Assembly (NCBI RefSeq): GCF_029870955.1
Contig: NZ_PGFQ01000001.1
Location: forward strand, 248,001 to 312,000
Length of the DNA: 64,000 nucleotides
Source of the DNA: Sulfitobacter faviae
GTDB taxonomy: Bacteria > Pseudomonadota > Alphaproteobacteria > Rhodobacterales > Rhodobacteraceae
Reading direction: 5' to 3'
This document shows positions 1 through 64,000 of this stretch, piece by piece (positions within the stretch are counted from its first letter, which is position 1; every line of letters begins with the position of its first letter). Made by a program: the position numbers and the translations under genes. The notes beneath the pieces were generated by a model. The model saw only the letters and a list, made by a program, of their open reading frames with translations. It made no database searches and was not told where the DNA came from.

Positions 1-211
1 GGTGCGTTTGAGTTAGAAATGTGAGGTCAACCTTGGCAGCAGGGTCGAAACATTATCAGGCTCGTGTGTTACAGCTTGAAGACACTATAGCACAGAATCA
101 CGCCTTTCGGAAGCGCCCCCGAGCCGCCATCGGCGGTTTCCCGGTCAATTCAGCGGGTTAACACCTAAAGTTGAGGTCACAGAGGCGCAACAAAGCGCGA
201 ATCGCCGTGCC

Positions 212-547
212 TTAGCCGCCCTCGCCCGGTTTTTCCGAGAAGAGCTCCATCTTGCCCTCTTTGCCATCCATCTCTTCCGCTTCGGGCAGCGGGTCTTTCT
301 TGGTGATGATGACAGGCCAAAGTTCGGAATACTTGCGGTTGAACTCCACCCATTTCTCCATATCCGGCTCGGTGTCCGGACGGATCGCATCGGCGGGGCA
401 CTCAGGCTCGCAAACGCCGCAATCGATGCATTCATCGGGGTGGATCACCAGCATGTTCTCGCCTTCATAGAAGCAGTCCACCGGGCACACTTCGACGCAG
501 TCGGTGTATTTGCAAGCGATGCAGGCGTCATTCACAATATAGGTCAT
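212..547 (-). CDS. fdxA: 7Fe ferredoxin FdxA
   Basis: A 111-residue bacterial ferredoxin that carries electrons in the cytoplasm. The N-terminal half has the seven-iron pattern: Cys9, Cys17 and Cys50 fit a [3Fe-4S] cluster, and Cys21, Cys40, Cys43 and Cys46 fit a [4Fe-4S] cluster, with CVEVCP and [12 protein letters not shown] as landmarks. The C-terminal 50 residues are the charged extension usual for the alphaproteobacterial form, ending in a Gly/Glu-rich tail. The ATG start sits directly before the conserved TYIV beginning. It lies 51 bases downstream of the S4 protein gene on the same strand and could be co-transcribed with it. The redox partner is not evident from the context. Confidence 0.95.
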
Positions 548-598
548 GCGGAAACTCTGGCTGGATATGTGAGGGACTAGCTAAACCGGAGCGCGGGA

Positions 599-982
599 TC
601 ATTCAAGGTGGCGCGCCTTAGAAAGATCAAGCTGCCTGCGGTCGCGCTTGGTCGGGCGGCCCTTTCCCTCAAAACCGGGATTTTCGGGCTGTCTGTCCTT
701 TGATTTGGGCTGCGGCGGGGACAGATCGGTGTAGAGCGTCTGCGCTTCGGGGGCCGGGCCGCGGCGATGGCCGATCGCCTCGATGCGGATCACCCGCACA
801 TGGTTGCCTTGCGGAAAGGTTAGCACATCGCCGGGGCCGACGTTGCTGGCGCGTTTCTGCGTCGGCGTGCCGTTGATCCGAACCGCGCCGCCCGCCACCT
901 GCGCGGCAGCGAGCGAACGGGTCTTGAAAAAGCGGGCGTGCCACAGCCATTTGTCCAGCCGCAGTTTCGCGCCCGCCTCCAC
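599..982 (-). CDS. hslR: S4 domain RNA-binding protein (Hsp15-like)
   Basis: A 127-residue protein with an S4 RNA-binding domain at about residues 7-65 (RLDKWLWHARFFKTRS is the start of the fold) and a basic, disordered tail. The family includes Hsp15, which binds stalled 50S subunits carrying nascent chains. The start is a GTG that follows immediately after the TAA stop of the helicase gene (bases 983-985), so translation is probably coupled. In alphaproteobacteria this small S4 gene regularly follows the Suv3-like helicase and precedes fdxA, as here. Function is assigned from the fold; ribosome recycling in this organism is inference. Confidence 0.85.
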   Translation of the reverse strand: MEAGAKLRLDKWLWHARFFKTRSLAAAQVAGGAVRINGTPTQKRASNVGPGDVLTFPQGNHVRVIRIEAIGHRRGPAPEAQTLYTDLSPPQPKSKDRQPENPGFEGKGRPTKRDRRQLDLSKARHLE

Positions 983-3966
983 TTACTTGTCGTCCTTCAG
1001 CCCCATCAGCGCGGCGGCAAAGGGGTTGTCAGGGTCGATCTGCTTTTCCTTGCGCGGAGGACGGGCCGAGAAGTTCTGCGACTTGCCGCCTTTGTCACCG
1101 CCGGGCTTGCGCCCCTTGCCCTTGGCAGGTTTGCCACGCGGCTTGCCCTGCCCTTGGTTGCGATCCCCGCCGCGACGGTTGCCACCGCCATTGCCACGCG
1201 GGCTCCGGGCCCATGTGAAGATGTAATAGGTCTCCATCTCCGGCCCGGCGACATCGGCGTCGGGCGCGGTGCCCTGCGGGATTTCTTCCGCTGGCACTTC
1301 GGGGATGTTGGTGTCGACCTCAGGCTCTTCGGAGGCCACATCGGCCATGGGCGCGATGCCATCGTCGGGCATCTGCGCCACATCCGCAGGGCGGTCATCG
1401 GGGTTAGTCTCATCCGAAGGGGTTTCGATGATACCGCCTGCAGGTTCATCGGCGGCGACATCCATGATCGGCTTGTCGGCCGCGTCGTCACCGGGCAGAT
1501 CGCTGTCAATTTTCTCGGGCACCACGGTATCGGCGGAGGGGGCCATCGCGTCATGGCTGCCGTCTTTGGGCATCACCACATCGACGGGTTTCACCTTGGT
1601 CCGCTCATCCTTCTCGGCCTTGTAGCCCAGACCTTCCATCAGGTCGGCGAATTGCTCAAGCGTCATGCCGGTGATCGACAGCATGTCAGGCTTGGCCTCG
1701 AACCCACCGCGCGAATCTTCGGCCCGCAGCATATCGGCGAGACGTTCCAGCATGTCGATGCGGATCGCGCGTTTGCCGGCGTTGCGGTAGCCCGACATGG
1801 TGTCGGCCCCGGCGGGTGCCTCGGCTTCAACCGGAATGGTCACCAGACCGGGAGGGGGGATTCAGGGAATTCGTTCAGCCCTTTGGCCAGCGACCAGAGC
1901 ACCAGACGCAACCGCGTCGGCGCGGGTTTGAGCATTAGCGGCATAAAGATGGTAAACTGGCCGAACCGGATGCCATGTTTGCGCAGCGCACCGCGGGCGT
2001 CTTGATCCAGCGCCTTCACATCCTCGGCCACTTGGGCGCGGGGCAGAATGCCGAAATTCTCAACCAGTTGGAAGGCAAAGCCACGGGCCAGCCCAGTCAA
2101 CGTGTCATCCTTGCTCAGCCCCAGAAGCGGCTCGAACAGGGCCGCGACCTTGCGGTCGATGAAGTGCTGGAGGCGGCGTTTCACCTTCTCGGCCACTTCA
2201 GGCCCGGCGATATCGTCGACAAAGACTTCGACCTGCGGCTTCAGCGCGTCGCTGCCAGCGGTCAGTTTGCCCACCGCAGCGCTGCCCCACATGAGGCCGC
2301 CCTGTTCGGTGAAGTCAATCTCGGTGTCCGGGGCGTTGTAGAACCGGTCGGCGCGCAGATGGAACTGCGGAGCCAAGGCCTGCAATGCGGCGGTTTTCAC
2401 CGTTTTGTCTTCAGCCGCACCCGCGCCCTTGTCCACCCGAAAGCGGAACCCGTCCAGCTTGCCTACAAATTCACCTTCAACGGTGACTTCACCGGTCTCG
2501 TTTACATCGGCCACCATGGCTTCCTTCTGTCCAAGCCGGCGCAGCAATACACTTGTGCGCCGATCTACAAATCTTTGAGTCAAACGCTCATGCAGAGCGT
2601 CCGACAAGCGGTCTTCTACGACACGCGTCGTGTCGCGCCAATGGCTTTCGTCCTTTGTCCAGCCCTTGCGCTGCGCAACGTAGGTCCATGTGCGAATAAA
2701 CGCGAGTCGTTTGGACAACGCATCAATGTCGCCATCGGTTCGATCAATTCGTTTGATTTGTCGTGCGAGCCAATCATCGGGGATATATCCGCGCTGGTGC
2801 AGATCGTTGAAAATGGTCTCGAGCAGCCCCGCATGTTCCGCATGGCTGATGCCGCGGAAATCGGGAATGCGGCAGACATCCCACAGGAGCCGCACCGAAG
2901 CGCCATCCGTGGCCCGGGCAAACACCTCATCCACCTGCGCCAGCGCCTTGAGTGCCCTCAGATCGTCGGATTCCCGCGCCCTGACCAGCCGCTCGTCTTC
3001 GGGCGGCATTTCCAAGGTCCTGATCAGGCGGTCAATGCTGCCGAATTGCAAAGCGTGGTTGCGCCAGTTGATCTTGTTCTGCGGGGTAAAGTTGTGATCC
3101 ATGATCGCGCGGGCAACGTGATCGTCCAGCGCAGGCGCGTCCCCGGTGGTGCCAAAGGTGCCAGATTTGAACCCGCGCCCTGCCCGGCCCGCGATCTGCG
3201 CCAGTTCATTCGGGGCCAAGGGCCGCATCCGCCGCCCGTCGAATTTGCTGAGCGCCGAGAAGGCCACATGATCGACGTCAAGGTTCAACCCCATGCCGAT
3301 GGCATCGGTGGCGACCAGATAGTCGACCTCTCCGTTCTGATACATCGCCACCTGCGCGTTGCGCGTGCGCGGAGAGAGTGCGCCCATAACCACCGCCGCA
3401 CCGCCCTTTTGGCGGCGGATGAGCTCGGCGATGGCATATACATTCTCAACCGAAAAGCCGACGATTGCGCTGCGCGGCTTCATCCTGCTTATCTTTTTCT
3501 GACCTGCATAGATCAATTCGCTCATCCGGTCGCGGCGCATGAAATCGACCCCCGGAACCAGCGCCGCGATGGTGCCGCGCATGGTGTCGGCCCCCATGAA
3601 CAGCGTCTCATGCAGGCCCCGCGCGCGCAGCAGACGGTCGGTAAAGACATGGCCACGCTCGGGATCGGCGCAGAGCTGGATCTCGTCGATGGCCACGAAA
3701 TCCGCACCCATCTCCTGCGGCATCGCCTCGACAGTGCACACCCAATACTGCGTGCGCGGTGGCACGATCCGCTCTTCGCCCGTGACCAGCGCCACCACCG
3801 AGGGACCGCGCGCCTTGACGATCCGGTCATATACCTCACGCGCCAAAAGCCGCAGCGGCAGGCCGATTACCCCGGTCCGATGGGCCAGCATCCGTTCGAT
3901 TGCATAGGTCGTCTTGCCGGTATTTGTCGGGCCGAGAACGGCCACGACGCGCTTGTTGCCTGCCAC
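983..3966 (-). CDS. Suv3-like DEAD/H helicase, interrupted by a one-base shift
   Basis: A superfamily 2 helicase related to mitochondrial Suv3. Walker A is GPTNTGKTT at residues 12-20, the DEIQ box is at 94-97 and motif VI (QIAGRAGRG) at 257-265. The first frame stops at 1840 after 708 residues. The C-terminal part (GYRNAGKRAIRIDMLERLAD, then a long acidic and a Gly/Arg/Lys-rich tail) continues in another frame from 1843. The shift maps to a run of six G at 1853-1858 (C on the coding strand). One extra base gives a continuous 994-residue protein with the usual domain order of this family. A GTG overlapping the TGA could re-initiate, but a homopolymer undercall is more likely. An RNA remodelling role is inferred from the family. 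Confidence 0.85.
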
Positions 3967-3981
3967 CTGTCTATCCTTGAA

Positions 3982-4539
3982 TTAAAGCTCGCGCCCGATG
4001 CCGTCCCGGCGCAGCCCTTCAAGGGCCGCGCGGGCGTCTTCGTGATGCGGGTTGAGGGCGAGCGTCTTGCGGTAAAGTGCGGCCGCGCGGCCCAGATCTC
4101 CGAACTCCTGTATCATCACGGCAAGGCCGAAGATCGCATTGTAATTGTCGGGGTTCAGCGCCAGCGTCCGCTCTAGATCATCCAGCGCGGGGCCATAGAG
4201 ATCGGCCCCGTAATAGGCCTGCGCCCGGGCATGGAACCCTTCGGCGAATCCGGGGGCGTGATCGGTCAGCGCGGTCAAATGCTCGATCGCCAAACGTGCA
4301 TCGCCATCCGCCATCGCCTCCCGCCCCCGCGTCAGCAGCAAATCCATCGCAGCCGAACCGGAGCGCTGCCAATGCGCCTCGATCTCATGGGCGATTCTGG
4401 GGGCCTCCTCCGCCGGGGCCTCGCGCAGCTTTTGCATCAGCTCGGGCGGGGCCTTCTCGGCCACGGCCATGCCCGCAAGCAACACAAAGCTACCAACTGC
4501 CGCAACGGTATGTTTGAGGTTGACGGGTATGATGCGCAT
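3982..4539 (-). CDS. secreted tetratricopeptide repeat protein
   Basis: A 185-residue protein with an N-terminal signal peptide (hydrophobic stretch at about 8-25, cleavage likely after AVAE) followed by about three TPR units. Repeats such as GPALDDLERTLALNPDN and GRAAALYRKTLALNPHH have the typical spacing and the Asn-Pro turn. The ATG at 4539 was chosen because the frame upstream is Arg-rich and unlike protein, whereas the signal peptide begins right here. It is 15 bases upstream of the helicase start on the same strand and divergent from the SCP2 gene. TPR proteins act as protein-interaction scaffolds; the partner is unknown. Confidence 0.8.
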   Translation of the reverse strand: MRIIPVNLKHTVAAVGSFVLLAGMAVAEKAPPELMQKLREAPAEEAPRIAHEIEAHWQRSGSAAMDLLLTRGREAMADGDARLAIEHLTALTDHAPGFAEGFHARAQAYYGADLYGPALDDLERTLALNPDNYNAIFGLAVMIQEFGDLGRAAALYRKTLALNPHHEDARAALEGLRRDGIGREL

Positions 4540-4613
4540 AACAAAACTGAATGTAACAGGCTGCCGCCGCAATTCCAGACGTAGCGGGGCCAAATGCCAA
4601 AAAAGGGCGAGCG

Positions 4614-4904
4614 ATGAGCGATATTGTGAACGAAGCGGTAGTGGTGCTGAACGAAAAGCTGGCCGGCAGCGATTTTGACGGCACGGCCAAGTTCGACATC
4701 GAAGGTGAAGGCACCGTGATGATGGACGAAAACGGCGCCCGCGCGGCGGACGAAGAGGCCGACGTGACGCTGAGCGCGGATGCCGAAACCTTCCAGTCCA
4801 TCCTCGAAGGCGACACCAACCCCACATCCGCATTCATGACCGGCAAGCTCAAGATCGACGGCGACATGGGCATGGCGATGAAGCTCGCCGCTGTTCTCGG
4901 CTGA
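4614..4904 (+). CDS. SCP2 sterol-binding domain protein
   Basis: A 96-residue single-domain SCP2-like protein. The whole length is the fold: an amphipathic N-terminal helix, then strands including DVTLSADAETFQSILEG and the closing motif TGKLKIDGDMGMAMKLA, which is the family signature. It likely binds a hydrophobic ligand in the cytoplasm. A purine-rich site (gggcgagcg) lies just before the ATG. Its TGA overlaps the next ATG in TGATG, so it is translationally coupled to the downstream lysophospholipase-like hydrolase, a pairing that suggests lipid handling (inference). Confidence 0.9.
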   Translation: MSDIVNEAVVVLNEKLAGSDFDGTAKFDIEGEGTVMMDENGARAADEEADVTLSADAETFQSILEGDTNPTSAFMTGKLKIDGDMGMAMKLAAVLG

Positions 4905-5851
4905 TGCATCTGGACCCGGCCCCGCTCTACACCGATATCGCCCCCGGCCCCGATGGGGGCCAAGCCCATTGGGCTGAGACATCGGATGGCAAGCGGATCA
5001 GGCTGGGTCATTGGCCCTGCGCAGGCGCGCGGGGCACGGTGCTGCTCTTCCCGGGGCGGACTGAATATATCGAAAAATACGGGCTTTGCGCCGCCGATTT
5101 CGCGCGGCGCGGCCTTGCCACCATGGCGATCGACTGGCGCGGTCAGGGTCTGTCGGACCGGCTGTTGCCAGATACCCGCATCGGCCATGTGGATGTGTTC
5201 AGCGACTATCAAAAAGACGTTGCCGCCATGCTGCGCGCCGCGCGCAGCCTGAACCTGCCGCGCCCCTATTTCCTGCTGGCCCATTCCATGGGCGGCTGCA
5301 TCGGCCTGCGTGCCGTGATGGAAGGGCTGCCGGTGCAGGCCGTCGCCTTCACCGGCCCGATGTGGGGCATCTATGTCGTCCCGCATCTGCGCGCGCTGGC
5401 GTGGTCCTTGGCGCAATTCATGCCCCGCGTCGGACAGGGCCACCGCTTGCCGCCGGGCACCAAGATCGAAGCCTACCCTGCCATCGCCCCTTTCGAGGAC
5501 AACCTGCTGACCACCGATCCGCAGATGTACGACATGATGCGCGATCAACTGGCCGCCCACCCGGAGCTAAGCCTCGGCGGCCCGAGCTTCGTCTGGCTGC
5601 GCGAGGCACTGGCCGAGACGAAACACCTCGCCGGACGCTCCGCGCCCAACATTCCCTGTATCACCTACCTTGGCAGCAACGAGCGTATCGTCGCCACCGA
5701 CCGCGTCCACAAGCGCATGGCGCAGTGGAAAGGCGGGCGGCTTGAGATCGTACCGGGCGGCGAGCATGAGGTGCTGTTGGAGAGGCCCGAGTTGCGCAAG
5801 CCGATCTTCGACGGGCTGGAAAAGCTCTATCTGGGCAATATCACCGGTTAA
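4904..5851 (+). CDS. alpha/beta hydrolase, lysophospholipase-like
   Basis: A 315-residue serine hydrolase of the PldB/monoglyceride lipase type. The nucleophile elbow is AHSMGG around residue 128, preceded by an oxyanion segment FPGRTEYIEKYG and the block DWRGQGLSDR. The catalytic His is probably in GGEHEVLLE near residue 287, and an Asp lies in NERIVATDRV. There is no signal peptide, so it acts in the cytoplasm or at the inner membrane face. It overlaps the SCP2 gene by one base (TGATG). The substrate is probably a monoacyl lipid, but the sequence alone does not show which. Confidence 0.88.
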   Translation: MHLDPAPLYTDIAPGPDGGQAHWAETSDGKRIRLGHWPCAGARGTVLLFPGRTEYIEKYGLCAADFARRGLATMAIDWRGQGLSDRLLPDTRIGHVDVFSDYQKDVAAMLRAARSLNLPRPYFLLAHSMGGCIGLRAVMEGLPVQAVAFTGPMWGIYVVPHLRALAWSLAQFMPRVGQGHRLPPGTKIEAYPAIAPFEDNLLTTDPQMYDMMRDQLAAHPELSLGGPSFVWLREALAETKHLAGRSAPNIPCITYLGSNERIVATDRVHKRMAQWKGGRLEIVPGGEHEVLLERPELRKPIFDGLEKLYLGNITG

Positions 5852-5921
5852 CCCCGCGCCTTAACCCCGCGCCCGCGTCATTTTCCTGTGCAATCGGCCC
5901 GCGCCGCCTAGATTGCTTGGG

Positions 5922-6926
5922 ATGACACGCGACCCCGTCCTCAGCTTCACCGAAAACGGCATCTACTGCGCCGCTGGTGACTTCTACATCGACCCTTGGC
6001 GCCCCGTCGCCCGGGCGCTGATCACCCATGGCCACGCCGACCATGCCCGTGACGGCATGGGCAGCTATCTGGCTACCCATGCCGCGCTCCCGGTGATGCG
6101 CCACCGGTTGGGCGAGATCGCCATCGAGGGCATCGCCTATGGCGAGACGCGCCAGATCGGCGGGGCCACGGTCTCTTTCCACCCCGCGGGCCATGTCCCC
6201 GGCAGCGCGCAGATCCGGGTGGAGGTCGGTGGCGAGGTCTGGGTTGCCTCGGGTGACTACAAGGTGATCGACGATGGCATGTCCGAGGCTTTCGAGCCGG
6301 TCCGCTGCCACCATTTCATTACTGAGAGCACCTTTGGCCTGCCGGTCTTCCGCTGGGCCCCACAGGCCGAGGTGGCCGCACAGATCAACGACTGGTGGGC
6401 GAGCTGCAAGGCGGCGGGCAAGACTGCCTTCCTCGGGGCCTATTCGCTGGGCAAAGCACAGCGGCTCCTGTCGATGCTCGACTCCGAAATCGGGCCGATC
6501 CTGACCCATACGGCGGTGGAGAACACCAACGAGGTGCTGCGCGGCCAAGGCATCGCGCTACCCGAGACCACGCTGGTCACGCCCGAACTGGCGCCTAAAG
6601 AACATCCCGGCGCGCTGGTGCTGGCCCCGCCCTCGGCACTTGGCAGCCAATGGGCGCGGCGGTTCGGCGCGCAGGAGAGCGCCTTCGCCTCGGGCTGGAT
6701 GACGCTGCGCGGGGTGCGCAGGCGGCGTGCGGGGGACCGGGGGTTTGTCATTTCGGACCATGCGGATTGGCATGGGCTGCTCTGGGCGATCCGCGAGACC
6801 GGGGCGGAAAACATATATGTCACGCATGGTTACACGGATATCTTCACGCGATACCTGAACGATCAGGGCTGGAACGCCGAAGTCGTGCCCACCCAGTTCG
6901 AAGGCGACGGGGGCGACAGCGAATGA
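5922..6926 (+). CDS. ligase-associated DNA exonuclease (MBL fold)
   Basis: A 334-residue metallo-beta-lactamase/beta-CASP nuclease. Metal ligands are in THGHADHARDG near residue 32, in the HVPGSAQ segment and in SDHADWHG near the C-terminus. This family works with the ATP-dependent ligase encoded next to it in bacterial DNA damage repair. The ATG at 5922 is preferred to an upstream in-frame TTG at 5913 because homologues begin near this point. Its stop overlaps the ligase start (ATGA), showing a coupled operon. The nuclease polarity and substrate are known only from the family. Confidence 0.9.
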   Translation: MTRDPVLSFTENGIYCAAGDFYIDPWRPVARALITHGHADHARDGMGSYLATHAALPVMRHRLGEIAIEGIAYGETRQIGGATVSFHPAGHVPGSAQIRVEVGGEVWVASGDYKVIDDGMSEAFEPVRCHHFITESTFGLPVFRWAPQAEVAAQINDWWASCKAAGKTAFLGAYSLGKAQRLLSMLDSEIGPILTHTAVENTNEVLRGQGIALPETTLVTPELAPKEHPGALVLAPPSALGSQWARRFGAQESAFASGWMTLRGVRRRRAGDRGFVISDHADWHGLLWAIRETGAENIYVTHGYTDIFTRYLNDQGWNAEVVPTQFEGDGGDSE

Positions 6927-8521
6927 AGGATTTTGCCGCGCTTTTCAACGCCGTCGACCAGACCACCAAGACCACGGTGAAAGTGGCCGCGCTGGCCGAA
7001 TATTTCACTACGGCCGCCGAGGGTGACCGCCTCTGGACCGTCGCGCTCTTCTCGGGCCGCCGCCCGAAACGCGCCGTGACAATCACGCGCCTGCGCGAAT
7101 GGGCTTCCGAGGCCTCCGGCGTGCCGCTGTGGCTTTTCGAGGATAGCTACGCCATCGTCGGCGATCTGGCCGAGACCATCGCGCTGGTCCTGCCACCGGT
7201 GGAGAGCGAGGACACCGGCACGCTCACCTCGTGGATCAACGCCCTGCGCGGGTTGAAAGACGTCGACGACGCCGCGCGCAAGGAATTCGTGCTGTCGGCG
7301 TGGCAGCAACTCGGCGGCACCGAACGGTTCCTCTTTAACAAGCTCATCACCGGCGGCTTTCGCATCGGCATCAGCCAGAAGCTGATGACCCGCGCCCTCT
7401 CGCGCGCCACCGGGCGGCCCGAGGCGGAGATGGCGCACCGTCTGATGGGCAATTGGCACCCCGACGACGTCACATGGCACAGCCTGATCGAGGCCGAAGA
7501 CGCCAGCGCCGACGCCTCGCGCCCCTACCCCTTCTACCTCGCCTATGCGCTGGAGGACGGGCCGGAAGGCTTGGGCGAACCTGAGGACTGGCGGGCGGAG
7601 TGGAAATGGGACGGCATCCGGGGCCAGCTCATCCTGCGCGACGGCGACTATTTCGTCTGGTCGCGCGGCGAGGAGTTGATGACGGACCGTTTCCCCGAAT
7701 TGGCCCGCGCCGCCGATCACCTGCCCCCGGGCACGGTGCTCGACGGCGAATTGCTGGTATGGCAGGCGGGCGCGGAATTCCCCTCCTCCTTCAATGCTTT
7801 GCAAGCCCGCATCGGACGCAAAACGGTGCCGAAGAAGCTGCTGACGGAAGCCCCTGTCGTGCTGCACGCCTACGACCTGCTGGAATGGCAGGGCGAAGAC
7901 ATCCGCGACCGCCCCTTTGCCGAGCGCCGCGCCCTGCTGGAAGAGGCCGCCGCCGATCTGTCTGAAGACGCACCCGTGCGCCTCTCGCCCCAACACCAGT
8001 TCACCGACTGGGCCGAATTGGCCACCCTGCGCGAAACGGCGCGTGAGGCGCAGGCCGAGGGGCTGATGCTGAAACGCGCGGACAGCCCCTATCTTTCGGG
8101 CCGCAAGAAGGGCGACTGGTGGAAATGGAAGCTCGACCCGCTGACCATCGACGCGGTGATGATCTACGCGCAATCAGGCTCGGGCCGCCGCGCGAACCTC
8201 TTTACCGATTTCACCTTCGCGGTCTGGAACGGCAACGATCTGGTGCCCTTCACCAAGGCCTACTCCGGCCTCACCGATGCCGAGTTCCGCCAGATCACCG
8301 CATGGGTGCGCAAGAACACGCAGCAGCGCTTCGGCCCCGTGCGGCAGGTTACGCCGCACCACGTCTTCGAGATCGCCTTCGAGGGCATCCAGCCCAGCCC
8401 GCGCCATAAATCCGGCGTCGCCCTGCGCTTTCCGCGGATGCTGCGCTGGCGCAAGGACAAGCCCCTGCAAGAGGCCAACACCCTCGACGATCTGAAAGAA
8501 ATGCTGCGCATCTACGGATAG
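6923..8521 (+). CDS. ATP-dependent DNA ligase (cisplatin damage response type)
   Basis: A 532-residue ATP-dependent DNA ligase. The adenylation motif I is EWKWDGIRG with Lys228 as the nucleotidyl acceptor. Further nucleotidyltransferase motifs are [20 protein letters not shown] and WWKWKLDP. Residues 1-200 form the DNA-binding domain and about 430-532 the OB fold. It supplements the NAD-dependent replicative ligase. In many alphaproteobacteria the exonuclease and ligase are followed by an Lhr-like helicase and a PdeM phosphoesterase. Here the next gene is pepF, 56 bases on, and the two usual partners are absent from the window. Confidence 0.93.
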
Positions 8522-8577
8522 GTTGTTCCGGCCCGCCCGGAGGCATAGATGTGACGAAACGCAAATGAGGTACACCG

Positions 8578-10398
8578 ATGTTTCAGCTTCCCTTCCCGCT
8601 TCACGATGCCAACGCCAGCGCCGGGGGCAAAGACCTTGGCGATCTGCCGGAATGGGATCTGAGCGATCTCTACACCAGTGAAGACGCGCCCGAATTGAAA
8701 CGCGACCTCGACTGGCTGGAGGAAGCCTGCGCCAGCTTCGCCGCCGATTACGAAGGCAATCTGGCCACGCTGGATGCCAAGGGTCTGCTCGACTGCGTGC
8801 TGCGCAACGAGAAAATCAATCAGGTCGCCGGGCGCATCATGTCCTTCGCGGGCCTACGCTACTACCAGCAGACCACCGACGCGGGCCGGGCCAAGTTCAT
8901 GTCCGACATGCAGGAGAAAATCACAGACTACACCACGCCGCTGGTCTTCTTCACGCTGGAGCTCAACAAGCTGCCCGACGATCACCTCGCCAAACTGCTG
9001 GATGAGAACCCCGACCTCGCGCGCTACAAGCCCGTCTTCGACCGCATCCGCGCGATGAAGCCCTACCAACTGTCGGACGAGATGGAGAAGTTCCTGCATG
9101 ACCTTGGCGTCGTCGGCGACGCATGGGAGCGGATGTTCGACGAGACCATCGCCGGGCTGGAGTTCGAGGTCGATGGCGAGACGCTCAACATCGAAGGCAC
9201 GCTGAACCTGCTGACCGACCCCGACCGCGCCAAGCGCGAGGCGGGTGCGCGGGAACTGGCCAATGTGCTGGGCCGCAACATCCGCACCTTCGCCCGGGTG
9301 CACAACACGCAAGTGAAGGAGAAAGAGGTCATCGACCGCTGGCGCGGTATGGAGACGCCGCAGACGGGCCGTCACCTCAGCAACCACGTGGAGCCCGAGG
9401 TCGTCGAGGCGCTGCGTAACGCGGTGGTCGAAGCCTATCCGAAGCTGAGCCACCGGTATTATGAGCTCAAGCGCAAGTGGCTGGGCCTTGACGTGATGCA
9501 GGTCTGGGACCGCAACGCGCCGCTGCCGATGGAAGACCCCAAGGTGGTCGACTGGGCACAGGCCGAAGCGACCGTGATGGAGGCCTACAACGCCTTCGAT
9601 CCGCGCATGGGCGAATTGGCCAAGCCGTTCTTTACCAAGGGCTGGATCGACGCGGGCGTGAAGCCGGGCAAGGCGCCCGGGGCCTTCGCGCATCCCACCG
9701 TGACGGACGTGCACCCCTACGTGATGCTGAACTACCTCGGCAAACCGCGCGACGTGATGACGCTCGCGCATGAGCTGGGCCACGGCGTGCACCAGGTGCT
9801 GGCCGCCGATCAGGGCGAAATGCTGTCTTCAACGCCGCTGACACTGGCCGAAACCGCTTCGGTCTTCGGCGAGATGCTGACCTTCCGCAAGATGCTCGAC
9901 AAGGCCCAGACCCAAGCCGAGCGCAAGGTGCTGCTGGCCGGCAAGGTCGAGGACATGATCAACACGGTCGTGCGCCAGATCGCCTTTTATGACTTCGAGT
10001 GCAAACTGCACGAAGCGCGCCGCGGCGGGGAGCTGACACCCGACGACATCAACGCGCTGTGGATGAGCGTTCAGGCCGAGAGCCTCGGGCCGGCATTCGA
10101 GTACATGGAGGGCTACGAGACCTTCTGGGCCTATATCCCGCATTTCGTGCATTCGCCCTTCTACGTCTATGCCTATGCCTTTGGCGACGGCCTCGTGAAC
10201 GCGCTCTACGCTGTCTACGCGGAAGGCGAAGAAGGCTTTGAAGAGAAGTATTTCGACATGCTGAAAGCGGGCGGATCGAAGCACCACAAAGAACTGCTCG
10301 CCCCCTTTGGCCTTGATGCCAGCGACCCGGCATTCTGGGACAAGGGCCTGTCGATGATCTCTGACATGATCGACGAATTGGAAGCGATGGAGGACTGA
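8578..10398 (+). CDS. pepF: M3 family oligoendopeptidase F
   Basis: A 606-residue cytoplasmic zinc metallopeptidase that cleaves short peptides. The zinc site is HELGH at residues 398-402, with the third ligand expected in the ETASVFGE segment about 25 residues later. An all-helical N-terminal half precedes the catalytic domain, as in PepF/Thimet enzymes. Length fits the family. It starts 56 bases after the ligase stop, and its TGA overlaps the ATG of the next small gene (TGATG). Confidence 0.95.
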   Translation: MFQLPFPLHDANASAGGKDLGDLPEWDLSDLYTSEDAPELKRDLDWLEEACASFAADYEGNLATLDAKGLLDCVLRNEKINQVAGRIMSFAGLRYYQQTTDAGRAKFMSDMQEKITDYTTPLVFFTLELNKLPDDHLAKLLDENPDLARYKPVFDRIRAMKPYQLSDEMEKFLHDLGVVGDAWERMFDETIAGLEFEVDGETLNIEGTLNLLTDPDRAKREAGARELANVLGRNIRTFARVHNTQVKEKEVIDRWRGMETPQTGRHLSNHVEPEVVEALRNAVVEAYPKLSHRYYELKRKWLGLDVMQVWDRNAPLPMEDPKVVDWAQAEATVMEAYNAFDPRMGELAKPFFTKGWIDAGVKPGKAPGAFAHPTVTDVHPYVMLNYLGKPRDVMTLAHELGHGVHQVLAADQGEMLSSTPLTLAETASVFGEMLTFRKMLDKAQTQAERKVLLAGKVEDMINTVVRQIAFYDFECKLHEARRGGELTPDDINALWMSVQAESLGPAFEYMEGYETFWAYIPHFVHSPFYVYAYAFGDGLVNALYAVYAEGEEGFEEKYFDMLKAGGSKHHKELLAPFGLDASDPAFWDKGLSMISDMIDELEAMED

Positions 10399-10640
10399 TG
10401 TCCCGCGCCGAGCGCATGAAAGAAAGGTTCGCCCCCTTCTTTGTCTGGATTCAGCGGCGGGTGCCGCCCGGATTTAGATTTGCGCTCGGCCTGCTGCTCA
10501 TCTGTGGCGGCATCCTCGGGTTCTTGCCGATCCTCGGCTTCTGGATGCTGCCGCTTGGCCTCATGGTGGCGGCGATGGATGTGCGGCTATTTCGGCGCTG
10601 GCGCTCTCTTCGCCGCAGACGGCGGGCAGAACGGCCTTGA
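10398..10640 (+). CDS. small inner-membrane protein, unknown function
   Basis: An 80-residue protein with one or two close hydrophobic segments (about residues 25-58, with LGLLLICGGILGFLPILGFW) between a basic N-terminus and a very basic C-terminus rich in Arg (RSLRRRRRAERP). By the positive-inside rule both ends may face the cytoplasm, making a helical hairpin. It overlaps pepF by one base, so it is probably translated from the same message. I do not recognise the family; similar short proteins occur in Rhodobacteraceae. Confidence 0.7.
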   Translation: MSRAERMKERFAPFFVWIQRRVPPGFRFALGLLLICGGILGFLPILGFWMLPLGLMVAAMDVRLFRRWRSLRRRRRAERP

Positions 10641-10642
10641 GG

Positions 10643-10912
10643 TCACTTCAATTGGCTGTCTTTCGAGCCCCGCCGATTGATCCCACCGCGCATCTGCGCC
10701 TGCCCGTCTCGTTCCCGCACGCAGTCGATACAAAGCTTTACCCCCGGCAGCGCCATGCGCCGCGCCTCTGGAATCGGCTCTTCGCATTCCGCGCAATGGG
10801 TGCGGCTCTCGCCCACCGGCGCGCGGCGCGCTTTCAGCCGCGCCAATTCGTCGGAAATGGAGGCTTCGATCTGCTCGCTCACCGCGCCATCGCGCGTCCA
10901 TCCGCCTGCCAT
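10643..10912 (-). CDS. TraR/DksA-type C4 zinc finger protein
   Basis: An 89-residue protein with a C-terminal C4 zinc finger formed by Cys40, Cys43, Cys61 and Cys64 (CAEC ... CIDC), the signature of the DksA/TraR family. The N-terminal half is a short helix (SEQIEASISDELARLKARR) rather than the long coiled coil of true DksA, so it belongs to the short TraR-like group. Such proteins can bind the RNA polymerase secondary channel. Direct regulatory function here is inference. It is convergent with the small membrane protein gene, with only two bases between the stops. Confidence 0.82.
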   Translation of the reverse strand: MAGGWTRDGAVSEQIEASISDELARLKARRAPVGESRTHCAECEEPIPEARRMALPGVKLCIDCVRERDGQAQMRGGINRRGSKDSQLK

Positions 10913-11028
10913 GTTGCGCCCTCCTCATGCGGTTCACTTCATAGATATGGGGCGCAGCGGCGGCTTGTCACGGCTTCACCCGGGATATGTCCCCCGCCCC
11001 AAGGGTTATTAAATGGGGTCGCGCAGAC

Positions 11029-11053
11029 AAAAAAACACCCCCAAAAGGGGGTG
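11029..11053 (-). terminator. Rho-independent terminator
   Basis: Read on the minus strand, the hairpin CACCCCC-TTTT-GGGGGTG (11036-11053) is followed by a run of seven T (A on the plus strand at 11029-11035). It lies 26 bases after the stop of the 128-residue hypothetical gene and is a textbook intrinsic terminator. Confidence 0.88.
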
Positions 11054-11078
11054 CAGTTGCTAGGCATTGGGCTGTGAG

Positions 11079-11465
11079 TCAAGCAGCACGCAGGGTCGTA
11101 TCTCCTCCATTCAAGCGGTTTAGCAGAGTGGACAGGGTGACGGCGCTTTGAATGAGCCGTCGGCGAAGCTCTTGTCGCTGGCCGGCAGGGCGCAGCGGAA
11201 CGTTGGTGCGCAGGTAGACCCTTTGCGGCATGGCGGCGGGATGGCAGGTATAGGTCACTTCAACCATCGCCTCGACCCGGCCAAAGTCGCGGGCATACTG
11301 TACACTGTGAAATCGGGCGTCGCAGATGGTAAGTGTGACGGGGCATTCATCGGACGGGTGACCAAGGGTGACGGGATCATAGCTGCGTTTGCGGCGGAGA
11401 ATGTCACCTGCATTGAGGGACGTGATGGGGCCGAGTGTTTCTGGCGCGGTGGAGCGGCTTGGCAT
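11079..11465 (-). CDS. conserved hypothetical protein, 128 residues
   Basis: I do not recognise this family. The protein has no signal peptide or membrane segment. It contains a central beta-rich part (PVTLTICDARFHSVQYARDF ... VEVTYTCHPAAMPQRVYL) and a helical C-terminus (RRRLIQSAVTLSTLLNRLNG). It ends before a strong terminator at 11029-11053. About 85 bases upstream of its start lies a 15-base sequence (around 11549-11563) repeated before the GntR-family regulator gene at 12313, so that regulator may control it. The start ATG at 11465 is the only good candidate. Confidence 0.6.
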   Translation of the reverse strand: MPSRSTAPETLGPITSLNAGDILRRKRSYDPVTLGHPSDECPVTLTICDARFHSVQYARDFGRVEAMVEVTYTCHPAAMPQRVYLRTNVPLRPAGQRQELRRRLIQSAVTLSTLLNRLNGGDTTLRAA

Positions 11466-11547
11466 ATCTGATCCTCTTCCTAATCGTCTGGTCGCTTATC
11501 TTCCCTTTCTATGGGCCTTTGCGTTCCCTGAGGTGCCGCTTTTGCCC

Positions 11548-11563
11548 AACCTGTATACATGTT
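11548..11563. promoter_or_regulatory. GntR-type operator candidate, copy 1
   Basis: The sequence aacctgtatacatgtt shares an exact 15-base core, acctgtatacatgtt, with a site upstream of the GntR gene (12261-12275). The centre TGTATACA is a perfect palindrome, which fits the GTnnAC style of FadR/FCD-type GntR operators. It sits in the 200-base gap upstream of the 128-residue minus-strand gene. Confidence 0.55.
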
Positions 11564-11665
11564 GTCGGGCCCAATTGTGGCGTAAATGTGGCAACAACTT
11601 GCCGACAATGGGGCAAACGTATAATTCGCCAAACTTTTTTCACATTTCCTATGCGAAGGGGAGGT

Positions 11666-12225
11666 TTACCTCTCCTTTTCGACCTCTAGCAGCCAGTTCT
11701 CCTGAAGCTGGGTTTCGATCGCTTCAGGGAAATGACTGCGCACCAAGGCGATGGCTTCCGCAGCGGGCATTCCGGCCCCAATCAGCAACCATGCCGCGAT
11801 CAGCCCACTGCGCCCCGCGCCGTATTGGCAGGAAAGGGCAACCGTCTCTCCCGCCTCTAGCGCCGCCTCGAAACGCACCCGGTGTGCAGGCCATTCGGCT
11901 AGGAATCTGTCGCAAGGGACGTTGAAATCTTCGATCGGCGCGAAGGAGAGCCTTAAACCAAGAGACTGTGAAGTCTTTAAAATCAGGGGAAAAGCTCCGT
12001 CAGGAAGCTCGACCTCCTCGGTAAGAACCAACAACTCACGCGCCCCAGCCGCGCGCAGGCCTTCCAAGGTTTCCCGCATCTGTTGAGGATCGAGGTAAGC
12101 GCTGCCATCCACATGGGTCAACAGCCCCGGAAAACCCGTCATCGCCAGATGCCCGCCGCGGGGGTGGGGATAACGGCGCGTATCGAGGTCGCTTCAGGAT
12201 CGAAAAAAGGCACATCACGAGACAT
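11666..12225 (-). CDS. dual-specificity/tyrosine phosphatase-like protein, frame shifted near the N-terminus
   Basis: A cysteine phosphatase with the CX5R P-loop CQYGAGRSG (Cys133 and Arg139 in the restored protein). An uninterrupted frame gives 158 residues from 12142. A better start is the ATG at 12225: it begins MSRDVPFFDPEATSIRAV and joins the main frame if one C is added to the run of five at 12160-12164, giving IPTPRGGHLAMTGFPGL. That segment matches the usual N-terminal strand pattern of this family, and the protein becomes 186 residues. The general acid Asp may be in PIEDFNVP. The substrate is unknown. Confidence 0.75.
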
Positions 12226-12260
12226 AAAAACATCCATAGAATTTGAGTAACGGCAACGTC

Positions 12261-12275
12261 ACCTGTATACATGTT
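12261..12275. promoter_or_regulatory. GntR-type operator candidate, copy 2
   Basis: acctgtatacatgtt, identical over 15 bases to the site at 11549-11563, lies 37 bases before the ATG of the GntR-family gene and 36 bases upstream of the divergent phosphatase start. Position and palindromic centre suggest autoregulation and possible control of the phosphatase. Confidence 0.6.
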
Positions 12276-12312
12276 AAATAGGTAAAATCGAATAGACGAA
12301 GGATGCCGGGCA

Positions 12313-12948
12313 ATGTCTAACCAAGTCAAATCCAGCGCGGCGATTGCAGAGGCGCTTCGGACGGACATCTGCCTGAACCGCAATATCGCCGACGGCATGC
12401 TGCATGAGGTGGCCCTCGCCCAGCGTTTCGGCGTGTCCCGCACGCCCATCCGGCAAGCGTTGCAACGTTTGGCCTACGAACGCATGATCGCCGTGAAGTC
12501 CGGCGTGGGGTCTGTCGTGACCCCTTTGGACGCGCCCATGCGCGCGGATGACATACGCGCGGCTGGGGCGATCATCGAAGCTGCTGGCAAATGTGCAGTG
12601 CTCTCCCCCGCCCCACCGGCGCATTTCATGTCACTCGCCGGGATACTGGGCATGATGGACCTCGCCCCGCTGGACAATGCCGAGGCCTTTTTCGACATCC
12701 GCGCCCGGCTTTTGAACGCCCTATCGGAAATGATCGAGAACCCGATCCTCAGCGACGCCTTTCGCGCGGCCTATTGGCGGCTGATCAGGTGGTCCCTGCG
12801 TGATTTCGACACCGCGCCGGAACCTCAGATCGCGCATCTGCGGACGGTGCTGCAAGCCGCTGCCCGGGCGATGCAGTCGGGCACGATCGCCGCCTGTTTT
12901 GAAGAAGTCGCAAGGCTCGAAAGCCAGCTCATCGAACCCCAAATTTAA
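12313..12948 (+). CDS. GntR family regulator with FCD-type domain
   Basis: A 211-residue DNA-binding regulator. Residues about 8-75 form the winged helix-turn-helix typical of GntR (MLHEVALAQRFGVSRTPIRQALQRL). Residues about 85-205 are all helical and match the FCD ligand-binding class in size, although the usual metal-binding Asp/His pattern is not clear. It is divergent from the phosphatase gene, and a palindromic site at 12261-12275 recurs upstream of the gene ending at 11079. The effector is unknown. Confidence 0.88.
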   Translation: MSNQVKSSAAIAEALRTDICLNRNIADGMLHEVALAQRFGVSRTPIRQALQRLAYERMIAVKSGVGSVVTPLDAPMRADDIRAAGAIIEAAGKCAVLSPAPPAHFMSLAGILGMMDLAPLDNAEAFFDIRARLLNALSEMIENPILSDAFRAAYWRLIRWSLRDFDTAPEPQIAHLRTVLQAAARAMQSGTIAACFEEVARLESQLIEPQI

Positions 12949-12957
12949 TAGAGAAAA

Positions 12958-12980
12958 GCCCCGCTCCATAGAAGCGGGGC
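12958..12980. terminator. bidirectional terminator between GntR and rpoH genes
   Basis: Perfect 8-base stem GCCCCGCT/AGCGGGGC around a 7-base loop, placed between the convergent ends of the GntR gene (12948) and rpoH (13005), with A-rich sequence on the left side that reads as T on the minus strand. Confidence 0.78.
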
Positions 12981-13004
12981 CCTCTGCATCATCGGGATCA
13001 GCCG

Positions 13005-13901
13005 TTAGCTGGCCGCCAACATGCCCTTTTCCTTCGCCAAGTCGCGCATCCGCTTTTGCAGCTTCTCGAAGGCCCGCACTTCGATCTGGCGGATCCGCTC
13101 GCGGCTGACATCGTATTGCGCCGAGAGGTCTTCCAGCGTGACTGTCTCGTCCGACAGGCGACGCTGGGTCAGAATGTCCTTCTCGCGCTCGTTCAGCACG
13201 TCCAAAGCCTCTGCCAGCATCTCACGCCGGGTTTCCAGCTCGTCACGCTCGGCATAGTCGCCGGCTTGGTCGGCGTCTTCATCCTCCAACCAATCTTGCC
13301 ACTGCATCGTGCCTTCGCCTTCGGACCCGACAGTCGCGTTGAGCGAGGCATCCCCGCCCGACATCCGCCGGTTCATGGAGACGACCTCATCCTCGGTCAC
13401 GCCGAGTTGCGTCGCGATCTCTTTCACGTTTTCGGGGCGCAGATCGCCCTCTTCCAGCGCGCCAATCTTGTTCTTGGCCTTACGCAGGTTGAAGAACAGC
13501 TTTTTCTGACCCGAGGTCGTGCCGAGCTTAACCAGCGACCACGACCGCAGAATATATTCCTGAATGGAGGCGCGGATCCACCACATCGCATAGGTGGCAA
13601 GGCGGAAGCCCTTCTCTGGATCGAAACGTTTCACCGCCTGCATCAGGCCGACGTTCGCCTCCGAGATCACCTCGGACTGCGGCAATCCATAGCCGCGGTA
13701 GCCCATCGCGATCTTCGCCGCGAGGCGCAGGTGAGAGGTAACCATCTTATGCGCAGCTTCGGTGTCTTGCTCTTCGACCCAGCGTTTGGCCAGCATGTAT
13801 TCTTCCTCAGGCTCCAGCAGCGGGAACTTGCGGATCTCTTGCATATAGCGGTTCAGCCCGCCTTCGGGCGTTGGTGCGGGCAGATTTGCATAATTTGCCA
13901 T
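13005..13901 (-). CDS. rpoH: RNA polymerase sigma-32 factor RpoH
   Basis: A 298-residue heat-shock sigma factor. Region 1.2 starts near residue 15 (LNRYMQEIRKFPLLEPEEE). Region 2 carries the core-binding and -10 recognition block (ATYAMWWIRASIQEYILRSW). Region 4 has the helix-turn-helix at the C-terminus ([26 protein letters not shown]). It directs transcription of chaperone and protease genes. The ATG has a strong Shine-Dalgarno (ggggaaaggga) upstream. The 173-base gap to rluD should hold its promoter; I could not assign one with confidence. Rhodobacteraceae often have two RpoH proteins and the copy cannot be told apart here. Confidence 0.95.
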   Translation of the reverse strand: MANYANLPAPTPEGGLNRYMQEIRKFPLLEPEEEYMLAKRWVEEQDTEAAHKMVTSHLRLAAKIAMGYRGYGLPQSEVISEANVGLMQAVKRFDPEKGFRLATYAMWWIRASIQEYILRSWSLVKLGTTSGQKKLFFNLRKAKNKIGALEEGDLRPENVKEIATQLGVTEDEVVSMNRRMSGGDASLNATVGSEGEGTMQWQDWLEDEDADQAGDYAERDELETRREMLAEALDVLNEREKDILTQRRLSDETVTLEDLSAQYDVSRERIRQIEVRAFEKLQKRMRDLAKEKGMLAAS

Positions 13902-14074
13902 GTCTTGTCCCTTTCCCCAGTTTAATCGGGGCCTATGTTATTTCGCTTAACATGCAATATGGGCGGCCCCCTTCGTGCTTTCAAGACAGAAGCATTCACG
14001 CTTTTGTTCATGTCTGCACAGTTTCTGTGAACAAAACGTAACCGATCCTTAGGCGGTTCCGCGGGGTGGCGGGG

Positions 14075-15121
14075 TCACGCCGATGGGGCGGTGGGGCCGT
14101 CGCGCAGCAGGTCCAGCAGGGCGGCCATATCGGGCGGCAGCGGTGCTTCGAAACGCAGGTTCTCACCAGTCACCGGATGTTCGAACCCCAGAACGGCGGC
14201 GTGCAGCGCTTGGCGGGGGAAGGCGCGGATTGCTTCGGCGGTGGCCTCAGGCAAGGCCGACTTGGCCAGCTTGCGCCGCCCGCCATAGGTGGCATCCCCC
14301 ACCAGCCCATGGCCCGCGTGGGACATATGCACGCGGATTTGGTGCGTGCGACCCGTCTCAAGCCAGCATTCCAGCAGCGCCAGCCCGGGCGGGGTGCCGA
14401 AACGCTCGACCGTGCGGGCGCGGGTCACCGCGTGCCGCCCGCCTTGAAACAGCACCGCCTGCCGCTGGCGGTCGGTCTTGTGCCGCGCCAGTTGGGTGGT
14501 CATCCGCAGGATATTCCCCGCCTCGAAGGACGCGCCTTTGACGCCCCGCAGGCGCGGGTCATTGGCATCCGGCACCCCATAGACGAGGGTCTGGTAATAA
14601 CGCTCTACGGTATGTTTCTCGAACTGGGCCGCCAGCCCGTGATGCGCAGCATCAGATTTGGCGACGACGAGCAGGCCGGTGGTATCCTTGTCAATCCGGT
14701 GCACGATGCCGGGCCGCTTCATTCCGCCCACGCCTGAGAGGTCATCACCGCAATGCGCCAGCAATGCATTAACGAGGGTGCCGGAAGGCGAGCCGGGCGC
14801 AGGATGCACCACCATGCCCGCAGGTTTGTCGATCACGATCAGATCGTCGTCCTCGAACACCACCGACAGCGGGATGTCCTCGGGCAGGATGTGGCTTTCC
14901 GCCGCTTCTTCAACCGTGATCTGCACCGCCTGCCCTTCGGCGACTTTGGCGCGGGGGTCTTGGACCACGACACCGTCGAGCGTCACCGCGCCCTCGGTGA
15001 TCAAACGGCCCAAACGGGTGCGCGACAGGTTCGCTTCCTCTGGCACATCGCGGGCCAGCGCCTTATCAAGACGGGCGGGCGGGCTATCGTTCAGAATGAA
15101 ATCAATGCGGCGGTGAGACAT
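14075..15121 (-). CDS. rluD: RluA family 23S rRNA pseudouridine synthase (RluD-like)
   Basis: A 348-residue pseudouridine synthase: an S4 domain at about residues 17-75 and the catalytic domain with HRIDKDTTGL at 141-150, where Asp144 is the nucleophile. RluD in E. coli modifies helix 69 of 23S rRNA; the exact target here is inferred. The ATG at 15121 is chosen because the protein begins MSHRRIDF as homologues do; the frame upstream lies inside the divergent gene. The two start codons overlap in the palindrome CATG, so each gene's promoter must lie in the other's coding region. Confidence 0.92.
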   Translation of the reverse strand: MSHRRIDFILNDSPPARLDKALARDVPEEANLSRTRLGRLITEGAVTLDGVVVQDPRAKVAEGQAVQITVEEAAESHILPEDIPLSVVFEDDDLIVIDKPAGMVVHPAPGSPSGTLVNALLAHCGDDLSGVGGMKRPGIVHRIDKDTTGLLVVAKSDAAHHGLAAQFEKHTVERYYQTLVYGVPDANDPRLRGVKGASFEAGNILRMTTQLARHKTDRQRQAVLFQGGRHAVTRARTVERFGTPPGLALLECWLETGRTHQIRVHMSHAGHGLVGDATYGGRRKLAKSALPEATAEAIRAFPRQALHAAVLGFEHPVTGENLRFEAPLPPDMAALLDLLRDGPTAPSA

Positions 15122-15410
15122 GGACACGGACAACCCTGATGAACCGACGAACCTGCGGTTTCTGCGGCGGATGGTGACGGTCTTGACCGTCGTGATGATT
15201 GGCGGGGTTCTAGTGCTGATCTTCGTGCTTGTCACCCGCCTGAGCGATCAGGGCCCGACCATGCCGCGCAGCATCACCCTGCCCGATGGCAGCAGCGCCC
15301 AAGCGTTCACGCAAGGCCGCGGCTGGTATGCGGTGGTGACGGATGCGGATGAGATCCTGATCTTTGACCAGTTGACCGGCGCATTGCGCCAGACGGTCGT
15401 GATCGAGTGA
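15120..15410 (+). CDS. DUF6476-like single-pass membrane protein
   Basis: A 96-residue protein with one membrane helix (about residues 18-42, MVTVLTVVMIGGVLVLIFVLV) and a short periplasmic domain (ITLPDGSSAQAFTQGRGWYAVVTDADEILIFD). It resembles the small Rhodobacteraceae family DUF6476; the name is from memory and moderately sure. It starts on an ATG that shares two bases with the start codon of divergent rluD, and its stop abuts the stop of suhB with no gap. Function unknown. Confidence 0.8.
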   Translation: MDTDNPDEPTNLRFLRRMVTVLTVVMIGGVLVLIFVLVTRLSDQGPTMPRSITLPDGSSAQAFTQGRGWYAVVTDADEILIFDQLTGALRQTVVIE

Positions 15411-16196
15411 TCAGCCGCGGATCGTCTTGGCGAAGGTCGAATAGATCGGCTCGTTCGCGCAGATGATCTCACCATGTTGCAGGATGTTGCGCTCAGGGCG
15501 GATCGGCTCGACAAGGCCACCGGCCTCTTTAACGATCAACATGCCCGCGGCCACATCCCAAGGCTTCAGACGACGCTCCCAGAAGCCATCGTAACGGCCC
15601 GAGGCGACATAGGCCAGATCGAGCGATGCCGCGCCCCAGCGGCGCACACCGGCGCAGACGGGCAGCAAGCGGCCCAAATCCTTGAGCGTTTCAGGCAGAT
15701 CGGCACGGCCCCCGAAAGGCAGCCCTGTGGCAAAGATCGACTCGATCATACGGTGACGGCCAGAAACCCGCAGGCGGCCTTCGTTCATCCAAGCGCCGGT
15801 GCCCTTCTCGGCAAAGAACATCTCGTCTTTGGCAGGGTCAAAAACCACACCGGCGACGATCTCGCCCTTATGCTCCAGCGCGATAGAGATGGCCCAATGC
15901 GGCAGACCGTGCAGAAAGTTCGTCGTGCCATCCAGCGGGTCGACGATCCAGCGACGGGTCGGGTCTTGGCCCTCTTCCTCGCCCCCCTCTTCGGCCAGCC
16001 AGCCATAGGTCGGGCGCGCGCCCATCAGGTCGTCTTTGATAATCTTCTCGGCGCCAATGTCGGCTTTGGTCACGAAATCGCCCGCACCCTTGACCGAGAC
16101 CTGAAGGTTCTCGACCTCGCGGAAATCCTTGACCAATGCACGCCCCGCTTTGCGTGCCGCCTTGATCATGATGTTGAGATTCGCACTGCCGATCAT
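15411..16196 (-). CDS. suhB: inositol monophosphatase family protein
   Basis: A 261-residue Mg-dependent phosphatase. The metal-binding motifs of the family are present: EEGGEEE near 69-75, DPLDGT at 86-91 and the C-terminal PWDVAAG near 215. It hydrolyses inositol phosphates or related sugar phosphates; SuhB in enterobacteria also joins rRNA antitermination complexes. The ATG at 16196 begins MIGSANLNIMIKAARKAG, the normal start of the family, whereas upstream codons are Cys/Arg-rich and unlike protein. It is convergent with the DUF6476 gene and the stops touch. Confidence 0.93.
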   Translation of the reverse strand: MIGSANLNIMIKAARKAGRALVKDFREVENLQVSVKGAGDFVTKADIGAEKIIKDDLMGARPTYGWLAEEGGEEEGQDPTRRWIVDPLDGTTNFLHGLPHWAISIALEHKGEIVAGVVFDPAKDEMFFAEKGTGAWMNEGRLRVSGRHRMIESIFATGLPFGGRADLPETLKDLGRLLPVCAGVRRWGAASLDLAYVASGRYDGFWERRLKPWDVAAGMLIVKEAGGLVEPIRPERNILQHGEIICANEPIYSTFAKTIRG

Positions 16197-16362
16197 TGTT
16201 CGCGCCCTTTGATGGATAAGGCGGGACGTATAGGGCGCAAGAGCGCAATTGCCAAGGGGCAGAAACCTGCACCGCTTATTGATTCTTGCGCACCTCACGG
16301 GTTGCATTCAGGGCGCGAGGGAACACCTTGGACGCTGTAGCAACCAGCACGAAGGAAACCCC

Positions 16363-17403
16363 ATGTCCGACCAGATGCAGAGAATCGTCCTCGCCTCCCG
16401 CCCCGATGGCGCACCGACGCCCGAGAACTTCCGCCTAGAAAGCGCGGATATCCCGCAGCCGGGCGATGGCGAAATTCTGGTCGAAGTGCATTACATGTCG
16501 CTCGACCCATACATGCGGGGCCGGATGGACGATGCGAAATCCTATGCCGAACCTGTGCCGATCGGCGGGCTGATGGAAGGCGGCAGCGTGGGCAAGGTGA
16601 TCGCCTCGAATGACCCAAGCTTTGCCGAGGGCGATTTTGCCTTTGGCGCCTTCGGCTGGGCCACCCATGGCGTCGCCCCGGCGAAACAGTGTCAGAAGGT
16701 CGATGCCGAAGGCGTGCCGATCACCGCCTCCCTCGGCGTGCTGGGCATGCCCGGCCTGACCGGTTGGTACGGTTTGAACGACATCGGCCAGCCGAAAGAA
16801 GGCGAGACCCTCGTCGTGGCCGCGGCCACCGGCCCCGTCGGCTCGATCGTGGGGCAATTGGCCAAGGCCAAAGGGCTGCGCACCGTGGGCATCGCAGGCG
16901 GCGCCGAGAAATGCGAGATCGCCACCCGCGATTTCGGCTTTGACGTCTGCCTTGATCACCGCGCCTATGACGATGCCAAATCCCTGCGCGCCGCCCTGAA
17001 AGAGGCCGCGCCGGATGGCATTGATATCTATTACGAAAACGTCGGCGGCAAGGTGCTGGACGCGGTGCTGCCGCTGATGAACCCCCATGGCCGGATCCCG
17101 CTTTGCGGCATGATCGCGTGGTATAACGCGGGCGCGCTGGGTGCCGATGCCGAAGGCGCTGGCCTCACCGCGCCGCGGCTGTGGCGCACGATTTTGGTGA
17201 ACTTCCTCACCGTGCGCGGCTTCATCATCTCGAACCACTGGGACCAGATGCCGAAGTTCCAGCGCGAAGTGGCGCCGATGGTCGCCGATGGCCGCGTGAA
17301 GGTGAAAGAGGACATCACCGAAGGGCTGGAGAATGCACCGCAGGCCTTCATCGACATGCTGAATGGCGGGAACACGGGCAAGGCCATCGTTAAGGTGAAG
17401 TAA
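16363..17403 (+). CDS. curA: NADP-dependent oxidoreductase, CurA/leukotriene B4 12-hydroxydehydrogenase type
   Basis: A 346-residue zinc-free medium-chain reductase that reduces alkenals or enones with NADPH. It shows the GroES-like N-terminal domain (MSLDPYMRGRM near 44-54) and the Rossmann motif AATGPVGSIVGQLAK near residue 150. The ENVGG and GMI segments of the PTGR/CurA subgroup follow. The ATG at 16363 has a purine-rich site (gaaggaaa) upstream and gives the usual N-terminus. It is followed by a large convergent terminator. The physiological substrate is not certain. Confidence 0.9.
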   Translation: MSDQMQRIVLASRPDGAPTPENFRLESADIPQPGDGEILVEVHYMSLDPYMRGRMDDAKSYAEPVPIGGLMEGGSVGKVIASNDPSFAEGDFAFGAFGWATHGVAPAKQCQKVDAEGVPITASLGVLGMPGLTGWYGLNDIGQPKEGETLVVAAATGPVGSIVGQLAKAKGLRTVGIAGGAEKCEIATRDFGFDVCLDHRAYDDAKSLRAALKEAAPDGIDIYYENVGGKVLDAVLPLMNPHGRIPLCGMIAWYNAGALGADAEGAGLTAPRLWRTILVNFLTVRGFIISNHWDQMPKFQREVAPMVADGRVKVKEDITEGLENAPQAFIDMLNGGNTGKAIVKVK

Positions 17404-17454
17404 GCTTTGGAATGCGTCGTTCGGCCTTGTAGAACGGCGCGTTCACCCACCCGG

Positions 17455-17516
17455 CCCGGCGTCAAGCCGCAGACGCCGGGCCATCGCCTGCCCGTCCTCC
17501 GGGTAGGCGATGGCCC
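17455..17516. terminator. overlapping hairpins between convergent curA and metR
   Basis: Two hairpins share the GGG at 17478-17480. The first is CCCGGCGTC/GACGCCGGG (17455-17480). The second is a long stem with 12 perfect pairs, GGGCCATCGCCT/AGGCGATGGCCC, extended by CCCG/CGGG around the loop tcctc (17478-17516). They cannot form together. They fill the convergent gap and probably end transcription in both directions, although there is no clear T tract. Confidence 0.6.
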
Positions 17517-17528
17517 TCGGTACCCCGC

Positions 17529-18443
17529 TTAGGCCCGCTGCAACTTCCGCGCCTCCTGCCCGGCCAGCTTTAGCAACTCATCCATGAACGGCTTGCCCAG
17601 ATCATCCCGCCGCACTGCCGCATAAAGCCGTCGCGTGATCCCCTCGGACGTCAAAGGCCGCGTCACGTAATCGGAGGAGTATTTCACCTCCCGCACCACC
17701 CAATCCGGCAGGACCGAGACCCCGCGGTTGGACGCCACCAGCAACAGGATTACCGCCGTCAGTTCCACCTGCCGGATCGTCGCAGGCTCGACCTTGGCGG
17801 GGATCAACAACTGGCTGAACACGTCCAGCCGGGTCCGCTCCACTGGATAGGTAATCAGCGTCTCCCCGCGAAAATCAGCCGCCTCGACAAAGGGCTTCTC
17901 CGCCAAAGGGTGGTTCTGCGAGGCCACGAAAACTGGATTGTAATCAAAGAGTTCGACAAATTCGACGCCCGGCAATTCCTCAGGGTCCGAGGAGACCACC
18001 AAATCAACCTCTTCCCGCAAAAGCGCGGGCAGCGCGTCGAAGGCGAGACCGGGGCGGATATCGACGTCCACATCCGGCCAATGGCGGCGGAACTGCTCCA
18101 ACACTGGGAAGAGCCACTCGAAACAGGCATGACATTCGATCGCAATGTGCATCCGCCCCGTGCTGCCCGCCCGCAGGCCCGAAAACTCGTCCTGCAAGGC
18201 TTCGACCTGCGGCAAGACCTGCTGCGCGAGCTTTAACAACCGCTGCCCGGCAGGCGACAGCTTCAACGGTTTCGAGCGCCGCACAAAGAGTTCGACCCCC
18301 GCCTGATCCTCCAACCCCTTCACCTGATGACTCAACGCCGATTGCGTGATATTCATCTGATCCGCCGCGCGGGCCAAGCCGCCCGCCTCGTGGATGGCCT
18401 TGATTGTGCGCAGGTGACGGAACTCAATGTGCATTTGAGGCAT
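17529..18443 (-). CDS. metR: LysR family regulator, MetR-like
   Basis: A 304-residue LysR-type activator. The N-terminal helix-turn-helix is at about residues 5-65 (FRHLRTIKAIHEAGGLARAA, ITQSALSHQVKGLE). The effector domain covers about 95-300. Its divergent pairing with metF, 85 bases apart, is the standard arrangement for MetR, which activates methionine genes in response to homocysteine. The annotated ATG is at 18443; a second ATG at 18434 (MHIEFRHL) is the more usual start and would leave the adjoining palindrome fully upstream. The intergenic region holds two inverted repeats. Confidence 0.9.
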   Translation of the reverse strand: MPQMHIEFRHLRTIKAIHEAGGLARAADQMNITQSALSHQVKGLEDQAGVELFVRRSKPLKLSPAGQRLLKLAQQVLPQVEALQDEFSGLRAGSTGRMHIAIECHACFEWLFPVLEQFRRHWPDVDVDIRPGLAFDALPALLREEVDLVVSSDPEELPGVEFVELFDYNPVFVASQNHPLAEKPFVEAADFRGETLITYPVERTRLDVFSQLLIPAKVEPATIRQVELTAVILLLVASNRGVSVLPDWVVREVKYSSDYVTRPLTSEGITRRLYAAVRRDDLGKPFMDELLKLAGQEARKLQRA

Positions 18444-18444
18444 T

Positions 18445-18472
18445 ACTCATGTTCAAGATGAATGTTATGAGT
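18445..18472. promoter_or_regulatory. inverted repeat in metR-metF region, site 1
   Basis: ACTCAT at 18445-18450 and ATGAGT at 18467-18472 form perfect arms around a 16-base spacer that itself contains TTCA-AGA-TGAA. It begins next to the metR start codon, so it could serve autoregulation. It does not match the enterobacterial MetR consensus TGAA-N5-TTCA exactly. Confidence 0.5.
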
Positions 18473-18500
18473 TTGTCTCACAAGCCTAGATGTGAGACAA
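18473..18500. promoter_or_regulatory. inverted repeat in metR-metF region, site 2
   Basis: TTGTCTCACA and TGTGAGACAA are perfect 10-base arms around the 8-base spacer agcctaga, 28 bases before the metF ATG. It is the strongest dyad in the gap. It could be an operator or, if transcribed, a leader hairpin. Confidence 0.6.
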
Positions 18501-18528
18501 GACGTGAAACCGCCAAAAGGATCTCTCA

Positions 18529-19395
18529 ATGACCACGCCTGCCGTTTCCTTCGAAGTCTTCCCGCCCCGCACCGTCGGCGCGGCGTTCAAACTGTGGGAT
18601 GCGGCGCAGGCATTGGCCCCGCTGGCGCCGCGCTTCTTTTCCGTCACCTACGGCGCGGGCGGCACCACGCGCGATCTCACCCATGATTCGGCGCATGTGC
18701 TGCACCGCACCTCGGGCCTGCCCGTCGCAGGCCACCTGACCTGCGTCGGCGCCAGCCGGGCGGAGACGCTCGACGTGGCCGATAAATTCGCCGAAGCGGG
18801 CATCAAAGACATCGTCGCCCTGCGCGGCGACCCGCAAGCGGGCACCGACAAGTTCGTACCCCACCCCGAAGGCTTCGCCGACAGCTGCGAGCTGATCGAG
18901 GCGCTGGCGAAAACCGGCAAATTCACAATCCGCGTCGGCGCCTACCCCGACCCGCACCCCGAGGCGGCGGATCAGCAGGCCAATATCGACTGGCTGAAAC
19001 GCAAGTTCGACGCGGGCGCGGATGAGGCGCTGACCCAGTTCTTCTTTGAGGCGGAGACCTTCCTGCGTTTCCGCGACGCCTGCGTAAAAGCGGGCATCGA
19101 CAAGCCGATCACGCCGGGCATCCTGCCGGTGGTGAACTGGACTTCAGCCCGTAAATTCGCCGTCAAATGCGGCACGCCGGTCCCGGAATGGGTCGACCAA
19201 GCCTATGAGGCCGCGATCCGCGATGACCGGCACGATCTGCTGGCCCAAGCCATGTGCACCGAACTGTGCAGCGAGTTGATCGACGAAGGCGTGGATGCGC
19301 TGCATTTCTACACGCTCAACCGCGCGGAACTCACCCGCGATGTCTGCCGCGCCATCGGTGTGACCCCGCAGGTCGATCTCTCGGACGTCGCGTAA
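18529..19395 (+). CDS. metF: methylenetetrahydrofolate reductase
   Basis: A 288-residue flavoprotein that reduces 5,10-methylene-THF to 5-methyl-THF for methionine synthesis. Family landmarks are the N-terminal FEVFPPRT, the FSVTYGAGG block near residue 40 and TQFFFEAETFLRF near 170. Length fits the bacterial single-domain enzyme. An aaaagga site precedes the ATG. The divergent metR gene and the strong dyads upstream indicate methionine control. Confidence 0.96.
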   Translation: MTTPAVSFEVFPPRTVGAAFKLWDAAQALAPLAPRFFSVTYGAGGTTRDLTHDSAHVLHRTSGLPVAGHLTCVGASRAETLDVADKFAEAGIKDIVALRGDPQAGTDKFVPHPEGFADSCELIEALAKTGKFTIRVGAYPDPHPEAADQQANIDWLKRKFDAGADEALTQFFFEAETFLRFRDACVKAGIDKPITPGILPVVNWTSARKFAVKCGTPVPEWVDQAYEAAIRDDRHDLLAQAMCTELCSELIDEGVDALHFYTLNRAELTRDVCRAIGVTPQVDLSDVA

Positions 19396-19476
19396 GCGCT
19401 GTCCCTCCGGCAGGGGGGCTTGCCCCTGCCCCGCGCGGGCGTATCCTCCGGCGAAATTCACTTGCCGGAGAAGACC

Positions 19477-19959
19477 ATGCCCCGCATCGCCCAAAGCCCT
19501 GCTGACCTTTTGTCCCAATCCGAAGCGCTCAAGCTTTCGGGGCTGGAGTTCATGCAGGCCATTCTCGACGGCACCAACCCCGGGCCGCCCATCGGCCAGA
19601 CCATGGGCTATGCGCTGCATTCGGTCGAAGAGGGCCGCATCGTCTTTCGCGGCGCACCGAGCTTTGCCATGACAAACCCGATGGGCACGGTGCACGGCGG
19701 CTGGTACGGGACGCTGCTCGATTCAGCGATGGCCTGCGCGGTGATGACGAAAATCCCCCGCGGCTCGGTCTATACCACTTTGGAATACAAGATAAATATC
19801 CTGCGCGGCCTGCCTTTGGGGATGGAGATCGACTGTATCGGGGTGACCGATCACGTGGGCCGTTCGACCGGTGTCGCACATGGCGAGATTCGCGGCGTCG
19901 AGGATGGCAAACACTACGCCACAGGTTCCACCACTTGCATCGTGATGAAGCTGGCCTAA
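19477..19959 (+). CDS. PaaI family hotdog thioesterase
   Basis: A 160-residue acyl-CoA thioesterase of the hotdog fold. The family signature is NPMGTVHGGWYGTLLDSAMACAV at about residues 66-88, with the long hotdog helix starting at HGG. The C-terminal strands end in TGSTTCIVM. The ATG at 19477 follows gccggagaa and gives the expected length; upstream codons in frame overlap a GC-rich spacer. The substrate acyl group is unknown. It is 81 bases after metF and may have its own promoter. Confidence 0.88.
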   Translation: MPRIAQSPADLLSQSEALKLSGLEFMQAILDGTNPGPPIGQTMGYALHSVEEGRIVFRGAPSFAMTNPMGTVHGGWYGTLLDSAMACAVMTKIPRGSVYTTLEYKINILRGLPLGMEIDCIGVTDHVGRSTGVAHGEIRGVEDGKHYATGSTTCIVMKLA

Positions 19960-19974
19960 GCCCATTCACGAAGA

Positions 19975-20004
19975 ACCCCGGCGCGGAAAGCTCCACGCCG
20001 GGGT
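19975..20004. terminator. convergent terminator hairpin
   Basis: ACCCCGGCG (19975-19983) pairs with CGCCGGGGT (19996-20004) around a 12-base loop. It lies between the convergent thioesterase and PRC-barrel genes. No strong T tract follows. Confidence 0.6.
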
Positions 20005-20037
20005 CCAAGAATTCAACTTAAGCGTTAACCGTCTAAA

Positions 20038-20493
20038 TTAGTCCCAGAAGCCTTCGTCAACGCCGGGCAGTGCTTCGAGTTCTTCTTCGCTCAGACGCGT
20101 GACATAGGCGTAGGTCTGGTCATCGACGGCCACGAGGTTCACATCGGGTGTCGAGATCATGACGTGTTTGTCACCGATATCGAGGAAACCGCCCACTTCG
20201 GCCACGATGCCGACCATCTGACCGTTTTTGGACAGAACGATGTCTTCGATCTCACCGATCTCGTTCCAGTCGGCGCCGATTTCATTATAGGCCGTATTGG
20301 GGCTCCATTCGTCGCCGGCTTCGTTGAGGGTGTAGATCTCACCGCCAGTGATATCGCGCGAGCGGATCAGATCGCCGCGCATTTCGTTCATCTGCATGCT
20401 GTCGACGTTGGAATAGTCGGTCATATGCGTTTCAGCGAAAGCGGCGGTGCCTGCGAGTGTCAGGGCAAAGGTGCTGGCTGTAAGCGTTTTCAT
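20038..20493 (-). CDS. secreted PRC-barrel domain protein
   Basis: A 151-residue periplasmic or secreted protein. Residues 1-20 are a signal peptide (MKTLTASTFALTLAGTAAFA). The PRC-barrel covers about 45-130, with IRSRDITGGEIYTLN and GEIEDIVLSKNGQMVGIVAEVGGFLDIGDKH cut into typical strands. The ATG at 20493 is chosen because it opens the signal peptide and has an agagagag site upstream; an in-frame ATG at 20526 adds a charged stretch that would spoil the signal. Such proteins are common stress or envelope factors in Rhodobacteraceae; the role is unknown. Confidence 0.82.
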   Translation of the reverse strand: MKTLTASTFALTLAGTAAFAETHMTDYSNVDSMQMNEMRGDLIRSRDITGGEIYTLNEAGDEWSPNTAYNEIGADWNEIGEIEDIVLSKNGQMVGIVAEVGGFLDIGDKHVMISTPDVNLVAVDDQTYAYVTRLSEEELEALPGVDEGFWD

Positions 20494-20666
20494 GTCTCTC
20501 TCCTCTTCGTTATTTTCTATGGTCACAACGAAAGCTCGGACAGAACGTTCCAGAAAATCTAAAATTTACGATGGGTTACGGTGCCAGCGCGCTGGCAGCA
20601 TCATGCGGCGCGCCGCGCAACCCAGCCGTTCGCCCCAGGGCGCAGATAGAATGAAATTGGGGGGGG

Positions 20667-20743
20667 TGGTACCACCTCCTGGTCTCGAACCAGGGACCTC
20701 TTGATCCACAATCAAGCGCTCTAACCAACTGAGCTAAGGCGGC
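20667..20743 (-). tRNA. tRNA-His (anticodon GUG)
   Basis: A full cloverleaf reads on the minus strand: acceptor GCCGCCT/AGGTGGT, D-loop AGCTCAGTTGGTTAGAGC, anticodon arm CTTGA-TTGTGGA-TCAAG with GTG, and T-arm CCTGG-TTCGAGA-CCAGG. CCA is encoded (20667-20669). Position 73 is A and the base before G1 is T. There is therefore no genomic G-1, and C73 is missing. This is the exceptional tRNA-His type known from a group of alphaproteobacteria. Confidence 0.95.
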
Positions 20744-21082
20744 ACTGGGGCGGATTTAGCGCCCGTGGCGGAGGAATGCAAGACCTCAAAGTCAGAAGAA
20801 ATGCCGGTTTCCGTCAGATTTTTCGCGCGCCCGGTGTCATCGGCACTCCTGCGGGAAACGCGGGTGGATGACGCGGCGATTCCGCCCGCGGTCTCCAAGC
20901 TGCGCGTCGCGGCAATCTCCCGATCCGCCAGACCGGCACCCCACCCTCTTGCAGAACGGTGATGACCCATCCGCCACCTAAGGCCAACGCGCCCCCTCTG
21001 CCCTGCGTCGCAACCCGCCAAGATATCTTGCCTTTCCGCCCATGCCGCGCTAGCGATAAGCCCCACCAAACCGGAGGCTCCC
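20744..21082. other. 339-base gap without a recognisable gene
   Basis: Between tRNA-His and the 62-residue gene I see no coding pattern on either strand; short open frames here lack a start site and family likeness. The left part must hold the tRNA-His promoter, which I could not define. Confidence 0.5.
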
Positions 21083-21271
21083 ATGGGCATCGACACCGAA
21101 CGCGACATCGAAGCAAACCTGCAAATCGGCCCGACAGACAAGGGCATGGTCCGCCTTTTCGTCGAAGGCGGCGGCGTTGAAATTCCGATGGATTTCACCC
21201 CGGAAGAAGCCCGCGAAATCGCGGAAGAGATTATGGCCGCCGCAAACCGCGCGGGCAAACAAAAGCGCTAA
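21083..21271 (+). CDS. small conserved protein, DUF6324-like
   Basis: A 62-residue soluble protein: a beta-rich first half (ANLQIGPTDKGMVRLFVEGGGVEIPMDFT) and one C-terminal helix (PEEAREIAEEIMAAANRAG). It looks like the short Rhodobacteraceae family DUF6324; that name is from memory and only moderately sure. A good ribosome site (accggagg) stands before the ATG, which supports a real gene. Function unknown. Confidence 0.75.
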   Translation: MGIDTERDIEANLQIGPTDKGMVRLFVEGGGVEIPMDFTPEEAREIAEEIMAAANRAGKQKR

Positions 21272-21332
21272 GCCGCCTAAAAGCGGGTTCGCCACGCCTT
21301 AGGGATATGCGCGAACAACCTCCGTCCCCCTT

Positions 21333-21791
21333 TCAAGACCAGTTCGGCGCCATGTCGGGATCGCGTAGACGATGCAGGCGCCGGGCGGCATGGGTCGCGA
21401 ATTTCTGCACCATCACCTTGCGCCGGGCGGGCGCAAGCTTGGTCTCATCGCACATCCTCACAATCTCGGCCCCATAGGCGTCACCGATGATGAGGCCGCT
21501 TTCCTCGGGCAGCAGTTCTACCGGGAAATCACTGTCCACGGCCCAAAAGAACCGGTCGGCCCATTCCAAATAGCCCTCCCATTTTGCGTCGCCCATGAAG
21601 TCGGCGCGACTGGATTTGCATTCGACGATCCAAATCTCCCCCTTCGGGCCAAGCGCCATCACGTCGACCCGCAAACCGCGCGTCGGCACAAGCTCCTCGA
21701 CCGAGGCGAACCCAAGATCGGCCAGATGCCGCATCACCCCCCGCGCCAGTAATTGGCCGGGTTGGAGCTGTCGTATGTCATTCTCCATCAT
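21333..21791 (-). CDS. mmcB: MmcB family DNA repair protein
   Basis: A 152-residue protein with a PD-(D/E)xK nuclease-like core: RVDVMAL at 41-47, then IWIVECKSSRADF with Glu57 and Lys59. MmcB was described in Caulobacter as a LexA-regulated DNA damage protein. An in-frame ATG at 21836 would place the LexA box inside the gene, so the start at 21791 (or the next codon, 21788) is preferred. The 15-base box lies 12 bases upstream. The gene is divergent from the coiled-coil membrane protein at 21899, which may share the control. Confidence 0.88.
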   Translation of the reverse strand: MMENDIRQLQPGQLLARGVMRHLADLGFASVEELVPTRGLRVDVMALGPKGEIWIVECKSSRADFMGDAKWEGYLEWADRFFWAVDSDFPVELLPEESGLIIGDAYGAEIVRMCDETKLAPARRKVMVQKFATHAARRLHRLRDPDMAPNWS

Positions 21792-21803
21792 GGCGACAAA
21801 TAT

Positions 21804-21818
21804 GAACATTTGATGAAC
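21804..21818. promoter_or_regulatory. LexA (SOS) box
   Basis: GAAC-ATTTGAT-GAAC, the complement of GTTC-N7-GTTC, which is the alphaproteobacterial LexA operator. It is 12 bases upstream of mmcB and 80 bases upstream of the divergent membrane-protein start at 21899. Confidence 0.85.
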
Positions 21819-21898
21819 ATCCACAAGGGGCAGCACCGGAAAGTTTGGTAATTTCCCCGCGACCCCCTATCTTCACCCCAGCAAAGCGAGGGAGGCCC

Positions 21899-23221
21899 AT
21901 GGCACAACGCGAACCGATGAGTGAGACGCAGGCGCGCGGGGTGCGTTACGCCCGTGAATTGGAGGGCCATCTGACATGGCTCGATACATTCTCGGGCACA
22001 GCGCTTGGCGTTCTGGCCGTGGCCTCGGGCATTTACACCTATCTTGGCGTCTCGTCGCTGCTGGATGACAACGGCGCCATGTCGGCCTTTGCCGCGATCG
22101 CCTATTCGGTGGCGGTCTCGGTAGGGATTTTCGTCTTCTGGTCCTATCTGCTGAGGCTCTTCCCCGCTGTGCGCACCACGCGCGCGCGGATGGGGCTTTT
22201 GGGGGCCATGGGGCTCGGCTCCGTCGCGATCATCGCGATGTCAAGCTGGCTGAACGCCGCCGCGCTCGCCGGATCGGCGGCGGTGGAGCAGCATCTGGCC
22301 GAGACGGTGCAAGATTACCAAGGCGCGTTGGAGCGCACACACGAGATTGCCTTGTCCGCTCAAGGGCTTGAGCGGGACGTGGCGCGGGTCAGACAGAGCT
22401 TTGAGGACCTGAGCGAGCAAGAGGCGGCTGGCAGCCTGTCGGGCCTTGCGGGGCGCGGCGCGGTGTTCCGGGTGCTGCGGCAGAAATCGGCGGAACTGGG
22501 CGCGCTGGAGGCGCAGATCGCCACCCAGACCCCGCTGGTGAATGACGCCTTCGCCGAGGGGAACCAGATCCTCAGCCGGATGCGCGCCCTGACGGTAGAG
22601 CCCGGCCCGGTTCAGGCGCGCTCGGTCGAGTTTTCCGAACAGGCCGTGCGGCTTGCAGGTCTGATCACCCGGCTACGGCAGCTTTCCGTGGCCCCGCTGG
22701 TGGAACGCGCAGCGCAGGATTTGGCGGCCTCCGTCGTGCTGCCTGAGCTTGACGGCAGCAACGAAGAACAACGCGGCGCGCAAGGGGCGACAATCACCTC
22801 GGTTCTTGAGGTGCTGGCACAGCGTGCAGCGACATTGGAGCGCGCGGCGCAGGATGTGCAGGCCATGCCACCCGCTGCCGACACGACCTATACGCCGATC
22901 TCCAGCGCCGATGCGGTGATCCTCTACGCGCGCAATTTCGTGCCCTCCTGGGCCGGGGCCATCGCGATTGACCTGTTGCCCGCCGTTCTGGTGCTGATCC
23001 TCTCCATCACACAAGGGGCGATCCGCTCCGGCCGTGAAGGGGCCGCGGTCGAAGACACGCTGACCCTTGCAGAACTGCGCGCCGCGCTGGCCGCCGTGCG
23101 TGATGTTGATGTGGCGATGCAGGAAAGCCCCGCCCACAAACGCCCCGCCGCCGAAGCGCCGCGCGCGGATGCGACCGATGAACCGGCCCCCGGCCCCGTC
23201 ACATCGATCAAAAGCACATGA
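21899..23221 (+). CDS. coiled-coil membrane protein of unknown function
   Basis: A 440-residue protein I do not recognise. Three membrane helices lie at about 30-52, 63-88 and 99-122, then a long periplasmic or cytoplasmic helical region (about 128-325) with coiled-coil character rich in Ala, Glu, Gln, Arg and Leu. A fourth helix is at about 351-372 and a disordered Ala/Pro-rich tail follows. The ATG at 21899 follows gcgagggagg. Its TGA overlaps the ATG of the ClpP-like gene (ATGA), so the two are coupled. The overall shape recalls stator-like or stress-sensing membrane scaffolds, but this is only a resemblance. A LexA box lies 80 bases upstream. Confidence 0.75.
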   Translation: MAQREPMSETQARGVRYARELEGHLTWLDTFSGTALGVLAVASGIYTYLGVSSLLDDNGAMSAFAAIAYSVAVSVGIFVFWSYLLRLFPAVRTTRARMGLLGAMGLGSVAIIAMSSWLNAAALAGSAAVEQHLAETVQDYQGALERTHEIALSAQGLERDVARVRQSFEDLSEQEAAGSLSGLAGRGAVFRVLRQKSAELGALEAQIATQTPLVNDAFAEGNQILSRMRALTVEPGPVQARSVEFSEQAVRLAGLITRLRQLSVAPLVERAAQDLAASVVLPELDGSNEEQRGAQGATITSVLEVLAQRAATLERAAQDVQAMPPAADTTYTPISSADAVILYARNFVPSWAGAIAIDLLPAVLVLILSITQGAIRSGREGAAVEDTLTLAELRAALAAVRDVDVAMQESPAHKRPAAEAPRADATDEPAPGPVTSIKST

Positions 23222-23990
23222 GCGAGGAGACCCACCGGAGGCCGAAGCCCCCACCGGAAGCCGATTGTCGGGCGGGTGCTGATCGGCGTACTGATCTTTC
23301 AACTTGGCCTTGCGGTGCTGCTGTTCTGGGGGATTTGGGCGCAGGGCTGCGCCTGCCGGGCTTCGGCCCGCGCGCCCCGGAACTGACCGAGCCGATCCGC
23401 CCCGGCGACCAGACCCGGCGCTTCCGCCCGAACGCGCGCCAACCCCCGGCCAGCCGATGCCCGAGACCGCCCTGCCCGACCGGCTGGTGCTCACCCCCGT
23501 CTCGGGCGGGCGGGCGGCGCTGCTGGAAGGGGCCATCGAGGCAGGCGATGCGGAGCGGATCGTCAAACAGTTGAGCGAACTGACCCCCACGCCCGAGGAA
23601 ATCTACCTCAATTCCCCCGGCGGATCGGTCCGCGACGCTTTGGAACTGGGCCGCTATCTTCGGCGCGAAGAGCTGAACACCGCACTGCGGGAGGGGGACA
23701 TCTGCTATTCCGCCTGCCCCTATCTGCTGGCCGCCGGCGCGGCACGGGCGGTGCCCGAGAGCGCCTCGGTCGGGGTGCATCAGCATTACTTTGGCGAAAG
23801 CACGATCCTGCCCGCCTTTGTCGCCGTGGAGGACATCCAGCGCGGCCAAGGTGAGGTGATGCAATACCTCGATGATATGGGCATTGATCCGATGGTGATG
23901 CAGCATGCGCTGGTCACGCCACCCGATGAAATCTATGTGCTGCTGCCCGAAGAATTGCGCCGCTACGGCTTTATCCCCGCCGAAGATTGA
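23218..23990 (+). CDS. membrane-anchored ClpP/crotonase-fold protease-like protein, frame shifted three times in its N-terminal third
   Basis: The C-terminal domain is intact and belongs to the ClpP-like periplasmic family (COG3904 type): YLNSPGGSVRDALELG, the nucleophile segment CYSACPYLLAAGAAR and SVGVHQH. The N-terminal part runs through three frames. The start at 23218 gives MSEETHRRPKP, a membrane helix (IVGRVLIGVLIFQLGLAVLL) is in the second frame, and PELTEPIRPGDQTRRFRPN returns to the first before the catalytic frame takes over near 23440. The likely faults are C/G runs of five near 23250, 23331 and 23445. Correcting them gives one 257-residue single-pass protein. It is coupled to the upstream coiled-coil gene by ATGA. 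Confidence 0.75.
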
Positions 23991-24028
23991 ACGGGGCAGA
24001 GAAGTTTTGCAAATCCACTTCCGCCCCC

Positions 24029-24057
24029 TTGCCGCAGCCCCACTTGGCCCCTACATC
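24029..24057 (+). promoter_or_regulatory. candidate promoter of the structured RNA
   Basis: TTGCCG at 24029-24034 and TACATC at 24052-24057 are spaced by 17 bases. Transcription would start near 24063-24065, exactly where the closing stem of the predicted RNA begins. Confidence 0.4.
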
Positions 24058-24062
24058 GGGGG

Positions 24063-24226
24063 TCGACGGGTTCTGCCCTGTTCGTGAACGTTACATTCCA
24101 GTGGCCTTAAGCAAATCCGAGGGAGCTGGCTCTGTCCGAGCCCTGGTTCGGTTACCTGGCGCCCACCTGTACATACAGGTCCTCGGGAATATAAAACAGC
24201 AGCGGCAGGCGCGGTTCCCGTCACTT
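24063..24226 (+). ncRNA. ssrS: structured non-coding RNA, candidate 6S RNA
   Basis: No protein pattern is seen between the ClpP-like gene and nusB, but paired elements nest over about 160 bases. The closing stem is GACGGG/CCCGTC (24065-24070 with 24217-24222), then CTGCC/GGCAG (24073-24077 with 24204-24208). A large bubble follows, then the stem TCCGAGG/CCTCGGG (24116-24122 with 24181-24187). Inside are hairpins GGCTC/GAGCC (24128-24142) and ACCTGT/ACAGGT (24165-24180). A closing stem, large central bubble and about 160-base length fit alphaproteobacterial 6S RNA, which inhibits the sigma-70 holoenzyme. However, ssrS usually neighbours zapA, so the identity is uncertain. Confidence 0.5.
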
Positions 24227-24249
24227 TCCCAAGACATCAATGTGGTAGA

Positions 24250-24266
24250 TGGCCCCCTCGGGGCCA
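24250..24266. terminator. terminator-like hairpin between the ncRNA and nusB
   Basis: TGGCCCC-CTC-GGGGCCA, a perfect 7-base stem with a 3-base loop, followed on the plus strand by CTTT. It is 14 bases after the nusB stop as well, so it may serve both strands. Confidence 0.5.
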
Positions 24267-24279
24267 CTTTCCCGCGCGT

Positions 24280-24756
24280 TTAGAACGCTTCGGGGCGCGC
24301 CTCGCGGGCCATATGGTCAAGTACGGCGTTGACAAAGCTCGGCTCGCGCCCATCGGGGAAGAAGGCATGGGCCACGTCGACATATTCCTTGATCACCACG
24401 CGCGGCGGCGTGTCGTCATGGCGGAACTCGGCCCCGGCGGCGCGGAACAGCGCGCGCAGGGTCGGGTCGATCCGGGCAATGGCCCATTTGGCGACGATGG
24501 CGCGGTTGGCCATCTGGTCGATTGGCGCTTGATAGTTCACCGCATCTTCAAGCACGCGAGAGAAGTGGTCGACATCCCCCTCCTGCATCTCATCGCCCTC
24601 ATAGACGGCACCGAAACGGTGGTCGATGAATTCGTGACGCACGACATCGACCGTCTGCGCGGAATGCTCCATCTGGAACAGCGCCTGCACGGCATAGAGC
24701 CGCGAGGCCGACTTCATCTTACGTTTCTGGTTGCCCGAAGGCCCGTTGCTGGTCAT
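24280..24756 (-). CDS. nusB: transcription antitermination factor NusB
   Basis: A 158-residue all-helical protein that binds boxA RNA with NusE and supports rRNA antitermination. Typical NusB elements are SASRLYAVQALFQMEH near the N-terminus, LFRAAGAEFRHDDTPPRVVIKEYVDVA and the C-terminal FVNAVLDHMAR. The ATG at 24756 overlaps the ribH stop (ATGA), as is common for ribH-nusB pairs. A longer frame upstream runs into ribH and is rejected. Confidence 0.95.
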   Translation of the reverse strand: MTSNGPSGNQKRKMKSASRLYAVQALFQMEHSAQTVDVVRHEFIDHRFGAVYEGDEMQEGDVDHFSRVLEDAVNYQAPIDQMANRAIVAKWAIARIDPTLRALFRAAGAEFRHDDTPPRVVIKEYVDVAHAFFPDGREPSFVNAVLDHMAREARPEAF

Positions 24757-25304
24757 GCGATGTTTGATCCATCCGTGTCGCCGGCCATCAAAGTGTCCTG
24801 CCCGAATGGCTTGAACCCGATGCCCTTGCTCTGGCGGCCCCATTTACGAGCGAGCGCGATAAGATGCAAGGCCGCAGCGGCCGCGCCGCCACCTTTGTTT
24901 TGCCCCTCGGGGTCGGCGCGCACTTCGGCCTGTTGTTTGTTCTCGACCGTGAGGATGCCATTGCCGATGCAAAGCCCTTGCAAGCCAAGCAGTTGCAAGG
25001 CACGGCTGCTGTCATTGCAGACGGTCTCATAATGCGTGGTCTCACCGCGGATGACGCACCCAAGCGCGACATAGCCGTCGAAATGGCTGCCCCGGTCGGA
25101 AATGCCGATGGCGGTGGGAATCTCCAACGCGCCGGGCATTTCGATCACCTCGTAACTGGCGCCCGCAGCCTCCAACTCGGCCTTGGCGCCGGTTAGAAGG
25201 CCGTTCGCAATGTCCGAGTAATAGGGCGAGACGACGATCAGCAGTTTCACCGGTTCGTCAAAGCTGGGGCGCGGCAGGATGGTATGCTCTTCGGCGGATG
25301 CCAT
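24753..25304 (-). CDS. ribH: 6,7-dimethyl-8-ribityllumazine synthase
   Basis: A 183-residue lumazine synthase that joins 3,4-dihydroxy-2-butanone 4-phosphate with the ribityl pyrimidine in riboflavin synthesis. Family motifs are VSPYYSDIANGLL, PGALEIPTAI, the GCVIRGETTHYE loop with the catalytic His, and NGILTVEN. It lies six bases after ribBA and overlaps nusB by four. The C-terminal tail of about 40 residues is longer than in short homologues and ends in an acidic stretch. Confidence 0.96.
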   Translation of the reverse strand: MASAEEHTILPRPSFDEPVKLLIVVSPYYSDIANGLLTGAKAELEAAGASYEVIEMPGALEIPTAIGISDRGSHFDGYVALGCVIRGETTHYETVCNDSSRALQLLGLQGLCIGNGILTVENKQQAEVRADPEGQNKGGGAAAAALHLIALARKWGRQSKGIGFKPFGQDTLMAGDTDGSNIA

Positions 25305-25309
25305 GGCGA

Positions 25310-26434
25310 TTACTCCGTAGTGATGGGCCGGGTGCCCACGATTTCCAACGCATAGGCGTCGAGGCCCAGATAGCGCGTGTCTGGATTGTCGGTCAGCAGG
25401 ACCAGTTCATGCAGCCCCATTGTCGAGAGGATCTGCGCGCCAAGCCCAGTGCGTTTGATCGTGCGCGGGCGGTCGTCATCCTCTGGGTCGAGTTTGAGGC
25501 GCGGATAAGGATCGCGGAAGAGCACCACGGCCCCTCGCCCCTCTTCGGCGATGATCTGCATGGCACGGGGCAACTCATCCGCCGGGCTGGGGCCGAGCCC
25601 GAGAATATCTTCCAGCGCGTTGATCGCATGGGTGCGGATCAGCACCGGCTCGGGGGTTGAGATGTCGCCCTTGGTCAGCACCACATGGTCGGTGCCGGTG
25701 ATTTGGTCGGAGAACACCCGCATCTGCCAGTCGCCGCCATAGGCGGAGGTCACGGTGCGGCTGTCGCGCTCCACCAGCAGGTTGTCGTGCTTGTGGCGGT
25801 AGGTGATGAGATCGCTGATCGTCCCGATCTTGAGCCCATGCGCGGCGGCGAATTCCACCAGATCGGGCAGACGGGCCATTTCGCCGTCGTCCTTCATGAT
25901 CTCGCAGATCACGCCCGAAGGGTGCAGCCCCGCGAGGCGCGAAATATCGACCGCCGCTTCGGTATGGCCTGCCCGCACCAGCACGCCACCATCGCGGGCG
26001 CGCAGGGGGAAGACATGGCCGGGGGTGGCAATATCTGCCGAACCGGATTGTTCCGAGATCGCCACGGCCACGGTCAGCGCACGGTCGGCGGCAGAGATGC
26101 CGGTGCTGACACCTTCCCGCGCTTCGATGCTGACGGTAAAGGCCGTCTCATGCCGCGAGGAATTGTTCACCGCCATCATTGGCAGGCCGAGGTGATCGAC
26201 CCGCTCCGCCGTCATCGGCAGACAGATCAGCCCGCGCCCATGGGTCGCCATGAAGTTGATCGCCGCAGCATCGGCAAACTCAGCCGGGATCACCAGATCG
26301 CCTTCGTTCTCGCGGTCCTCATGATCCACCAGAATGAACATGCGACCTTGGCGGGCGTCTTCGATGATCTCTTCGATGGGCGAGATCGCATCGCTCAGCC
26401 CTGTCTCGACCGGTCCGGGTTTGTCAAATTGCAT
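25310..26434 (-). CDS. ribB: DHBP synthase with degenerate GTP cyclohydrolase II-like domain (RibBA/RibBX)
   Basis: A 374-residue two-domain protein. Residues about 20-220 are 3,4-dihydroxy-2-butanone 4-phosphate synthase: [12 protein letters not shown] binds metal, and [14 protein letters not shown] and RAGHTEA complete the active site. Residues about 225-370 align in form with GTP cyclohydrolase II ([24 protein letters not shown]), but the zinc-binding cysteines C-x10-C-x-C are all missing: the segment reads [16 protein letters not shown]. The second domain is thus probably not a cyclohydrolase, so ribA should be elsewhere. It is in the rib operon between ribE and ribH. Confidence 0.92.
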
Positions 26435-26515
26435 CGGCTGCTTCCATCTATCTGTTGCCCGGCTCTTAGCCTGACCCGCGCCGCTTGGCCAGAGCGCGCC
26501 CCGAAGGGCGCAGCG

Positions 26516-27103
26516 TCACATCTCGTTCAGGCGTGCCACGTAACGGGCCAGCGTGTCGATTTCGAGGTTCACCAGATCGCCGACGCCTGCATCGCCCCAC
26601 GTCGTCACCTCCTTGGTATGCGGGATGAAGTTGATGCCGAAATCGCAGCCATCGACATCATTCACCGTCAGCGAGGTGCCGTTCAGCGCCACCGAGCCTT
26701 TGGGCGCGATGAACCGCGCCAGATCCTCGGGCGCGCGCAGGGTCACGCGGGTGCTGTCGCCCTCGTCTTTCATCTCAATGATCTCAGCCACGCCATCGAC
26801 ATGGCCCGAGACGATATGCCCGCCCAACTCGTCACCCACCTTCAAGGCGCGTTCAAGGTTCACGCGTTTGCCCTCGCGCCAGTGCTGGCCGAGGTTTGTC
26901 TTAGCCACGGTCTCGGCGCTGATCTGCACCTCATACCAATCCGCGCCCAGCCCCACGACGGTCAGGCAGACGCCGTCGCTGGCGATGGAGGCGCCCATGT
27001 CGATGCCTCTGGTGTCATAGCCGGTCTGGATGCGCGCGCGCAGGTCGCCTTCCTGCTCCAGCTTGGTCACGGTGCCAACGTCTGTGATAATGCCGGTGAA
27101 CAT
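26516..27103 (-). CDS. ribE: riboflavin synthase alpha subunit
   Basis: A 195-residue lumazine dismutase that makes riboflavin. It shows the two-fold repeat of the family: MFTGIITDVGTV ... VCLTVVG in the first half and GGHIVSGHVDGVAEI ... GTSLTVNDVDG in the second. The ATG opens the invariant MFTGI. It is the first gene of the minus-strand group ribE-ribBA-ribH-nusB, separated from ribD by three plus-strand capsule genes. I saw no FMN riboswitch in the 129 bases upstream. Confidence 0.96.
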   Translation of the reverse strand: MFTGIITDVGTVTKLEQEGDLRARIQTGYDTRGIDMGASIASDGVCLTVVGLGADWYEVQISAETVAKTNLGQHWREGKRVNLERALKVGDELGGHIVSGHVDGVAEIIEMKDEGDSTRVTLRAPEDLARFIAPKGSVALNGTSLTVNDVDGCDFGINFIPHTKEVTTWGDAGVGDLVNLEIDTLARYVARLNEM

Positions 27104-27232
27104 GGGGTAGGCTCCTTTGCTGGTTCCGCGCAGTGGTAAACCCGGTCACCGCCACAGGCAAGAGCGGGTGACGCCACATTGTCGCCCCTATTATATGGTG
27201 GTTGAAGGGCAAATGCCCACCGAAGGACCAGA

Positions 27233-28525
27233 ATGACCGTGACCGCCGCCCCGACCAGAACCTTCCTGTTCCTGCAAGGACCGCATGGCCCTTTCTTTAA
27301 CAGTCTGGGCAAGATGCTGCGCCGTGCGGGGGCCGAGGTCTGGCGGGTGGGCTTCAACGCGGGCGACCGGGCCTTTTGGTTTCACCCGTCGACATACATC
27401 CCCTATCGCGGCAGGGTCGAGGATTGGCCGCGCGTCTTTGCCAGCCTGCTGGACGACAAGCAGGTCACCGACATCGTGCTTTACGGCGACACCCGCCCCA
27501 TCCATGCCGAAGCGGTGGCCGAGGCAAAGCGCCGTGGCATCACCGTCCATGTCTTCGAGGAAGGCTATATGCGGCCCTATTGGGTCACCTATGAGCGCGG
27601 CGGATCGAACGGCAACTCTCGGCTGATGGAGATGACCATTCCCCAGATGCAGGCCGCGCTCGCCCGCTCAGACATGGAAGCCCCCCTGCCCCCCGGCCAT
27701 TGGGGCGACATGCGCCACCACATCTTTTACGGCGCGCTTTACCATTGGTTCGTGATGTTCCGAAACGGCGATTACCGCAATTTCAAACCCCACCGCAGCC
27801 TGCCGGTGACCAAGGAATTCCGCCTCTACCTCAAGCGGCTCGTGCTGATGCCGGTGCTGGCCGCCGACCGCCTGCTGGCCACGCTGAAGATCCGGCTGGG
27901 CGGCTTTCCCTATCATCTGGCGCTGCTGCAACTGGAGCATGATTCCTCCTTCCAGAAACATTCGCCCTTCAACACGATGGCCGATTTCCTTGAACTGGTG
28001 ATCGAAGGTTTCGCCAAGGGCGCGCCGCAGCATCACCACCTCGTCATCAAGGCGCATCCGCTGGAGGATGGCCGCGTGCCGGTGCGGCGCGATGTCAAAC
28101 GGCTGGCCCGCGCGCATGGGGTTTCCGACCGTGTGCATTTCGTGCGCGGCGGCAAGCTGGCACAGCTTCTCAATGACACCCGCAGTGCTGTCACGGTGAA
28201 TTCCACCGCCGGGCAACAGGTGCTTTGGCGCGGCATCCCCCTCAAGGTCTTTGGCCGCGCGGTCTATTCCCAGCCTGAGTTTGTCTCGGACCAGCCGCTG
28301 CCGGAATTCTTTGCCACCGCCAACCGCCCCGACAACCGCGCCTATAAGGATTACCGCCGCTATCTGCTTGAAACCTCTCAGGTTCCGGGCGGTTTCTATG
28401 CCGCGCGCGGGCGGCGGCAATTGCTGCGCCAAGTGGTCGATATGATGCTCGCCGCCGAGGATCCCTATAACGCGCTGGAACAGGGCACCGCGGCCCCTCG
28501 GCAACAGTTGCGGGTCGTCACCTGA
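27233..28525 (+). CDS. kpsS: capsule polysaccharide export/modification protein KpsS
   Basis: A 430-residue protein of the KpsS/LipB family. KpsS is a beta-Kdo transferase that works with KpsC to build the poly-Kdo linker on the lipid anchor of group 2 capsules. Landmarks are FLQGPHGPFF at the start, YGDTRPIHAEA near 85, HVFEEGYMRPYWVT near 105, KAHPLEDGR near 280 and the VNSTAGQQVLWRGIP block near 322. It leads the plus-strand trio kpsS, wza/kpsD-like, kpsC. Confidence 0.92.
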   Translation: MTVTAAPTRTFLFLQGPHGPFFNSLGKMLRRAGAEVWRVGFNAGDRAFWFHPSTYIPYRGRVEDWPRVFASLLDDKQVTDIVLYGDTRPIHAEAVAEAKRRGITVHVFEEGYMRPYWVTYERGGSNGNSRLMEMTIPQMQAALARSDMEAPLPPGHWGDMRHHIFYGALYHWFVMFRNGDYRNFKPHRSLPVTKEFRLYLKRLVLMPVLAADRLLATLKIRLGGFPYHLALLQLEHDSSFQKHSPFNTMADFLELVIEGFAKGAPQHHHLVIKAHPLEDGRVPVRRDVKRLARAHGVSDRVHFVRGGKLAQLLNDTRSAVTVNSTAGQQVLWRGIPLKVFGRAVYSQPEFVSDQPLPEFFATANRPDNRAYKDYRRYLLETSQVPGGFYAARGRRQLLRQVVDMMLAAEDPYNALEQGTAAPRQQLRVVT

Positions 28526-28639
28526 GTTAACCCATTCCGCCCTGTAGATTTTTTCGCTAGGCTGCGCTAAGTTGCAAAGTAATACGTCAAGACAATTGGC
28601 GATTTCGAGGCAGATATTTCAGGTCGAGGAGACCGGGCA

Positions 28640-29770
28640 GTGAAATCCGTATCTTTCCGGTGGGCGCGCCCCATCGCAGCGCTGGCGGCGGTGGCCGTCG
28701 TCTCATCATGTGGTTTGCCGCAGGTCGGGCCGAACAAACGGCAAATCTACGCAGGCTCTGTTCAGCGCGAGGGCGATGCCTTTGTCGTCAGCGTGAATGA
28801 CCGTGTGACCCGCGCCACCGCCGTGGCCCCGGCGCTTGGCTTTTCGGAAAGCTTCAAGAATGCGGGCCGGGTCGGTTCCGACACGATCCAGCCGGGCGAT
28901 ATCCTTGGCATCACGGTTTATGAAAACGTGGACGATCCGCTTCTCGGCGTCGAAGGCGCCCCAGCCACCATGCTGGAAGAGGTGCAGGTCGACGGCGCGG
29001 GCTTTATCTTTATCCCCTACGCGGGCCGCATTCGCGCTGCGGGCAACACGCCCGAAGCGATCCGCCGCATCATCACCAACAAGCTGGGCGAGCAAACCCC
29101 CGACCCGCAGGTCGAAGTGCGCCGCGCCGCCGGTGACGGCTCGACCGTCTCGCTCATCGGTTCCATCGGGGCGCAGGGCGTCTACCCGATCGAGCGCCCC
29201 ACCCGTACGCTGGCCGCCATGCTGGCACGCGCGGGCGGTGTGACCATCATCCCCGAAATCGCGCAGGTCACCGTGATCCGCGGCGGGCAGCGCGGCAAGA
29301 TTTGGTTCCAAGACCTTTATGACCACCCCGAGCTCGACATTGCCCTGCGCCCGGGCGACCGGATTTTGGTCGAGGAAGACACCCGTTCTTTCACCGCGCT
29401 TGGCGCCACCGGCGGGCAGGCCCGCGTGCCCTTTGAATCGCAAAACCTCTCGCTCTTGGAAGGCATCGCGCAGGTGGGCGGTCTCAGCCCCCTCTCGGCC
29501 GACCCCACGGGCGTCTTCGTGTTCCGCAATGAGCCTGAGGAAGTCGCCGAACAGGTGCTGGGCCGCAGCGATCTGACCGGTGCGCAGCGCATGGTCTATG
29601 TGACCGACCTGACCAAACCCAACGGCATGTTCATGGCCCGCGATTTCGTGATCCGCGACGGCGACACGATCTATGTGACCGAAGCGCCCTTCACCCAGTG
29701 GAGCAAGGTAATCTCGGCCATCACCGGCACGGCGGGTTCGGCGGATAGCATCACCTCGCTGACCGAATGA
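28640..29770 (+). CDS. outer-membrane polysaccharide export lipoprotein (Wza/KpsD-like)
   Basis: A 376-residue polysaccharide biosynthesis/export protein. The N-terminus is a lipoprotein signal with the lipobox VVSSC (Cys24). A PES domain is at about 85-170 (QPGDILGITVYENVDDPL ... VDGAGFIFIPYAGRIRAAG), followed by SLBB-like repeats (GSIGAQGVYPIERPTRTLAAML; LLEGIAQVGGLS). It should form the outer-membrane channel for capsule. The inner-membrane ABC pair KpsMT and the KpsE adaptor are not in the window. Confidence 0.88.
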   Translation: MKSVSFRWARPIAALAAVAVVSSCGLPQVGPNKRQIYAGSVQREGDAFVVSVNDRVTRATAVAPALGFSESFKNAGRVGSDTIQPGDILGITVYENVDDPLLGVEGAPATMLEEVQVDGAGFIFIPYAGRIRAAGNTPEAIRRIITNKLGEQTPDPQVEVRRAAGDGSTVSLIGSIGAQGVYPIERPTRTLAAMLARAGGVTIIPEIAQVTVIRGGQRGKIWFQDLYDHPELDIALRPGDRILVEEDTRSFTALGATGGQARVPFESQNLSLLEGIAQVGGLSPLSADPTGVFVFRNEPEEVAEQVLGRSDLTGAQRMVYVTDLTKPNGMFMARDFVIRDGDTIYVTEAPFTQWSKVISAITGTAGSADSITSLTE

Positions 29771-29779
29771 TCCACCCCG

Positions 29780-31804
29780 GTGGCATTCGAAGCTGACCCA
29801 TACCAATACCCCGCCGCCGGTCCCGAAAGGAGCCGGCGGCTTTTCGTATATAACGGTGGATTTCTGACGCAGCGCCGCCTGCGGCGCATCCTGCAACTGT
29901 CGGGCCATTCCCTGCGCCTTGGCCTGCCCGGGCCGGATGATGCGGTGGCGGTCTGGGGTAACTCCCCCACCGCGCATCGCGGACTGGCCGTGGCGGCCAA
30001 ACGCGGCGTGCCGGTGATCCGGGTGGAGGACGCATGGCTGCGCTCGCTCCACCCCGGTCGCGCGGGCGAGCCGCCCTTGGGCCTGCTGATCGACAGCCGG
30101 GGGGCGCATTTCGACCCCGCCCAGCCCTCAGACCTCGAAGAGCTACTGGCCCATCACCCGCTGGACAACACCGCCCTTCTGGACCGCGCCCGGGGCGGCA
30201 TGGCGCAGATGGCCGAGGCGCATCTGACGAAATATGCGGGCTTTGACCCCGACCTGCCTGCGCCGGAGCCGGGCTATGTGCTGGTGATCGACCAAACCCG
30301 CGGCGACGCCTCGGTCACCGCTTCGGGCGCGGATCGTGCGCGGTTTCTGGAAATGCTCGTCTTCGCGCAAGAGGAACACCCCGGCGCGCGGGTCATCATC
30401 AAGAGCCACCCCGAGACCGCACAGGGCTACCGCGCCGGGCATTACGGCCCCGAGGATACCAACGAGCGGATCACCCTGCTGACCAATTCCATCAGCCCTT
30501 GGGCACTGTTCGAAGGGGCGGTGGGTGTCTACACCGTCTCATCGCAAATGGGGTTCGAGGCGATCTTTGCCGGTCACAGGCCGCGCGTCTTCGGCCAGCC
30601 CTTCTATGCCGGTTGGGGGCTGACGGAGGATGAATTCCCCGTCCAACGCCGCCAGCGCCGCCTTAGCCGCGCGCAACTTTTCGCCGCCGCGATGATCCTC
30701 TATCCGACGTGGTACGACCCCTATCGCGACGAACTCGGCAGTTTCGAGACGGCCCTTACCGCCCTCGCCGCGCAGGCCCGCGCGTGGCGAGAGGATCATC
30801 GCGGCTGGGACGCATGGGGCATGCGCCTGTGGAAGCGCCGCCCCCTGCAACAGTTCTTCGGAACGACCACGCCCCTTCGCTTTCGCAAAGGCGCGGCAGA
30901 AGCCCCCAAGCCGCCCCGCCGCGCCATGGTCTGGGCCAGCAAGGCCGAGGTCGCGCCCCAAGATGCGCTGCGGGTCGAGGACGGGTTTCTGCGCTCGCGC
31001 GGGCTGGGGGCCGAACTGGTCCCGCCCCTGTCGCTGGTCTGTGACGATCTGGGCATTTACTACGATCCCCAAGGACCGAGCCGGTTGGAGAAATGGATCG
31101 CGAAACGCGCAGACTTGCGCCCCGATCAACTGGCCCGCGCCCGCGCGCTGATCGCGGCGCTCACCGGGGCGGGCCTCAGCAAATACAACCTCGGCGGTGC
31201 CGCGCCCGACCTGCCGCCGGGGCGGCGCATCCTTGTCCCCGGACAGGTCGAAGACGACGCCTCCATCCTCACCGGCACGGGCGATGTGTGCAGCAATGCG
31301 GCCCTGCTGGCCGCCGCCCGCGCCGCAAACCCGGATGCCGTGATCCTCTACAAACCCCACCCCGATGTCGAAGCGGGCCTGCGCAAAGGCGCGACGGAGG
31401 CGGGCGAGGCCGATCTGATCCTGCATCACGCCGACCCGGTGGCGCTTCTCAGCCAAGTCGACGCGGTTTGGACCATGACCTCCCTCTTGGGGTTCGAAGC
31501 GCTCCTCCGCCGGGTCCCGGTGGTGACCTTGGGCGCGCCCTTCTACGCAGGCTGGGGGCTGACGGAAGACCGGGGCGATGTCCCGCCCCGCCGCCGCGCG
31601 ACACCGACGCTCGAAGGGCTTATTCATGCCGCGCTCATCGATTACCCGCGCTACCGCGACCCGGTCAGCGGCTTGCCCTGCCCCGTCGAAGTGGTGGTCG
31701 AACGGCTGGCCACGGGCCGTCTGCCCCGCGCCGGGCTGGGCAACCGAATGCTGTCGAAGCTCCAAGGGGTCTTTGCCAGCCAGAGCCACCTCTGGCGGCG
31801 ATAG
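29780..31804 (+). CDS. kpsC: capsule polysaccharide biosynthesis protein KpsC
   Basis: A 674-residue protein made of two related Kdo-transferase modules. The motif PFYAGWGLTED occurs twice, near residues 274 and 587, each after a GFEA segment, and each half also has a KSHPE/KPHPD motif. In characterised KpsC the halves are beta-2,4 and beta-2,7 Kdo transferases. The start is a GTG (29780) nine bases after the upstream stop. With KpsS it points to a group 2-type lipid-linked capsule, although the polymer genes are elsewhere. Confidence 0.93.
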   Translation: MAFEADPYQYPAAGPERSRRLFVYNGGFLTQRRLRRILQLSGHSLRLGLPGPDDAVAVWGNSPTAHRGLAVAAKRGVPVIRVEDAWLRSLHPGRAGEPPLGLLIDSRGAHFDPAQPSDLEELLAHHPLDNTALLDRARGGMAQMAEAHLTKYAGFDPDLPAPEPGYVLVIDQTRGDASVTASGADRARFLEMLVFAQEEHPGARVIIKSHPETAQGYRAGHYGPEDTNERITLLTNSISPWALFEGAVGVYTVSSQMGFEAIFAGHRPRVFGQPFYAGWGLTEDEFPVQRRQRRLSRAQLFAAAMILYPTWYDPYRDELGSFETALTALAAQARAWREDHRGWDAWGMRLWKRRPLQQFFGTTTPLRFRKGAAEAPKPPRRAMVWASKAEVAPQDALRVEDGFLRSRGLGAELVPPLSLVCDDLGIYYDPQGPSRLEKWIAKRADLRPDQLARARALIAALTGAGLSKYNLGGAAPDLPPGRRILVPGQVEDDASILTGTGDVCSNAALLAAARAANPDAVILYKPHPDVEAGLRKGATEAGEADLILHHADPVALLSQVDAVWTMTSLLGFEALLRRVPVVTLGAPFYAGWGLTEDRGDVPPRRRATPTLEGLIHAALIDYPRYRDPVSGLPCPVEVVVERLATGRLPRAGLGNRMLSKLQGVFASQSHLWRR

Positions 31805-31807
31805 CGC

Positions 31808-32920
31808 TTAACCGGCTGCGTTGCGCCGCCAGATGTGCAGAAGGTCCGGCCCAATCTGCTGACTGGATTGCAGCGCAAAGCGCGGGGCCTCGGCCAGCCG
31901 CGACAGGCCAAGCGCCCCGATGCCGGGCAGACCTTCGGCCCCGATCACCAGCCCGGCGGTGAACCCCACCAGCCGGTCGACCAAATCCGCCTCGATGAGC
32001 GAGGCGGCCAAGGCGCTCCCCCCCTCGCAGAAGATCCTTGTGAGACCATGCGCCGCCAATTGCCGCATCACATCCTGCGGGTCCAACTGCGCCCCGCGTG
32101 CGGCACAGGGCAGCAGTGTCGCCCCAAGATCGGCCCAGGCTTTGACCAAAGCCGGATCGGCATCCGCACCGTGGCAGAGGATCAAAGGCACCTCAGCCGC
32201 CGTGCGCGCCAGTTGCCCCATCAACGGCAGGTCGAGCCTGCGCGAGACGACGACGCGCGCCGGTTGCTGGGCAAGCCCGAGACCACGCACCGTCAGGCTT
32301 GGGTCGTCCTTGCGGGCGGTGCCCGCCCCGACCATCACCGCGTCATGGCGGCTGCGCATGGCATGGGTCAGCCGCCGCGCGGGGGCGTCGGTGATCCACT
32401 GACTTTCGCCCGTGCCGGTGGCGATCCGCCCGTCAAAGGAATTGGCCAGTTTCAGCGTGAGCATCGGGCGCCCCAGATCGGTGCGGCAGAAAAAACCGGC
32501 GTTATCCGCGCGGGCCGCATCTTCGTGCAGCCCGACCGAGACCTCGATCCCGGCATCTTGCAACATCGCGATGCCGCGCCCGTTGACCCGCGCGTCGTCA
32601 TCTTGGGTCGCGATCACCACGCGGGCCACGCCTGCGTCGATCAGCGCCTGCGCACAGGGCGGCGTTTTGCCGTGGTGGGAGCAGGGTTCAAGCGTAACAT
32701 AGACCGTCGCCCCCCGCGCCGCCGCACCGGCCTGCGCCAGCGCCTGCGGCTCGGCATGGGGGCGCCCGCCCGGCTGGGTCCAACCGCGCCCGACGATCCG
32801 CGTGCCTTGCACGATGACACAGCCCACCGCCGGGTTGGGCCAGACATTGCCCTGCCCGCGCCGCCCCAAGGACAGCGCCAGCGCCATATACCGCGCGTCG
32901 CTCACCCGCTCGCCGGTCAC
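31808..32920 (-). CDS. ribD: bifunctional pyrimidine deaminase/reductase RibD
   Basis: A 370-residue riboflavin enzyme. The N-terminal deaminase (about 1-145) has the zinc site HAEPQAL and [11 protein letters not shown]; the C-terminal reductase (about 150-365) has [14 protein letters not shown] and the [13 protein letters not shown]-like [13 protein letters not shown] motif. It overlaps the nrdR stop by four bases (ATGA). Its 3' end is three bases from the kpsC stop on the opposite strand. Downstream rib genes continue beyond the capsule trio. Confidence 0.95.
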
Positions 32921-33384
32921 TCTTCCGGCAGGGCGTCGGGCCGCAGTTCCTGAACGAATTTGTCGAAATCGTCCGCGGCTTGGAAGTTCTTGTAAACAGA
33001 GGCGAAACGCACATAGGCCACGGTGTCGATCCGGGCCAGCGCCTCCATTACGATCTCACCGATATGTTTTGAGCTGATGTCGGTCTCGCCCATGCTTTCC
33101 AACCGGCGCACGATGCCCGAGATCATCTGATCGATACGTTCGGGATCAATGGGGCGTTTCTGCATGGAGATACGGATCGAGCGTTCCAGCTTGTCGCGGT
33201 CAAAATCCTCGCGCTTGCCGGAGGTTTTGATGACCACAAGGTCGCGCAGTTGCACCCGTTCATAGGTGGTGAAGCGGCCCCCGCAGGCCGGGCAGAACCG
33301 TCTGCGCCGGATCGAGACGTGATCCTCGGCCGGGCGGCTGTCTTTCACTTGGGTGTCGATATTTCCGCAAAACGGGCAGCGCAT
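32917..33384 (-). CDS. nrdR: transcriptional repressor NrdR
   Basis: A 155-residue repressor of ribonucleotide reductase genes. The zinc ribbon uses Cys3, Cys6, Cys31 and Cys34 (CPFC ... CPAC), followed by the basic RRRRF patch. The ATP-cone fills residues about 47-140 ([20 protein letters not shown]). It is the first gene of an nrdR-ribD pair, a linkage conserved in many proteobacteria. No NrdR box was searched for beyond its own upstream region. Confidence 0.97.
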
Positions 33385-33570
33385 CGGCCGTCCCCCTCTT
33401 CATCCTGCCTCACTTGTGGGGCGCGCGGCCCTCTTGTCAAAACTTATAGGGGAGCCGCGAGGTTTTGGGTAGAGAAGATTTCCACAGCTATATCTTGCGT
33501 TCAAATATGTGTCATGGACCCAACGGCATGCCCCTGCGTTGGTCAGCGAAGGCTATAAACGGAGCATGTT

Positions 33571-34242
33571 ATGACCAAGACACTTTTCCTGACCGGCGCC
33601 TCCAGCGGGATCGGCGCCGCCACCGCCCGCGCCGCCGCGAAAGCGGGCTGGAACATCGGCCTGTTTGCCCGCAGCGAAGACAAGCTGAACGACCTCGCCG
33701 CCGAGATTGGCGACCAAGCACTCGTGCTGGTGGGCGACGCTACCGACTACGACGCGCAGAAACAAGCGATCGACAAACTGGCCGATCACTTCGGACAGGT
33801 CGATGCCGCCTTTGCCAATGCCGGGCGCGGCACCAGCCCAGCGGGGACAGAGAATGGCGACCCGCAGGATTGGAAAGCGATGGTCGACCTCAACATCATG
33901 GGCGCACTCTATACCGCTCATGCCGCCATGCCGCATCTGCGCAAGACCACGGGGCAATATGTCGTCACCGGCTCTGCCGCCGGGCGGCGGCATATCCAAG
34001 GGTCGATCTACGGGGCGACCAAGTGGTTTATCCACGGCTACGCAGGTAACTTGGCGGATGAGATGGCCGAATGGGGTGGCCGCTGCATGGTGGTCTCACC
34101 CGGCATGGTCGACACCGCCTTTTTCGACGAGGCCAAACCCGACAAGTTGCAGCCTGAGGATGTGGCAGATGCGGTGATGCATGCGCTCGAAGCGCCCGCG
34201 CGGGCGGCGGTGCGTGAAATTCACCTGATGCCGACAGGGTGA
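33571..34242 (+). CDS. short-chain dehydrogenase/reductase
   Basis: A 223-residue Rossmann-fold oxidoreductase. The cofactor site is TGASSGIGAATA at about residues 7-18, NAG is in FANAGRG, and the active-site pair is YGATK near 150, preceded by the Ser of VVTGSAAGRR. The class resembles the YdfG group of NADP-dependent dehydrogenases. Its substrate is unknown. The gene is 186 bases from the divergent nrdR and has an cggag ribosome site close to the ATG. Confidence 0.9.
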   Translation: MTKTLFLTGASSGIGAATARAAAKAGWNIGLFARSEDKLNDLAAEIGDQALVLVGDATDYDAQKQAIDKLADHFGQVDAAFANAGRGTSPAGTENGDPQDWKAMVDLNIMGALYTAHAAMPHLRKTTGQYVVTGSAAGRRHIQGSIYGATKWFIHGYAGNLADEMAEWGGRCMVVSPGMVDTAFFDEAKPDKLQPEDVADAVMHALEAPARAAVREIHLMPTG

Positions 34243-34260
34243 CCCCTGCCCGGTCCGGCG

Positions 34261-34677
34261 TCAGTCGGGCCGGAAATGCGCCGCGATGCGCCGCTCATGC
34301 GGGGCGTCGCGATGCTCGAACAAGTAGATGCCTTGCCAAGTCCCCAACATCATCCGCCCCCGCGCGACGGGGATGCTAAGGCTGACCGGCAGGACCGAGG
34401 CTTTGATATGCGCAGGCATATCATCCGGCCCTTCCATCAGATGCGTGAGATAGCGCATTTCTGGCGCATCGGCGGGCGGCACCAGCCGGGCGAAATAGGC
34501 CAAAAGGTCGCACTGCACATCCGGGTCTGCGTTCTCTTGGATCAGCAAAGAGGCCGAGGTGTGCTGCACCAAGAGCGTCAGCAGCCCGTCCCCCTGCCCC
34601 GCAATCCAGCGGGCCACGTCATTCGTGAACTCGTAGAGCGCCTGACCGCGGGTTTGAATGGTAAAGACTGTCTGCAT
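34261..34677 (-). CDS. YjbQ family protein (secondary thiamine-phosphate synthase type)
   Basis: A 138-residue protein of the UPF0047/YjbQ family. Typical blocks are LTLLVQHTSASLLIQENADPDV near 35-57, LTHLMEGPDDMPAHIKASVLP near 80-102 and LGTWQGIYLFEHRD near 112-126. The conserved His residues lie in these blocks. Some members have weak thiamine-phosphate synthase activity; the true role is unsettled. It is one base downstream of the secreted protein gene at 34679, so the two are co-transcribed. Confidence 0.93.
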   Translation of the reverse strand: MQTVFTIQTRGQALYEFTNDVARWIAGQGDGLLTLLVQHTSASLLIQENADPDVQCDLLAYFARLVPPADAPEMRYLTHLMEGPDDMPAHIKASVLPVSLSIPVARGRMMLGTWQGIYLFEHRDAPHERRIAAHFRPD

Positions 34678-34678
34678 C

Positions 34679-35158
34679 TCAGCAGGCCCCCCAGTGCTGC
34701 GCCTCAGCGTCCCAACATTGGCCAGCCGCCTCTTTCGCGTCGCTTATGGCAAAGAGGCCCAGTTCCGTTGACCCCCTGTCGCAAGAAAGCGAGGCGATCT
34801 CGCGCCCATTCTCGCGCACCGTCACCCCGCCATCGCTGACCTGATCGAGTTTGTCGAAAGAGCTATGGACCTCATATGTAAAAGCGCCATTCCGAAAGGT
34901 CGTGCTCTCCCAGATGGCGCGACTTATGCCCGGCCAAGGCTGATGCGCCACCTCCGTGATCGGGGCGCTCAGGATCAGATCGGGCGCGTCAGCCGGGCCG
35001 AAGCGGTAGATCACCTCTTCCCCGTCGAGGCAGACCTCCAACTGTTTTGCCCCTTGATCAATCGTACAGGTTAGAACCGTGGCGCTGCGCTGATGGCAGT
35101 GGGCAAGGGCTTGGCTGATGCCAAGGGTCAGAAACAGGCTGGCGAGCAGAAAACGCAT
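34679..35158 (-). CDS. secreted protein of unknown function, 159 residues
   Basis: Begins with a clear signal peptide (MRFLLASLFLTLGISQALA, cleavage before HCHQ). The mature part has four or more cysteines (CHQRS, CTIDQG, CLDGEE, SLSCDRG, QCWDAE, WGAC) that may form disulfides, and a beta-rich pattern. The ATG at 35158 is chosen for the signal peptide; the frame upstream is Arg/Gly-rich. It is followed at one base distance by yjbQ. I do not recognise the family. Confidence 0.7.
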   Translation of the reverse strand: MRFLLASLFLTLGISQALAHCHQRSATVLTCTIDQGAKQLEVCLDGEEVIYRFGPADAPDLILSAPITEVAHQPWPGISRAIWESTTFRNGAFTYEVHSSFDKLDQVSDGGVTVRENGREIASLSCDRGSTELGLFAISDAKEAAGQCWDAEAQHWGAC

Positions 35159-35228
35159 GAGAAAAATCCGTCGTAACAATACCCGCAGAATAAGCCCGCC
35201 ACCGCGTGAAAACAACGGCTTCCCCGGT

Positions 35229-35641
35229 TCAGAAATCCCGCAACTCAATTATGCGATCCAGACAGAACTGCCGCGCATGGTGGCTGGGCAGGTTCTCTCC
35301 CGCGCGGTTGATCGTGACGGAATAGGACTGCCCCCTGTCGCCGCTCGCCCGCTCAGGATTGGTGGTGTAAACGACGCCAGTGCGGCCCACGCCGCTCACC
35401 GACGGGCCGCGGGGGTTTTGATATAAAGCCGCTCCCCGCGCGGAAGGCCCAGAACGTCCTGCGCAAACTCCGCTGCGGCGCACCAGATGTGACGCGCGCC
35501 TGCGCCGTGGTCTTCGATCACCTCGAACTCCTGCGCGGTAAGTGGCACGACGATCAGCCGGTTCTCGGCCCGGTAGGCCTGTGCGGCGGCTTGCAGCGGC
35601 AGCATAAGGCAAAGAAGGGTAAGGACAGTTTTGCGCATCAT
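35229..35641 (-). CDS. secreted protein of unknown function, frame shifted
   Basis: The N-terminal part has a signal peptide (MMRKTVLTLLCLMLPLQAAAQA) and continues as LIVVPLTAQEFEVIEDHGAGA and IWCAAAEFAQDVLGLPRGERLYI. This frame stops at 35396. A second frame carries on with PSVSGVGRTGVVYTTNPERA and a Cys-containing end (FCLDRIIELRDF). Adding one base to the G run at 35411-35415 joins them as a 137-residue protein, IKTPRGPSVSGV. Cysteines near IWC and FCLD could pair. Resembles small uncharacterised roseobacter secreted proteins. Confidence 0.65.
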
Positions 35642-35712
35642 GGGAACCTTCTTGGGATACCCCCTTGATGTAAGCGGCGCGGGCGGCAGGTCAAAGACCC
35701 GCCCCGCAAAAG

Positions 35713-35739
35713 AAAACGCGGCCACCGGGGCCGCGTTTT
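35713..35739 (-). terminator. Rho-independent terminator of rpoD
   Basis: On the minus strand AAAACGCGGCC pairs with GGCCGCGTTTT around a 5-base loop, followed by CTTTT. It is 3 bases after the rpoD stop. Confidence 0.88.
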
Positions 35740-35742
35740 GGT

Positions 35743-37725
<1,983 letters not shown>

Positions 37726-37758
37726 CTCATGCTCCTTCAGCGCGTCAGCGCGAATCAT

Positions 37759-37790
37759 CCGCAGACGATTCGGTTTTCCGAATCATGCGG
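37759..37790 (-). promoter_or_regulatory. strong hairpin in the dnaG-rpoD spacer
   Basis: GATTCGG (37767-37773) and CCGAATC (37778-37784) pair around TTTT, and the stem is extended by CCGCA/TGCGG across small bulges. It lies 33 bases before the rpoD start, inside the dnaG-rpoD transcript. No T tract follows, so it is more likely an RNA stability, processing or attenuation element than a terminator. Confidence 0.55.
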
Positions 37791-37860
37791 GGTTATGGGT
37801 GATTCTTAAACCCGTTGCCCAGCATTTTCAAAAAGTCCTGCAAATGGGCCACGCCGATGC

Positions 37861-39854
37861 TCATCCGCGGCCCTTTGACTTGTCATATTTAATCGCTCCC
37901 AACAGCGCGTCCAATGCGCTGCGCTCATCGCGGTCCATCGTCATGCCGTTGTCGCCCACGTCGAATTCCCCGTTGCTTTCTTCCTGTGCGCTGCGGCGGG
38001 CAAGATCGGCAGCACGGGCCGCTTCGCTCAAGCGCCAGGTGACCCCCTCATCCGCCGGGCCGCTGAGGTCTTCGACGGCTTCGGCGATCTCTTCGTTCAG
38101 CCCACGGGCGGCATCCAGTTTGGCCAGTTCCTCGGCCACGGTTAGGCGGGTCATGTCCACGTTGCCGGGATTGCGGATGCAGGGCGTGATGGCAACGTGG
38201 CGTTGCCCCTTCATATTTTCAAGTGTCTCCCAGCCGAGGGAATAGGAAATCTCCTCGCGCAGCGTCTCTTCGCCCGCATGGCCAAAGCGCAGCAGCAGAT
38301 CGCGCAGCCGCGCGTGATCAGGGTCATCGCAGCGCATCGCCTCCAACCCGGTCTCGAAGGTCTCGATCAACTGCGGACAATCGACAAGGGCCACGAGGAT
38401 CACCGCCTCGCGCAGATGCATGCCCACCTGCTCATCGCTCATCGCCACAAGGGCCGATGCTTTGGTGCTGGCCAGCGGGGCCAGCGGCGCGCCCCAAGCA
38501 GCGCCCTTGCCGCCTTTGCCCTTGCCCGACGCTTTGCCCCCGACGGGGCGGAATTCGGGCCGTTTCTTTTGCGGGCGGAACAGTTCCCACCGCAGGTCCT
38601 TGATCTCTTGCCCATAATGGCTGCGGATCGACGGGTCGCGGATCAGCTTGATCTTTTCGCGCAGGCTTTTGTCCAGCGCGGCCTTGCGTTCGGGGCTGTC
38701 GAAAACCTTGCCTTCGGTCTCACGCTGCCACAGCAGGCGCACCATGGGCAGGGCATTGTCCAAGAGCTTCTGCAAGGCCCCCGCCCCTGCGCGCGCAGCA
38801 GATCGTCGGGGTCCTGCCCCTCGGGCATGACCGCGAAACGCAGGCTCTGCCCGGCCTCCAACAGCGGTAGCGCCAGATCGATCAGCCGCAGCGCCGCGCG
38901 TTGGCCCGCCGCATCGCCATCCAGCGTGATGATCGGCTCAGGCGCGATACGCCACAACATCTGCAATTGGTTCTCGGTGATCGCGGTGCCCAAGGGGGCC
39001 ACCGCACCTTCGAACCCCGCCCCATGCAGGGCGATCACATCCATATAGCCTTCGGCCACGATCAGCGGCTGCCCCCGCCCTGCGGCGGCGCGGGCGTGTT
39101 TGACGTTATAAAGGCTGCGGCCCTTGTCGAAGAGTTCGGTCTCGGGCGAGTTGAGGTATTTCGCCTTATCCTCGGGGTCCATCGCGCGACCGCCAAAGGC
39201 AATCGCCCGGCCCCGCGCATCGCGGATCGGGAACATGATGCGCCCCCGGAACGTGTCATAGGGCTTGCCGCCTTTGGAGGAGGGTTTCGCCAGCCCCGCG
39301 CCGAGGATCAACTCATCCGCCACGCCCTTTGACTTGAGCGCATCCCAAAGCCCCTGCCAACTGTTCGGGGCGAAACCAATCTCCCAATGGGCCTGCGCCT
39401 GTTCCGACAATCCGCGCTTGGCCAGATAATCGCGCGCCGCCCCCGCCGCCCCGGTGCGCAGTTGCAGGCGGAACCATTGCACCGCTTGCTCCATCACCTC
39501 GGCCAGTTGCGTGCGCTTGTCGGCCTTTGCCTGCGCGCGGGGGTCTTGCTTCGGGATCGGCATGCCGACTTCGCGGGCGATGATCTCCACCGCTTCCATG
39601 AAGCTCACATTCTCGGTCTCGCGCACGAAAGAGATTGCATCCCCCTTCGCGTGGCAGCCAAAGCAGTAGTAGAATCCTTTGCGATCATCGACGTGAAAGC
39701 TGGCGGATTTTTCCTGATGGAAGGGGCACGGCGCCCACATGTCGCCCTTGCCCTGATTGGACTTTCGGTTGTCCCAAATGACCTTGCGCCCCACCACCTG
39801 AGACAGGCTGGCGCGGTCACGCAGTTCTTCCAAAAATCCGGGGGGCAGGCTCAT
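37861..39854 (-). CDS. dnaG: DNA primase DnaG, interrupted by a one-base shift
   Basis: The replication primase. The zinc-binding domain is at about 35-70 (CPFHQEKSASF, YYCFGCHAKGDAI), the RNA polymerase/TOPRIM domain runs from about 120, with VAEGYMDVIAL and TLDGDAAGQRAA, and the helical C-terminal DnaB-binding part follows. The first frame leaves the family at LLRAQGRG, near 38780. The second frame continues as LQKLLDNALPMVRLLW. One more C in the run at 38778-38782 restores LLRAQGRGALQKLLDN and a 664-residue protein. DnaG is essential, so an assembly error is much more likely than a true break. Confidence 0.93.
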
Positions 39855-39928
39855 GGCTTCATATACCGGCTGGGCCAGTTCAGAGTCCAGAGGAGGCGGC
39901 GCGGCAGCGGGCGGTAAAACGCCCCTTT

Positions 39929-39954
39929 TGCCGGGCAGCGCCCCCTGCCCGGCA
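39929..39954 (-). terminator. terminator-like hairpin after the 102-residue gene
   Basis: TGCCGGGCAG (39929-39938) pairs perfectly with CTGCCCGGCA (39945-39954) around a 6-base loop, 15 bases after the stop of the minus-strand gene at 39969 and before dnaG. The tail is not T-rich. Confidence 0.5.
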
Positions 39955-39968
39955 CGGCGTTGGTCAGC

Positions 39969-40277
39969 CTATTGGGCGAGGCACATTTCTTTCCACGCGG
40001 CGGCGAGATCGTTCTTTTTAACGTCGCGCATCTTCATCTCGTAAACCCAAGGGGTCACCAGCGGGATCGCGGTGTTAAAGCTTTCGGGCCATGTTGCCTT
40101 GGCCTTCACGGCGGCGGGGACTTGGCGCTCTTTCACGCGGTCGAGGCGGGCCTGCTGCACGGCGGCGACCACGGCGGCCTGATGCATGCAGCTCGTCTCT
40201 TTCTTCGAGGCCGCCAGCGCCGGGCCCGAGACCGCCATGCTGATCGCGGCCAATGCGGCGAAAATCGTTTTGTTCAT
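39969..40277 (-). CDS. small secreted protein of unknown function
   Basis: A 102-residue protein with a signal peptide (MNKTIFAALAAISMAVSGPALAA, cleavage near residue 23). The mature part is helical and has two cysteines (SCMHQAA and EMCLAQ, the latter at the very end) that could form a disulfide linking N- and C-terminal helices. It is 51 bases downstream of soxG on the same strand. Homologues are known only as hypothetical proteins as far as I can tell. Confidence 0.7.
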   Translation of the reverse strand: MNKTIFAALAAISMAVSGPALAASKKETSCMHQAAVVAAVQQARLDRVKERQVPAAVKAKATWPESFNTAIPLVTPWVYEMKMRDVKKNDLAAAWKEMCLAQ

Positions 40278-40328
40278 GTCTATGCTCCGTTGTTTGCCTA
40301 ACGGGGATTCGGGCCCCTGCCGGACAAC

Positions 40329-40865
40329 CTAGCGCCGCGATGCCACCGCTTCCATAGCGCGGCGCAACTCCTGCACCAAAGTGGCGGCCATCGACCGATA
40401 GACCATCAACAAGAAGCCGGTGTCGGTGCGGGTGATCGCGCCGGGCATGTCGCGCAAGGGGCTGCGCAGAGTCTGACCGGGTTTGAAGGCCGCCGCGCGC
40501 AGGTCCACCGGGGCCAGCCGCGCCAGCACATCTTCGGCCCCCGGCCCCTGCAACTCCGCCACTGCCCATCCGTCCGAGACATCGACAAGGGCTGCATGTT
40601 CCGCCAGCGCCTCATCCGGTGCGGGCCCGACAAGCAGCGCCTCTTCCCGGCCAAACCAAAGGCATCGGACATCGCCCTTAGCGGTGCTCTGAAGCGGCTC
40701 CGGCAGGGCAACCCCATGGGCGGCCTCTAGCGTGTCCGACAGGCCAGCCGGATCAAACACGCCCAGCACGGTCAACTGGCCCAGATCGCGGGCCGCCATC
40801 GTCATGTCACTGATGTGCAGCGGGAGCAGATCGCCAAAGGGTGTTTGCGCTTTCAATTCAACCAC
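40329..40865 (-). CDS. soxG: sarcosine oxidase gamma subunit
   Basis: A 178-residue subunit of heterotetrameric sarcosine oxidase, which demethylates sarcosine to glycine with tetrahydrofolate. It has the GcvT-like fold: DGWAVAELQGPGAEDVLARL, AAFKPGQTLRSPLRDMPGAI and a C-terminal YRSMAATLVQELRRAM. The GTG start at 40865 overlaps the soxA stop by eight bases and gives the usual VELKAQTPFGD opening. It is last in soxBDAG. Confidence 0.92.
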   Translation of the reverse strand: MVELKAQTPFGDLLPLHISDMTMAARDLGQLTVLGVFDPAGLSDTLEAAHGVALPEPLQSTAKGDVRCLWFGREEALLVGPAPDEALAEHAALVDVSDGWAVAELQGPGAEDVLARLAPVDLRAAAFKPGQTLRSPLRDMPGAITRTDTGFLLMVYRSMAATLVQELRRAMEAVASRR

Positions 40866-43794
40866 GGGTCCGCCCTCCTTCAGGGTCCACAAAGACCGGG
40901 TCGCAGATCTCCACCTCCGCCTCGATTTCGCGCAGATGGTCGACCATGCGCATCACTTCCCCATGCCGTGCGCGGCCCCGGGTGACGAAGCCCAGCCCGA
41001 TAAAAGTGCCAACATCTGGCGAAAAGCCGACCGAGGTCGTATGGCCTTGCGCATTCTCGCGGCTGGCCTCGGCCCCGGCCTCGAACAGAAACGCCCCTGC
41101 CGTAAGTTGTTTCACCGCGCCGACGGGCCGCAGCCCGACCAGTTGCGCGCGGTTTGGGTCGCGCAGGCCGGGGCGTTCGGACATGGTCTTGCCGATGCAA
41201 TCCTTAGCATCCGACAGCATCCGCCCCATGCCGATATCCTCTGCCGTGGCGCGGCCGTCGATCTCTGCATGGGTGATATGGCCCTTTTCCAACCGCAGCA
41301 CGTTGAGCGCCTCCATCCCATAGGCGCCGCCCTCCAACGCCTCGGCCCGCGCGACCAGCAGGTCGAACAGCGCCGCGCCATAGCGCGCGGGTGCGGCGAT
41401 CTCATAGGCATGTTCGCCGGAGAAGGAGATGCGGAACAGCCGTGCCGCCACCCCGCCGAGCCGCACATCGCCGCAGGCCATGAAGGGGAAGCTCTCATTG
41501 TTGATCGGCTGCTCCAGCAGCCCGTTCAGCAATTCACGAGACTTCGGCCCTGCCACGGCGAATTGCGCCCATTGTTCGGTGACCGAAGACAGATGCACCT
41601 GCCATTCGGGGTGCAGACATTGCGTGACGAATTCCAGATGGCGCATCACCTCACCGGCAGCGCCGGTGGTGGTGGTCATCAGGTAATGCGCCTCGCTCAA
41701 GCGCGCGCAGGTGCCATCGTCCATGACGAAACCATCCTCGCGCAGCATCAGACCATAGCGCACCCTACCGACCTTCAAGGTGCTGAACTTGTTCGTATAA
41801 ACCAGATCGAGCAGCTTGGCCGCATCCGGCCCCTGAATGTCCATTTTGCCTAAGGTCGAGACATCGCAGATGCCCACCGTCTTGCGGACAAAGCCGATCT
41901 CGCGGTCGCAGGACTGACGCCAATTGCGCTCCTGCCCGCGCGGGAAATAACTGGGGCGATACCACAGCCCCGCCTCCACCATCGGGGCGTTCATGGCAAG
42001 GCTGGCCGCGTGGCTGGTGGTCAGCCGTTCGGGCGCAAAGCCCTTGCCCTGCCCGCCCGCGCCCATCGCTGCAATCGCAACCGGGGTATAGGGCGGGCGG
42101 AAGGTGGTCGTCCCCGTCTCGGCAATGCCGCGCCCGGTGGCATCGGCCAGCACCGCCAGCGCCGCCACGTTGGAGTTCTTGCCCTGATCGGGGGCCATGC
42201 CTTGGGTCGTGTAGCGCTTCATATGCTCGACCGAGCGGAAGCTCTCTGCCGCCGCCTGCTGCACGTCCTTCACACAGACATCGTTCTGGAAATCCAGCCA
42301 CGCGCGGCCCTTGCCCGGCACTGCCCAAAGCGGGGCAAGGCGGTAGGGCGCGTCATCGGCTTGCGGCAGATCGATGGGCACTGGCTTGCGGCCCAAAGCC
42401 GCCAGCGCGTCCCCTGCCGCCGCCACACCCGCCGCAAGGCAGCCGTGGGTCGAGAAACTGCCGTTGCAGGCCCCCGCCGCATGCATCCCCGGCACCACGC
42501 CGGGGGTCGGTACAAAGGCGTGGATCTCGGGCGACCACGTCGGTCGCCCGTTCATATGGCAGGTGAGATGCAGCGATGGGTTCCAACCGCCCGACATGGC
42601 CAGACAATCGGCCTGTATCTTATGCACGCCCCCGGCGGTGCGGATCGACACCGCCTCCAACTCCTTGCCGCCCGAGGTGTTGCAGACCACCGCCCCGCTC
42701 AGCACCGGGAAATCCGCGCCATCGCGGCTGATCCCCTCGCGACTGTCGATCAGTGCGGCCACATGCACGCCTGCCGCGGCCAGATCGCGGGCCGTGCGAT
42801 GGGCGTCGTCGTTATTGCCGAAAACCGCGACCTGCTTGCCCGGCGCCACGCCCCAACGGTTGAGATAGGCGCGCACCGCGCCCGCGGTCATAATGCCCGG
42901 GCGGTCGTTGTTGGCGAAGGCCACGGGGCGCTCCAAAGCACCTGCCGCGAGGATGGATTGCTTGGCTGCGATGCGCCAGAAACACTCAAGCGGCGCGCCC
43001 TCGCCCCGCCGTGCGCGGTGTTGGTTGACCCGTTCCAACGCGCCGAACATGCCGCCGTCATAGGCGCCGGTCACCGTCGTGCGCGGCATCAGCCGCACAT
43101 TGTCCATCGCCGCGAGTTCCGCGACCACGCCCACCGCCCATGCATGGCCCAGCTCACCTTCGACACGCTCGTTCTCGGCATTCAGCCGCCCGCCCATCAG
43201 CGCATCTTCGTCGGCGAGGATCACATCCGCCCCCGCCCGCGCCGCCACCAGCGCCGCCATCAGACCCGCCGGGCCTGCGCCGATCACCAAGAGATCGCAA
43301 AAGGCATAGGCTTTCTCATAGGCGTCCGCATTGGGCTGGCGGCTCAGCCGCCCGAGCCCTGCGGCACGGCGGATCACCGGCTCATAGACGCGCCGCCAAA
43401 AATTGCGCGGCCACATGAAGGTCTTGTAATAGAACCCCGCCCCGAGGAACGGCGACGCCAGATCGTTCACCGCCATGAGGTCAAGATCGAGGCTCGGCCA
43501 AGCGTTTTGGCTGCGCACCTGCAAACCTTCGTAAATCTCTTGCATGGTGGCGCGGACATTGGGCTCTGACGCGGGGCCGACGCCGGTGGTCACCAGCGCG
43601 TTCGGCTCTTCGCTGCCCGCGCTCAGCACCCCGCGCGGGCGGTGGTATTTGAACGACCGCCCCATCAGCCGCTGCCCATTCGCCAGCATGGCCGAGGCGA
43701 CCGTATCGCCCGCAAAGCCCCCGTAGCGCCGCCCGTCGAAGGTAAAGCTGACCGGCGTCTCCCGGTCGATCAATCCGCGCCCTGCAATCCTCAT
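40858..43794 (-). CDS. soxA: sarcosine oxidase alpha subunit
   Basis: A 978-residue subunit. The N-terminal part is a ferredoxin-like domain (FTFDGRRYGGFAGDTVASAML) followed by a Rossmann NAD-binding domain with GAGPAGLMAALVAARAG near residue 180. The C-terminal third is GcvT-like (about 600-975) and forms the folate site with soxG. Length and domain order fit the family. The ATG at 43794 overlaps the soxD stop (ATGA). Codons upstream in frame lie inside soxD. Confidence 0.96.
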   Translation of the reverse strand: MRIAGRGLIDRETPVSFTFDGRRYGGFAGDTVASAMLANGQRLMGRSFKYHRPRGVLSAGSEEPNALVTTGVGPASEPNVRATMQEIYEGLQVRSQNAWPSLDLDLMAVNDLASPFLGAGFYYKTFMWPRNFWRRVYEPVIRRAAGLGRLSRQPNADAYEKAYAFCDLLVIGAGPAGLMAALVAARAGADVILADEDALMGGRLNAENERVEGELGHAWAVGVVAELAAMDNVRLMPRTTVTGAYDGGMFGALERVNQHRARRGEGAPLECFWRIAAKQSILAAGALERPVAFANNDRPGIMTAGAVRAYLNRWGVAPGKQVAVFGNNDDAHRTARDLAAAGVHVAALIDSREGISRDGADFPVLSGAVVCNTSGGKELEAVSIRTAGGVHKIQADCLAMSGGWNPSLHLTCHMNGRPTWSPEIHAFVPTPGVVPGMHAAGACNGSFSTHGCLAAGVAAAGDALAALGRKPVPIDLPQADDAPYRLAPLWAVPGKGRAWLDFQNDVCVKDVQQAAAESFRSVEHMKRYTTQGMAPDQGKNSNVAALAVLADATGRGIAETGTTTFRPPYTPVAIAAMGAGGQGKGFAPERLTTSHAASLAMNAPMVEAGLWYRPSYFPRGQERNWRQSCDREIGFVRKTVGICDVSTLGKMDIQGPDAAKLLDLVYTNKFSTLKVGRVRYGLMLREDGFVMDDGTCARLSEAHYLMTTTTGAAGEVMRHLEFVTQCLHPEWQVHLSSVTEQWAQFAVAGPKSRELLNGLLEQPINNESFPFMACGDVRLGGVAARLFRISFSGEHAYEIAAPARYGAALFDLLVARAEALEGGAYGMEALNVLRLEKGHITHAEIDGRATAEDIGMGRMLSDAKDCIGKTMSERPGLRDPNRAQLVGLRPVGAVKQLTAGAFLFEAGAEASRENAQGHTTSVGFSPDVGTFIGLGFVTRGRARHGEVMRMVDHLREIEAEVEICDPVFVDPEGGRTRG

Positions 43795-44063
43795 GCCATG
43801 GCCCTTTTCACATCCGATGCCAATTCCACCGCCCGCACCGCATGGGTCACCGTATCGCGGGTGACGACAAGCCACGCCCCGCAGCCGGTCTCATGCTGCC
43901 ACAGGTCGCGGGTCTCTCCCGCAGGGTTGTCGCGCAGGTGCAGATAGGCGTCCCAGTCCTCATCCGAGGCATCGGGCGCAGGCCGGGCCAAGGCGATGGC
44001 ATCGCCGCGATAATAGAACTCCCGCCGATCCCGGCTGCCGCAGATGGGGCATTCAATCCGCAT
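43791..44063 (-). CDS. soxD: sarcosine oxidase delta subunit
   Basis: A 90-residue subunit with the zinc-ligand motif CPICGSRDRREFYYRGDA at the N-terminus and HETGCGAWL near 57-65, which supply the metal site of SoxD. It is translated between soxB (12 bases) and soxA (4-base overlap). Confidence 0.95.
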   Translation of the reverse strand: MRIECPICGSRDRREFYYRGDAIALARPAPDASDEDWDAYLHLRDNPAGETRDLWQHETGCGAWLVVTRDTVTHAVRAVELASDVKRAMA

Positions 44064-44075
44064 ATTGGCCCTCCC

Positions 44076-45328
44076 TCAGTGCAAGTTGTGCTGAGACCCG
44101 GTGGCCTCTTCATCCATCAGGCCTTCGCCCGAACGGAACCGGTCGAGCCTGAAGCCCGCCGCCGTCTCATGGGGCTGCCCGGTGGCCATCAAATGCGCCA
44201 GCGCATAGCCCGAGGCAGGCACCGCCTTGAAGCCGCCGTAGCACCAGCCGCAGTCGACGAACAAACCCTCGGTCTCGGTCTTGTCGATGATCGGGCTGCC
44301 ATCGGGCGTCATGTCCATGATCCCACCCCAAGAGCGCAGCACGCGGGCCTTGCCGATCATCGGCATCAGGGTCATCCCCGCCTCCATCACATGTTCCATC
44401 ATCGGCAGGTTGCCGCGCTGCGCGTAGGAGGCATAGAAATCCAGATCGCCACCAAAGACCAAACCGCCCTTGTCGGACTGGCTGATATAGAAGTGCCCCA
44501 TGCCAAAGCTGATCACATGGTCGATCACGGGCTTTAACCCTTCGGAGACGAAGGCCTGCAAAACATGGCTCTCAATCGGCAGGCGCATCCCGGCCATCGC
44601 CGCCACCTGCCCCGAGCGCCCTGCCGTGACGATCGCCACCTTCTTGGCCCGGATCGCCCCGCGCGTGGTCTGCACGCCGCGCACGCGGCCGTTCTCGATG
44701 TCGATGCCGGTGACTTCGCATTGTTGGATCAGATCGACGCCGCGCTGGTCCGCGCCGCGCGCATAGCCCCAAGCCACCGCATCGTGGCGCGCGGTGCCCC
44801 CGCGCCGGTGCAGCAACCCGCCGTGGATGGGAAAGCGCCCGTTGTCGTAATCCAGATAGGGCAGCAGTTTGCGCAGGCCGTCGCGGTCGAGCAGTTCCGC
44901 ATCGTCGCCTTGGTTGATCATCGCATTGCCGCGCCGGGCCGAGGCATCGCGCTGCGCGTCGGAGTGAAACAGGGTGATCACGCCGCGCTGGCTGAACATC
45001 ACGTTATAGTTCAACTCCTCCGACAGCCCCTCCCAGAGTTTCAGCGAATGGCTGTAGAACTCGGAATTGCCGGGCAGAAAGTAATTGCCGCGCACGACGG
45101 TCGTGTTGCGCCCGACGTTCCCCCGCCGAGGTAGCCTTTTTCAAGCACCGCGATATTCGTCATGCCGTGGTTCTTGGCGAGGTAGTAAGCCGTGCTCAAC
45201 CCATGCCCGCCGCCGCCGATGATCACCGCGTCATATTCCGCTTGCGGCTCTGGATCGCGCCATTGCGCCGTCCAACCCCGATTGCCGGTCAAGCCTTCGC
45301 GCAACACCCGCAGTCCTGAAAATCGCAT
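44076..45328 (-). CDS. soxB: sarcosine oxidase beta subunit, interrupted by a one-base shift
   Basis: The FAD/FMN-bearing subunit where sarcosine is oxidised. The N-terminal frame (45328 inwards) holds the FAD site [17 protein letters not shown] and reaches EKGYLGGG. The main frame resumes as [16 protein letters not shown] and runs to the end, with [15 protein letters not shown] near the C-terminus. The shift is at the run of five C at 45120-45124; one more base gives a normal 417-residue SoxB. Since the rest of the operon is intact, a homopolymer error is likely. Confidence 0.93.
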
Positions 45329-45424
45329 CTTTCGCCTCCCCCGGTCTTGGCGCAGTCAAGCAACTTGGGGCGCAAGTATCAATGACCGAAAACGCCTCTC
45401 GCTCCCCCTCGGCCCCCAGACGGC

Positions 45425-45451
45425 AAAAAGGGGCGCAGGACGCCCCTTTTT
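45425..45451. terminator. bidirectional terminator between gdh and soxB
   Basis: AAAAAGGGGCG pairs with CGCCCCTTTTT around cagga. It is 29 bases after the gdh stop on the minus strand and reads as a perfect intrinsic terminator there. Confidence 0.9.
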
Positions 45452-45480
45452 CGGTCACTTCAAGAGAGGCGATACGCCCC

Positions 45481-46911
45481 TCAAAGCCCCTTGGCGTGAT
45501 AGCTCGCCGCGACCTTTTCGATTGAGACGAGATAGGCCGCCGTGCGCAGATCATCGACATCGTCGCGGCTGTGCCAGACATGGGCCATCGCCTCATAGGC
45601 CGTGCGCATCGTGTCATCGAGACCGGAGCGGACCAATTCCAACTCCCCCGCACCGCGCAGGTACTTCTCTTTGAAGTCGGGGCTCAGCGTCCAGCCAAGG
45701 TCCTTATCCGCGCTCAGCCGCTCAAGCTCATCCACCACCAGTTGGTGACGTGATTCCTCGGCACGGCGCTGCATGCGGCCAAAGCGGATGTGGCTGAGGT
45801 TCTTGACCCACTCGAAGTAAGAGACCGTCACACCGCCTGCGTTGGCATACATATCAGGCACGATCACCGTGCCCTTCTTGCGCAGCACCTCATCCGCCCC
45901 GGCGGTCACCGGACCGTTCGCGGCTTCGATGATCAGGGGCGCTTGGATACGCTCGGCATTGGTGAGGTTGATCACCCCCTCCAGCGCGGCGGGGATCAGG
46001 ATATCGCAATCCGCTTCCAGAAACTTGGCGCCATCCTCTTCGAACTTCGCATCGGCATAGCCTTTGATCGTGCCATGCCTTTCGATCCACTTATGCACCG
46101 CCTCGACGTTCAGCCCGTCTTCGCTGTGCAGCGCACCGTCGCGTTCGATGATCGCGGTGATCTTCGCGCCATCTTCTTCGCTGAGGAACTTGGCGGCGTG
46201 ATAGCCCACGTTGCCGAGACCCTGAATGATGACCCGCTTGCCGTCGAGCTTGCCGGAAAGGCCCGCTTTCTTCAGGCCCTCGGGATCGCGGAAGAAGGCT
46301 TGCAGCGCATATTGCACGCCCCGGCCTGTCGCCTCGGTCCGGCCTTGGATGCCGCCCGCGTTGATCGGCTTGCCGGTGACACAGGCCACACCGTTGATGT
46401 CGGTGGTGTTCATGCGTTTGTACTGGTCCGCGATCCAAGCCATCTCACGCTCGCCGGTGCCCATGTCGGGGGCGGGCACGTTCTGCGCGGGGTGGATCAT
46501 GTCGCGTTTGATCAGCTCATAGGCGAAACGCCGGGTGATCAGTTCAAGCTCATGTTCATCGTATTCGCGCGGATCGATGCAGAGCCCGCCTTTGGAGCCG
46601 CCAAAGGGCGCTTCTACCAGCGCGCATTTATAGGTCATCAGCGCGGCCAGCGCTTCGACCTCGTTCTGGTTCACGGCCATGGAATAGCGGATACCGCCCT
46701 TCACAGGCTCCATATGTTCGGAATGGACCGAACGGTAGCCGGTGAACGTATGCATCCGGCCCCGCAGACGCACGCCGAAACGCACCGTGTAGGTGGCGTT
46801 GCAAACGCGGATTTTCTCTTCGAGACCGGGCGGCAAATCCATTAGCGCGACCGCGCGATTGAACATCAGGTCCACACTGTCGCGGAAACTCGGCTCATTG
46901 GCTGGATTCAT
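45481..46911 (-). CDS. Glu/Leu/Phe/Val dehydrogenase family glutamate dehydrogenase
   Basis: A 476-residue amino acid dehydrogenase. The substrate domain has GGIRYSMAVNQNEVEALAALMTYK and the lysine-bearing APFGGSKGGL. The PAQNVPAPDMGTGEREM block follows, and the NAD domain has IIQGLGNVGYHAAKFL near residue 235. It most likely interconverts glutamate and 2-oxoglutarate and feeds nitrogen metabolism. It is monocistronic, ending at a strong terminator before the sox operon, and its upstream gap of 340 bases should hold its promoter. Confidence 0.94.
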   Translation of the reverse strand: MNPANEPSFRDSVDLMFNRAVALMDLPPGLEEKIRVCNATYTVRFGVRLRGRMHTFTGYRSVHSEHMEPVKGGIRYSMAVNQNEVEALAALMTYKCALVEAPFGGSKGGLCIDPREYDEHELELITRRFAYELIKRDMIHPAQNVPAPDMGTGEREMAWIADQYKRMNTTDINGVACVTGKPINAGGIQGRTEATGRGVQYALQAFFRDPEGLKKAGLSGKLDGKRVIIQGLGNVGYHAAKFLSEEDGAKITAIIERDGALHSEDGLNVEAVHKWIERHGTIKGYADAKFEEDGAKFLEADCDILIPAALEGVINLTNAERIQAPLIIEAANGPVTAGADEVLRKKGTVIVPDMYANAGGVTVSYFEWVKNLSHIRFGRMQRRAEESRHQLVVDELERLSADKDLGWTLSPDFKEKYLRGAGELELVRSGLDDTMRTAYEAMAHVWHSRDDVDDLRTAAYLVSIEKVAASYHAKGL

Positions 46912-47251
46912 CGGTCTCTCCTCTTCTTGTCCGGTCGCGGTCCCTTTGTTTGCGGGCGCGACTCATCTGGCTGCCCTAGGGGCATGCAGTCGCACCGTAG
47001 GACGCCTCATAGCGGGGCGCGACCCAATTCCTCGCGATTTGCGAAACTTTATCAACCGTGGGTAGGGGCGGCCCGCGCCACCCTCCCCGCCCGGTGGAAA
47101 TCGGCCGAAAATGCCCCCGAAAACCGGCCCCAAGCGCCGCCTATTGCCCCAGACGCGCCAAACTCTGGACACTTTCCCGCAGCACAACAGGGCAAGGCAA
47201 ATGCCGCCCATTCCCTTTGGCGCCCGCAGGACGCCACAGGAAGAGAGGTTG
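46912..47251. other. 340-base divergent gap between gdh and the Tad-like gene
   Basis: The gap contains no convincing gene on either strand. It must hold the promoters of both divergent transcripts. I found no operator-like dyad of note. An aggaagagagg site at the right end serves the ATG at 47252. Confidence 0.5.
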
Positions 47252-48687
47252 ATGACAATGCGCGATAGCACTCACAGTTCGGAAAATCCCCCGCAGCCCC
47301 TGCCCGCGCTGCTGCGCCGCTTCGCGCGCGAAGAAGACGGGCTGGTCACGGTCTTTGCCATTCTGATGATCCTGCTGATGATCCTCATGGGGGCATCGGC
47401 GTGGACCTGATGCGCCATGAACGCGAACGCGCGAGGGTGCAGGCCGTGGCTGACCGCGCCGTGCTGGCGGCGGCGGACCTTGACCAAACGCTCAGCCCCG
47501 AGGCCGTGGCCCGCGATTATTTCGACAAGGCGGGGCTGGCCGAATATGTATCCAGCGTGACGGTCGACGAAGGGTTGAACTACCGCCGCGTCACCGTCGA
47601 TGCCTCGCGCACGCTCAACACGATGTTCATGAGCAAGTTCGGCCAAGACCGGCTGCATGTCCCTGCCAAATCCACGGCGGAGGAAAAGGTGAACAAGGTC
47701 GAGATTTCCATGGTGCTCGATATCTCCGGCTCCATGCGGGAGAACGGCAAAATGGCCAACCTCCATGACGCGAGCGATGCCTTCATCGACACCGTGCTGA
47801 AGCCCGAAAACGCGGACCTGATCTCAATCTCCGTCGTGCCCTATACCGCGCAGGTCAACGTCGGGAAGGACATCATGGATGAGTTGAACGTCACCCAGCT
47901 GCATTCCTTCTCCCATTGCGTTGATTTCGACGACAGCGAGTTTGACCTCACCGCCATCAGCCAGACCCGCAGCTATGAGCATATGCAGCACTTCGAGGCG
48001 GGCTATAGCTGGAACGGTTATCACCGCGACAACACCGGCCGTTATGACAACATCTACAACCCCGGCTGCCCGAAGCAGGATTACGAAGAAGTCGCGCCCT
48101 ATTCGCAGAACGCCGCCGCGCTGAAAGCCCGGATTTCCAATTTCCAGCCCCGCGCGAACACCGCCATTCATCTGGGCATGAAATGGGGCGTGGCGCTGCT
48201 CGACCCGTCCTTCCGCGCGATCAATCAAGCCATCGGCGGCGATGCGGCTTTCCAAGGGCGCCCGGCTGACTACGGCGATATCGACACGCTGAAAACGGTG
48301 ATCCTGATGACCGACGGGGTGAACGTGACCACCCGCCGGATCAACCGCCAAGTCTATGCCAACCGGGACCACTACCGCCATTGGAGCGATTACCCCTTCT
48401 ACTGGTGGCTGAACCGCAATGTCCGCTCAAGCGAGCGTCACCGCTGGTATTGGACGAAATACAGCGCATCGCAGGCCGATACCCTGCTCGACAACATCTG
48501 CGATGCGGCCAAGGCCAAGGGCATCGTAATCTGGTCGATCGGCTTTGAAGTGACCGACCATGGTGCATCGGTGATGAAGAACTGCGCCTCCTCCGACAGC
48601 CATTTCTTCCGCGTCGAAGGGGTGGAAATCGTCAGCGCATTCGAGGCCATCGCCCGCCAGATCAACCAGTTGAGGCTGACGCAATGA
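47252..48687 (+). CDS. TadG-like VWA-domain protein with pseudopilin N-terminus, interrupted by a one-base shift
   Basis: The N-terminus (REEDGLVTVFAILMILLMILM) is the TadE/TadG-type membrane segment that follows a charged EEDG motif. The frame then stops at 47410. The rest continues from VDLMRHERERARVQAVADRAVLAA in another frame. Adding one G to 47389-47393 gives MGGIGVDLMRHE and a 478-residue protein. A VWA domain follows with the MIDAS signature VLDISGSM. The C-terminus ends ARQINQLRLTQ. It overlaps the next gene by four bases (ATGA). It probably belongs to a Tad-type surface system. Confidence 0.85.
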
Positions 48688-49223
48688 TACAGCGCTACAT
48701 CAAAGCATGGCGCCGGTTTCGGGGCGATGAAGATGGCTCGGCCATGTTGATGGAATTCGCCATCCTGTCGCCGCTCCTGTTCGGCTGCCTGCTCATGTCT
48801 GTTGAGATGAGCTTTTACGCCATCCGCCACATGTTCCTTGACCGGGGGCTCGACATGACGGTGCGCTACATCCGGCTGAACACCAATACCCCGATGACGC
48901 ATCAGACCATCAAGGACAAAATCTGCGAGGCCGCGATCTTTTTGGATGACTGTGAAGAGACCCTGCGCCTTGAGATGATCCGCGTGGACCCGCGCAATTT
49001 CGCCAGTTTCGACCAGTCGCCCGATTGCGTCGACACTTCCGAAGACCCCAGACCGGTGCGCGGCTGGACCCTTGGGGTCGAGCATCAATTGATGCTGCTG
49101 CGCGCCTGCGCGCGGTTTGAGCCCTTCTTTCCGACCACCGGCCTTGGCTATGCCCTTGAGAAAGACGGCGCAGGCCGTGTTTCCATGGTCTCAAGCGCGG
49201 CCTTCGTACAGGAGCCGAATTAA
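48684..49223 (+). CDS. TadE-like pseudopilin family protein
   Basis: A 179-residue protein with a cytoplasmic basic start, the acidic-glycine motif GDEDGSAMLMEFAILSPLLFGCLLMSVEMSFYA leading into one membrane helix (about 20-45), and a periplasmic domain containing three cysteines (ICEAAIFLDDC, PDCVD). It matches the TadE/F class of minor pseudopilins. It is translationally coupled at both ends (ATGA with the VWA gene, one-base TAATG overlap with the next). Confidence 0.85.
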   Translation: MIQRYIKAWRRFRGDEDGSAMLMEFAILSPLLFGCLLMSVEMSFYAIRHMFLDRGLDMTVRYIRLNTNTPMTHQTIKDKICEAAIFLDDCEETLRLEMIRVDPRNFASFDQSPDCVDTSEDPRPVRGWTLGVEHQLMLLRACARFEPFFPTTGLGYALEKDGAGRVSMVSSAAFVQEPN

Positions 49224-49771
49224 TGCGCGCTCTCCGCAGTTTGCTGGCCCAGTTCAAAGGGCGCGAAGACGGCTCCATCGCCGTTGAGACGGTGATCATG
49301 TTGCCGCTGATGTTCTGGGCCTATTTGGCCATGTATTCGACCTTTGACACCTTCCGGATGTACAACCTTAACCAGACGGCGGCCTATACCGTAGGCGATG
49401 CCATCTCGCGCGAGACGCAGGCGATTGACGCGGATTATCTGCGCGGGATGCAACAGCTTTTCGAGTATCTCACCCGCGGCACCGGGCAAACGGCCCTTCG
49501 GGTCAGCTCAATCTGGTATGATCAGGCAAACGACCGCTACCACGCGGATTGGTCGCAGGTGCGCGGAACGGTCCAGCCATTGACCAGCGACGATGTGCGC
49601 AATTGGCATGACAAGCTGCCCGTCATGCCCAACAACGAACGCGTCACGCTGGTTGAGACATGGCGTGACTTCGAGCCGCTGTTCAAAACCGGGTTGGAGC
49701 GGCGCGACATTCACAACTTCGTCTTCACCCGCCCGCGCTATGCGCCACGCACGGTCTGGTCGGACGGTTAA
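49223..49771 (+). CDS. TadE/TadF-like pseudopilin family protein
   Basis: A 182-residue protein with REDGSIAVETVIMLPLMFWAYLAMYSTFDTFR as the charged motif plus single membrane helix at about 15-45, and a mostly helical and beta periplasmic part (SSIWYDQANDRYHADWSQVRG). It is the third gene of the set and overlaps the previous stop by one base. Its 3' end overlaps the stop of the minus-strand gene at 49768 by four bases. Confidence 0.83.
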   Translation: MRALRSLLAQFKGREDGSIAVETVIMLPLMFWAYLAMYSTFDTFRMYNLNQTAAYTVGDAISRETQAIDADYLRGMQQLFEYLTRGTGQTALRVSSIWYDQANDRYHADWSQVRGTVQPLTSDDVRNWHDKLPVMPNNERVTLVETWRDFEPLFKTGLERRDIHNFVFTRPRYAPRTVWSDG

Positions 49772-50274
49772 GCGGCCTCACGCTCGGCCAGTTTGGCGCG
49801 GATGATCTCGGCGATGAGCTTGGTTTCATTGGCCGGGGTCATGCCGCCCACGCCGATCCGGCGGCCAAGGCTCCACCACAGGCCCAAGCGCCAGCCTCGC
49901 GCCACGCGGCGGTTGGTCTTGAGCAGGAAACCGTTCGAGGGTTTGACCGCAAACGCACCCTGATCAATGCGCGCGATCTCGTCCATGCGGACGATCACCC
50001 GGCCATCTGCATCGCGCAGCGCCTCTTCGGTCAGTTCCACCGCGCTGGCGGTGGCGCGGCGCATCACCTCGGCAATCGCGATAAAGCCCAGCCCCATCAA
50101 TACCAGCACGGTCTGCCAGACCGGATCGGGCGAGCGGGTTAGCGCGGAGTAGATCAGCAACAGCCCCAGCCCCGCCAGTGACAACAGCCCCACCGCCCGC
50201 CGCGCGGGTGACGCCTTGGCCGTGGCCAGCACGGTTTCCGCGCCGCTGTGGATGCTGTGAGGGGTATCGGTCAT
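49768..50274 (-). CDS. two-helix membrane protein of unknown function
   Basis: A 168-residue protein with two adjacent membrane helices (about 27-47 and 52-68) followed by a cytoplasmic PH-like stretch (VELTEEALRDADGRVIVRMDEIARIDQGAFAVKPSNGFLLK) and a basic end. This layout resembles the small bacterial PH-domain membrane proteins. The start ATG at 50274 is the only good one. It has no operon partners. Confidence 0.72.
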   Translation of the reverse strand: MTDTPHSIHSGAETVLATAKASPARRAVGLLSLAGLGLLLIYSALTRSPDPVWQTVLVLMGLGFIAIAEVMRRATASAVELTEEALRDADGRVIVRMDEIARIDQGAFAVKPSNGFLLKTNRRVARGWRLGLWWSLGRRIGVGGMTPANETKLIAEIIRAKLAEREAA

Positions 50275-50396
50275 GGGCCGGGCTTTCTAAGAGGCAAGAG
50301 GTCGGTTAACGCCGCCCCCTGCCGGGGTCATTCGCCCTCGGCCTAGCCCGCCGTCCGGCAAAGGGCAAGACCGGGCAGCGGCGGCGCCCGGCCAGC

Positions 50397-50915
50397 TCAC
50401 CGTTCGGGCTTGCCGTCGCGTTTGCCTTTCTTGCGCGGCGGCCCCGCTTCCAGCCGCTGTTGCAACTTGTCGGCATAGTCTTGACGGGCGGCGGCATCCA
50501 TCGCGCTGACCTCGGCCAACCAAGCGTCATGGGCGACCTGCTGAACACCCGCGGCGGCCTGCCCTTGGGCGGCGAGCACCGCGGCGGCCACATCCGCCTG
50601 AAACGGCTCGGCCCGAAGCGCGGCAAGCATTTCGTCGTAAAGCGCGCGCCGCGCTTCCCGGTCGAGGTGATGCGCCTTGCCGCTGGCGCGCATTTTGCCG
50701 TGCAACCCGCGCCGCGCCTCTGGCGGCAGCGCCTGCACATAGGGCGAGGCATAGCTGCGCAACCCCGGCAAATCACCCCCGCCATGCGGCCCCGGCCCGC
50801 CGTGACGCCACATCGCCCCGCCAAGCGCGCCGAGGATCATCACGTTCAGCGCAAGCGACAGGCCAAGGGCCACCCGCATGAGGCGCCTGCGCCGCGGTGT
50901 CGGATCCTGTGTCAT
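50397..50915 (-). CDS. periplasmic metal-sensor-like protein (CnrR/ZraP type)
   Basis: A 172-residue protein: one N-terminal signal anchor (about 15-35, LSLALNVMILGALGGAMW), a His/Gly-rich segment just after it (RHGGPGPHGGGD), and a helical hairpin with the LPPEARRGLHGKM motif of heavy-metal-resistance sensor proteins. The C-terminus is very basic. The ATG at 50915 is one base beyond the stop of the preceding gene, so it is part of the sigma operon. A role in sensing periplasmic metals or protein stress is inferred. Confidence 0.8.
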   Translation of the reverse strand: MTQDPTPRRRRLMRVALGLSLALNVMILGALGGAMWRHGGPGPHGGGDLPGLRSYASPYVQALPPEARRGLHGKMRASGKAHHLDREARRALYDEMLAALRAEPFQADVAAAVLAAQGQAAAGVQQVAHDAWLAEVSAMDAAARQDYADKLQQRLEAGPPRKKGKRDGKPER

Positions 50916-50916
50916 C

Positions 50917-51279
50917 TCAACTTTCCTCCATGTCCCAGCCAAATCCACCGAATTCGCTGCCCGTGTCAGCCGCCGTGAGGTCCGAGGTCTCGGTCTCCCA
51001 TGTGCCGGTCACGAACTGCCCGGCCAAATCCGGCATGCCCTCGGGCGGTGCCACGCCGACCCAAACCCCGACAGCCGCGGCAGTGGCAAGACCGCTCAGC
51101 CCCGCCGCACCGCCCAAAAGTTGCCAGAGCGCTTGATGCCACGGCTGGCGCGGCGCTTTGGGCATATGCGCTTCGGCATCGGCCAGAACGCGCGCCTGCA
51201 AACCGGCCGAGACCTGTGGCGGATTGGCCCGTGCTGCGGCAAAGAAATCTTCCAGATCGTCGACGTCACTCATTTTCAA
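50917..51279 (-). CDS. anti-sigma-like single-pass membrane protein
   Basis: A 120-residue protein: a short helical cytoplasmic domain (DDLEDFFAAARANPPQVSAGLQARVLADAEA), one membrane helix (about 55-75, GGAAGLSGLATAAAVGVWVGV) and an acidic periplasmic tail with FGGFGWDMEES. Placement directly after the sigma gene, overlapping its stop, suggests it holds the sigma factor at the membrane. No ZAS zinc motif is seen, so the anti-sigma role is inference. A second ATG at 51273 is also possible. Confidence 0.75.
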   Translation of the reverse strand: MKMSDVDDLEDFFAAARANPPQVSAGLQARVLADAEAHMPKAPRQPWHQALWQLLGGAAGLSGLATAAAVGVWVGVAPPEGMPDLAGQFVTGTWETETSDLTAADTGSEFGGFGWDMEES

Positions 51280-51861
51280 ACCCCAATGCGTCCCGTTGTG
51301 CCGACAGTTGCGCGGCCAATGCCCGTTTGCCCCGCGCGGTCAGGCTTTCCACCGCTTCGACCCCGATGCCCAGCACCTCGGCGATCTCGGGATTGGCCAT
51401 ACCGTCGATATGGCGCAACACCACCGCTTGCCGCTGGCGGTCGGGCAAAGTGGCCAGCGCCTGTTGCAGCGCGTCCACACGGGCGGCCTGCTGCATCTGC
51501 TGCGCGGCACCGGGGGTCGGATCGGCAGGTTCCGCCACATCATCGAGCCCGGACACCCCCGCCCCCGGCGGCGCAGACGATCGGTGCAGAGGTTAGCCAC
51601 GACACGGTAGAGCCAAGTGGTCACCTTGGCTTCGCCCCTGCGCCACTTCGGCGCCTGACGCCAAAGCCGCAGCATCGCCTCTTGGGCCACATCCTCGGCC
51701 TCGGCCCGGTCACCGAGCACCCGCAGCGCATGGCCGTGGAGGCGCGGCACCAGCCGCGCGGTCAGCAACCGCGCCGCCGCCGCATCGCCATTGGCATAGC
51801 GTTGCAACAACTCGGCATCCGCATCTTGCTGCGCGTTGGGCAAATCCTGCATCCCGTCCAT
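51266..51861 (-). CDS. ECF-type RNA polymerase sigma factor, interrupted by a one-base shift
   Basis: A 198-residue sigma-70 family factor. Region 2 is in the first frame (ELLQRYANGDAAAARLL, AEDVAQEAMLRLWRQAP, TTWLYRVVANLCTDRLRRR). Region 4 is in the second (DALQQALATLPDRQRQAVVLRHIDGMANPEIAEVLGIGVEAVES). The shift lies at the C runs 51556-51560 and 51562-51566; one more base yields LRRRGAGVSGLDDVAEP. It should direct a small regulon under control of the membrane protein encoded next to it. Confidence 0.87.
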
Positions 51862-51872
51862 GGCTAAGGTCC

Positions 51873-51897
51873 GGGCGCGCCATGATCAAGCGCGCCC
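51873..51897 (-). terminator. hairpin between EF-hand and sigma genes
   Basis: GGGCGCGC (51873-51880) pairs with GCGCGCCC (51890-51897) around a 9-base loop, extended by one C-G pair. It follows the EF-hand stop and precedes the sigma start on the minus strand. It could be a partial terminator or attenuator; no T tract follows. Confidence 0.5.
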
Positions 51898-51907
51898 GAG
51901 GCTTCAT

Positions 51908-52519
51908 TTAATCGCGCTGCGGCTTGTCATGGTCCATTTTGTCACCCTTGTGGTGCCGTTTGCCATGCATTTTTTTCGCCGCTTCGAACTCTTCGGCGCT
52001 GACGCTGCCGTTGCCGTCTTTGTCCAGACGCTCGAACATCTTGGCCGGATCGTGGCGCTGCGTCATCTCTTCCATCGAGAGTTTGCCGTCGTCATTGGCG
52101 TCCATACGCTCGATCATGCGGGCGCCCTTGTCACCGCCCTTATGACCGTGCTTGCCGCCCTCTTTGCCGCCGCGCTTGCCACCGTGTTTATCGCCCATGG
52201 CTTCCAATTCGGAAGCGTCGAGGCTGCCGTTGCCATCGGTGTCGAAACGCTCAACCATCTTGGCGGCGCGATCGGCGCGGCGTGCATCGCCTGCGGCCTT
52301 CAGCTCTTCGCCGGTCACGAAACCGTCGCCATCGGCATCAACCTTGGCAAAACGCGCCTCGGCATGGGCCTGAAACTCTGCCTGCGTGATCGCACCGTTG
52401 CCATCTGCGTCAAGCTGCTGGAACCGGTCCTGCCCGCTTGGCTGGGCGGTGGCGGCCACGGCACCCACGGCCAACAATCCGCTGAGGGCTGCGATCTTCA
52501 TATTGGTACGAATGGTCAT
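51908..52519 (-). CDS. secreted EF-hand calcium-binding protein
   Basis: A 203-residue protein with a signal peptide (about 1-26) and five EF-hand loops: DADGNGAITQAE, DADGDGFVTGEE, DTDGNGSLDASE, DANDDGKLSMEE and DKDGNGSVSAEE. A Gly/His/Lys-rich linker (GGKRGGKEGGKHGHKGGDKG) separates loops three and four, and the tail is His/Lys-rich. It should bind calcium and perhaps transition metals in the periplasm. It is the first gene before the sigma operon, so it may be linked with metal or calcium sensing. Confidence 0.9.
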   Translation of the reverse strand: MTIRTNMKIAALSGLLAVGAVAATAQPSGQDRFQQLDADGNGAITQAEFQAHAEARFAKVDADGDGFVTGEELKAAGDARRADRAAKMVERFDTDGNGSLDASELEAMGDKHGGKRGGKEGGKHGHKGGDKGARMIERMDANDDGKLSMEEMTQRHDPAKMFERLDKDGNGSVSAEEFEAAKKMHGKRHHKGDKMDHDKPQRD

Positions 52520-52736
52520 CTTGATACTCCTCGTTTTTTAAAGATCGTCTCACGCTTTTGCGCCGCGATCACAGGGTCAAACGGCGGGGCCCGAAACTTC
52601 CGTCGCAGGTTTTCAAACTTTTTTCGAGAAAATCGGCCAAGCCCCACCCTGCGCGACATGGCGCCGCAACGGCAACCTCCGGTCTTTTCATTTCACGCCC
52701 CAGACTGCATCTATCCCTCAACCAGAGGATCGCCCC

Positions 52737-53153
52737 ATGTCACAAACCCAGCAATTGTCCCCCGACACCGCAGAGACCGACGCCAGCGAAGAGCGGCCCC
52801 GCCTGCCTGCCATGCTGCGCGGCTGGCGTGGCAAATGCCCCTCCTGCGGGGGCGGAGAGCTGCTGCATGGCTATCTGAAGGTAAACGACGACTGCGCGGT
52901 CTGCCGTCAGGAGTTCCACCACCACCGCGCCGATGACGGCCCGGCCTATCTGACGATTCTGTTGGTCGGTCACCTTTTGGCACCGGGGCTGCACATCGCC
53001 TATGTTGTCTGGCGGCCCGAACCTCTGACCCTGTTCACCATTTTTGCGGTTGGCTGCACGGCGCTGTCGCTTTACCTTCTGCCCAGACTGAAGGGGGCCA
53101 TGATCGGCTTTCAATGGGCCAAAAGGATGGGCGGCTTCGGCCGGTCAAGCTAA
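52737..53153 (+). CDS. DUF983 family membrane protein
   Basis: A 138-residue protein. A zinc ribbon (CPSCGGGEL ... CAVC) lies at about residues 37-60, followed by two membrane helices (about 73-95 and 100-118) and a basic end. This matches the alphaproteobacterial DUF983 layout, sometimes found with heme-copper oxidase genes. No such neighbours occur here. Divergent from the EF-hand gene by 217 bases that hold no other gene. Confidence 0.88.
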   Translation: MSQTQQLSPDTAETDASEERPRLPAMLRGWRGKCPSCGGGELLHGYLKVNDDCAVCRQEFHHHRADDGPAYLTILLVGHLLAPGLHIAYVVWRPEPLTLFTIFAVGCTALSLYLLPRLKGAMIGFQWAKRMGGFGRSS

Positions 53154-53195
53154 GGCGGCCTGCCCTTCGGCCCCTGACTGCCGGAGCGCTACCGC

Positions 53196-53890
53196 ATGAC
53201 CATCGACAAGACCAAAATCCGCAACGCCGCCACGGTGATCGTGCTGCGCGACCGCCATGAGACCCCGCATATCCTGATGGGCCAACGCGGGGCCAAGGCG
53301 GCCTTCATGCCGAATAAATTCGTCTTTCCCGGCGGGGCGGTGGACGCGGGTGATGCCGATGTGCCCCTTGCCGCACCGGTGAACGCGCTTTGCCACGGCA
53401 GGCTCTGCGATGATGCCGAGCCGTCGCTCGCCCATGCCATCGCCGTTGCCGCCATTCGTGAACTTTGGGAAGAGACCGGTCTGGTGCTGGGCCGCAAGGG
53501 CGCATGGCAGGGGATGTGCCGCCCGACTGGCAGAGCTTTGCCGCCACGGGCCATTTGCCCGATGCCTCTGCCCTGCAATTCGTGTTTCGCGCCCTGACCC
53601 CGCCGGGCCGCCCACGCCGCTTCGACGCGCGGTTCTTTCTGGTGGATGCCGACGACATCGCCAGCGACCCCGATGATTTCGATGCCGCCTGTGATGAGCT
53701 GTCACATCTGCAATGGGTGCCGCTGAGCCGGGCGCGGTCTTTCGACATGCCCTTCATCACCGAGGTCGTATTGGCCGAGGTCGCCGCCCGGGCGCGCGAC
53801 ACCAGCCCGCCTGCCTCGGTCCCGTTTTTCAAGAACAACGACGAAGAAAGCCTGTTCCTGCGTCTGCATGGCCGCCCGATGACGGGCTAG
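53196..53890 (+). CDS. Nudix hydrolase, interrupted by a one-base shift
   Basis: The N-terminal frame carries AATVIVLRD, NKFVFPGGAVDAGD and the Nudix box end AAIRELWEETGLVLG. The frame is lost after KGAWQG near 53514. The second frame continues as DVPPDWQSFAATGHLPDAS, RFDARFFLVDAD and ends at 53890. One more G in 53511-53514 restores a 231-residue protein. Nudix enzymes cleave nucleoside diphosphate derivatives; the substrate is unknown. Its stop codon overlaps that of the convergent DMT gene in CTAG. Confidence 0.88.
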
Positions 53891-54807
53891 GTCACCAAAA
53901 CCAGCATCAGGATCGAGACCGCCAGCACCGCCATGCCAGCCCACTCCCGGCGCGAAATTCGCTCGCGAAAGAACAGGGTCGTGGCCGCGATGCTCAGCAT
54001 CAGTTCCACCTGCCCCAAGGCTTTCACATAGGCCGCGTTTTGCAAGGTGAAGGCGATGAACCAACAGAGCGACCCGCCCATCGAGGTCAGACCGATCCAA
54101 ACCGCCACCCGCCGCGCGGCCCAGACCCGGCGCATTTGCCCCGGTTCGCGCAGGCGCAGCCAAAGGGCCATGATCAGCGTCTGCATCAGCACCACCGCCG
54201 CCAGCGTCACCCCTGCCCGCAACAGCGGATCGCCCGAGGCCACGGCGAGCGAGGCGCCGCGATAACAGACCGCCGAGATCGCGAAGAGAAAACCCGAGGC
54301 GATGCCCAGCCCCGCCGCACGGTTGCGCAGATCGCTAAGGCGCAGCCCCTGCGCCTCGGCCCCGCCGGACAGAAGCAGCAGCCCCAGCACGCCAAGGGCG
54401 ATGGCCGCAAAGCCCGCGCCCGAGACGCCCTCGCCCAGCACGATCCAGCCCATCAGAACGGTCTGAATCACCTCGGTCTTCTTGAAAGTGATGCCCACGG
54501 CGAAATTGCGCTGCTTGAACAACAGCACCACGCAGACCGTCGCCATGATCTGCGCCGTGCCGCCCATCGCCCCGTACAGCCAGAAGCCCGCCCCAAGCGG
54601 CGGCACCCCCTGCCCGCTCAGCGCCAGATAGAGCGGCAGCAACAGCGCCACGAAGGGCGCGGAATAGAGAAACCGCGAAAAGGTCGCCCCGCCTGCCGAA
54701 AGCGTATCGGTCGCCAGATGTTTTTGCAGCATGAAGCGCCCGGTCTGAAAGACGGCGGCGGCGAGGGTGACGAGGATCCACAGATCGGGGGCGAAAGCAC
54801 TGTCCAT
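53887..54807 (-). CDS. DMT superfamily (EamA-type) transporter
   Basis: A 306-residue inner-membrane protein with about ten hydrophobic helices in two halves, each resembling an EamA repeat. Motifs include GGATFSRFLYSAPFVALLLPLY and GGTAQIMATVCVVLLFKQRNFAVG in the first half, and KALGQVELMLSIAATTLFFRERISRREWAGMAVLAVSI in the second. The substrate may be a metabolite or drug; unknown. Its stop overlaps the Nudix stop. Confidence 0.88.
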   Translation of the reverse strand: MDSAFAPDLWILVTLAAAVFQTGRFMLQKHLATDTLSAGGATFSRFLYSAPFVALLLPLYLALSGQGVPPLGAGFWLYGAMGGTAQIMATVCVVLLFKQRNFAVGITFKKTEVIQTVLMGWIVLGEGVSGAGFAAIALGVLGLLLLSGGAEAQGLRLSDLRNRAAGLGIASGFLFAISAVCYRGASLAVASGDPLLRAGVTLAAVVLMQTLIMALWLRLREPGQMRRVWAARRVAVWIGLTSMGGSLCWFIAFTLQNAAYVKALGQVELMLSIAATTLFFRERISRREWAGMAVLAVSILMLVLVT

Positions 54808-54847
54808 AACAGCCTATAGGCCGAAGGCGGGCGGCAGGGCCAGTGCC

Positions 54848-55396
54848 TTAGGGTCTCATCTCTAGGGCCCCGAGGTCATAGCCGTTGAAGGCCAAGATCT
54901 CCTGCGCGGCGGCGATCCGGTCCGCCCCGCCTGTCGCCTGACGGTCGAGGATCCAGCCATATCCGCCATCGGGGCTGCCGATGACCGCCGTGCGGAAGCC
55001 TTCGTCGACCCAAAGCACCCAGAAAGGCCGCTCGGCCCCGCCGACGGCGGCTCGCATCATGTAACGGCCCGGCCCCTCTGCGCTCAGCGCCCAAAGGGTG
55101 CGGGTGTTGCGGCATCCGGCGCTGTCGCAGGTCTGGCGCTGTTCGATCAGGGTCGGCCCTTCCGGCGCGAAGGTCACGGCCTTCAGGTCGGCGTCACCGG
55201 GGAATGCCGCCCGGACCTGCCACTCGCCGCCAAAACGCGCCGCGTCATAGCGGCTGGTGGCCCCGATCAAAGCCTCCGCATCGCGAAACCCGGTCTGCGC
55301 GGGCGGCGCCTCGCCGCCGCTACACGCCGCGAGGGCGCCCAACAGCAGCAACATGCCCCCCCGCCGCGCCAAATGCATCCCGAAGCGGGCCATCAA
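54848..55396 (-). CDS. lipocalin-like lipoprotein
   Basis: A 182-residue protein with a lipoprotein signal (lipobox LAAC, Cys25). The mature part resembles bacterial lipocalins: a Gly-x-Trp motif at the start (RFGGEWQVRAAFPGD), cysteines in QTCDSAGC, and the late strand GYGWILDRQATG that matches the closing motif of Blc proteins. It is probably anchored in the outer membrane and binds small hydrophobic ligands. It overlaps the aldo/keto reductase gene by four bases. Confidence 0.8.
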   Translation of the reverse strand: MMARFGMHLARRGGMLLLLGALAACSGGEAPPAQTGFRDAEALIGATSRYDAARFGGEWQVRAAFPGDADLKAVTFAPEGPTLIEQRQTCDSAGCRNTRTLWALSAEGPGRYMMRAAVGGAERPFWVLWVDEGFRTAVIGSPDGGYGWILDRQATGGADRIAAAQEILAFNGYDLGALEMRP

Positions 55397-56436
55397 TAGG
55401 GCATCGGATGGGCTTTATGCGCCGCGTCGAGATCGGCCATCACCTCATCGCTCAAGGTCAGCTCCGCCCCGCCAAGCGCCACGTCAAGCTGCTCAAGGCT
55501 GGTCGCGCCAAAGATGACCGAGCCCATGAAGGGCCGTGTCGCACACCATGCCAGCGCCATCTGCACCGGATCGAGCCCATGTTTCTCAGCTACATTGAGA
55601 TAGGCCGCGACCGCCTCAAAGGCGCGGGGGGTGACCCGACCGCCCAGATCTTCGTTCAGCGACAGGCGCGACCCGGCGGGGATCTTCCCGCCCTGATATT
55701 TCCCGGTCAGCAACCCCGCGGCCAGCGGAGAGAAGGCCAGCATGTCAATCTGCTCATTGACGCAGGTCTCGGACACATCGGTATCGGCCAGTCGGCACAT
55801 CAGCGAATATTCGTTCTGCACCGAGATCGGGCGCGGCCCGCCCACCCGTTCGGCCACGGCGGCCCATTGGGTCAGCCCCCAAGCGCTTTCGTTGCTAAGG
55901 CCGAAGGCGCGGATCGTCCCGCGTTCGACCTCACGTTGCAGCACGCCAAGCGTGTCTTCCATATGCGCAATGGTCTCGGCCCGGTTCTGGTTCGACGGGT
56001 CGTAGTGCCAATTCTTGCGGAACATATAGCTGCCGCGGTTGGGCCAGTGGAATTGATAAAGGTCGATGTAATCCGTCTGCAAGCGCTTCAGCGAACCTTC
56101 GATGGCGCCGGGGATCGTGTCGGAGGAAATCGGCGCACCCTCGCGGGCGTGCTGCATCCCCTCGCCGGAGTGTTTGCTGGCCAGAACCACCTCGTCCCGC
56201 CGCTTGTCGCGGGCGAACCACTGGCCGATGATCTCTTCCGTCCGGCCAATCGTCTCGGCGCTGATCGGGTTCACGGGGTACATCTCGGCGGTGTCGATGA
56301 AGTTGATCCCGGCCTCCAGCGCGCGGTCGATCTGCGCATGGCCCTCCTCGGCGGTGTTCTGGGTGCCCCATGTCATGGAGCCCAAACAGAAATGCGAGAC
56401 CTCGATATCGCTAGAGCCGAGCTTTTTCATCTTCAT
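55393..56436 (-). CDS. aldo/keto reductase (Tas-like)
   Basis: A 347-residue NADPH-dependent reductase. The catalytic tetrad fits Asp48 and Tyr53 (DTAEMYPV), the Lys of LASKHSGEG and the His of YQFHWPN. The C-terminal cofactor site is GATSLEQLD. The ATG at 56436 is the first of two (MKMKKLG), just after an upstream Arg/Pro-rich frame that is rejected. Homologues such as Tas act on a range of carbonyls. Confidence 0.92.
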   Translation of the reverse strand: MKMKKLGSSDIEVSHFCLGSMTWGTQNTAEEGHAQIDRALEAGINFIDTAEMYPVNPISAETIGRTEEIIGQWFARDKRRDEVVLASKHSGEGMQHAREGAPISSDTIPGAIEGSLKRLQTDYIDLYQFHWPNRGSYMFRKNWHYDPSNQNRAETIAHMEDTLGVLQREVERGTIRAFGLSNESAWGLTQWAAVAERVGGPRPISVQNEYSLMCRLADTDVSETCVNEQIDMLAFSPLAAGLLTGKYQGGKIPAGSRLSLNEDLGGRVTPRAFEAVAAYLNVAEKHGLDPVQMALAWCATRPFMGSVIFGATSLEQLDVALGGAELTLSDEVMADLDAAHKAHPMPY

Positions 56437-56590
56437 CTTTTGGTCCTCGCTTGTGTTTTGCCCGCAACCTAGCCGCCTGCCCGGCCTTCGCAAGGGCAAT
56501 TGGCCCGCGCCGATCCTAGCACCCCGACAAAAGCGCGGCCTCGGTGCTTTCGGCCTTCCGTTTGGGCAGCAATGGACGCAATCTGCGCCC

Positions 56591-57813
56591 ATGCGCCTGC
56601 TCATATCCTTCGCCGCCCTGTTCTTCTCGGTCATCCTTCTGCAACTCTCCACCGGGGGTGTGGGGCCGATCGACGTGTTGTCAGGCGCGCAGCTTGGGTT
56701 CAGCCGACAGGAAATCGGTATGCTCGGCTCGGCCCATTTTCTGGGGTTCTTCATCGGCTGCTGGTGGGCGCCTCGGTTGATGGGCAGCGTCGGCCACAGC
56801 CGCGCCTTTGCCGCCTTCACCGCCGCCGGATCAATCGGCCTGATGGCGCATATGATGGTGGTGGACCCTTACGCATGGGGGCTGATGCGTGTCGCGTCAG
56901 GCATGTGCGTGGCGGGCTGCTATACGGTGATCGAAGCATGGATGCAGGCCAAGGTCACCAATGAGACCCGCGGGCGCACCATGGGCGTTTACCGGGTGGT
57001 GGACATGAGCGGCTCGCTCGCCGCGCAGTTGATCGTGGGCGTGCTCGCCCCGGCGTCTTACGTCTCTTACAACCTGCTGGCCATCGGCTGCTGTGCTGCC
57101 CTCTTGCCGCTGACGCTGACCAAGGTCCGCCCGCCCGAAACGCCCAGCCAGCCACGGCTGCGCCCACGCCTCGCCTTTGACCGCTCACCGCTGGCGGCGG
57201 CGGGGGTCATCGTGGCCGCCGTCTCCAGCGCGTCTTTCCGCATGGTCGGGCCGATCTACGGTCAAGAAGTCGGCCTCAGCGCGCCGCAAATCGCGTGGTT
57301 CCTTGCCGCCTTCGTGCTGGGCGGTGCGCTTGCGCAATACCCCATGGGGATGCTGGCCGATAAGTTCGACCGCCGCTGGGTGCTGATCTGGCTCTCGGTC
57401 GCTGCGATGGGCGGCTGTGCGGTCACCGTGATGGGCGCGGGCTATGGCACGGCGGGGATCATGCTCTCGGCCGGGCTTTTCGGCGCCACGACCTTTCCGA
57501 TCTATTCGGTCTCTGCCGCCCATGCCCATGACTTTGCCAGTTCCGACGAGCGGGTAGAGCTTTCCGCCGCCCTGATGTTCTTTTTCGCTCTGGGTGCCAT
57601 CGGCGCGCCCTATCTCGCCTCGGTCCTGATCGACAATTTCGGCGCGGCGGCGCTTTTCGCGATGATCGCGGCGGCGCATGGGGGTTGGTGGTCTTTGGCC
57701 TTGCCCGGATGCGCGCGCGCCCCACCTTGGCCGAGCGGACGCCCTACGTCTACGCGCCACGGACCAGCTTTCTCATCGGGCGGCTCTTGGGCCGCGCGCG
57801 GGACCGCGACTGA
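56591..57813 (+). CDS. MFS transporter, interrupted by a one-base shift near the 3' end
   Basis: A major facilitator protein with about 12 helices. Landmarks are LISFAALFFSVILLQLSTGG, GLMRVASGMCVAGCYTVIEAWMQAKV and YPMGMLADKFDRRWVL between helices 8 and 9. The frame drifts after FAMIAAAHGG near 57680. One more G at 57680-57684 gives LVVFGLARMRARPTLAERTP and a stop at 57813, a 407-residue protein of normal length. Without the base the frame runs on into the spacer. The substrate is unknown. Confidence 0.87.
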
Positions 57814-57836
57814 CCGGTCCCGTCTTTTGCTGGAAC

Positions 57837-57866
57837 TGGCGCAGCCCTTGCGATAAGGCTGCGCCA
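57837..57866 (+). terminator. hairpin after the MFS gene
   Basis: TGGCGCAGCC pairs perfectly with GGCTGCGCCA around a 10-base loop, 23 bases after the corrected MFS stop and 17 bases before metG. No T tract follows, so termination strength is uncertain. Confidence 0.5.
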
Positions 57867-57883
57867 AGCACGGGAATATTTAT

Positions 57884-59596
57884 ATGACACGCCACCTCAT
57901 CACCTCCGCCATCCCCTATATCAACGGGATCAAACATCTGGGTAACCTCGTGGGCAGCCAGCTGCCTGCGGACCTCTACGCGCGCTATCAGCGTGGCCGG
58001 GGGCAGGATGTTCTGTTCCTCTGCGCCACGGACGAGCACGGCACCCCCGCCGAGCTTGCCGCCGCGAAAGCGGGCAAACCGGTCGATGAATATTGCGCCG
58101 AGATGTATGAAACACAGGCCCGCATCGCCGAAGGGTTCGGCCTGTCCTTCGATCACTTTGGCCGCTCGTCCAGCCCGCAGAACCGCAAGCTCACGCAGCA
58201 TTTCGCAGGCGCGCTGGCCGACCGCGGGCTGATCGAAGAGGTCTCCCAACGGCAGATTTATTCGCCGACCGACGGGCGCTTCCTGCCCGACCGCTATGTC
58301 GAGGGCACCTGCCCCAACTGCGGCTTCGAGGATGCGCGCGGCGATCAATGCGACAATTGCACCAAGCAACTCGACCCCGAGGACCTGATCAACCCGCGCT
58401 CGACGATCTCGGGCGCCACTGATCTGGAGATGCGCGAGACGAAGCACCTGTTCCTCAAGCAAAGCCAACTCAAGGACGAGCTCGACGCTTGGATCGACAG
58501 CAAGACCGACTGGCCCGTGCTGACCACCTCCATCGCCAAGAAATGGCTGCATGACGGCGACGGGCTGCAAGACCGTGGCATCACCCGCGACCTGAGCTGG
58601 GGCGTGCCGGTGAAACGCGGCGATCAGGATTGGCCGGGCATGGAAGGCAAGGTCTTTTACGTCTGGTTCGACGCGCCCATCGAATACATCGCCTGCGCGC
58701 AGGAATGGGTCGATGCGGGCAAAGGCGTCGATTGGGAAAGCTGGTGGCGCACCGACCGCGGCGCCGAAGACGTGCGCTACACCCAGTTCATGGGCAAGGA
58801 CAATGTCCCCTTCCACACGCTCAGCTTCCCCGCCACGATCAAGGGCTCGGGCGAGCCGTGGAAGCTGGTGGATTACATCAAGTCCTTCAATTACCTCAAT
58901 TATGACGGCGGTCAGTTCTCCACCTCGCGTGGGCGCGGCGTCTTCATGGATCAGGCGTTGGAAATCCTGCCGGCGGATTACTGGCGCTGGTGGCTCTTGA
59001 GCCATGCGCCTGAGACCTCGGATGCCGAATTCACTTGGGAAAATTTCCAAGCCTCGGTGAACAAGGATTTGGCCGACGTACTGGGCAATTTCGTCAGCCG
59101 GATCACCAAGTTCTGCCGCTCCAAATTCGGCGAAGCGGTGCCCGAGGCCGGCGAATACGGCGAGGCGGAACAGGCGCTGATCGAAGACATCACCGCCCGC
59201 GTCGCCCGTTACGAGACGCTGATGGAGGCGATGGAGGTCCGCAAGTCCGCCGCCGAACTGCGCGGCATCTGGGCGGCGGGCAACGAATATCTGCAAGCCC
59301 AAGCGCCTTGGACCACCTTCAAGACCGACCCCGACCGCGCGGCGGCGCAGGTGCGGCTGGCGCTGAACCTGATCCCGCTCTACGCCGTGCTTTCCGCACC
59401 CTTCATCCCCACGGCCTCGGCCTCGATGCTGGCGGCGATGAAGGTCGAAGACATGCCCTGGCCCGACGATGTGCCCGCGGCCTTGGGCAAGCTTGCCCCC
59501 GGCCACGGCTTTGAAGTGCCCGAAGTGCTTTTTGCCAAGATCAGCGATGAGGACCGCGAAAGCTGGGCCGAACGTTTCGCCGGTAAGCGCGACTGA
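57884..59596 (+). CDS. metG: methionyl-tRNA synthetase
   Basis: A 570-residue class I synthetase that charges tRNA-Met. The HIGH-like motif is HLGN at about 18-21. The knuckle domain holds [17 protein letters not shown], two CxxC pairs for zinc. The substrate segment [11 protein letters not shown] follows. At about 340-346 the site of KMSKS reads QFSTSRG, a divergent form that keeps only the serines. The anticodon-binding helical domain fills residues about 380-560. No C-terminal dimer domain is present. Confidence 0.95.
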
Positions 59597-59609
59597 TCAG
59601 AAATGTAGG

Positions 59610-59638
59610 AACAGCGGCGCGGGTTGTGCGCCGCTGTT
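59610..59638 (+). terminator. Rho-independent terminator of metG
   Basis: AACAGCGGCGC pairs with GCGCCGCTGTT around a 7-base loop, followed by TCGTT, starting 13 bases after the metG stop. Confidence 0.8.
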
Positions 59639-59662
59639 TCGTTCTACGGCGAAGGCGCTCGG

Positions 59663-60253
59663 CTAACCGCTCCGCGCGCGCTTTCCGCCTGAGACCGCGC
59701 GCACCGGCCCCACGCCATTCGCCGCCGCTTCGACACCCCGAAACCGGACGCCATGCCGCCGCCCCTCGGGATCCCGCTCCGCCGTGAGCCAGCCGTGGAC
59801 AATGCGGGCCGTCTCTTCCCCCGGGTGCATCTGAAAGCCGCCCTGCGGCGCCAGCCCCTCAAGCGCCTGCGCCCAAAGCGTGCCGATCTCAGCCCCATCG
59901 CAGAGCCGCGGCCCGAACAGATCGCTGATATGCTGCCCGATCAGGCAATCCCCCAGCCCATAGGTGACACCGCAGGCCGCCTCATTGGCATGGCAAACGC
60001 GCCCATCGGGAGAGAATACCACGTCGATTTCGGCCATATCGGCCTTGACCGGGGATAGGATGGCCTCACCCGCGGCCCCCTTCCCGCCCGCGGGGCCGGG
60101 AGAGGGCACAAGCGCTCCGCGAAGCCCTCCCTTGGGCCGACCATCAAGGTTCTGCCTAAACATGCGCCGCTCTGCCGCGAAAACGATGGAGATGAGCGGG
60201 AGTTGCCCTGAGGTAAGGCTGTCCTCCCCAGCAGCGGTATCTCCGTCTGACAT
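59663..60253 (-). CDS. PAS-like domain protein, uncertain
   Basis: A 196-residue protein from ATG 60253. The region DMAEIDVVFSPDGRVCHANEAACGVTYGLGDCLIGQHISDLFG near the middle has the shape of a PAS domain. The N-terminus (LISIVFAAERRMFRQNLDG) and the Gly/Pro-rich linker are less typical. It has no output domain. It could interact with the MHYT kinase encoded divergently, but nothing in the sequence proves this. It may be a real small sensor or an unexpressed frame. Confidence 0.5.
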   Translation of the reverse strand: MSDGDTAAGEDSLTSGQLPLISIVFAAERRMFRQNLDGRPKGGLRGALVPSPGPAGGKGAAGEAILSPVKADMAEIDVVFSPDGRVCHANEAACGVTYGLGDCLIGQHISDLFGPRLCDGAEIGTLWAQALEGLAPQGGFQMHPGEETARIVHGWLTAERDPEGRRHGVRFRGVEAAANGVGPVRAVSGGKRARSG

Positions 60254-60495
60254 GCTCACCCTCTCACGCGGCCCGTCGAGCCTTGCCGCGCCGCACCACC
60301 CAACGGAGCCCAGCATCCGAGCAACATAGCCCCGCAGGCAAAAAACCATGCGCCGTAAGAGGTTAAACGATCGCCCTCCTTTCCCTGAACCTGCCATCTG
60401 CCGCCTCTACCTCGTCCCGCCCCACTGCCGACCTTGGGAGAGGATTAGCGGCAAGGTCTTACCACGGAGTTAAAAAATGTAGGCACAGTGTGAAC

Positions 60496-60524
60496 TTGCG
60501 AGAGACTTATTTTCGCCCTATTCC
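60496..60524 (+). promoter_or_regulatory. candidate promoter of the MHYT kinase gene
   Basis: TTGCGA at 60496-60501 and TATTCC at 60519-60524 are spaced by 17 bases. The CtrA-type box starts nine bases downstream. Confidence 0.35.
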
Positions 60525-60532
60525 GACAGCAA

Positions 60533-60547
60533 TTAACCAAGTGTTAA
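60533..60547 (+). promoter_or_regulatory. CtrA-type binding site
   Basis: TTAA-CCAAGTG-TTAA, the full TTAA-N7-TTAA consensus of the alphaproteobacterial cell-cycle regulator CtrA. It lies 17 bases before the ATG at 60565. Confidence 0.65.
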
Positions 60548-60564
60548 TATCAGATAGGATAAAG

Positions 60565-62106
60565 ATGTTCCGGGTCGCCCATACAATTCATCACGATCAC
60601 GACCTCGGGCTCGTGCTGCTTGCAGCACTTCTTTGTATCTTCGGCAGCTGGGTGGTGGCACGGCTCTATCGGCATGTGCTTGAACAGCCGCGTCGCCAGG
60701 CGTTGATCTGGTGCTATCTGACCGCGATGACAGCGGGGGTGACGATCTGGTGCACCCATTTCATCGCGATCCTTGCCTATCAGCTCGACGCGCCGGCGAC
60801 GTTCCATTTCTCGCTCACCTTCCTGTCGCTGATCATCGCCATCGTCGGCTCGATCTTGGGCGTCGTCATCGCCGGGCTGCTCAAATCCCGACGGGCCACG
60901 GTTCTGGGCGGGACGATCTTTGGGCTGGCGATTTCGGCCATGCATTACACCGGCATGGTGGCCTATCGCGTGCAGGGCGCGATCCATTGGGACATGGGGT
61001 ATCTGACCGCCTCCGTCATCATCGCGGTCGTCCTTGCAACCCTCGCGCTTGGCGCAGCGGGCCGTGGGGGCAAGGGCAGCGTGGTGTGGATGACCGCGCT
61101 TTTGGCGATGGCGATCATCCTGCTCCATTTCACCGGCATGGCTGCTTTTCAGGTCACCCCGCTGGCCGCGCAGCCGCTTTACGCCAACCCAGTTGAATAT
61201 AGATTAATCGCGCTGATCATCGCCGGCACCGCCGCCATCATCGCGCTGGCCGCGCTCTTTAGCTATGTTGTCGAAAACCGCACTCGCAACGAAAGCGTCG
61301 AGGAACTGCGAAAGGCCCGCGATGCCGCCGAAAGTGCCAGCCGGGCGAAATCGGAATTCATGAGCGTGCTCAGCCACGAATTGCGCACCCCGCTGACCAT
61401 CGTGATCGGCTACGCCAGCTTCCTGTCGGAACTCAAACGCCACAACCTCGCCAAGCTGGGCCCTGAGGAGCATCCCGGGTCCGAGCATTTCAGCAAAATG
61501 GGTGATCAGGCGGAACTCTACGGCCAGCGCATCAAATTCGCGGGCGGGCAATTGTTGACCATTATCAACGACATCCTCGACTATACGAATATGGAGTTGA
61601 ACGACCTCGCGCTCGACAAGACGGCCTTCGACACCCGCGCGCTTTTGGAGGAAGTGGTCGAAGAGCACCACGGCGCCGCGCATGACAAGACCGCTACGCT
61701 GCATATCGACACCCCGCCGCTCACCGTCACCGCTGACCGCCGCCGCAGCCTGCAACTGCTGGGCCATATCGTCGGCAATGCGCTGAAATTCTCTAAGGCG
61801 CGGGACATCTATCTGCGCGCGCGCCTGCACGCGGGCGGGTTTGTTTTCGAGGTCGAAGACAATGGCGTCGGCATCGCCGCGCAGGATTTGGACCGCATTT
61901 TCGAGGCTTTCACCCAGATCGAAGACGCCGATGACCGCGCCGAGGGCGGCACCGGGCTGGGGCTGGCGATCTGCAAGAAACTGGCCCTTGCCCATGGCGG
62001 CGACATCACGGTCAAAAGCACGCTTGGTCAGGGCACGACCTTTACCGTCTTCATCCCCGGCGCCACGCAATTGGCAGAGCCTGCGACGCTGGCCCAAGCA
62101 AGCTAA
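60565..62106 (+). CDS. MHYT-domain sensor histidine kinase
   Basis: A 513-residue integral membrane kinase. Residues about 10-240 contain seven helices with three MHYT-type motifs: WCTHFIAILAY, AMHYTGMVAY and LLHFTGMAAF, thought to bind copper and sense gas or redox. The HisKA motif is SVLSHELRTPLT with His271, and the ATPase shows NALKFS, VEDNGVGIA and GGTGLGLAICKK. The ATG at 60565 has an agataggat site; a GTG at 60490 would put the CtrA box inside the gene. No response regulator is adjacent. Confidence 0.9.
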   Translation: MFRVAHTIHHDHDLGLVLLAALLCIFGSWVVARLYRHVLEQPRRQALIWCYLTAMTAGVTIWCTHFIAILAYQLDAPATFHFSLTFLSLIIAIVGSILGVVIAGLLKSRRATVLGGTIFGLAISAMHYTGMVAYRVQGAIHWDMGYLTASVIIAVVLATLALGAAGRGGKGSVVWMTALLAMAIILLHFTGMAAFQVTPLAAQPLYANPVEYRLIALIIAGTAAIIALAALFSYVVENRTRNESVEELRKARDAAESASRAKSEFMSVLSHELRTPLTIVIGYASFLSELKRHNLAKLGPEEHPGSEHFSKMGDQAELYGQRIKFAGGQLLTIINDILDYTNMELNDLALDKTAFDTRALLEEVVEEHHGAAHDKTATLHIDTPPLTVTADRRRSLQLLGHIVGNALKFSKARDIYLRARLHAGGFVFEVEDNGVGIAAQDLDRIFEAFTQIEDADDRAEGGTGLGLAICKKLALAHGGDITVKSTLGQGTTFTVFIPGATQLAEPATLAQAS

Positions 62107-62120
62107 GCCTTTGAAAACAG

Positions 62121-62207
62121 TGGTGCGGGCGGTGGGACTCGAACCCACACGGGGCTACGCCCCAACAGATTTTAAGTCTGGTATGTCTACCATTCCATCA
62201 CGCCCGC
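62121..62207 (-). tRNA. tRNA-Leu (anticodon UAA)
   Basis: A long-variable-arm tRNA on the minus strand: acceptor GCGGGCG/CGCCCGC with A73 and encoded CCA, anticodon arm CAGAC-TTAAAAT-... with TAA as anticodon, variable arm GGGGC-GTAG-CCCC, and T-arm GTGGG-TTCGAGT-CCCAC. The length of 87 bases including CCA fits tRNA-Leu. Confidence 0.94.
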
Positions 62208-62285
62208 ATCGGGGCGCACAATAAGCATCACGCGGGCGGTGTAAATGGGCGAATGCCCCCGGCCCCATGGTTCTGGCACGATGCT

Positions 62286-62762
62286 TCAGGCCGTATCGGC
62301 CAGCATGGTTTCCTTCACCGCCTCCATCGCCACATAGGTCGAGGTGCTGGCCACATGCGGCAGGGTTGAAATCACCTCCCCCAGAAAGCGACGATATTCT
62401 GACATGTTCCGCGTGCGCACCTTGATCAGATAGTCGAAATGGCTCGCGATCATATGGGCCTGTTCGATCTCTGGCACCTTAGCCACGGCAAGGTTGAAGG
62501 CCCGCAAGGCCGCCTCGCGCGTGTCGTTCAGGCGCACCTCGACAAAGGCGACATGATCCAGCCCCAGCCGGATCGGGTCCAAAAGGGCGCGATAGCCAAG
62601 GATCACGCCGCTTTCCTCCAACCGGCGCAGACGCGCTTGGGTGGGGGATTTCGACAGGCCGATGCGGCGGGCAAGATCGGTGATGCTGATGCGCCCGTCC
62701 TCGGCCAACACCGATAGAATCGCGCTGTCGAACCGGTCCAGATTGAAAAGTTCATTTGACAT
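62286..62762 (-). CDS. putR: Lrp/AsnC family regulator, PutR-like
   Basis: A 158-residue regulator. The N-terminal helix-turn-helix (about 8-60) has FDSAILSVLAEDGRISITDLARRIGLSKSPTQARLRRLEESGVI, and the C-terminal part is the RAM domain (about 70-150). It is divergent from putA, the arrangement seen in Agrobacterium and Rhodobacter, where PutR activates putA in response to proline. The ATG at 62762 is chosen because it starts the usual N-terminus and leaves the 107-base gap for the shared promoter. Confidence 0.92.
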   Translation of the reverse strand: MSNELFNLDRFDSAILSVLAEDGRISITDLARRIGLSKSPTQARLRRLEESGVILGYRALLDPIRLGLDHVAFVEVRLNDTREAALRAFNLAVAKVPEIEQAHMIASHFDYLIKVRTRNMSEYRRFLGEVISTLPHVASTSTYVAMEAVKETMLADTA

Positions 62763-62869
62763 GCGGTGACCCTCTCGTTCAGTCCCAACGACTATCATGA
62801 CAGACATATTAAGTCGATTAGCCTGCTCAACATGCGGTATTCTGGTCCAAACATCAACTGGAGCTTGCC

Positions 62870-64000
62870 ATGGCCCTCGATCACGCCCCCGCCCTTCGCC
62901 AAACCATCGACGCGCGCACCTATGCTGAGCCTGACGCGCTGCTGACCGAGCTCAAGGCGCAGGCCGATCTTTCGCCCGAGGACCGCGCCAAGATCACCGC
63001 CGATGCTGCGGGTCTGGTGCGTGACATCCGCGGCACCTCGGCCCCCGGCATGATGGAAGTCTTCCTTGCCGAATATGGCCTCAGCACCGAGGAAGGCGTG
63101 GCGCTGATGTGTCTCGCCGAGGCGCTGCTGCGCGTGCCGGATGCCGAGACCATCGATGCGCTGATCGAAGACAAGATCGCCCCGTCGGACTGGGGCCGCC
63201 ACATGGGGCATTCGACCTCGAGCCTTGTCAACGCCTCGACATGGGCGCTGATGCTGACGGGCCGCGTGCTGGATGATGACCAGCCCGGCCCGGTGCGCCA
63301 CCTGCGGGCGGCGATCAAACGTCTGGGGGAGCCGGTGATCCGCACCGCCGTCAGCCGCGCCATGCGCGAGATGGGCCGCCAGTTCGTGCTGGGCGAGGAC
63401 ATTCAGGCCGCGATGAAACGCGCCCGCGGCATGGAGAAGAAGGGCTTCACCTATAGCTACGACATGCTGGGCGAAGCCGCGCGGACCGAGGCCGATGCCA
63501 AACGCTATCACCTCAGCTATTCCCGCGCGATCTCGGCCATTGCAGATGCCTGCACCCATGACGACATCCGCAAGAACCCCGGCATTTCGGTCAAGCTCTC
63601 GGCCCTGCACCCGCGTTACGAGTTGGCGCAGGAAGAGGCCGTGATGCGCGATTTGGTGCCACGCCTCCGGGCGCTGGCGCTCTTGGCGAAATCGGCTGGC
63701 ATGGGCCTCAACATCGATGCCGAGGAGGCCGACCGTTTGGCACTCTCGCTCGAGGTGATCGACACGGTGATGGGCGAGCCCGCGCTGGCCGGTTGGGACG
63801 GTTTCGGCGTGGTCGTGCAGGCCTACGGCCCGCGCGCCGGCGTGGTGATCGACACGCTTTATGACATGGCGCAGCGTCATGACCGCCGCATCATGGTGCG
63901 GCTGGTCAAGGGCGCCTATTGGGACACCGAGATCAAGCAAGCGCAGGTTGAGGGGATCGACGGTTTCCCGGTCTTCACCCGCAAGGCGGCCACGGATGTC
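62870..64000 (+). CDS. putA: proline dehydrogenase/P5C dehydrogenase PutA, 5' part
   Basis: Begins MALDHAPALRQTIDARTYAEP and runs off the right edge after 377 residues. The dimerisation arm and the start of the proline dehydrogenase barrel are visible: GRQFVLGEDIQAAMKRARGMEKKGFTYSYDMLGEAARTEADA, followed by SVKLSALHPRYE and MVRLVKGAYWDTEIKQAQVEG. There is no ribbon-helix-helix at the N-terminus, so this PutA is not its own repressor; the divergent Lrp-type gene takes that role. The full enzyme oxidises proline to glutamate in two steps. Confidence 0.97.
   Translation, partial: MALDHAPALRQTIDARTYAEPDALLTELKAQADLSPEDRAKITADAAGLVRDIRGTSAPGMMEVFLAEYGLSTEEGVALMCLAEALLRVPDAETIDALIEDKIAPSDWGRHMGHSTSSLVNASTWALMLTGRVLDDDQPGPVRHLRAAIKRLGEPVIRTAVSRAMREMGRQFVLGEDIQAAMKRARGMEKKGFTYSYDMLGEAARTEADAKRYHLSYSRAISAIADACTHDDIRKNPGISVKLSALHPRYELAQEEAVMRDLVPRLRALALLAKSAGMGLNIDAEEADRLALSLEVIDTVMGEPALAGWDGFGVVVQAYGPRAGVVIDTLYDMAQRHDRRIMVRLVKGAYWDTEIKQAQVEGIDGFPVFTRKAATDV

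What the first reader, a model, noticed from the sequence alone, without database searches (positions are those of the whole stretch)
1853..57684. Ten genes share one defect: a G/C homopolymer one base short
In the helicase, phosphatase, ClpP-like protein, a secreted protein, dnaG, soxB, the VWA/TadG-like protein, the sigma factor, a Nudix hydrolase and an MFS transporter, two overlapping frames carry complementary halves of one family member. Each break maps to a G or C run of four to six bases, near 1853, 12160, 23250/23331/23445, 35411, 38778, 45120, 47389, 51556, 53511 and 57680. In all ten the total length is one base short of a multiple of three. Adding one base gives a protein of usual length each time. 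Essential dnaG is among them. This points to systematic undercalling in the assembly rather than gene decay, and any published annotation of this replicon would contain false pseudogenes.
Basis: partly seen in the sequence, partly recalled or inferred. Interest (0 to 1): 0.7.

Follow-up and report, generated by a model that had tools for sequence, protein, structure and literature searches.

The report
False gene breaks from assembly errors
Ten genes in this marine Sulfitobacter-like bacterium look broken, almost certainly only because the genome assembly drops a base in runs of G or C, so the breaks are sequencing artefacts and not biology.

Summary
At nine of the ten genes the window has exactly one base fewer than both close relatives (G003, G009); the ClpP-like gene has at least three separate shortfalls. 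The interpretation, systematic undercalling, is strongly supported, partly by a test that needs no relatives. All five contigs carry untrimmed circular overlaps, so 81,785 bases were assembled twice. The two copies differ by 17 substitutions but 226 gaps; the copy nearer its own contig edge is short in 206 of 226. On plasmid C2, named Sulfitobacter plasmids agree with the longer copy at 31 of 33 difference sites, with the shorter at one, and one could not be scored. In three chromosome stretches (254,147 coding bases), 70 own-specific one-base losses face 6 gains. The loss rate climbs with inferred G/C run length (0.07%, 0.33%, 5.9%, 28%, 57% for 3, 4, 5, 6, 7+) and largely spares A/T runs. 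Essential-type genes dnaG and valS are among the broken; mutS is intact. This is an ordinary genome-wide artefact, not decay or phase variation. Raw reads were not available, so no single site is proven.

The parts
986..3966 (-). Suv3-type helicase gene, split near 1,859 at a G run
   Evidence: Two frames cover residues 1-706 and 701-993 of the 993-aa G003 protein; one base short against 4 of 4 relatives aligned; PF22527 in the relative
11747..12225 (-). phosphatase-like gene, split near 12,161 at a G run
   Evidence: Two frames; one base short against 2 of 2 relatives aligned, the other two gave no hit; family hit PF22785 below cut-off
23218..23990 (+). ClpP-like gene with at least three shortfalls between 23,218 and 23,470
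   Evidence: Net 4 bases short against G003 and G009; CLP_protease PF00574 just below cut-off in the relative
35232..35725 (-). gene of unknown family, split near 35,411 at a G run
   Evidence: Two frames; one base short against 2 of 2 relatives with a usable alignment; no Pfam or NCBIfam hit at E 0.001
37864..39911 (-). dnaG (DNA primase), split near 38,788 at a C run
   Evidence: Two frames cover residues 3-380 and 367-685; one base short against 4 of 4 relatives; TIGR01391; found as one full-length match in 60 of 61 other same-genus genomes
44079..45328 (-). soxB, sarcosine oxidase subunit beta, split near 45,123 at a C run
   Evidence: Two frames; one base short against 4 of 4 relatives; TIGR01373
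47234..48684 (+). TadG-like gene (N-terminal Tad domain), split near 47,394 at a G run
   Evidence: Two frames; one base short against 4 of 4 relatives; PF13400
51269..51861 (-). ECF sigma factor gene, split near 51,566 at a C run
   Evidence: Two frames; one base short against G003 and G009, in-frame length difference in two more distant relatives; NF009176
53196..53887 (+). Nudix hydrolase gene, split near 53,513 at a G run
   Evidence: Two frames; one base short against 4 of 4 relatives; PF00293
56066..57856 (+). MFS transporter gene, split near its end at about 57,684 at a G run
   Evidence: One base short against 4 of 4 relatives; the scan scored it 'stop', not 'frameshift'; PF07690

Best explanation
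The ten breaks are errors of a long-read-style consensus assembly that undercalls G/C homopolymers, not mutations in the organism. When the consensus was made, runs of about five or more G or C were often called one base short. Each such call inside a gene shifts the reading frame and splits one gene into two overlapping ORFs. Shown here: the losses, their direction, their dependence on run length and base, their spread over the chromosome, and the disagreement of the assembly with itself at the ends of all five contigs. Inferred: the sequencing platform, and that each of the ten sites taken singly is an error.
For: (1) Same DNA assembled twice: all five contigs overlap themselves end to end, in total 81,785 bases with 17 substitutions and 226 gaps, 198 of them single-base; the copy nearer its own edge is short in 206 of 226. 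On C2, three named Sulfitobacter plasmid stretches back the longer copy at 31 of 33 sites. (2) Polarised against two relatives, own-specific single-base losses in coding DNA are 30 against 3 gains, while G003 shows 6 losses/8 gains and G009 4/7; all 30 losses lie at G or C, 27 of them at runs of four or more. Two distant 100-kb chromosome stretches repeat it: 14 losses/2 gains and 24/1, against 0-3 losses and 1-5 gains in each relative. (3) Rate by inferred G/C run length: 0.07, 0.33, 5.9, 28 and 57% for 3, 4, 5, 6, 7+; for runs of 5+, 58 of 580 G/C against 1 of 178 A/T, Fisher p 3e-6; G and C equally (34 and 34). (4) dnaG is split, and valS is split twice just outside the window. dnaG is one full-length match in 60 of 61 congeners. 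(5) mutS is intact.
Against: The reads are not held, so no site is proven. The window lies 248 kb from the nearest contig edge, and edge errors also hit short runs, so edge and interior errors are not identical in kind; but among single-base differences at least 3 kb inside both copies, 34 of 41 are at G/C. At some C2 sites both copies agree and both are shorter than S. faviae (3,982; 5,570; 10,123), so the overlap test does not judge every shortfall. Runs of 8 or more G/C are not rarer here (5 against 1 and 2 in the relatives), although runs of exactly 7 are (5 against 16 and 26). Broken genes are marginally more diverged than intact ones (median identity difference to G009's value -2.0 against -0.5 points; p 0.10).
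Confidence: 0.96

Rival explanations
1. The frameshifts are real: the strain is a mutator or is losing genes, and one-base deletions in G/C runs have accumulated.
For: Deletions at homopolymers that rise with run length are also what failed mismatch repair gives (established knowledge). Broken genes are marginally more diverged (p 0.10).
Against: mutS is a full-length open frame (mutL not checked). dnaG and valS are hit, the latter twice. The same DNA assembled twice differs by 226 gaps but 17 substitutions, placed towards contig edges, which no mutational process explains.
Confidence: 0.02
2. Phase-variable tracts: the runs switch length in the population and the assembly caught off states.
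For: Homopolymer tracts in genes can be phase-variable in bacteria (established knowledge).
Against: Runs of 4-6 are shorter than usual contingency tracts (recalled). In several sites the relatives have no uninterrupted run at the place, so no tract is conserved. The genes include dnaG and valS. Losses outnumber gains 70 to 6; switching would go both ways.
Confidence: 0.01
3. Programmed frameshifting joins the two frames during translation or transcription.
For: The two frames overlap at each break, as slippage would need.
Against: Close relatives carry the same genes in one frame, and the runs are not conserved as slippery sites. Some 70 unrelated sites in 254 kb of coding DNA is far beyond known recoding.
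Confidence: 0.01

Closest known systems
Residual homopolymer indels of long-read-only bacterial assemblies (Kastor paper PMC12007338, abstract and passages seen; Polypolish paper PMC8812927, abstract and passages seen)
   Same: Mostly one-base deletions in homopolymers, split genes, false pseudogenes; the Kastor abstract reports pseudogenes falling from 23.3 to 5.6% after correction
   Different: Here the losses are strongly confined to G/C runs; the platform of this assembly is unknown
Untrimmed circular contigs with near-identical overlapping, low-quality ends (Circlator paper PMC4699355, passages seen)
   Same: All five contigs overlap themselves and the ends are the error-richest part
   Different: Nothing essential; here the overlaps serve as a built-in test of consensus accuracy

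Membership tests
Long-read consensus homopolymer undercalling | Losses far outnumber gains | tested here: met
   70 losses, 6 gains, own-specific, coding; relatives 6/8 and 4/7 in the first stretch
Long-read consensus homopolymer undercalling | Rate rises with run length | tested here: met
   0.07 to 57% over inferred G/C lengths 3 to 7+; the length is inferred as own run plus one
Long-read consensus homopolymer undercalling | Same DNA assembled independently gives different run lengths | tested here: met
   226 gaps against 17 substitutions in 81,785 doubly assembled bases
Long-read consensus homopolymer undercalling | Indifferent to gene essentiality | tested here: met
   dnaG split, valS split twice
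Long-read consensus homopolymer undercalling | Raw or short reads show the longer run | not testable with these tools
   No reads are held
Mismatch-repair mutator | Loss of mutS or mutL | tested here: not met
   mutS matched over positions 2-839 of 840 in one open frame of 907 aa; mutL was not searched
Phase-variable tracts | Tract conserved or variable in both directions | tested here: not met
   Relatives often have interrupted runs at the sites; losses exceed gains 70 to 6
Programmed frameshifting | Slip site and two-frame layout conserved in relatives | tested here: not met
   Relatives aligned at the sites carry one more base; dnaG is one full-length match in 60 of 61 congeners

The most novel reading that the evidence does not exclude
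Most breaks are errors, but one or two may be true strain-specific frameshifts, for instance in the ClpP-like gene with its several shortfalls; or the strong restriction to G/C runs reflects something about this DNA, such as base modification, that disturbs the sequencing chemistry.
Probability: 0.06. Interest if true: 0.3.

Novelty: not a real feature. Interest (0 to 1): 0.15.

Why it matters
Gene content read from this assembly would contain many false pseudogenes. Extrapolating the 70 losses in 254,147 coding bases to the whole genome gives of the order of 900 (an extrapolation, not a count), including core genes such as dnaG and valS. That would mislead pangenome, decay and essentiality studies. 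The overlap test is of general use: any genome deposited with untrimmed circular overlaps carries its own measure of consensus error, with no reads and no relatives needed. G000 is one of the species representatives held by the genome search (as its tool description states), so such errors reach comparative work.

Tried and rejected
Gene-level scan as sole evidence: its 'stop' class also appears between the two relatives (24 and 15 of 152), so I did not use it; two 'frameshift' calls in the window proved to be quirks of the G003 gene model. Identifying the strain: plasmid searches point to Sulfitobacter, with S. faviae plasmids 96-98% identical over parts of C2 and C5, but no record of this strain was listed (the tools say such records may be left out), and the papers seen (listings; passages of PMC11278168) did not identify it, so the platform stays unknown. 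One library search for Sulfitobacter with frameshift and pseudogenes (four papers listed) showed none about this assembly by title and abstract start. Divergence of broken against intact genes was inconclusive. Rows dropped before the polarised counts, indels of 1-2 bases: 30 'complex' places, 53 without a G009 alignment and 10 without a G003 alignment. One search counts 32 losses in the first stretch where one search counts 30, because of slightly different alignment and coding thresholds.

Full report
What was given. The window is G000:C1:248001-312000, from a genome of five contigs and 3.83 Mb. Its rpoD is 91% identical to that of a Sulfitobacter, and its plasmid stretches match Sulfitobacter plasmids best or among the best (S. 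faviae 97.5% over 17.6 kb of C2). I take it to be a marine Sulfitobacter or close kin, a genus that is not on the control lists (recalled).
Noticed in passing
G000 contigs C1-C5, first and last 13-23 kb (e.g. L132 against L147): All five contigs carry untrimmed circular overlaps of 13-23 kb whose two copies differ by 226 gaps and 17 substitutions; contig lengths therefore overstate the replicon sizes.
   Followed up: yes
G040:C1:1901888-1903871: In another same-genus genome (five contigs) dnaG is split into three pieces, suggesting a second error-rich assembly.
   Followed up: no
window 24067-24221, + strand: 6S RNA (RF00013, 55.8 bits against a gathering score of 46.4), with tRNA genes at 20670-20743 and 62124-62207.
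   Followed up: no
window coordinates 74,362 and 75,144 extrapolated, i.e. G000:C1 near 322.4 and 323.1 kb, just beyond the window: valS (valyl-tRNA synthetase) is split into three frames by two shortfalls.
   Followed up: partly
window 16256: A further own-specific one-base shortfall at a G run near the end of the gene starting at 15,474.
   Followed up: partly
window 51011-51304 and 21010-21258: A small gene scored 'stop' here but intact in G009, and a gene matched at low coverage; neither was examined.
   Followed up: no
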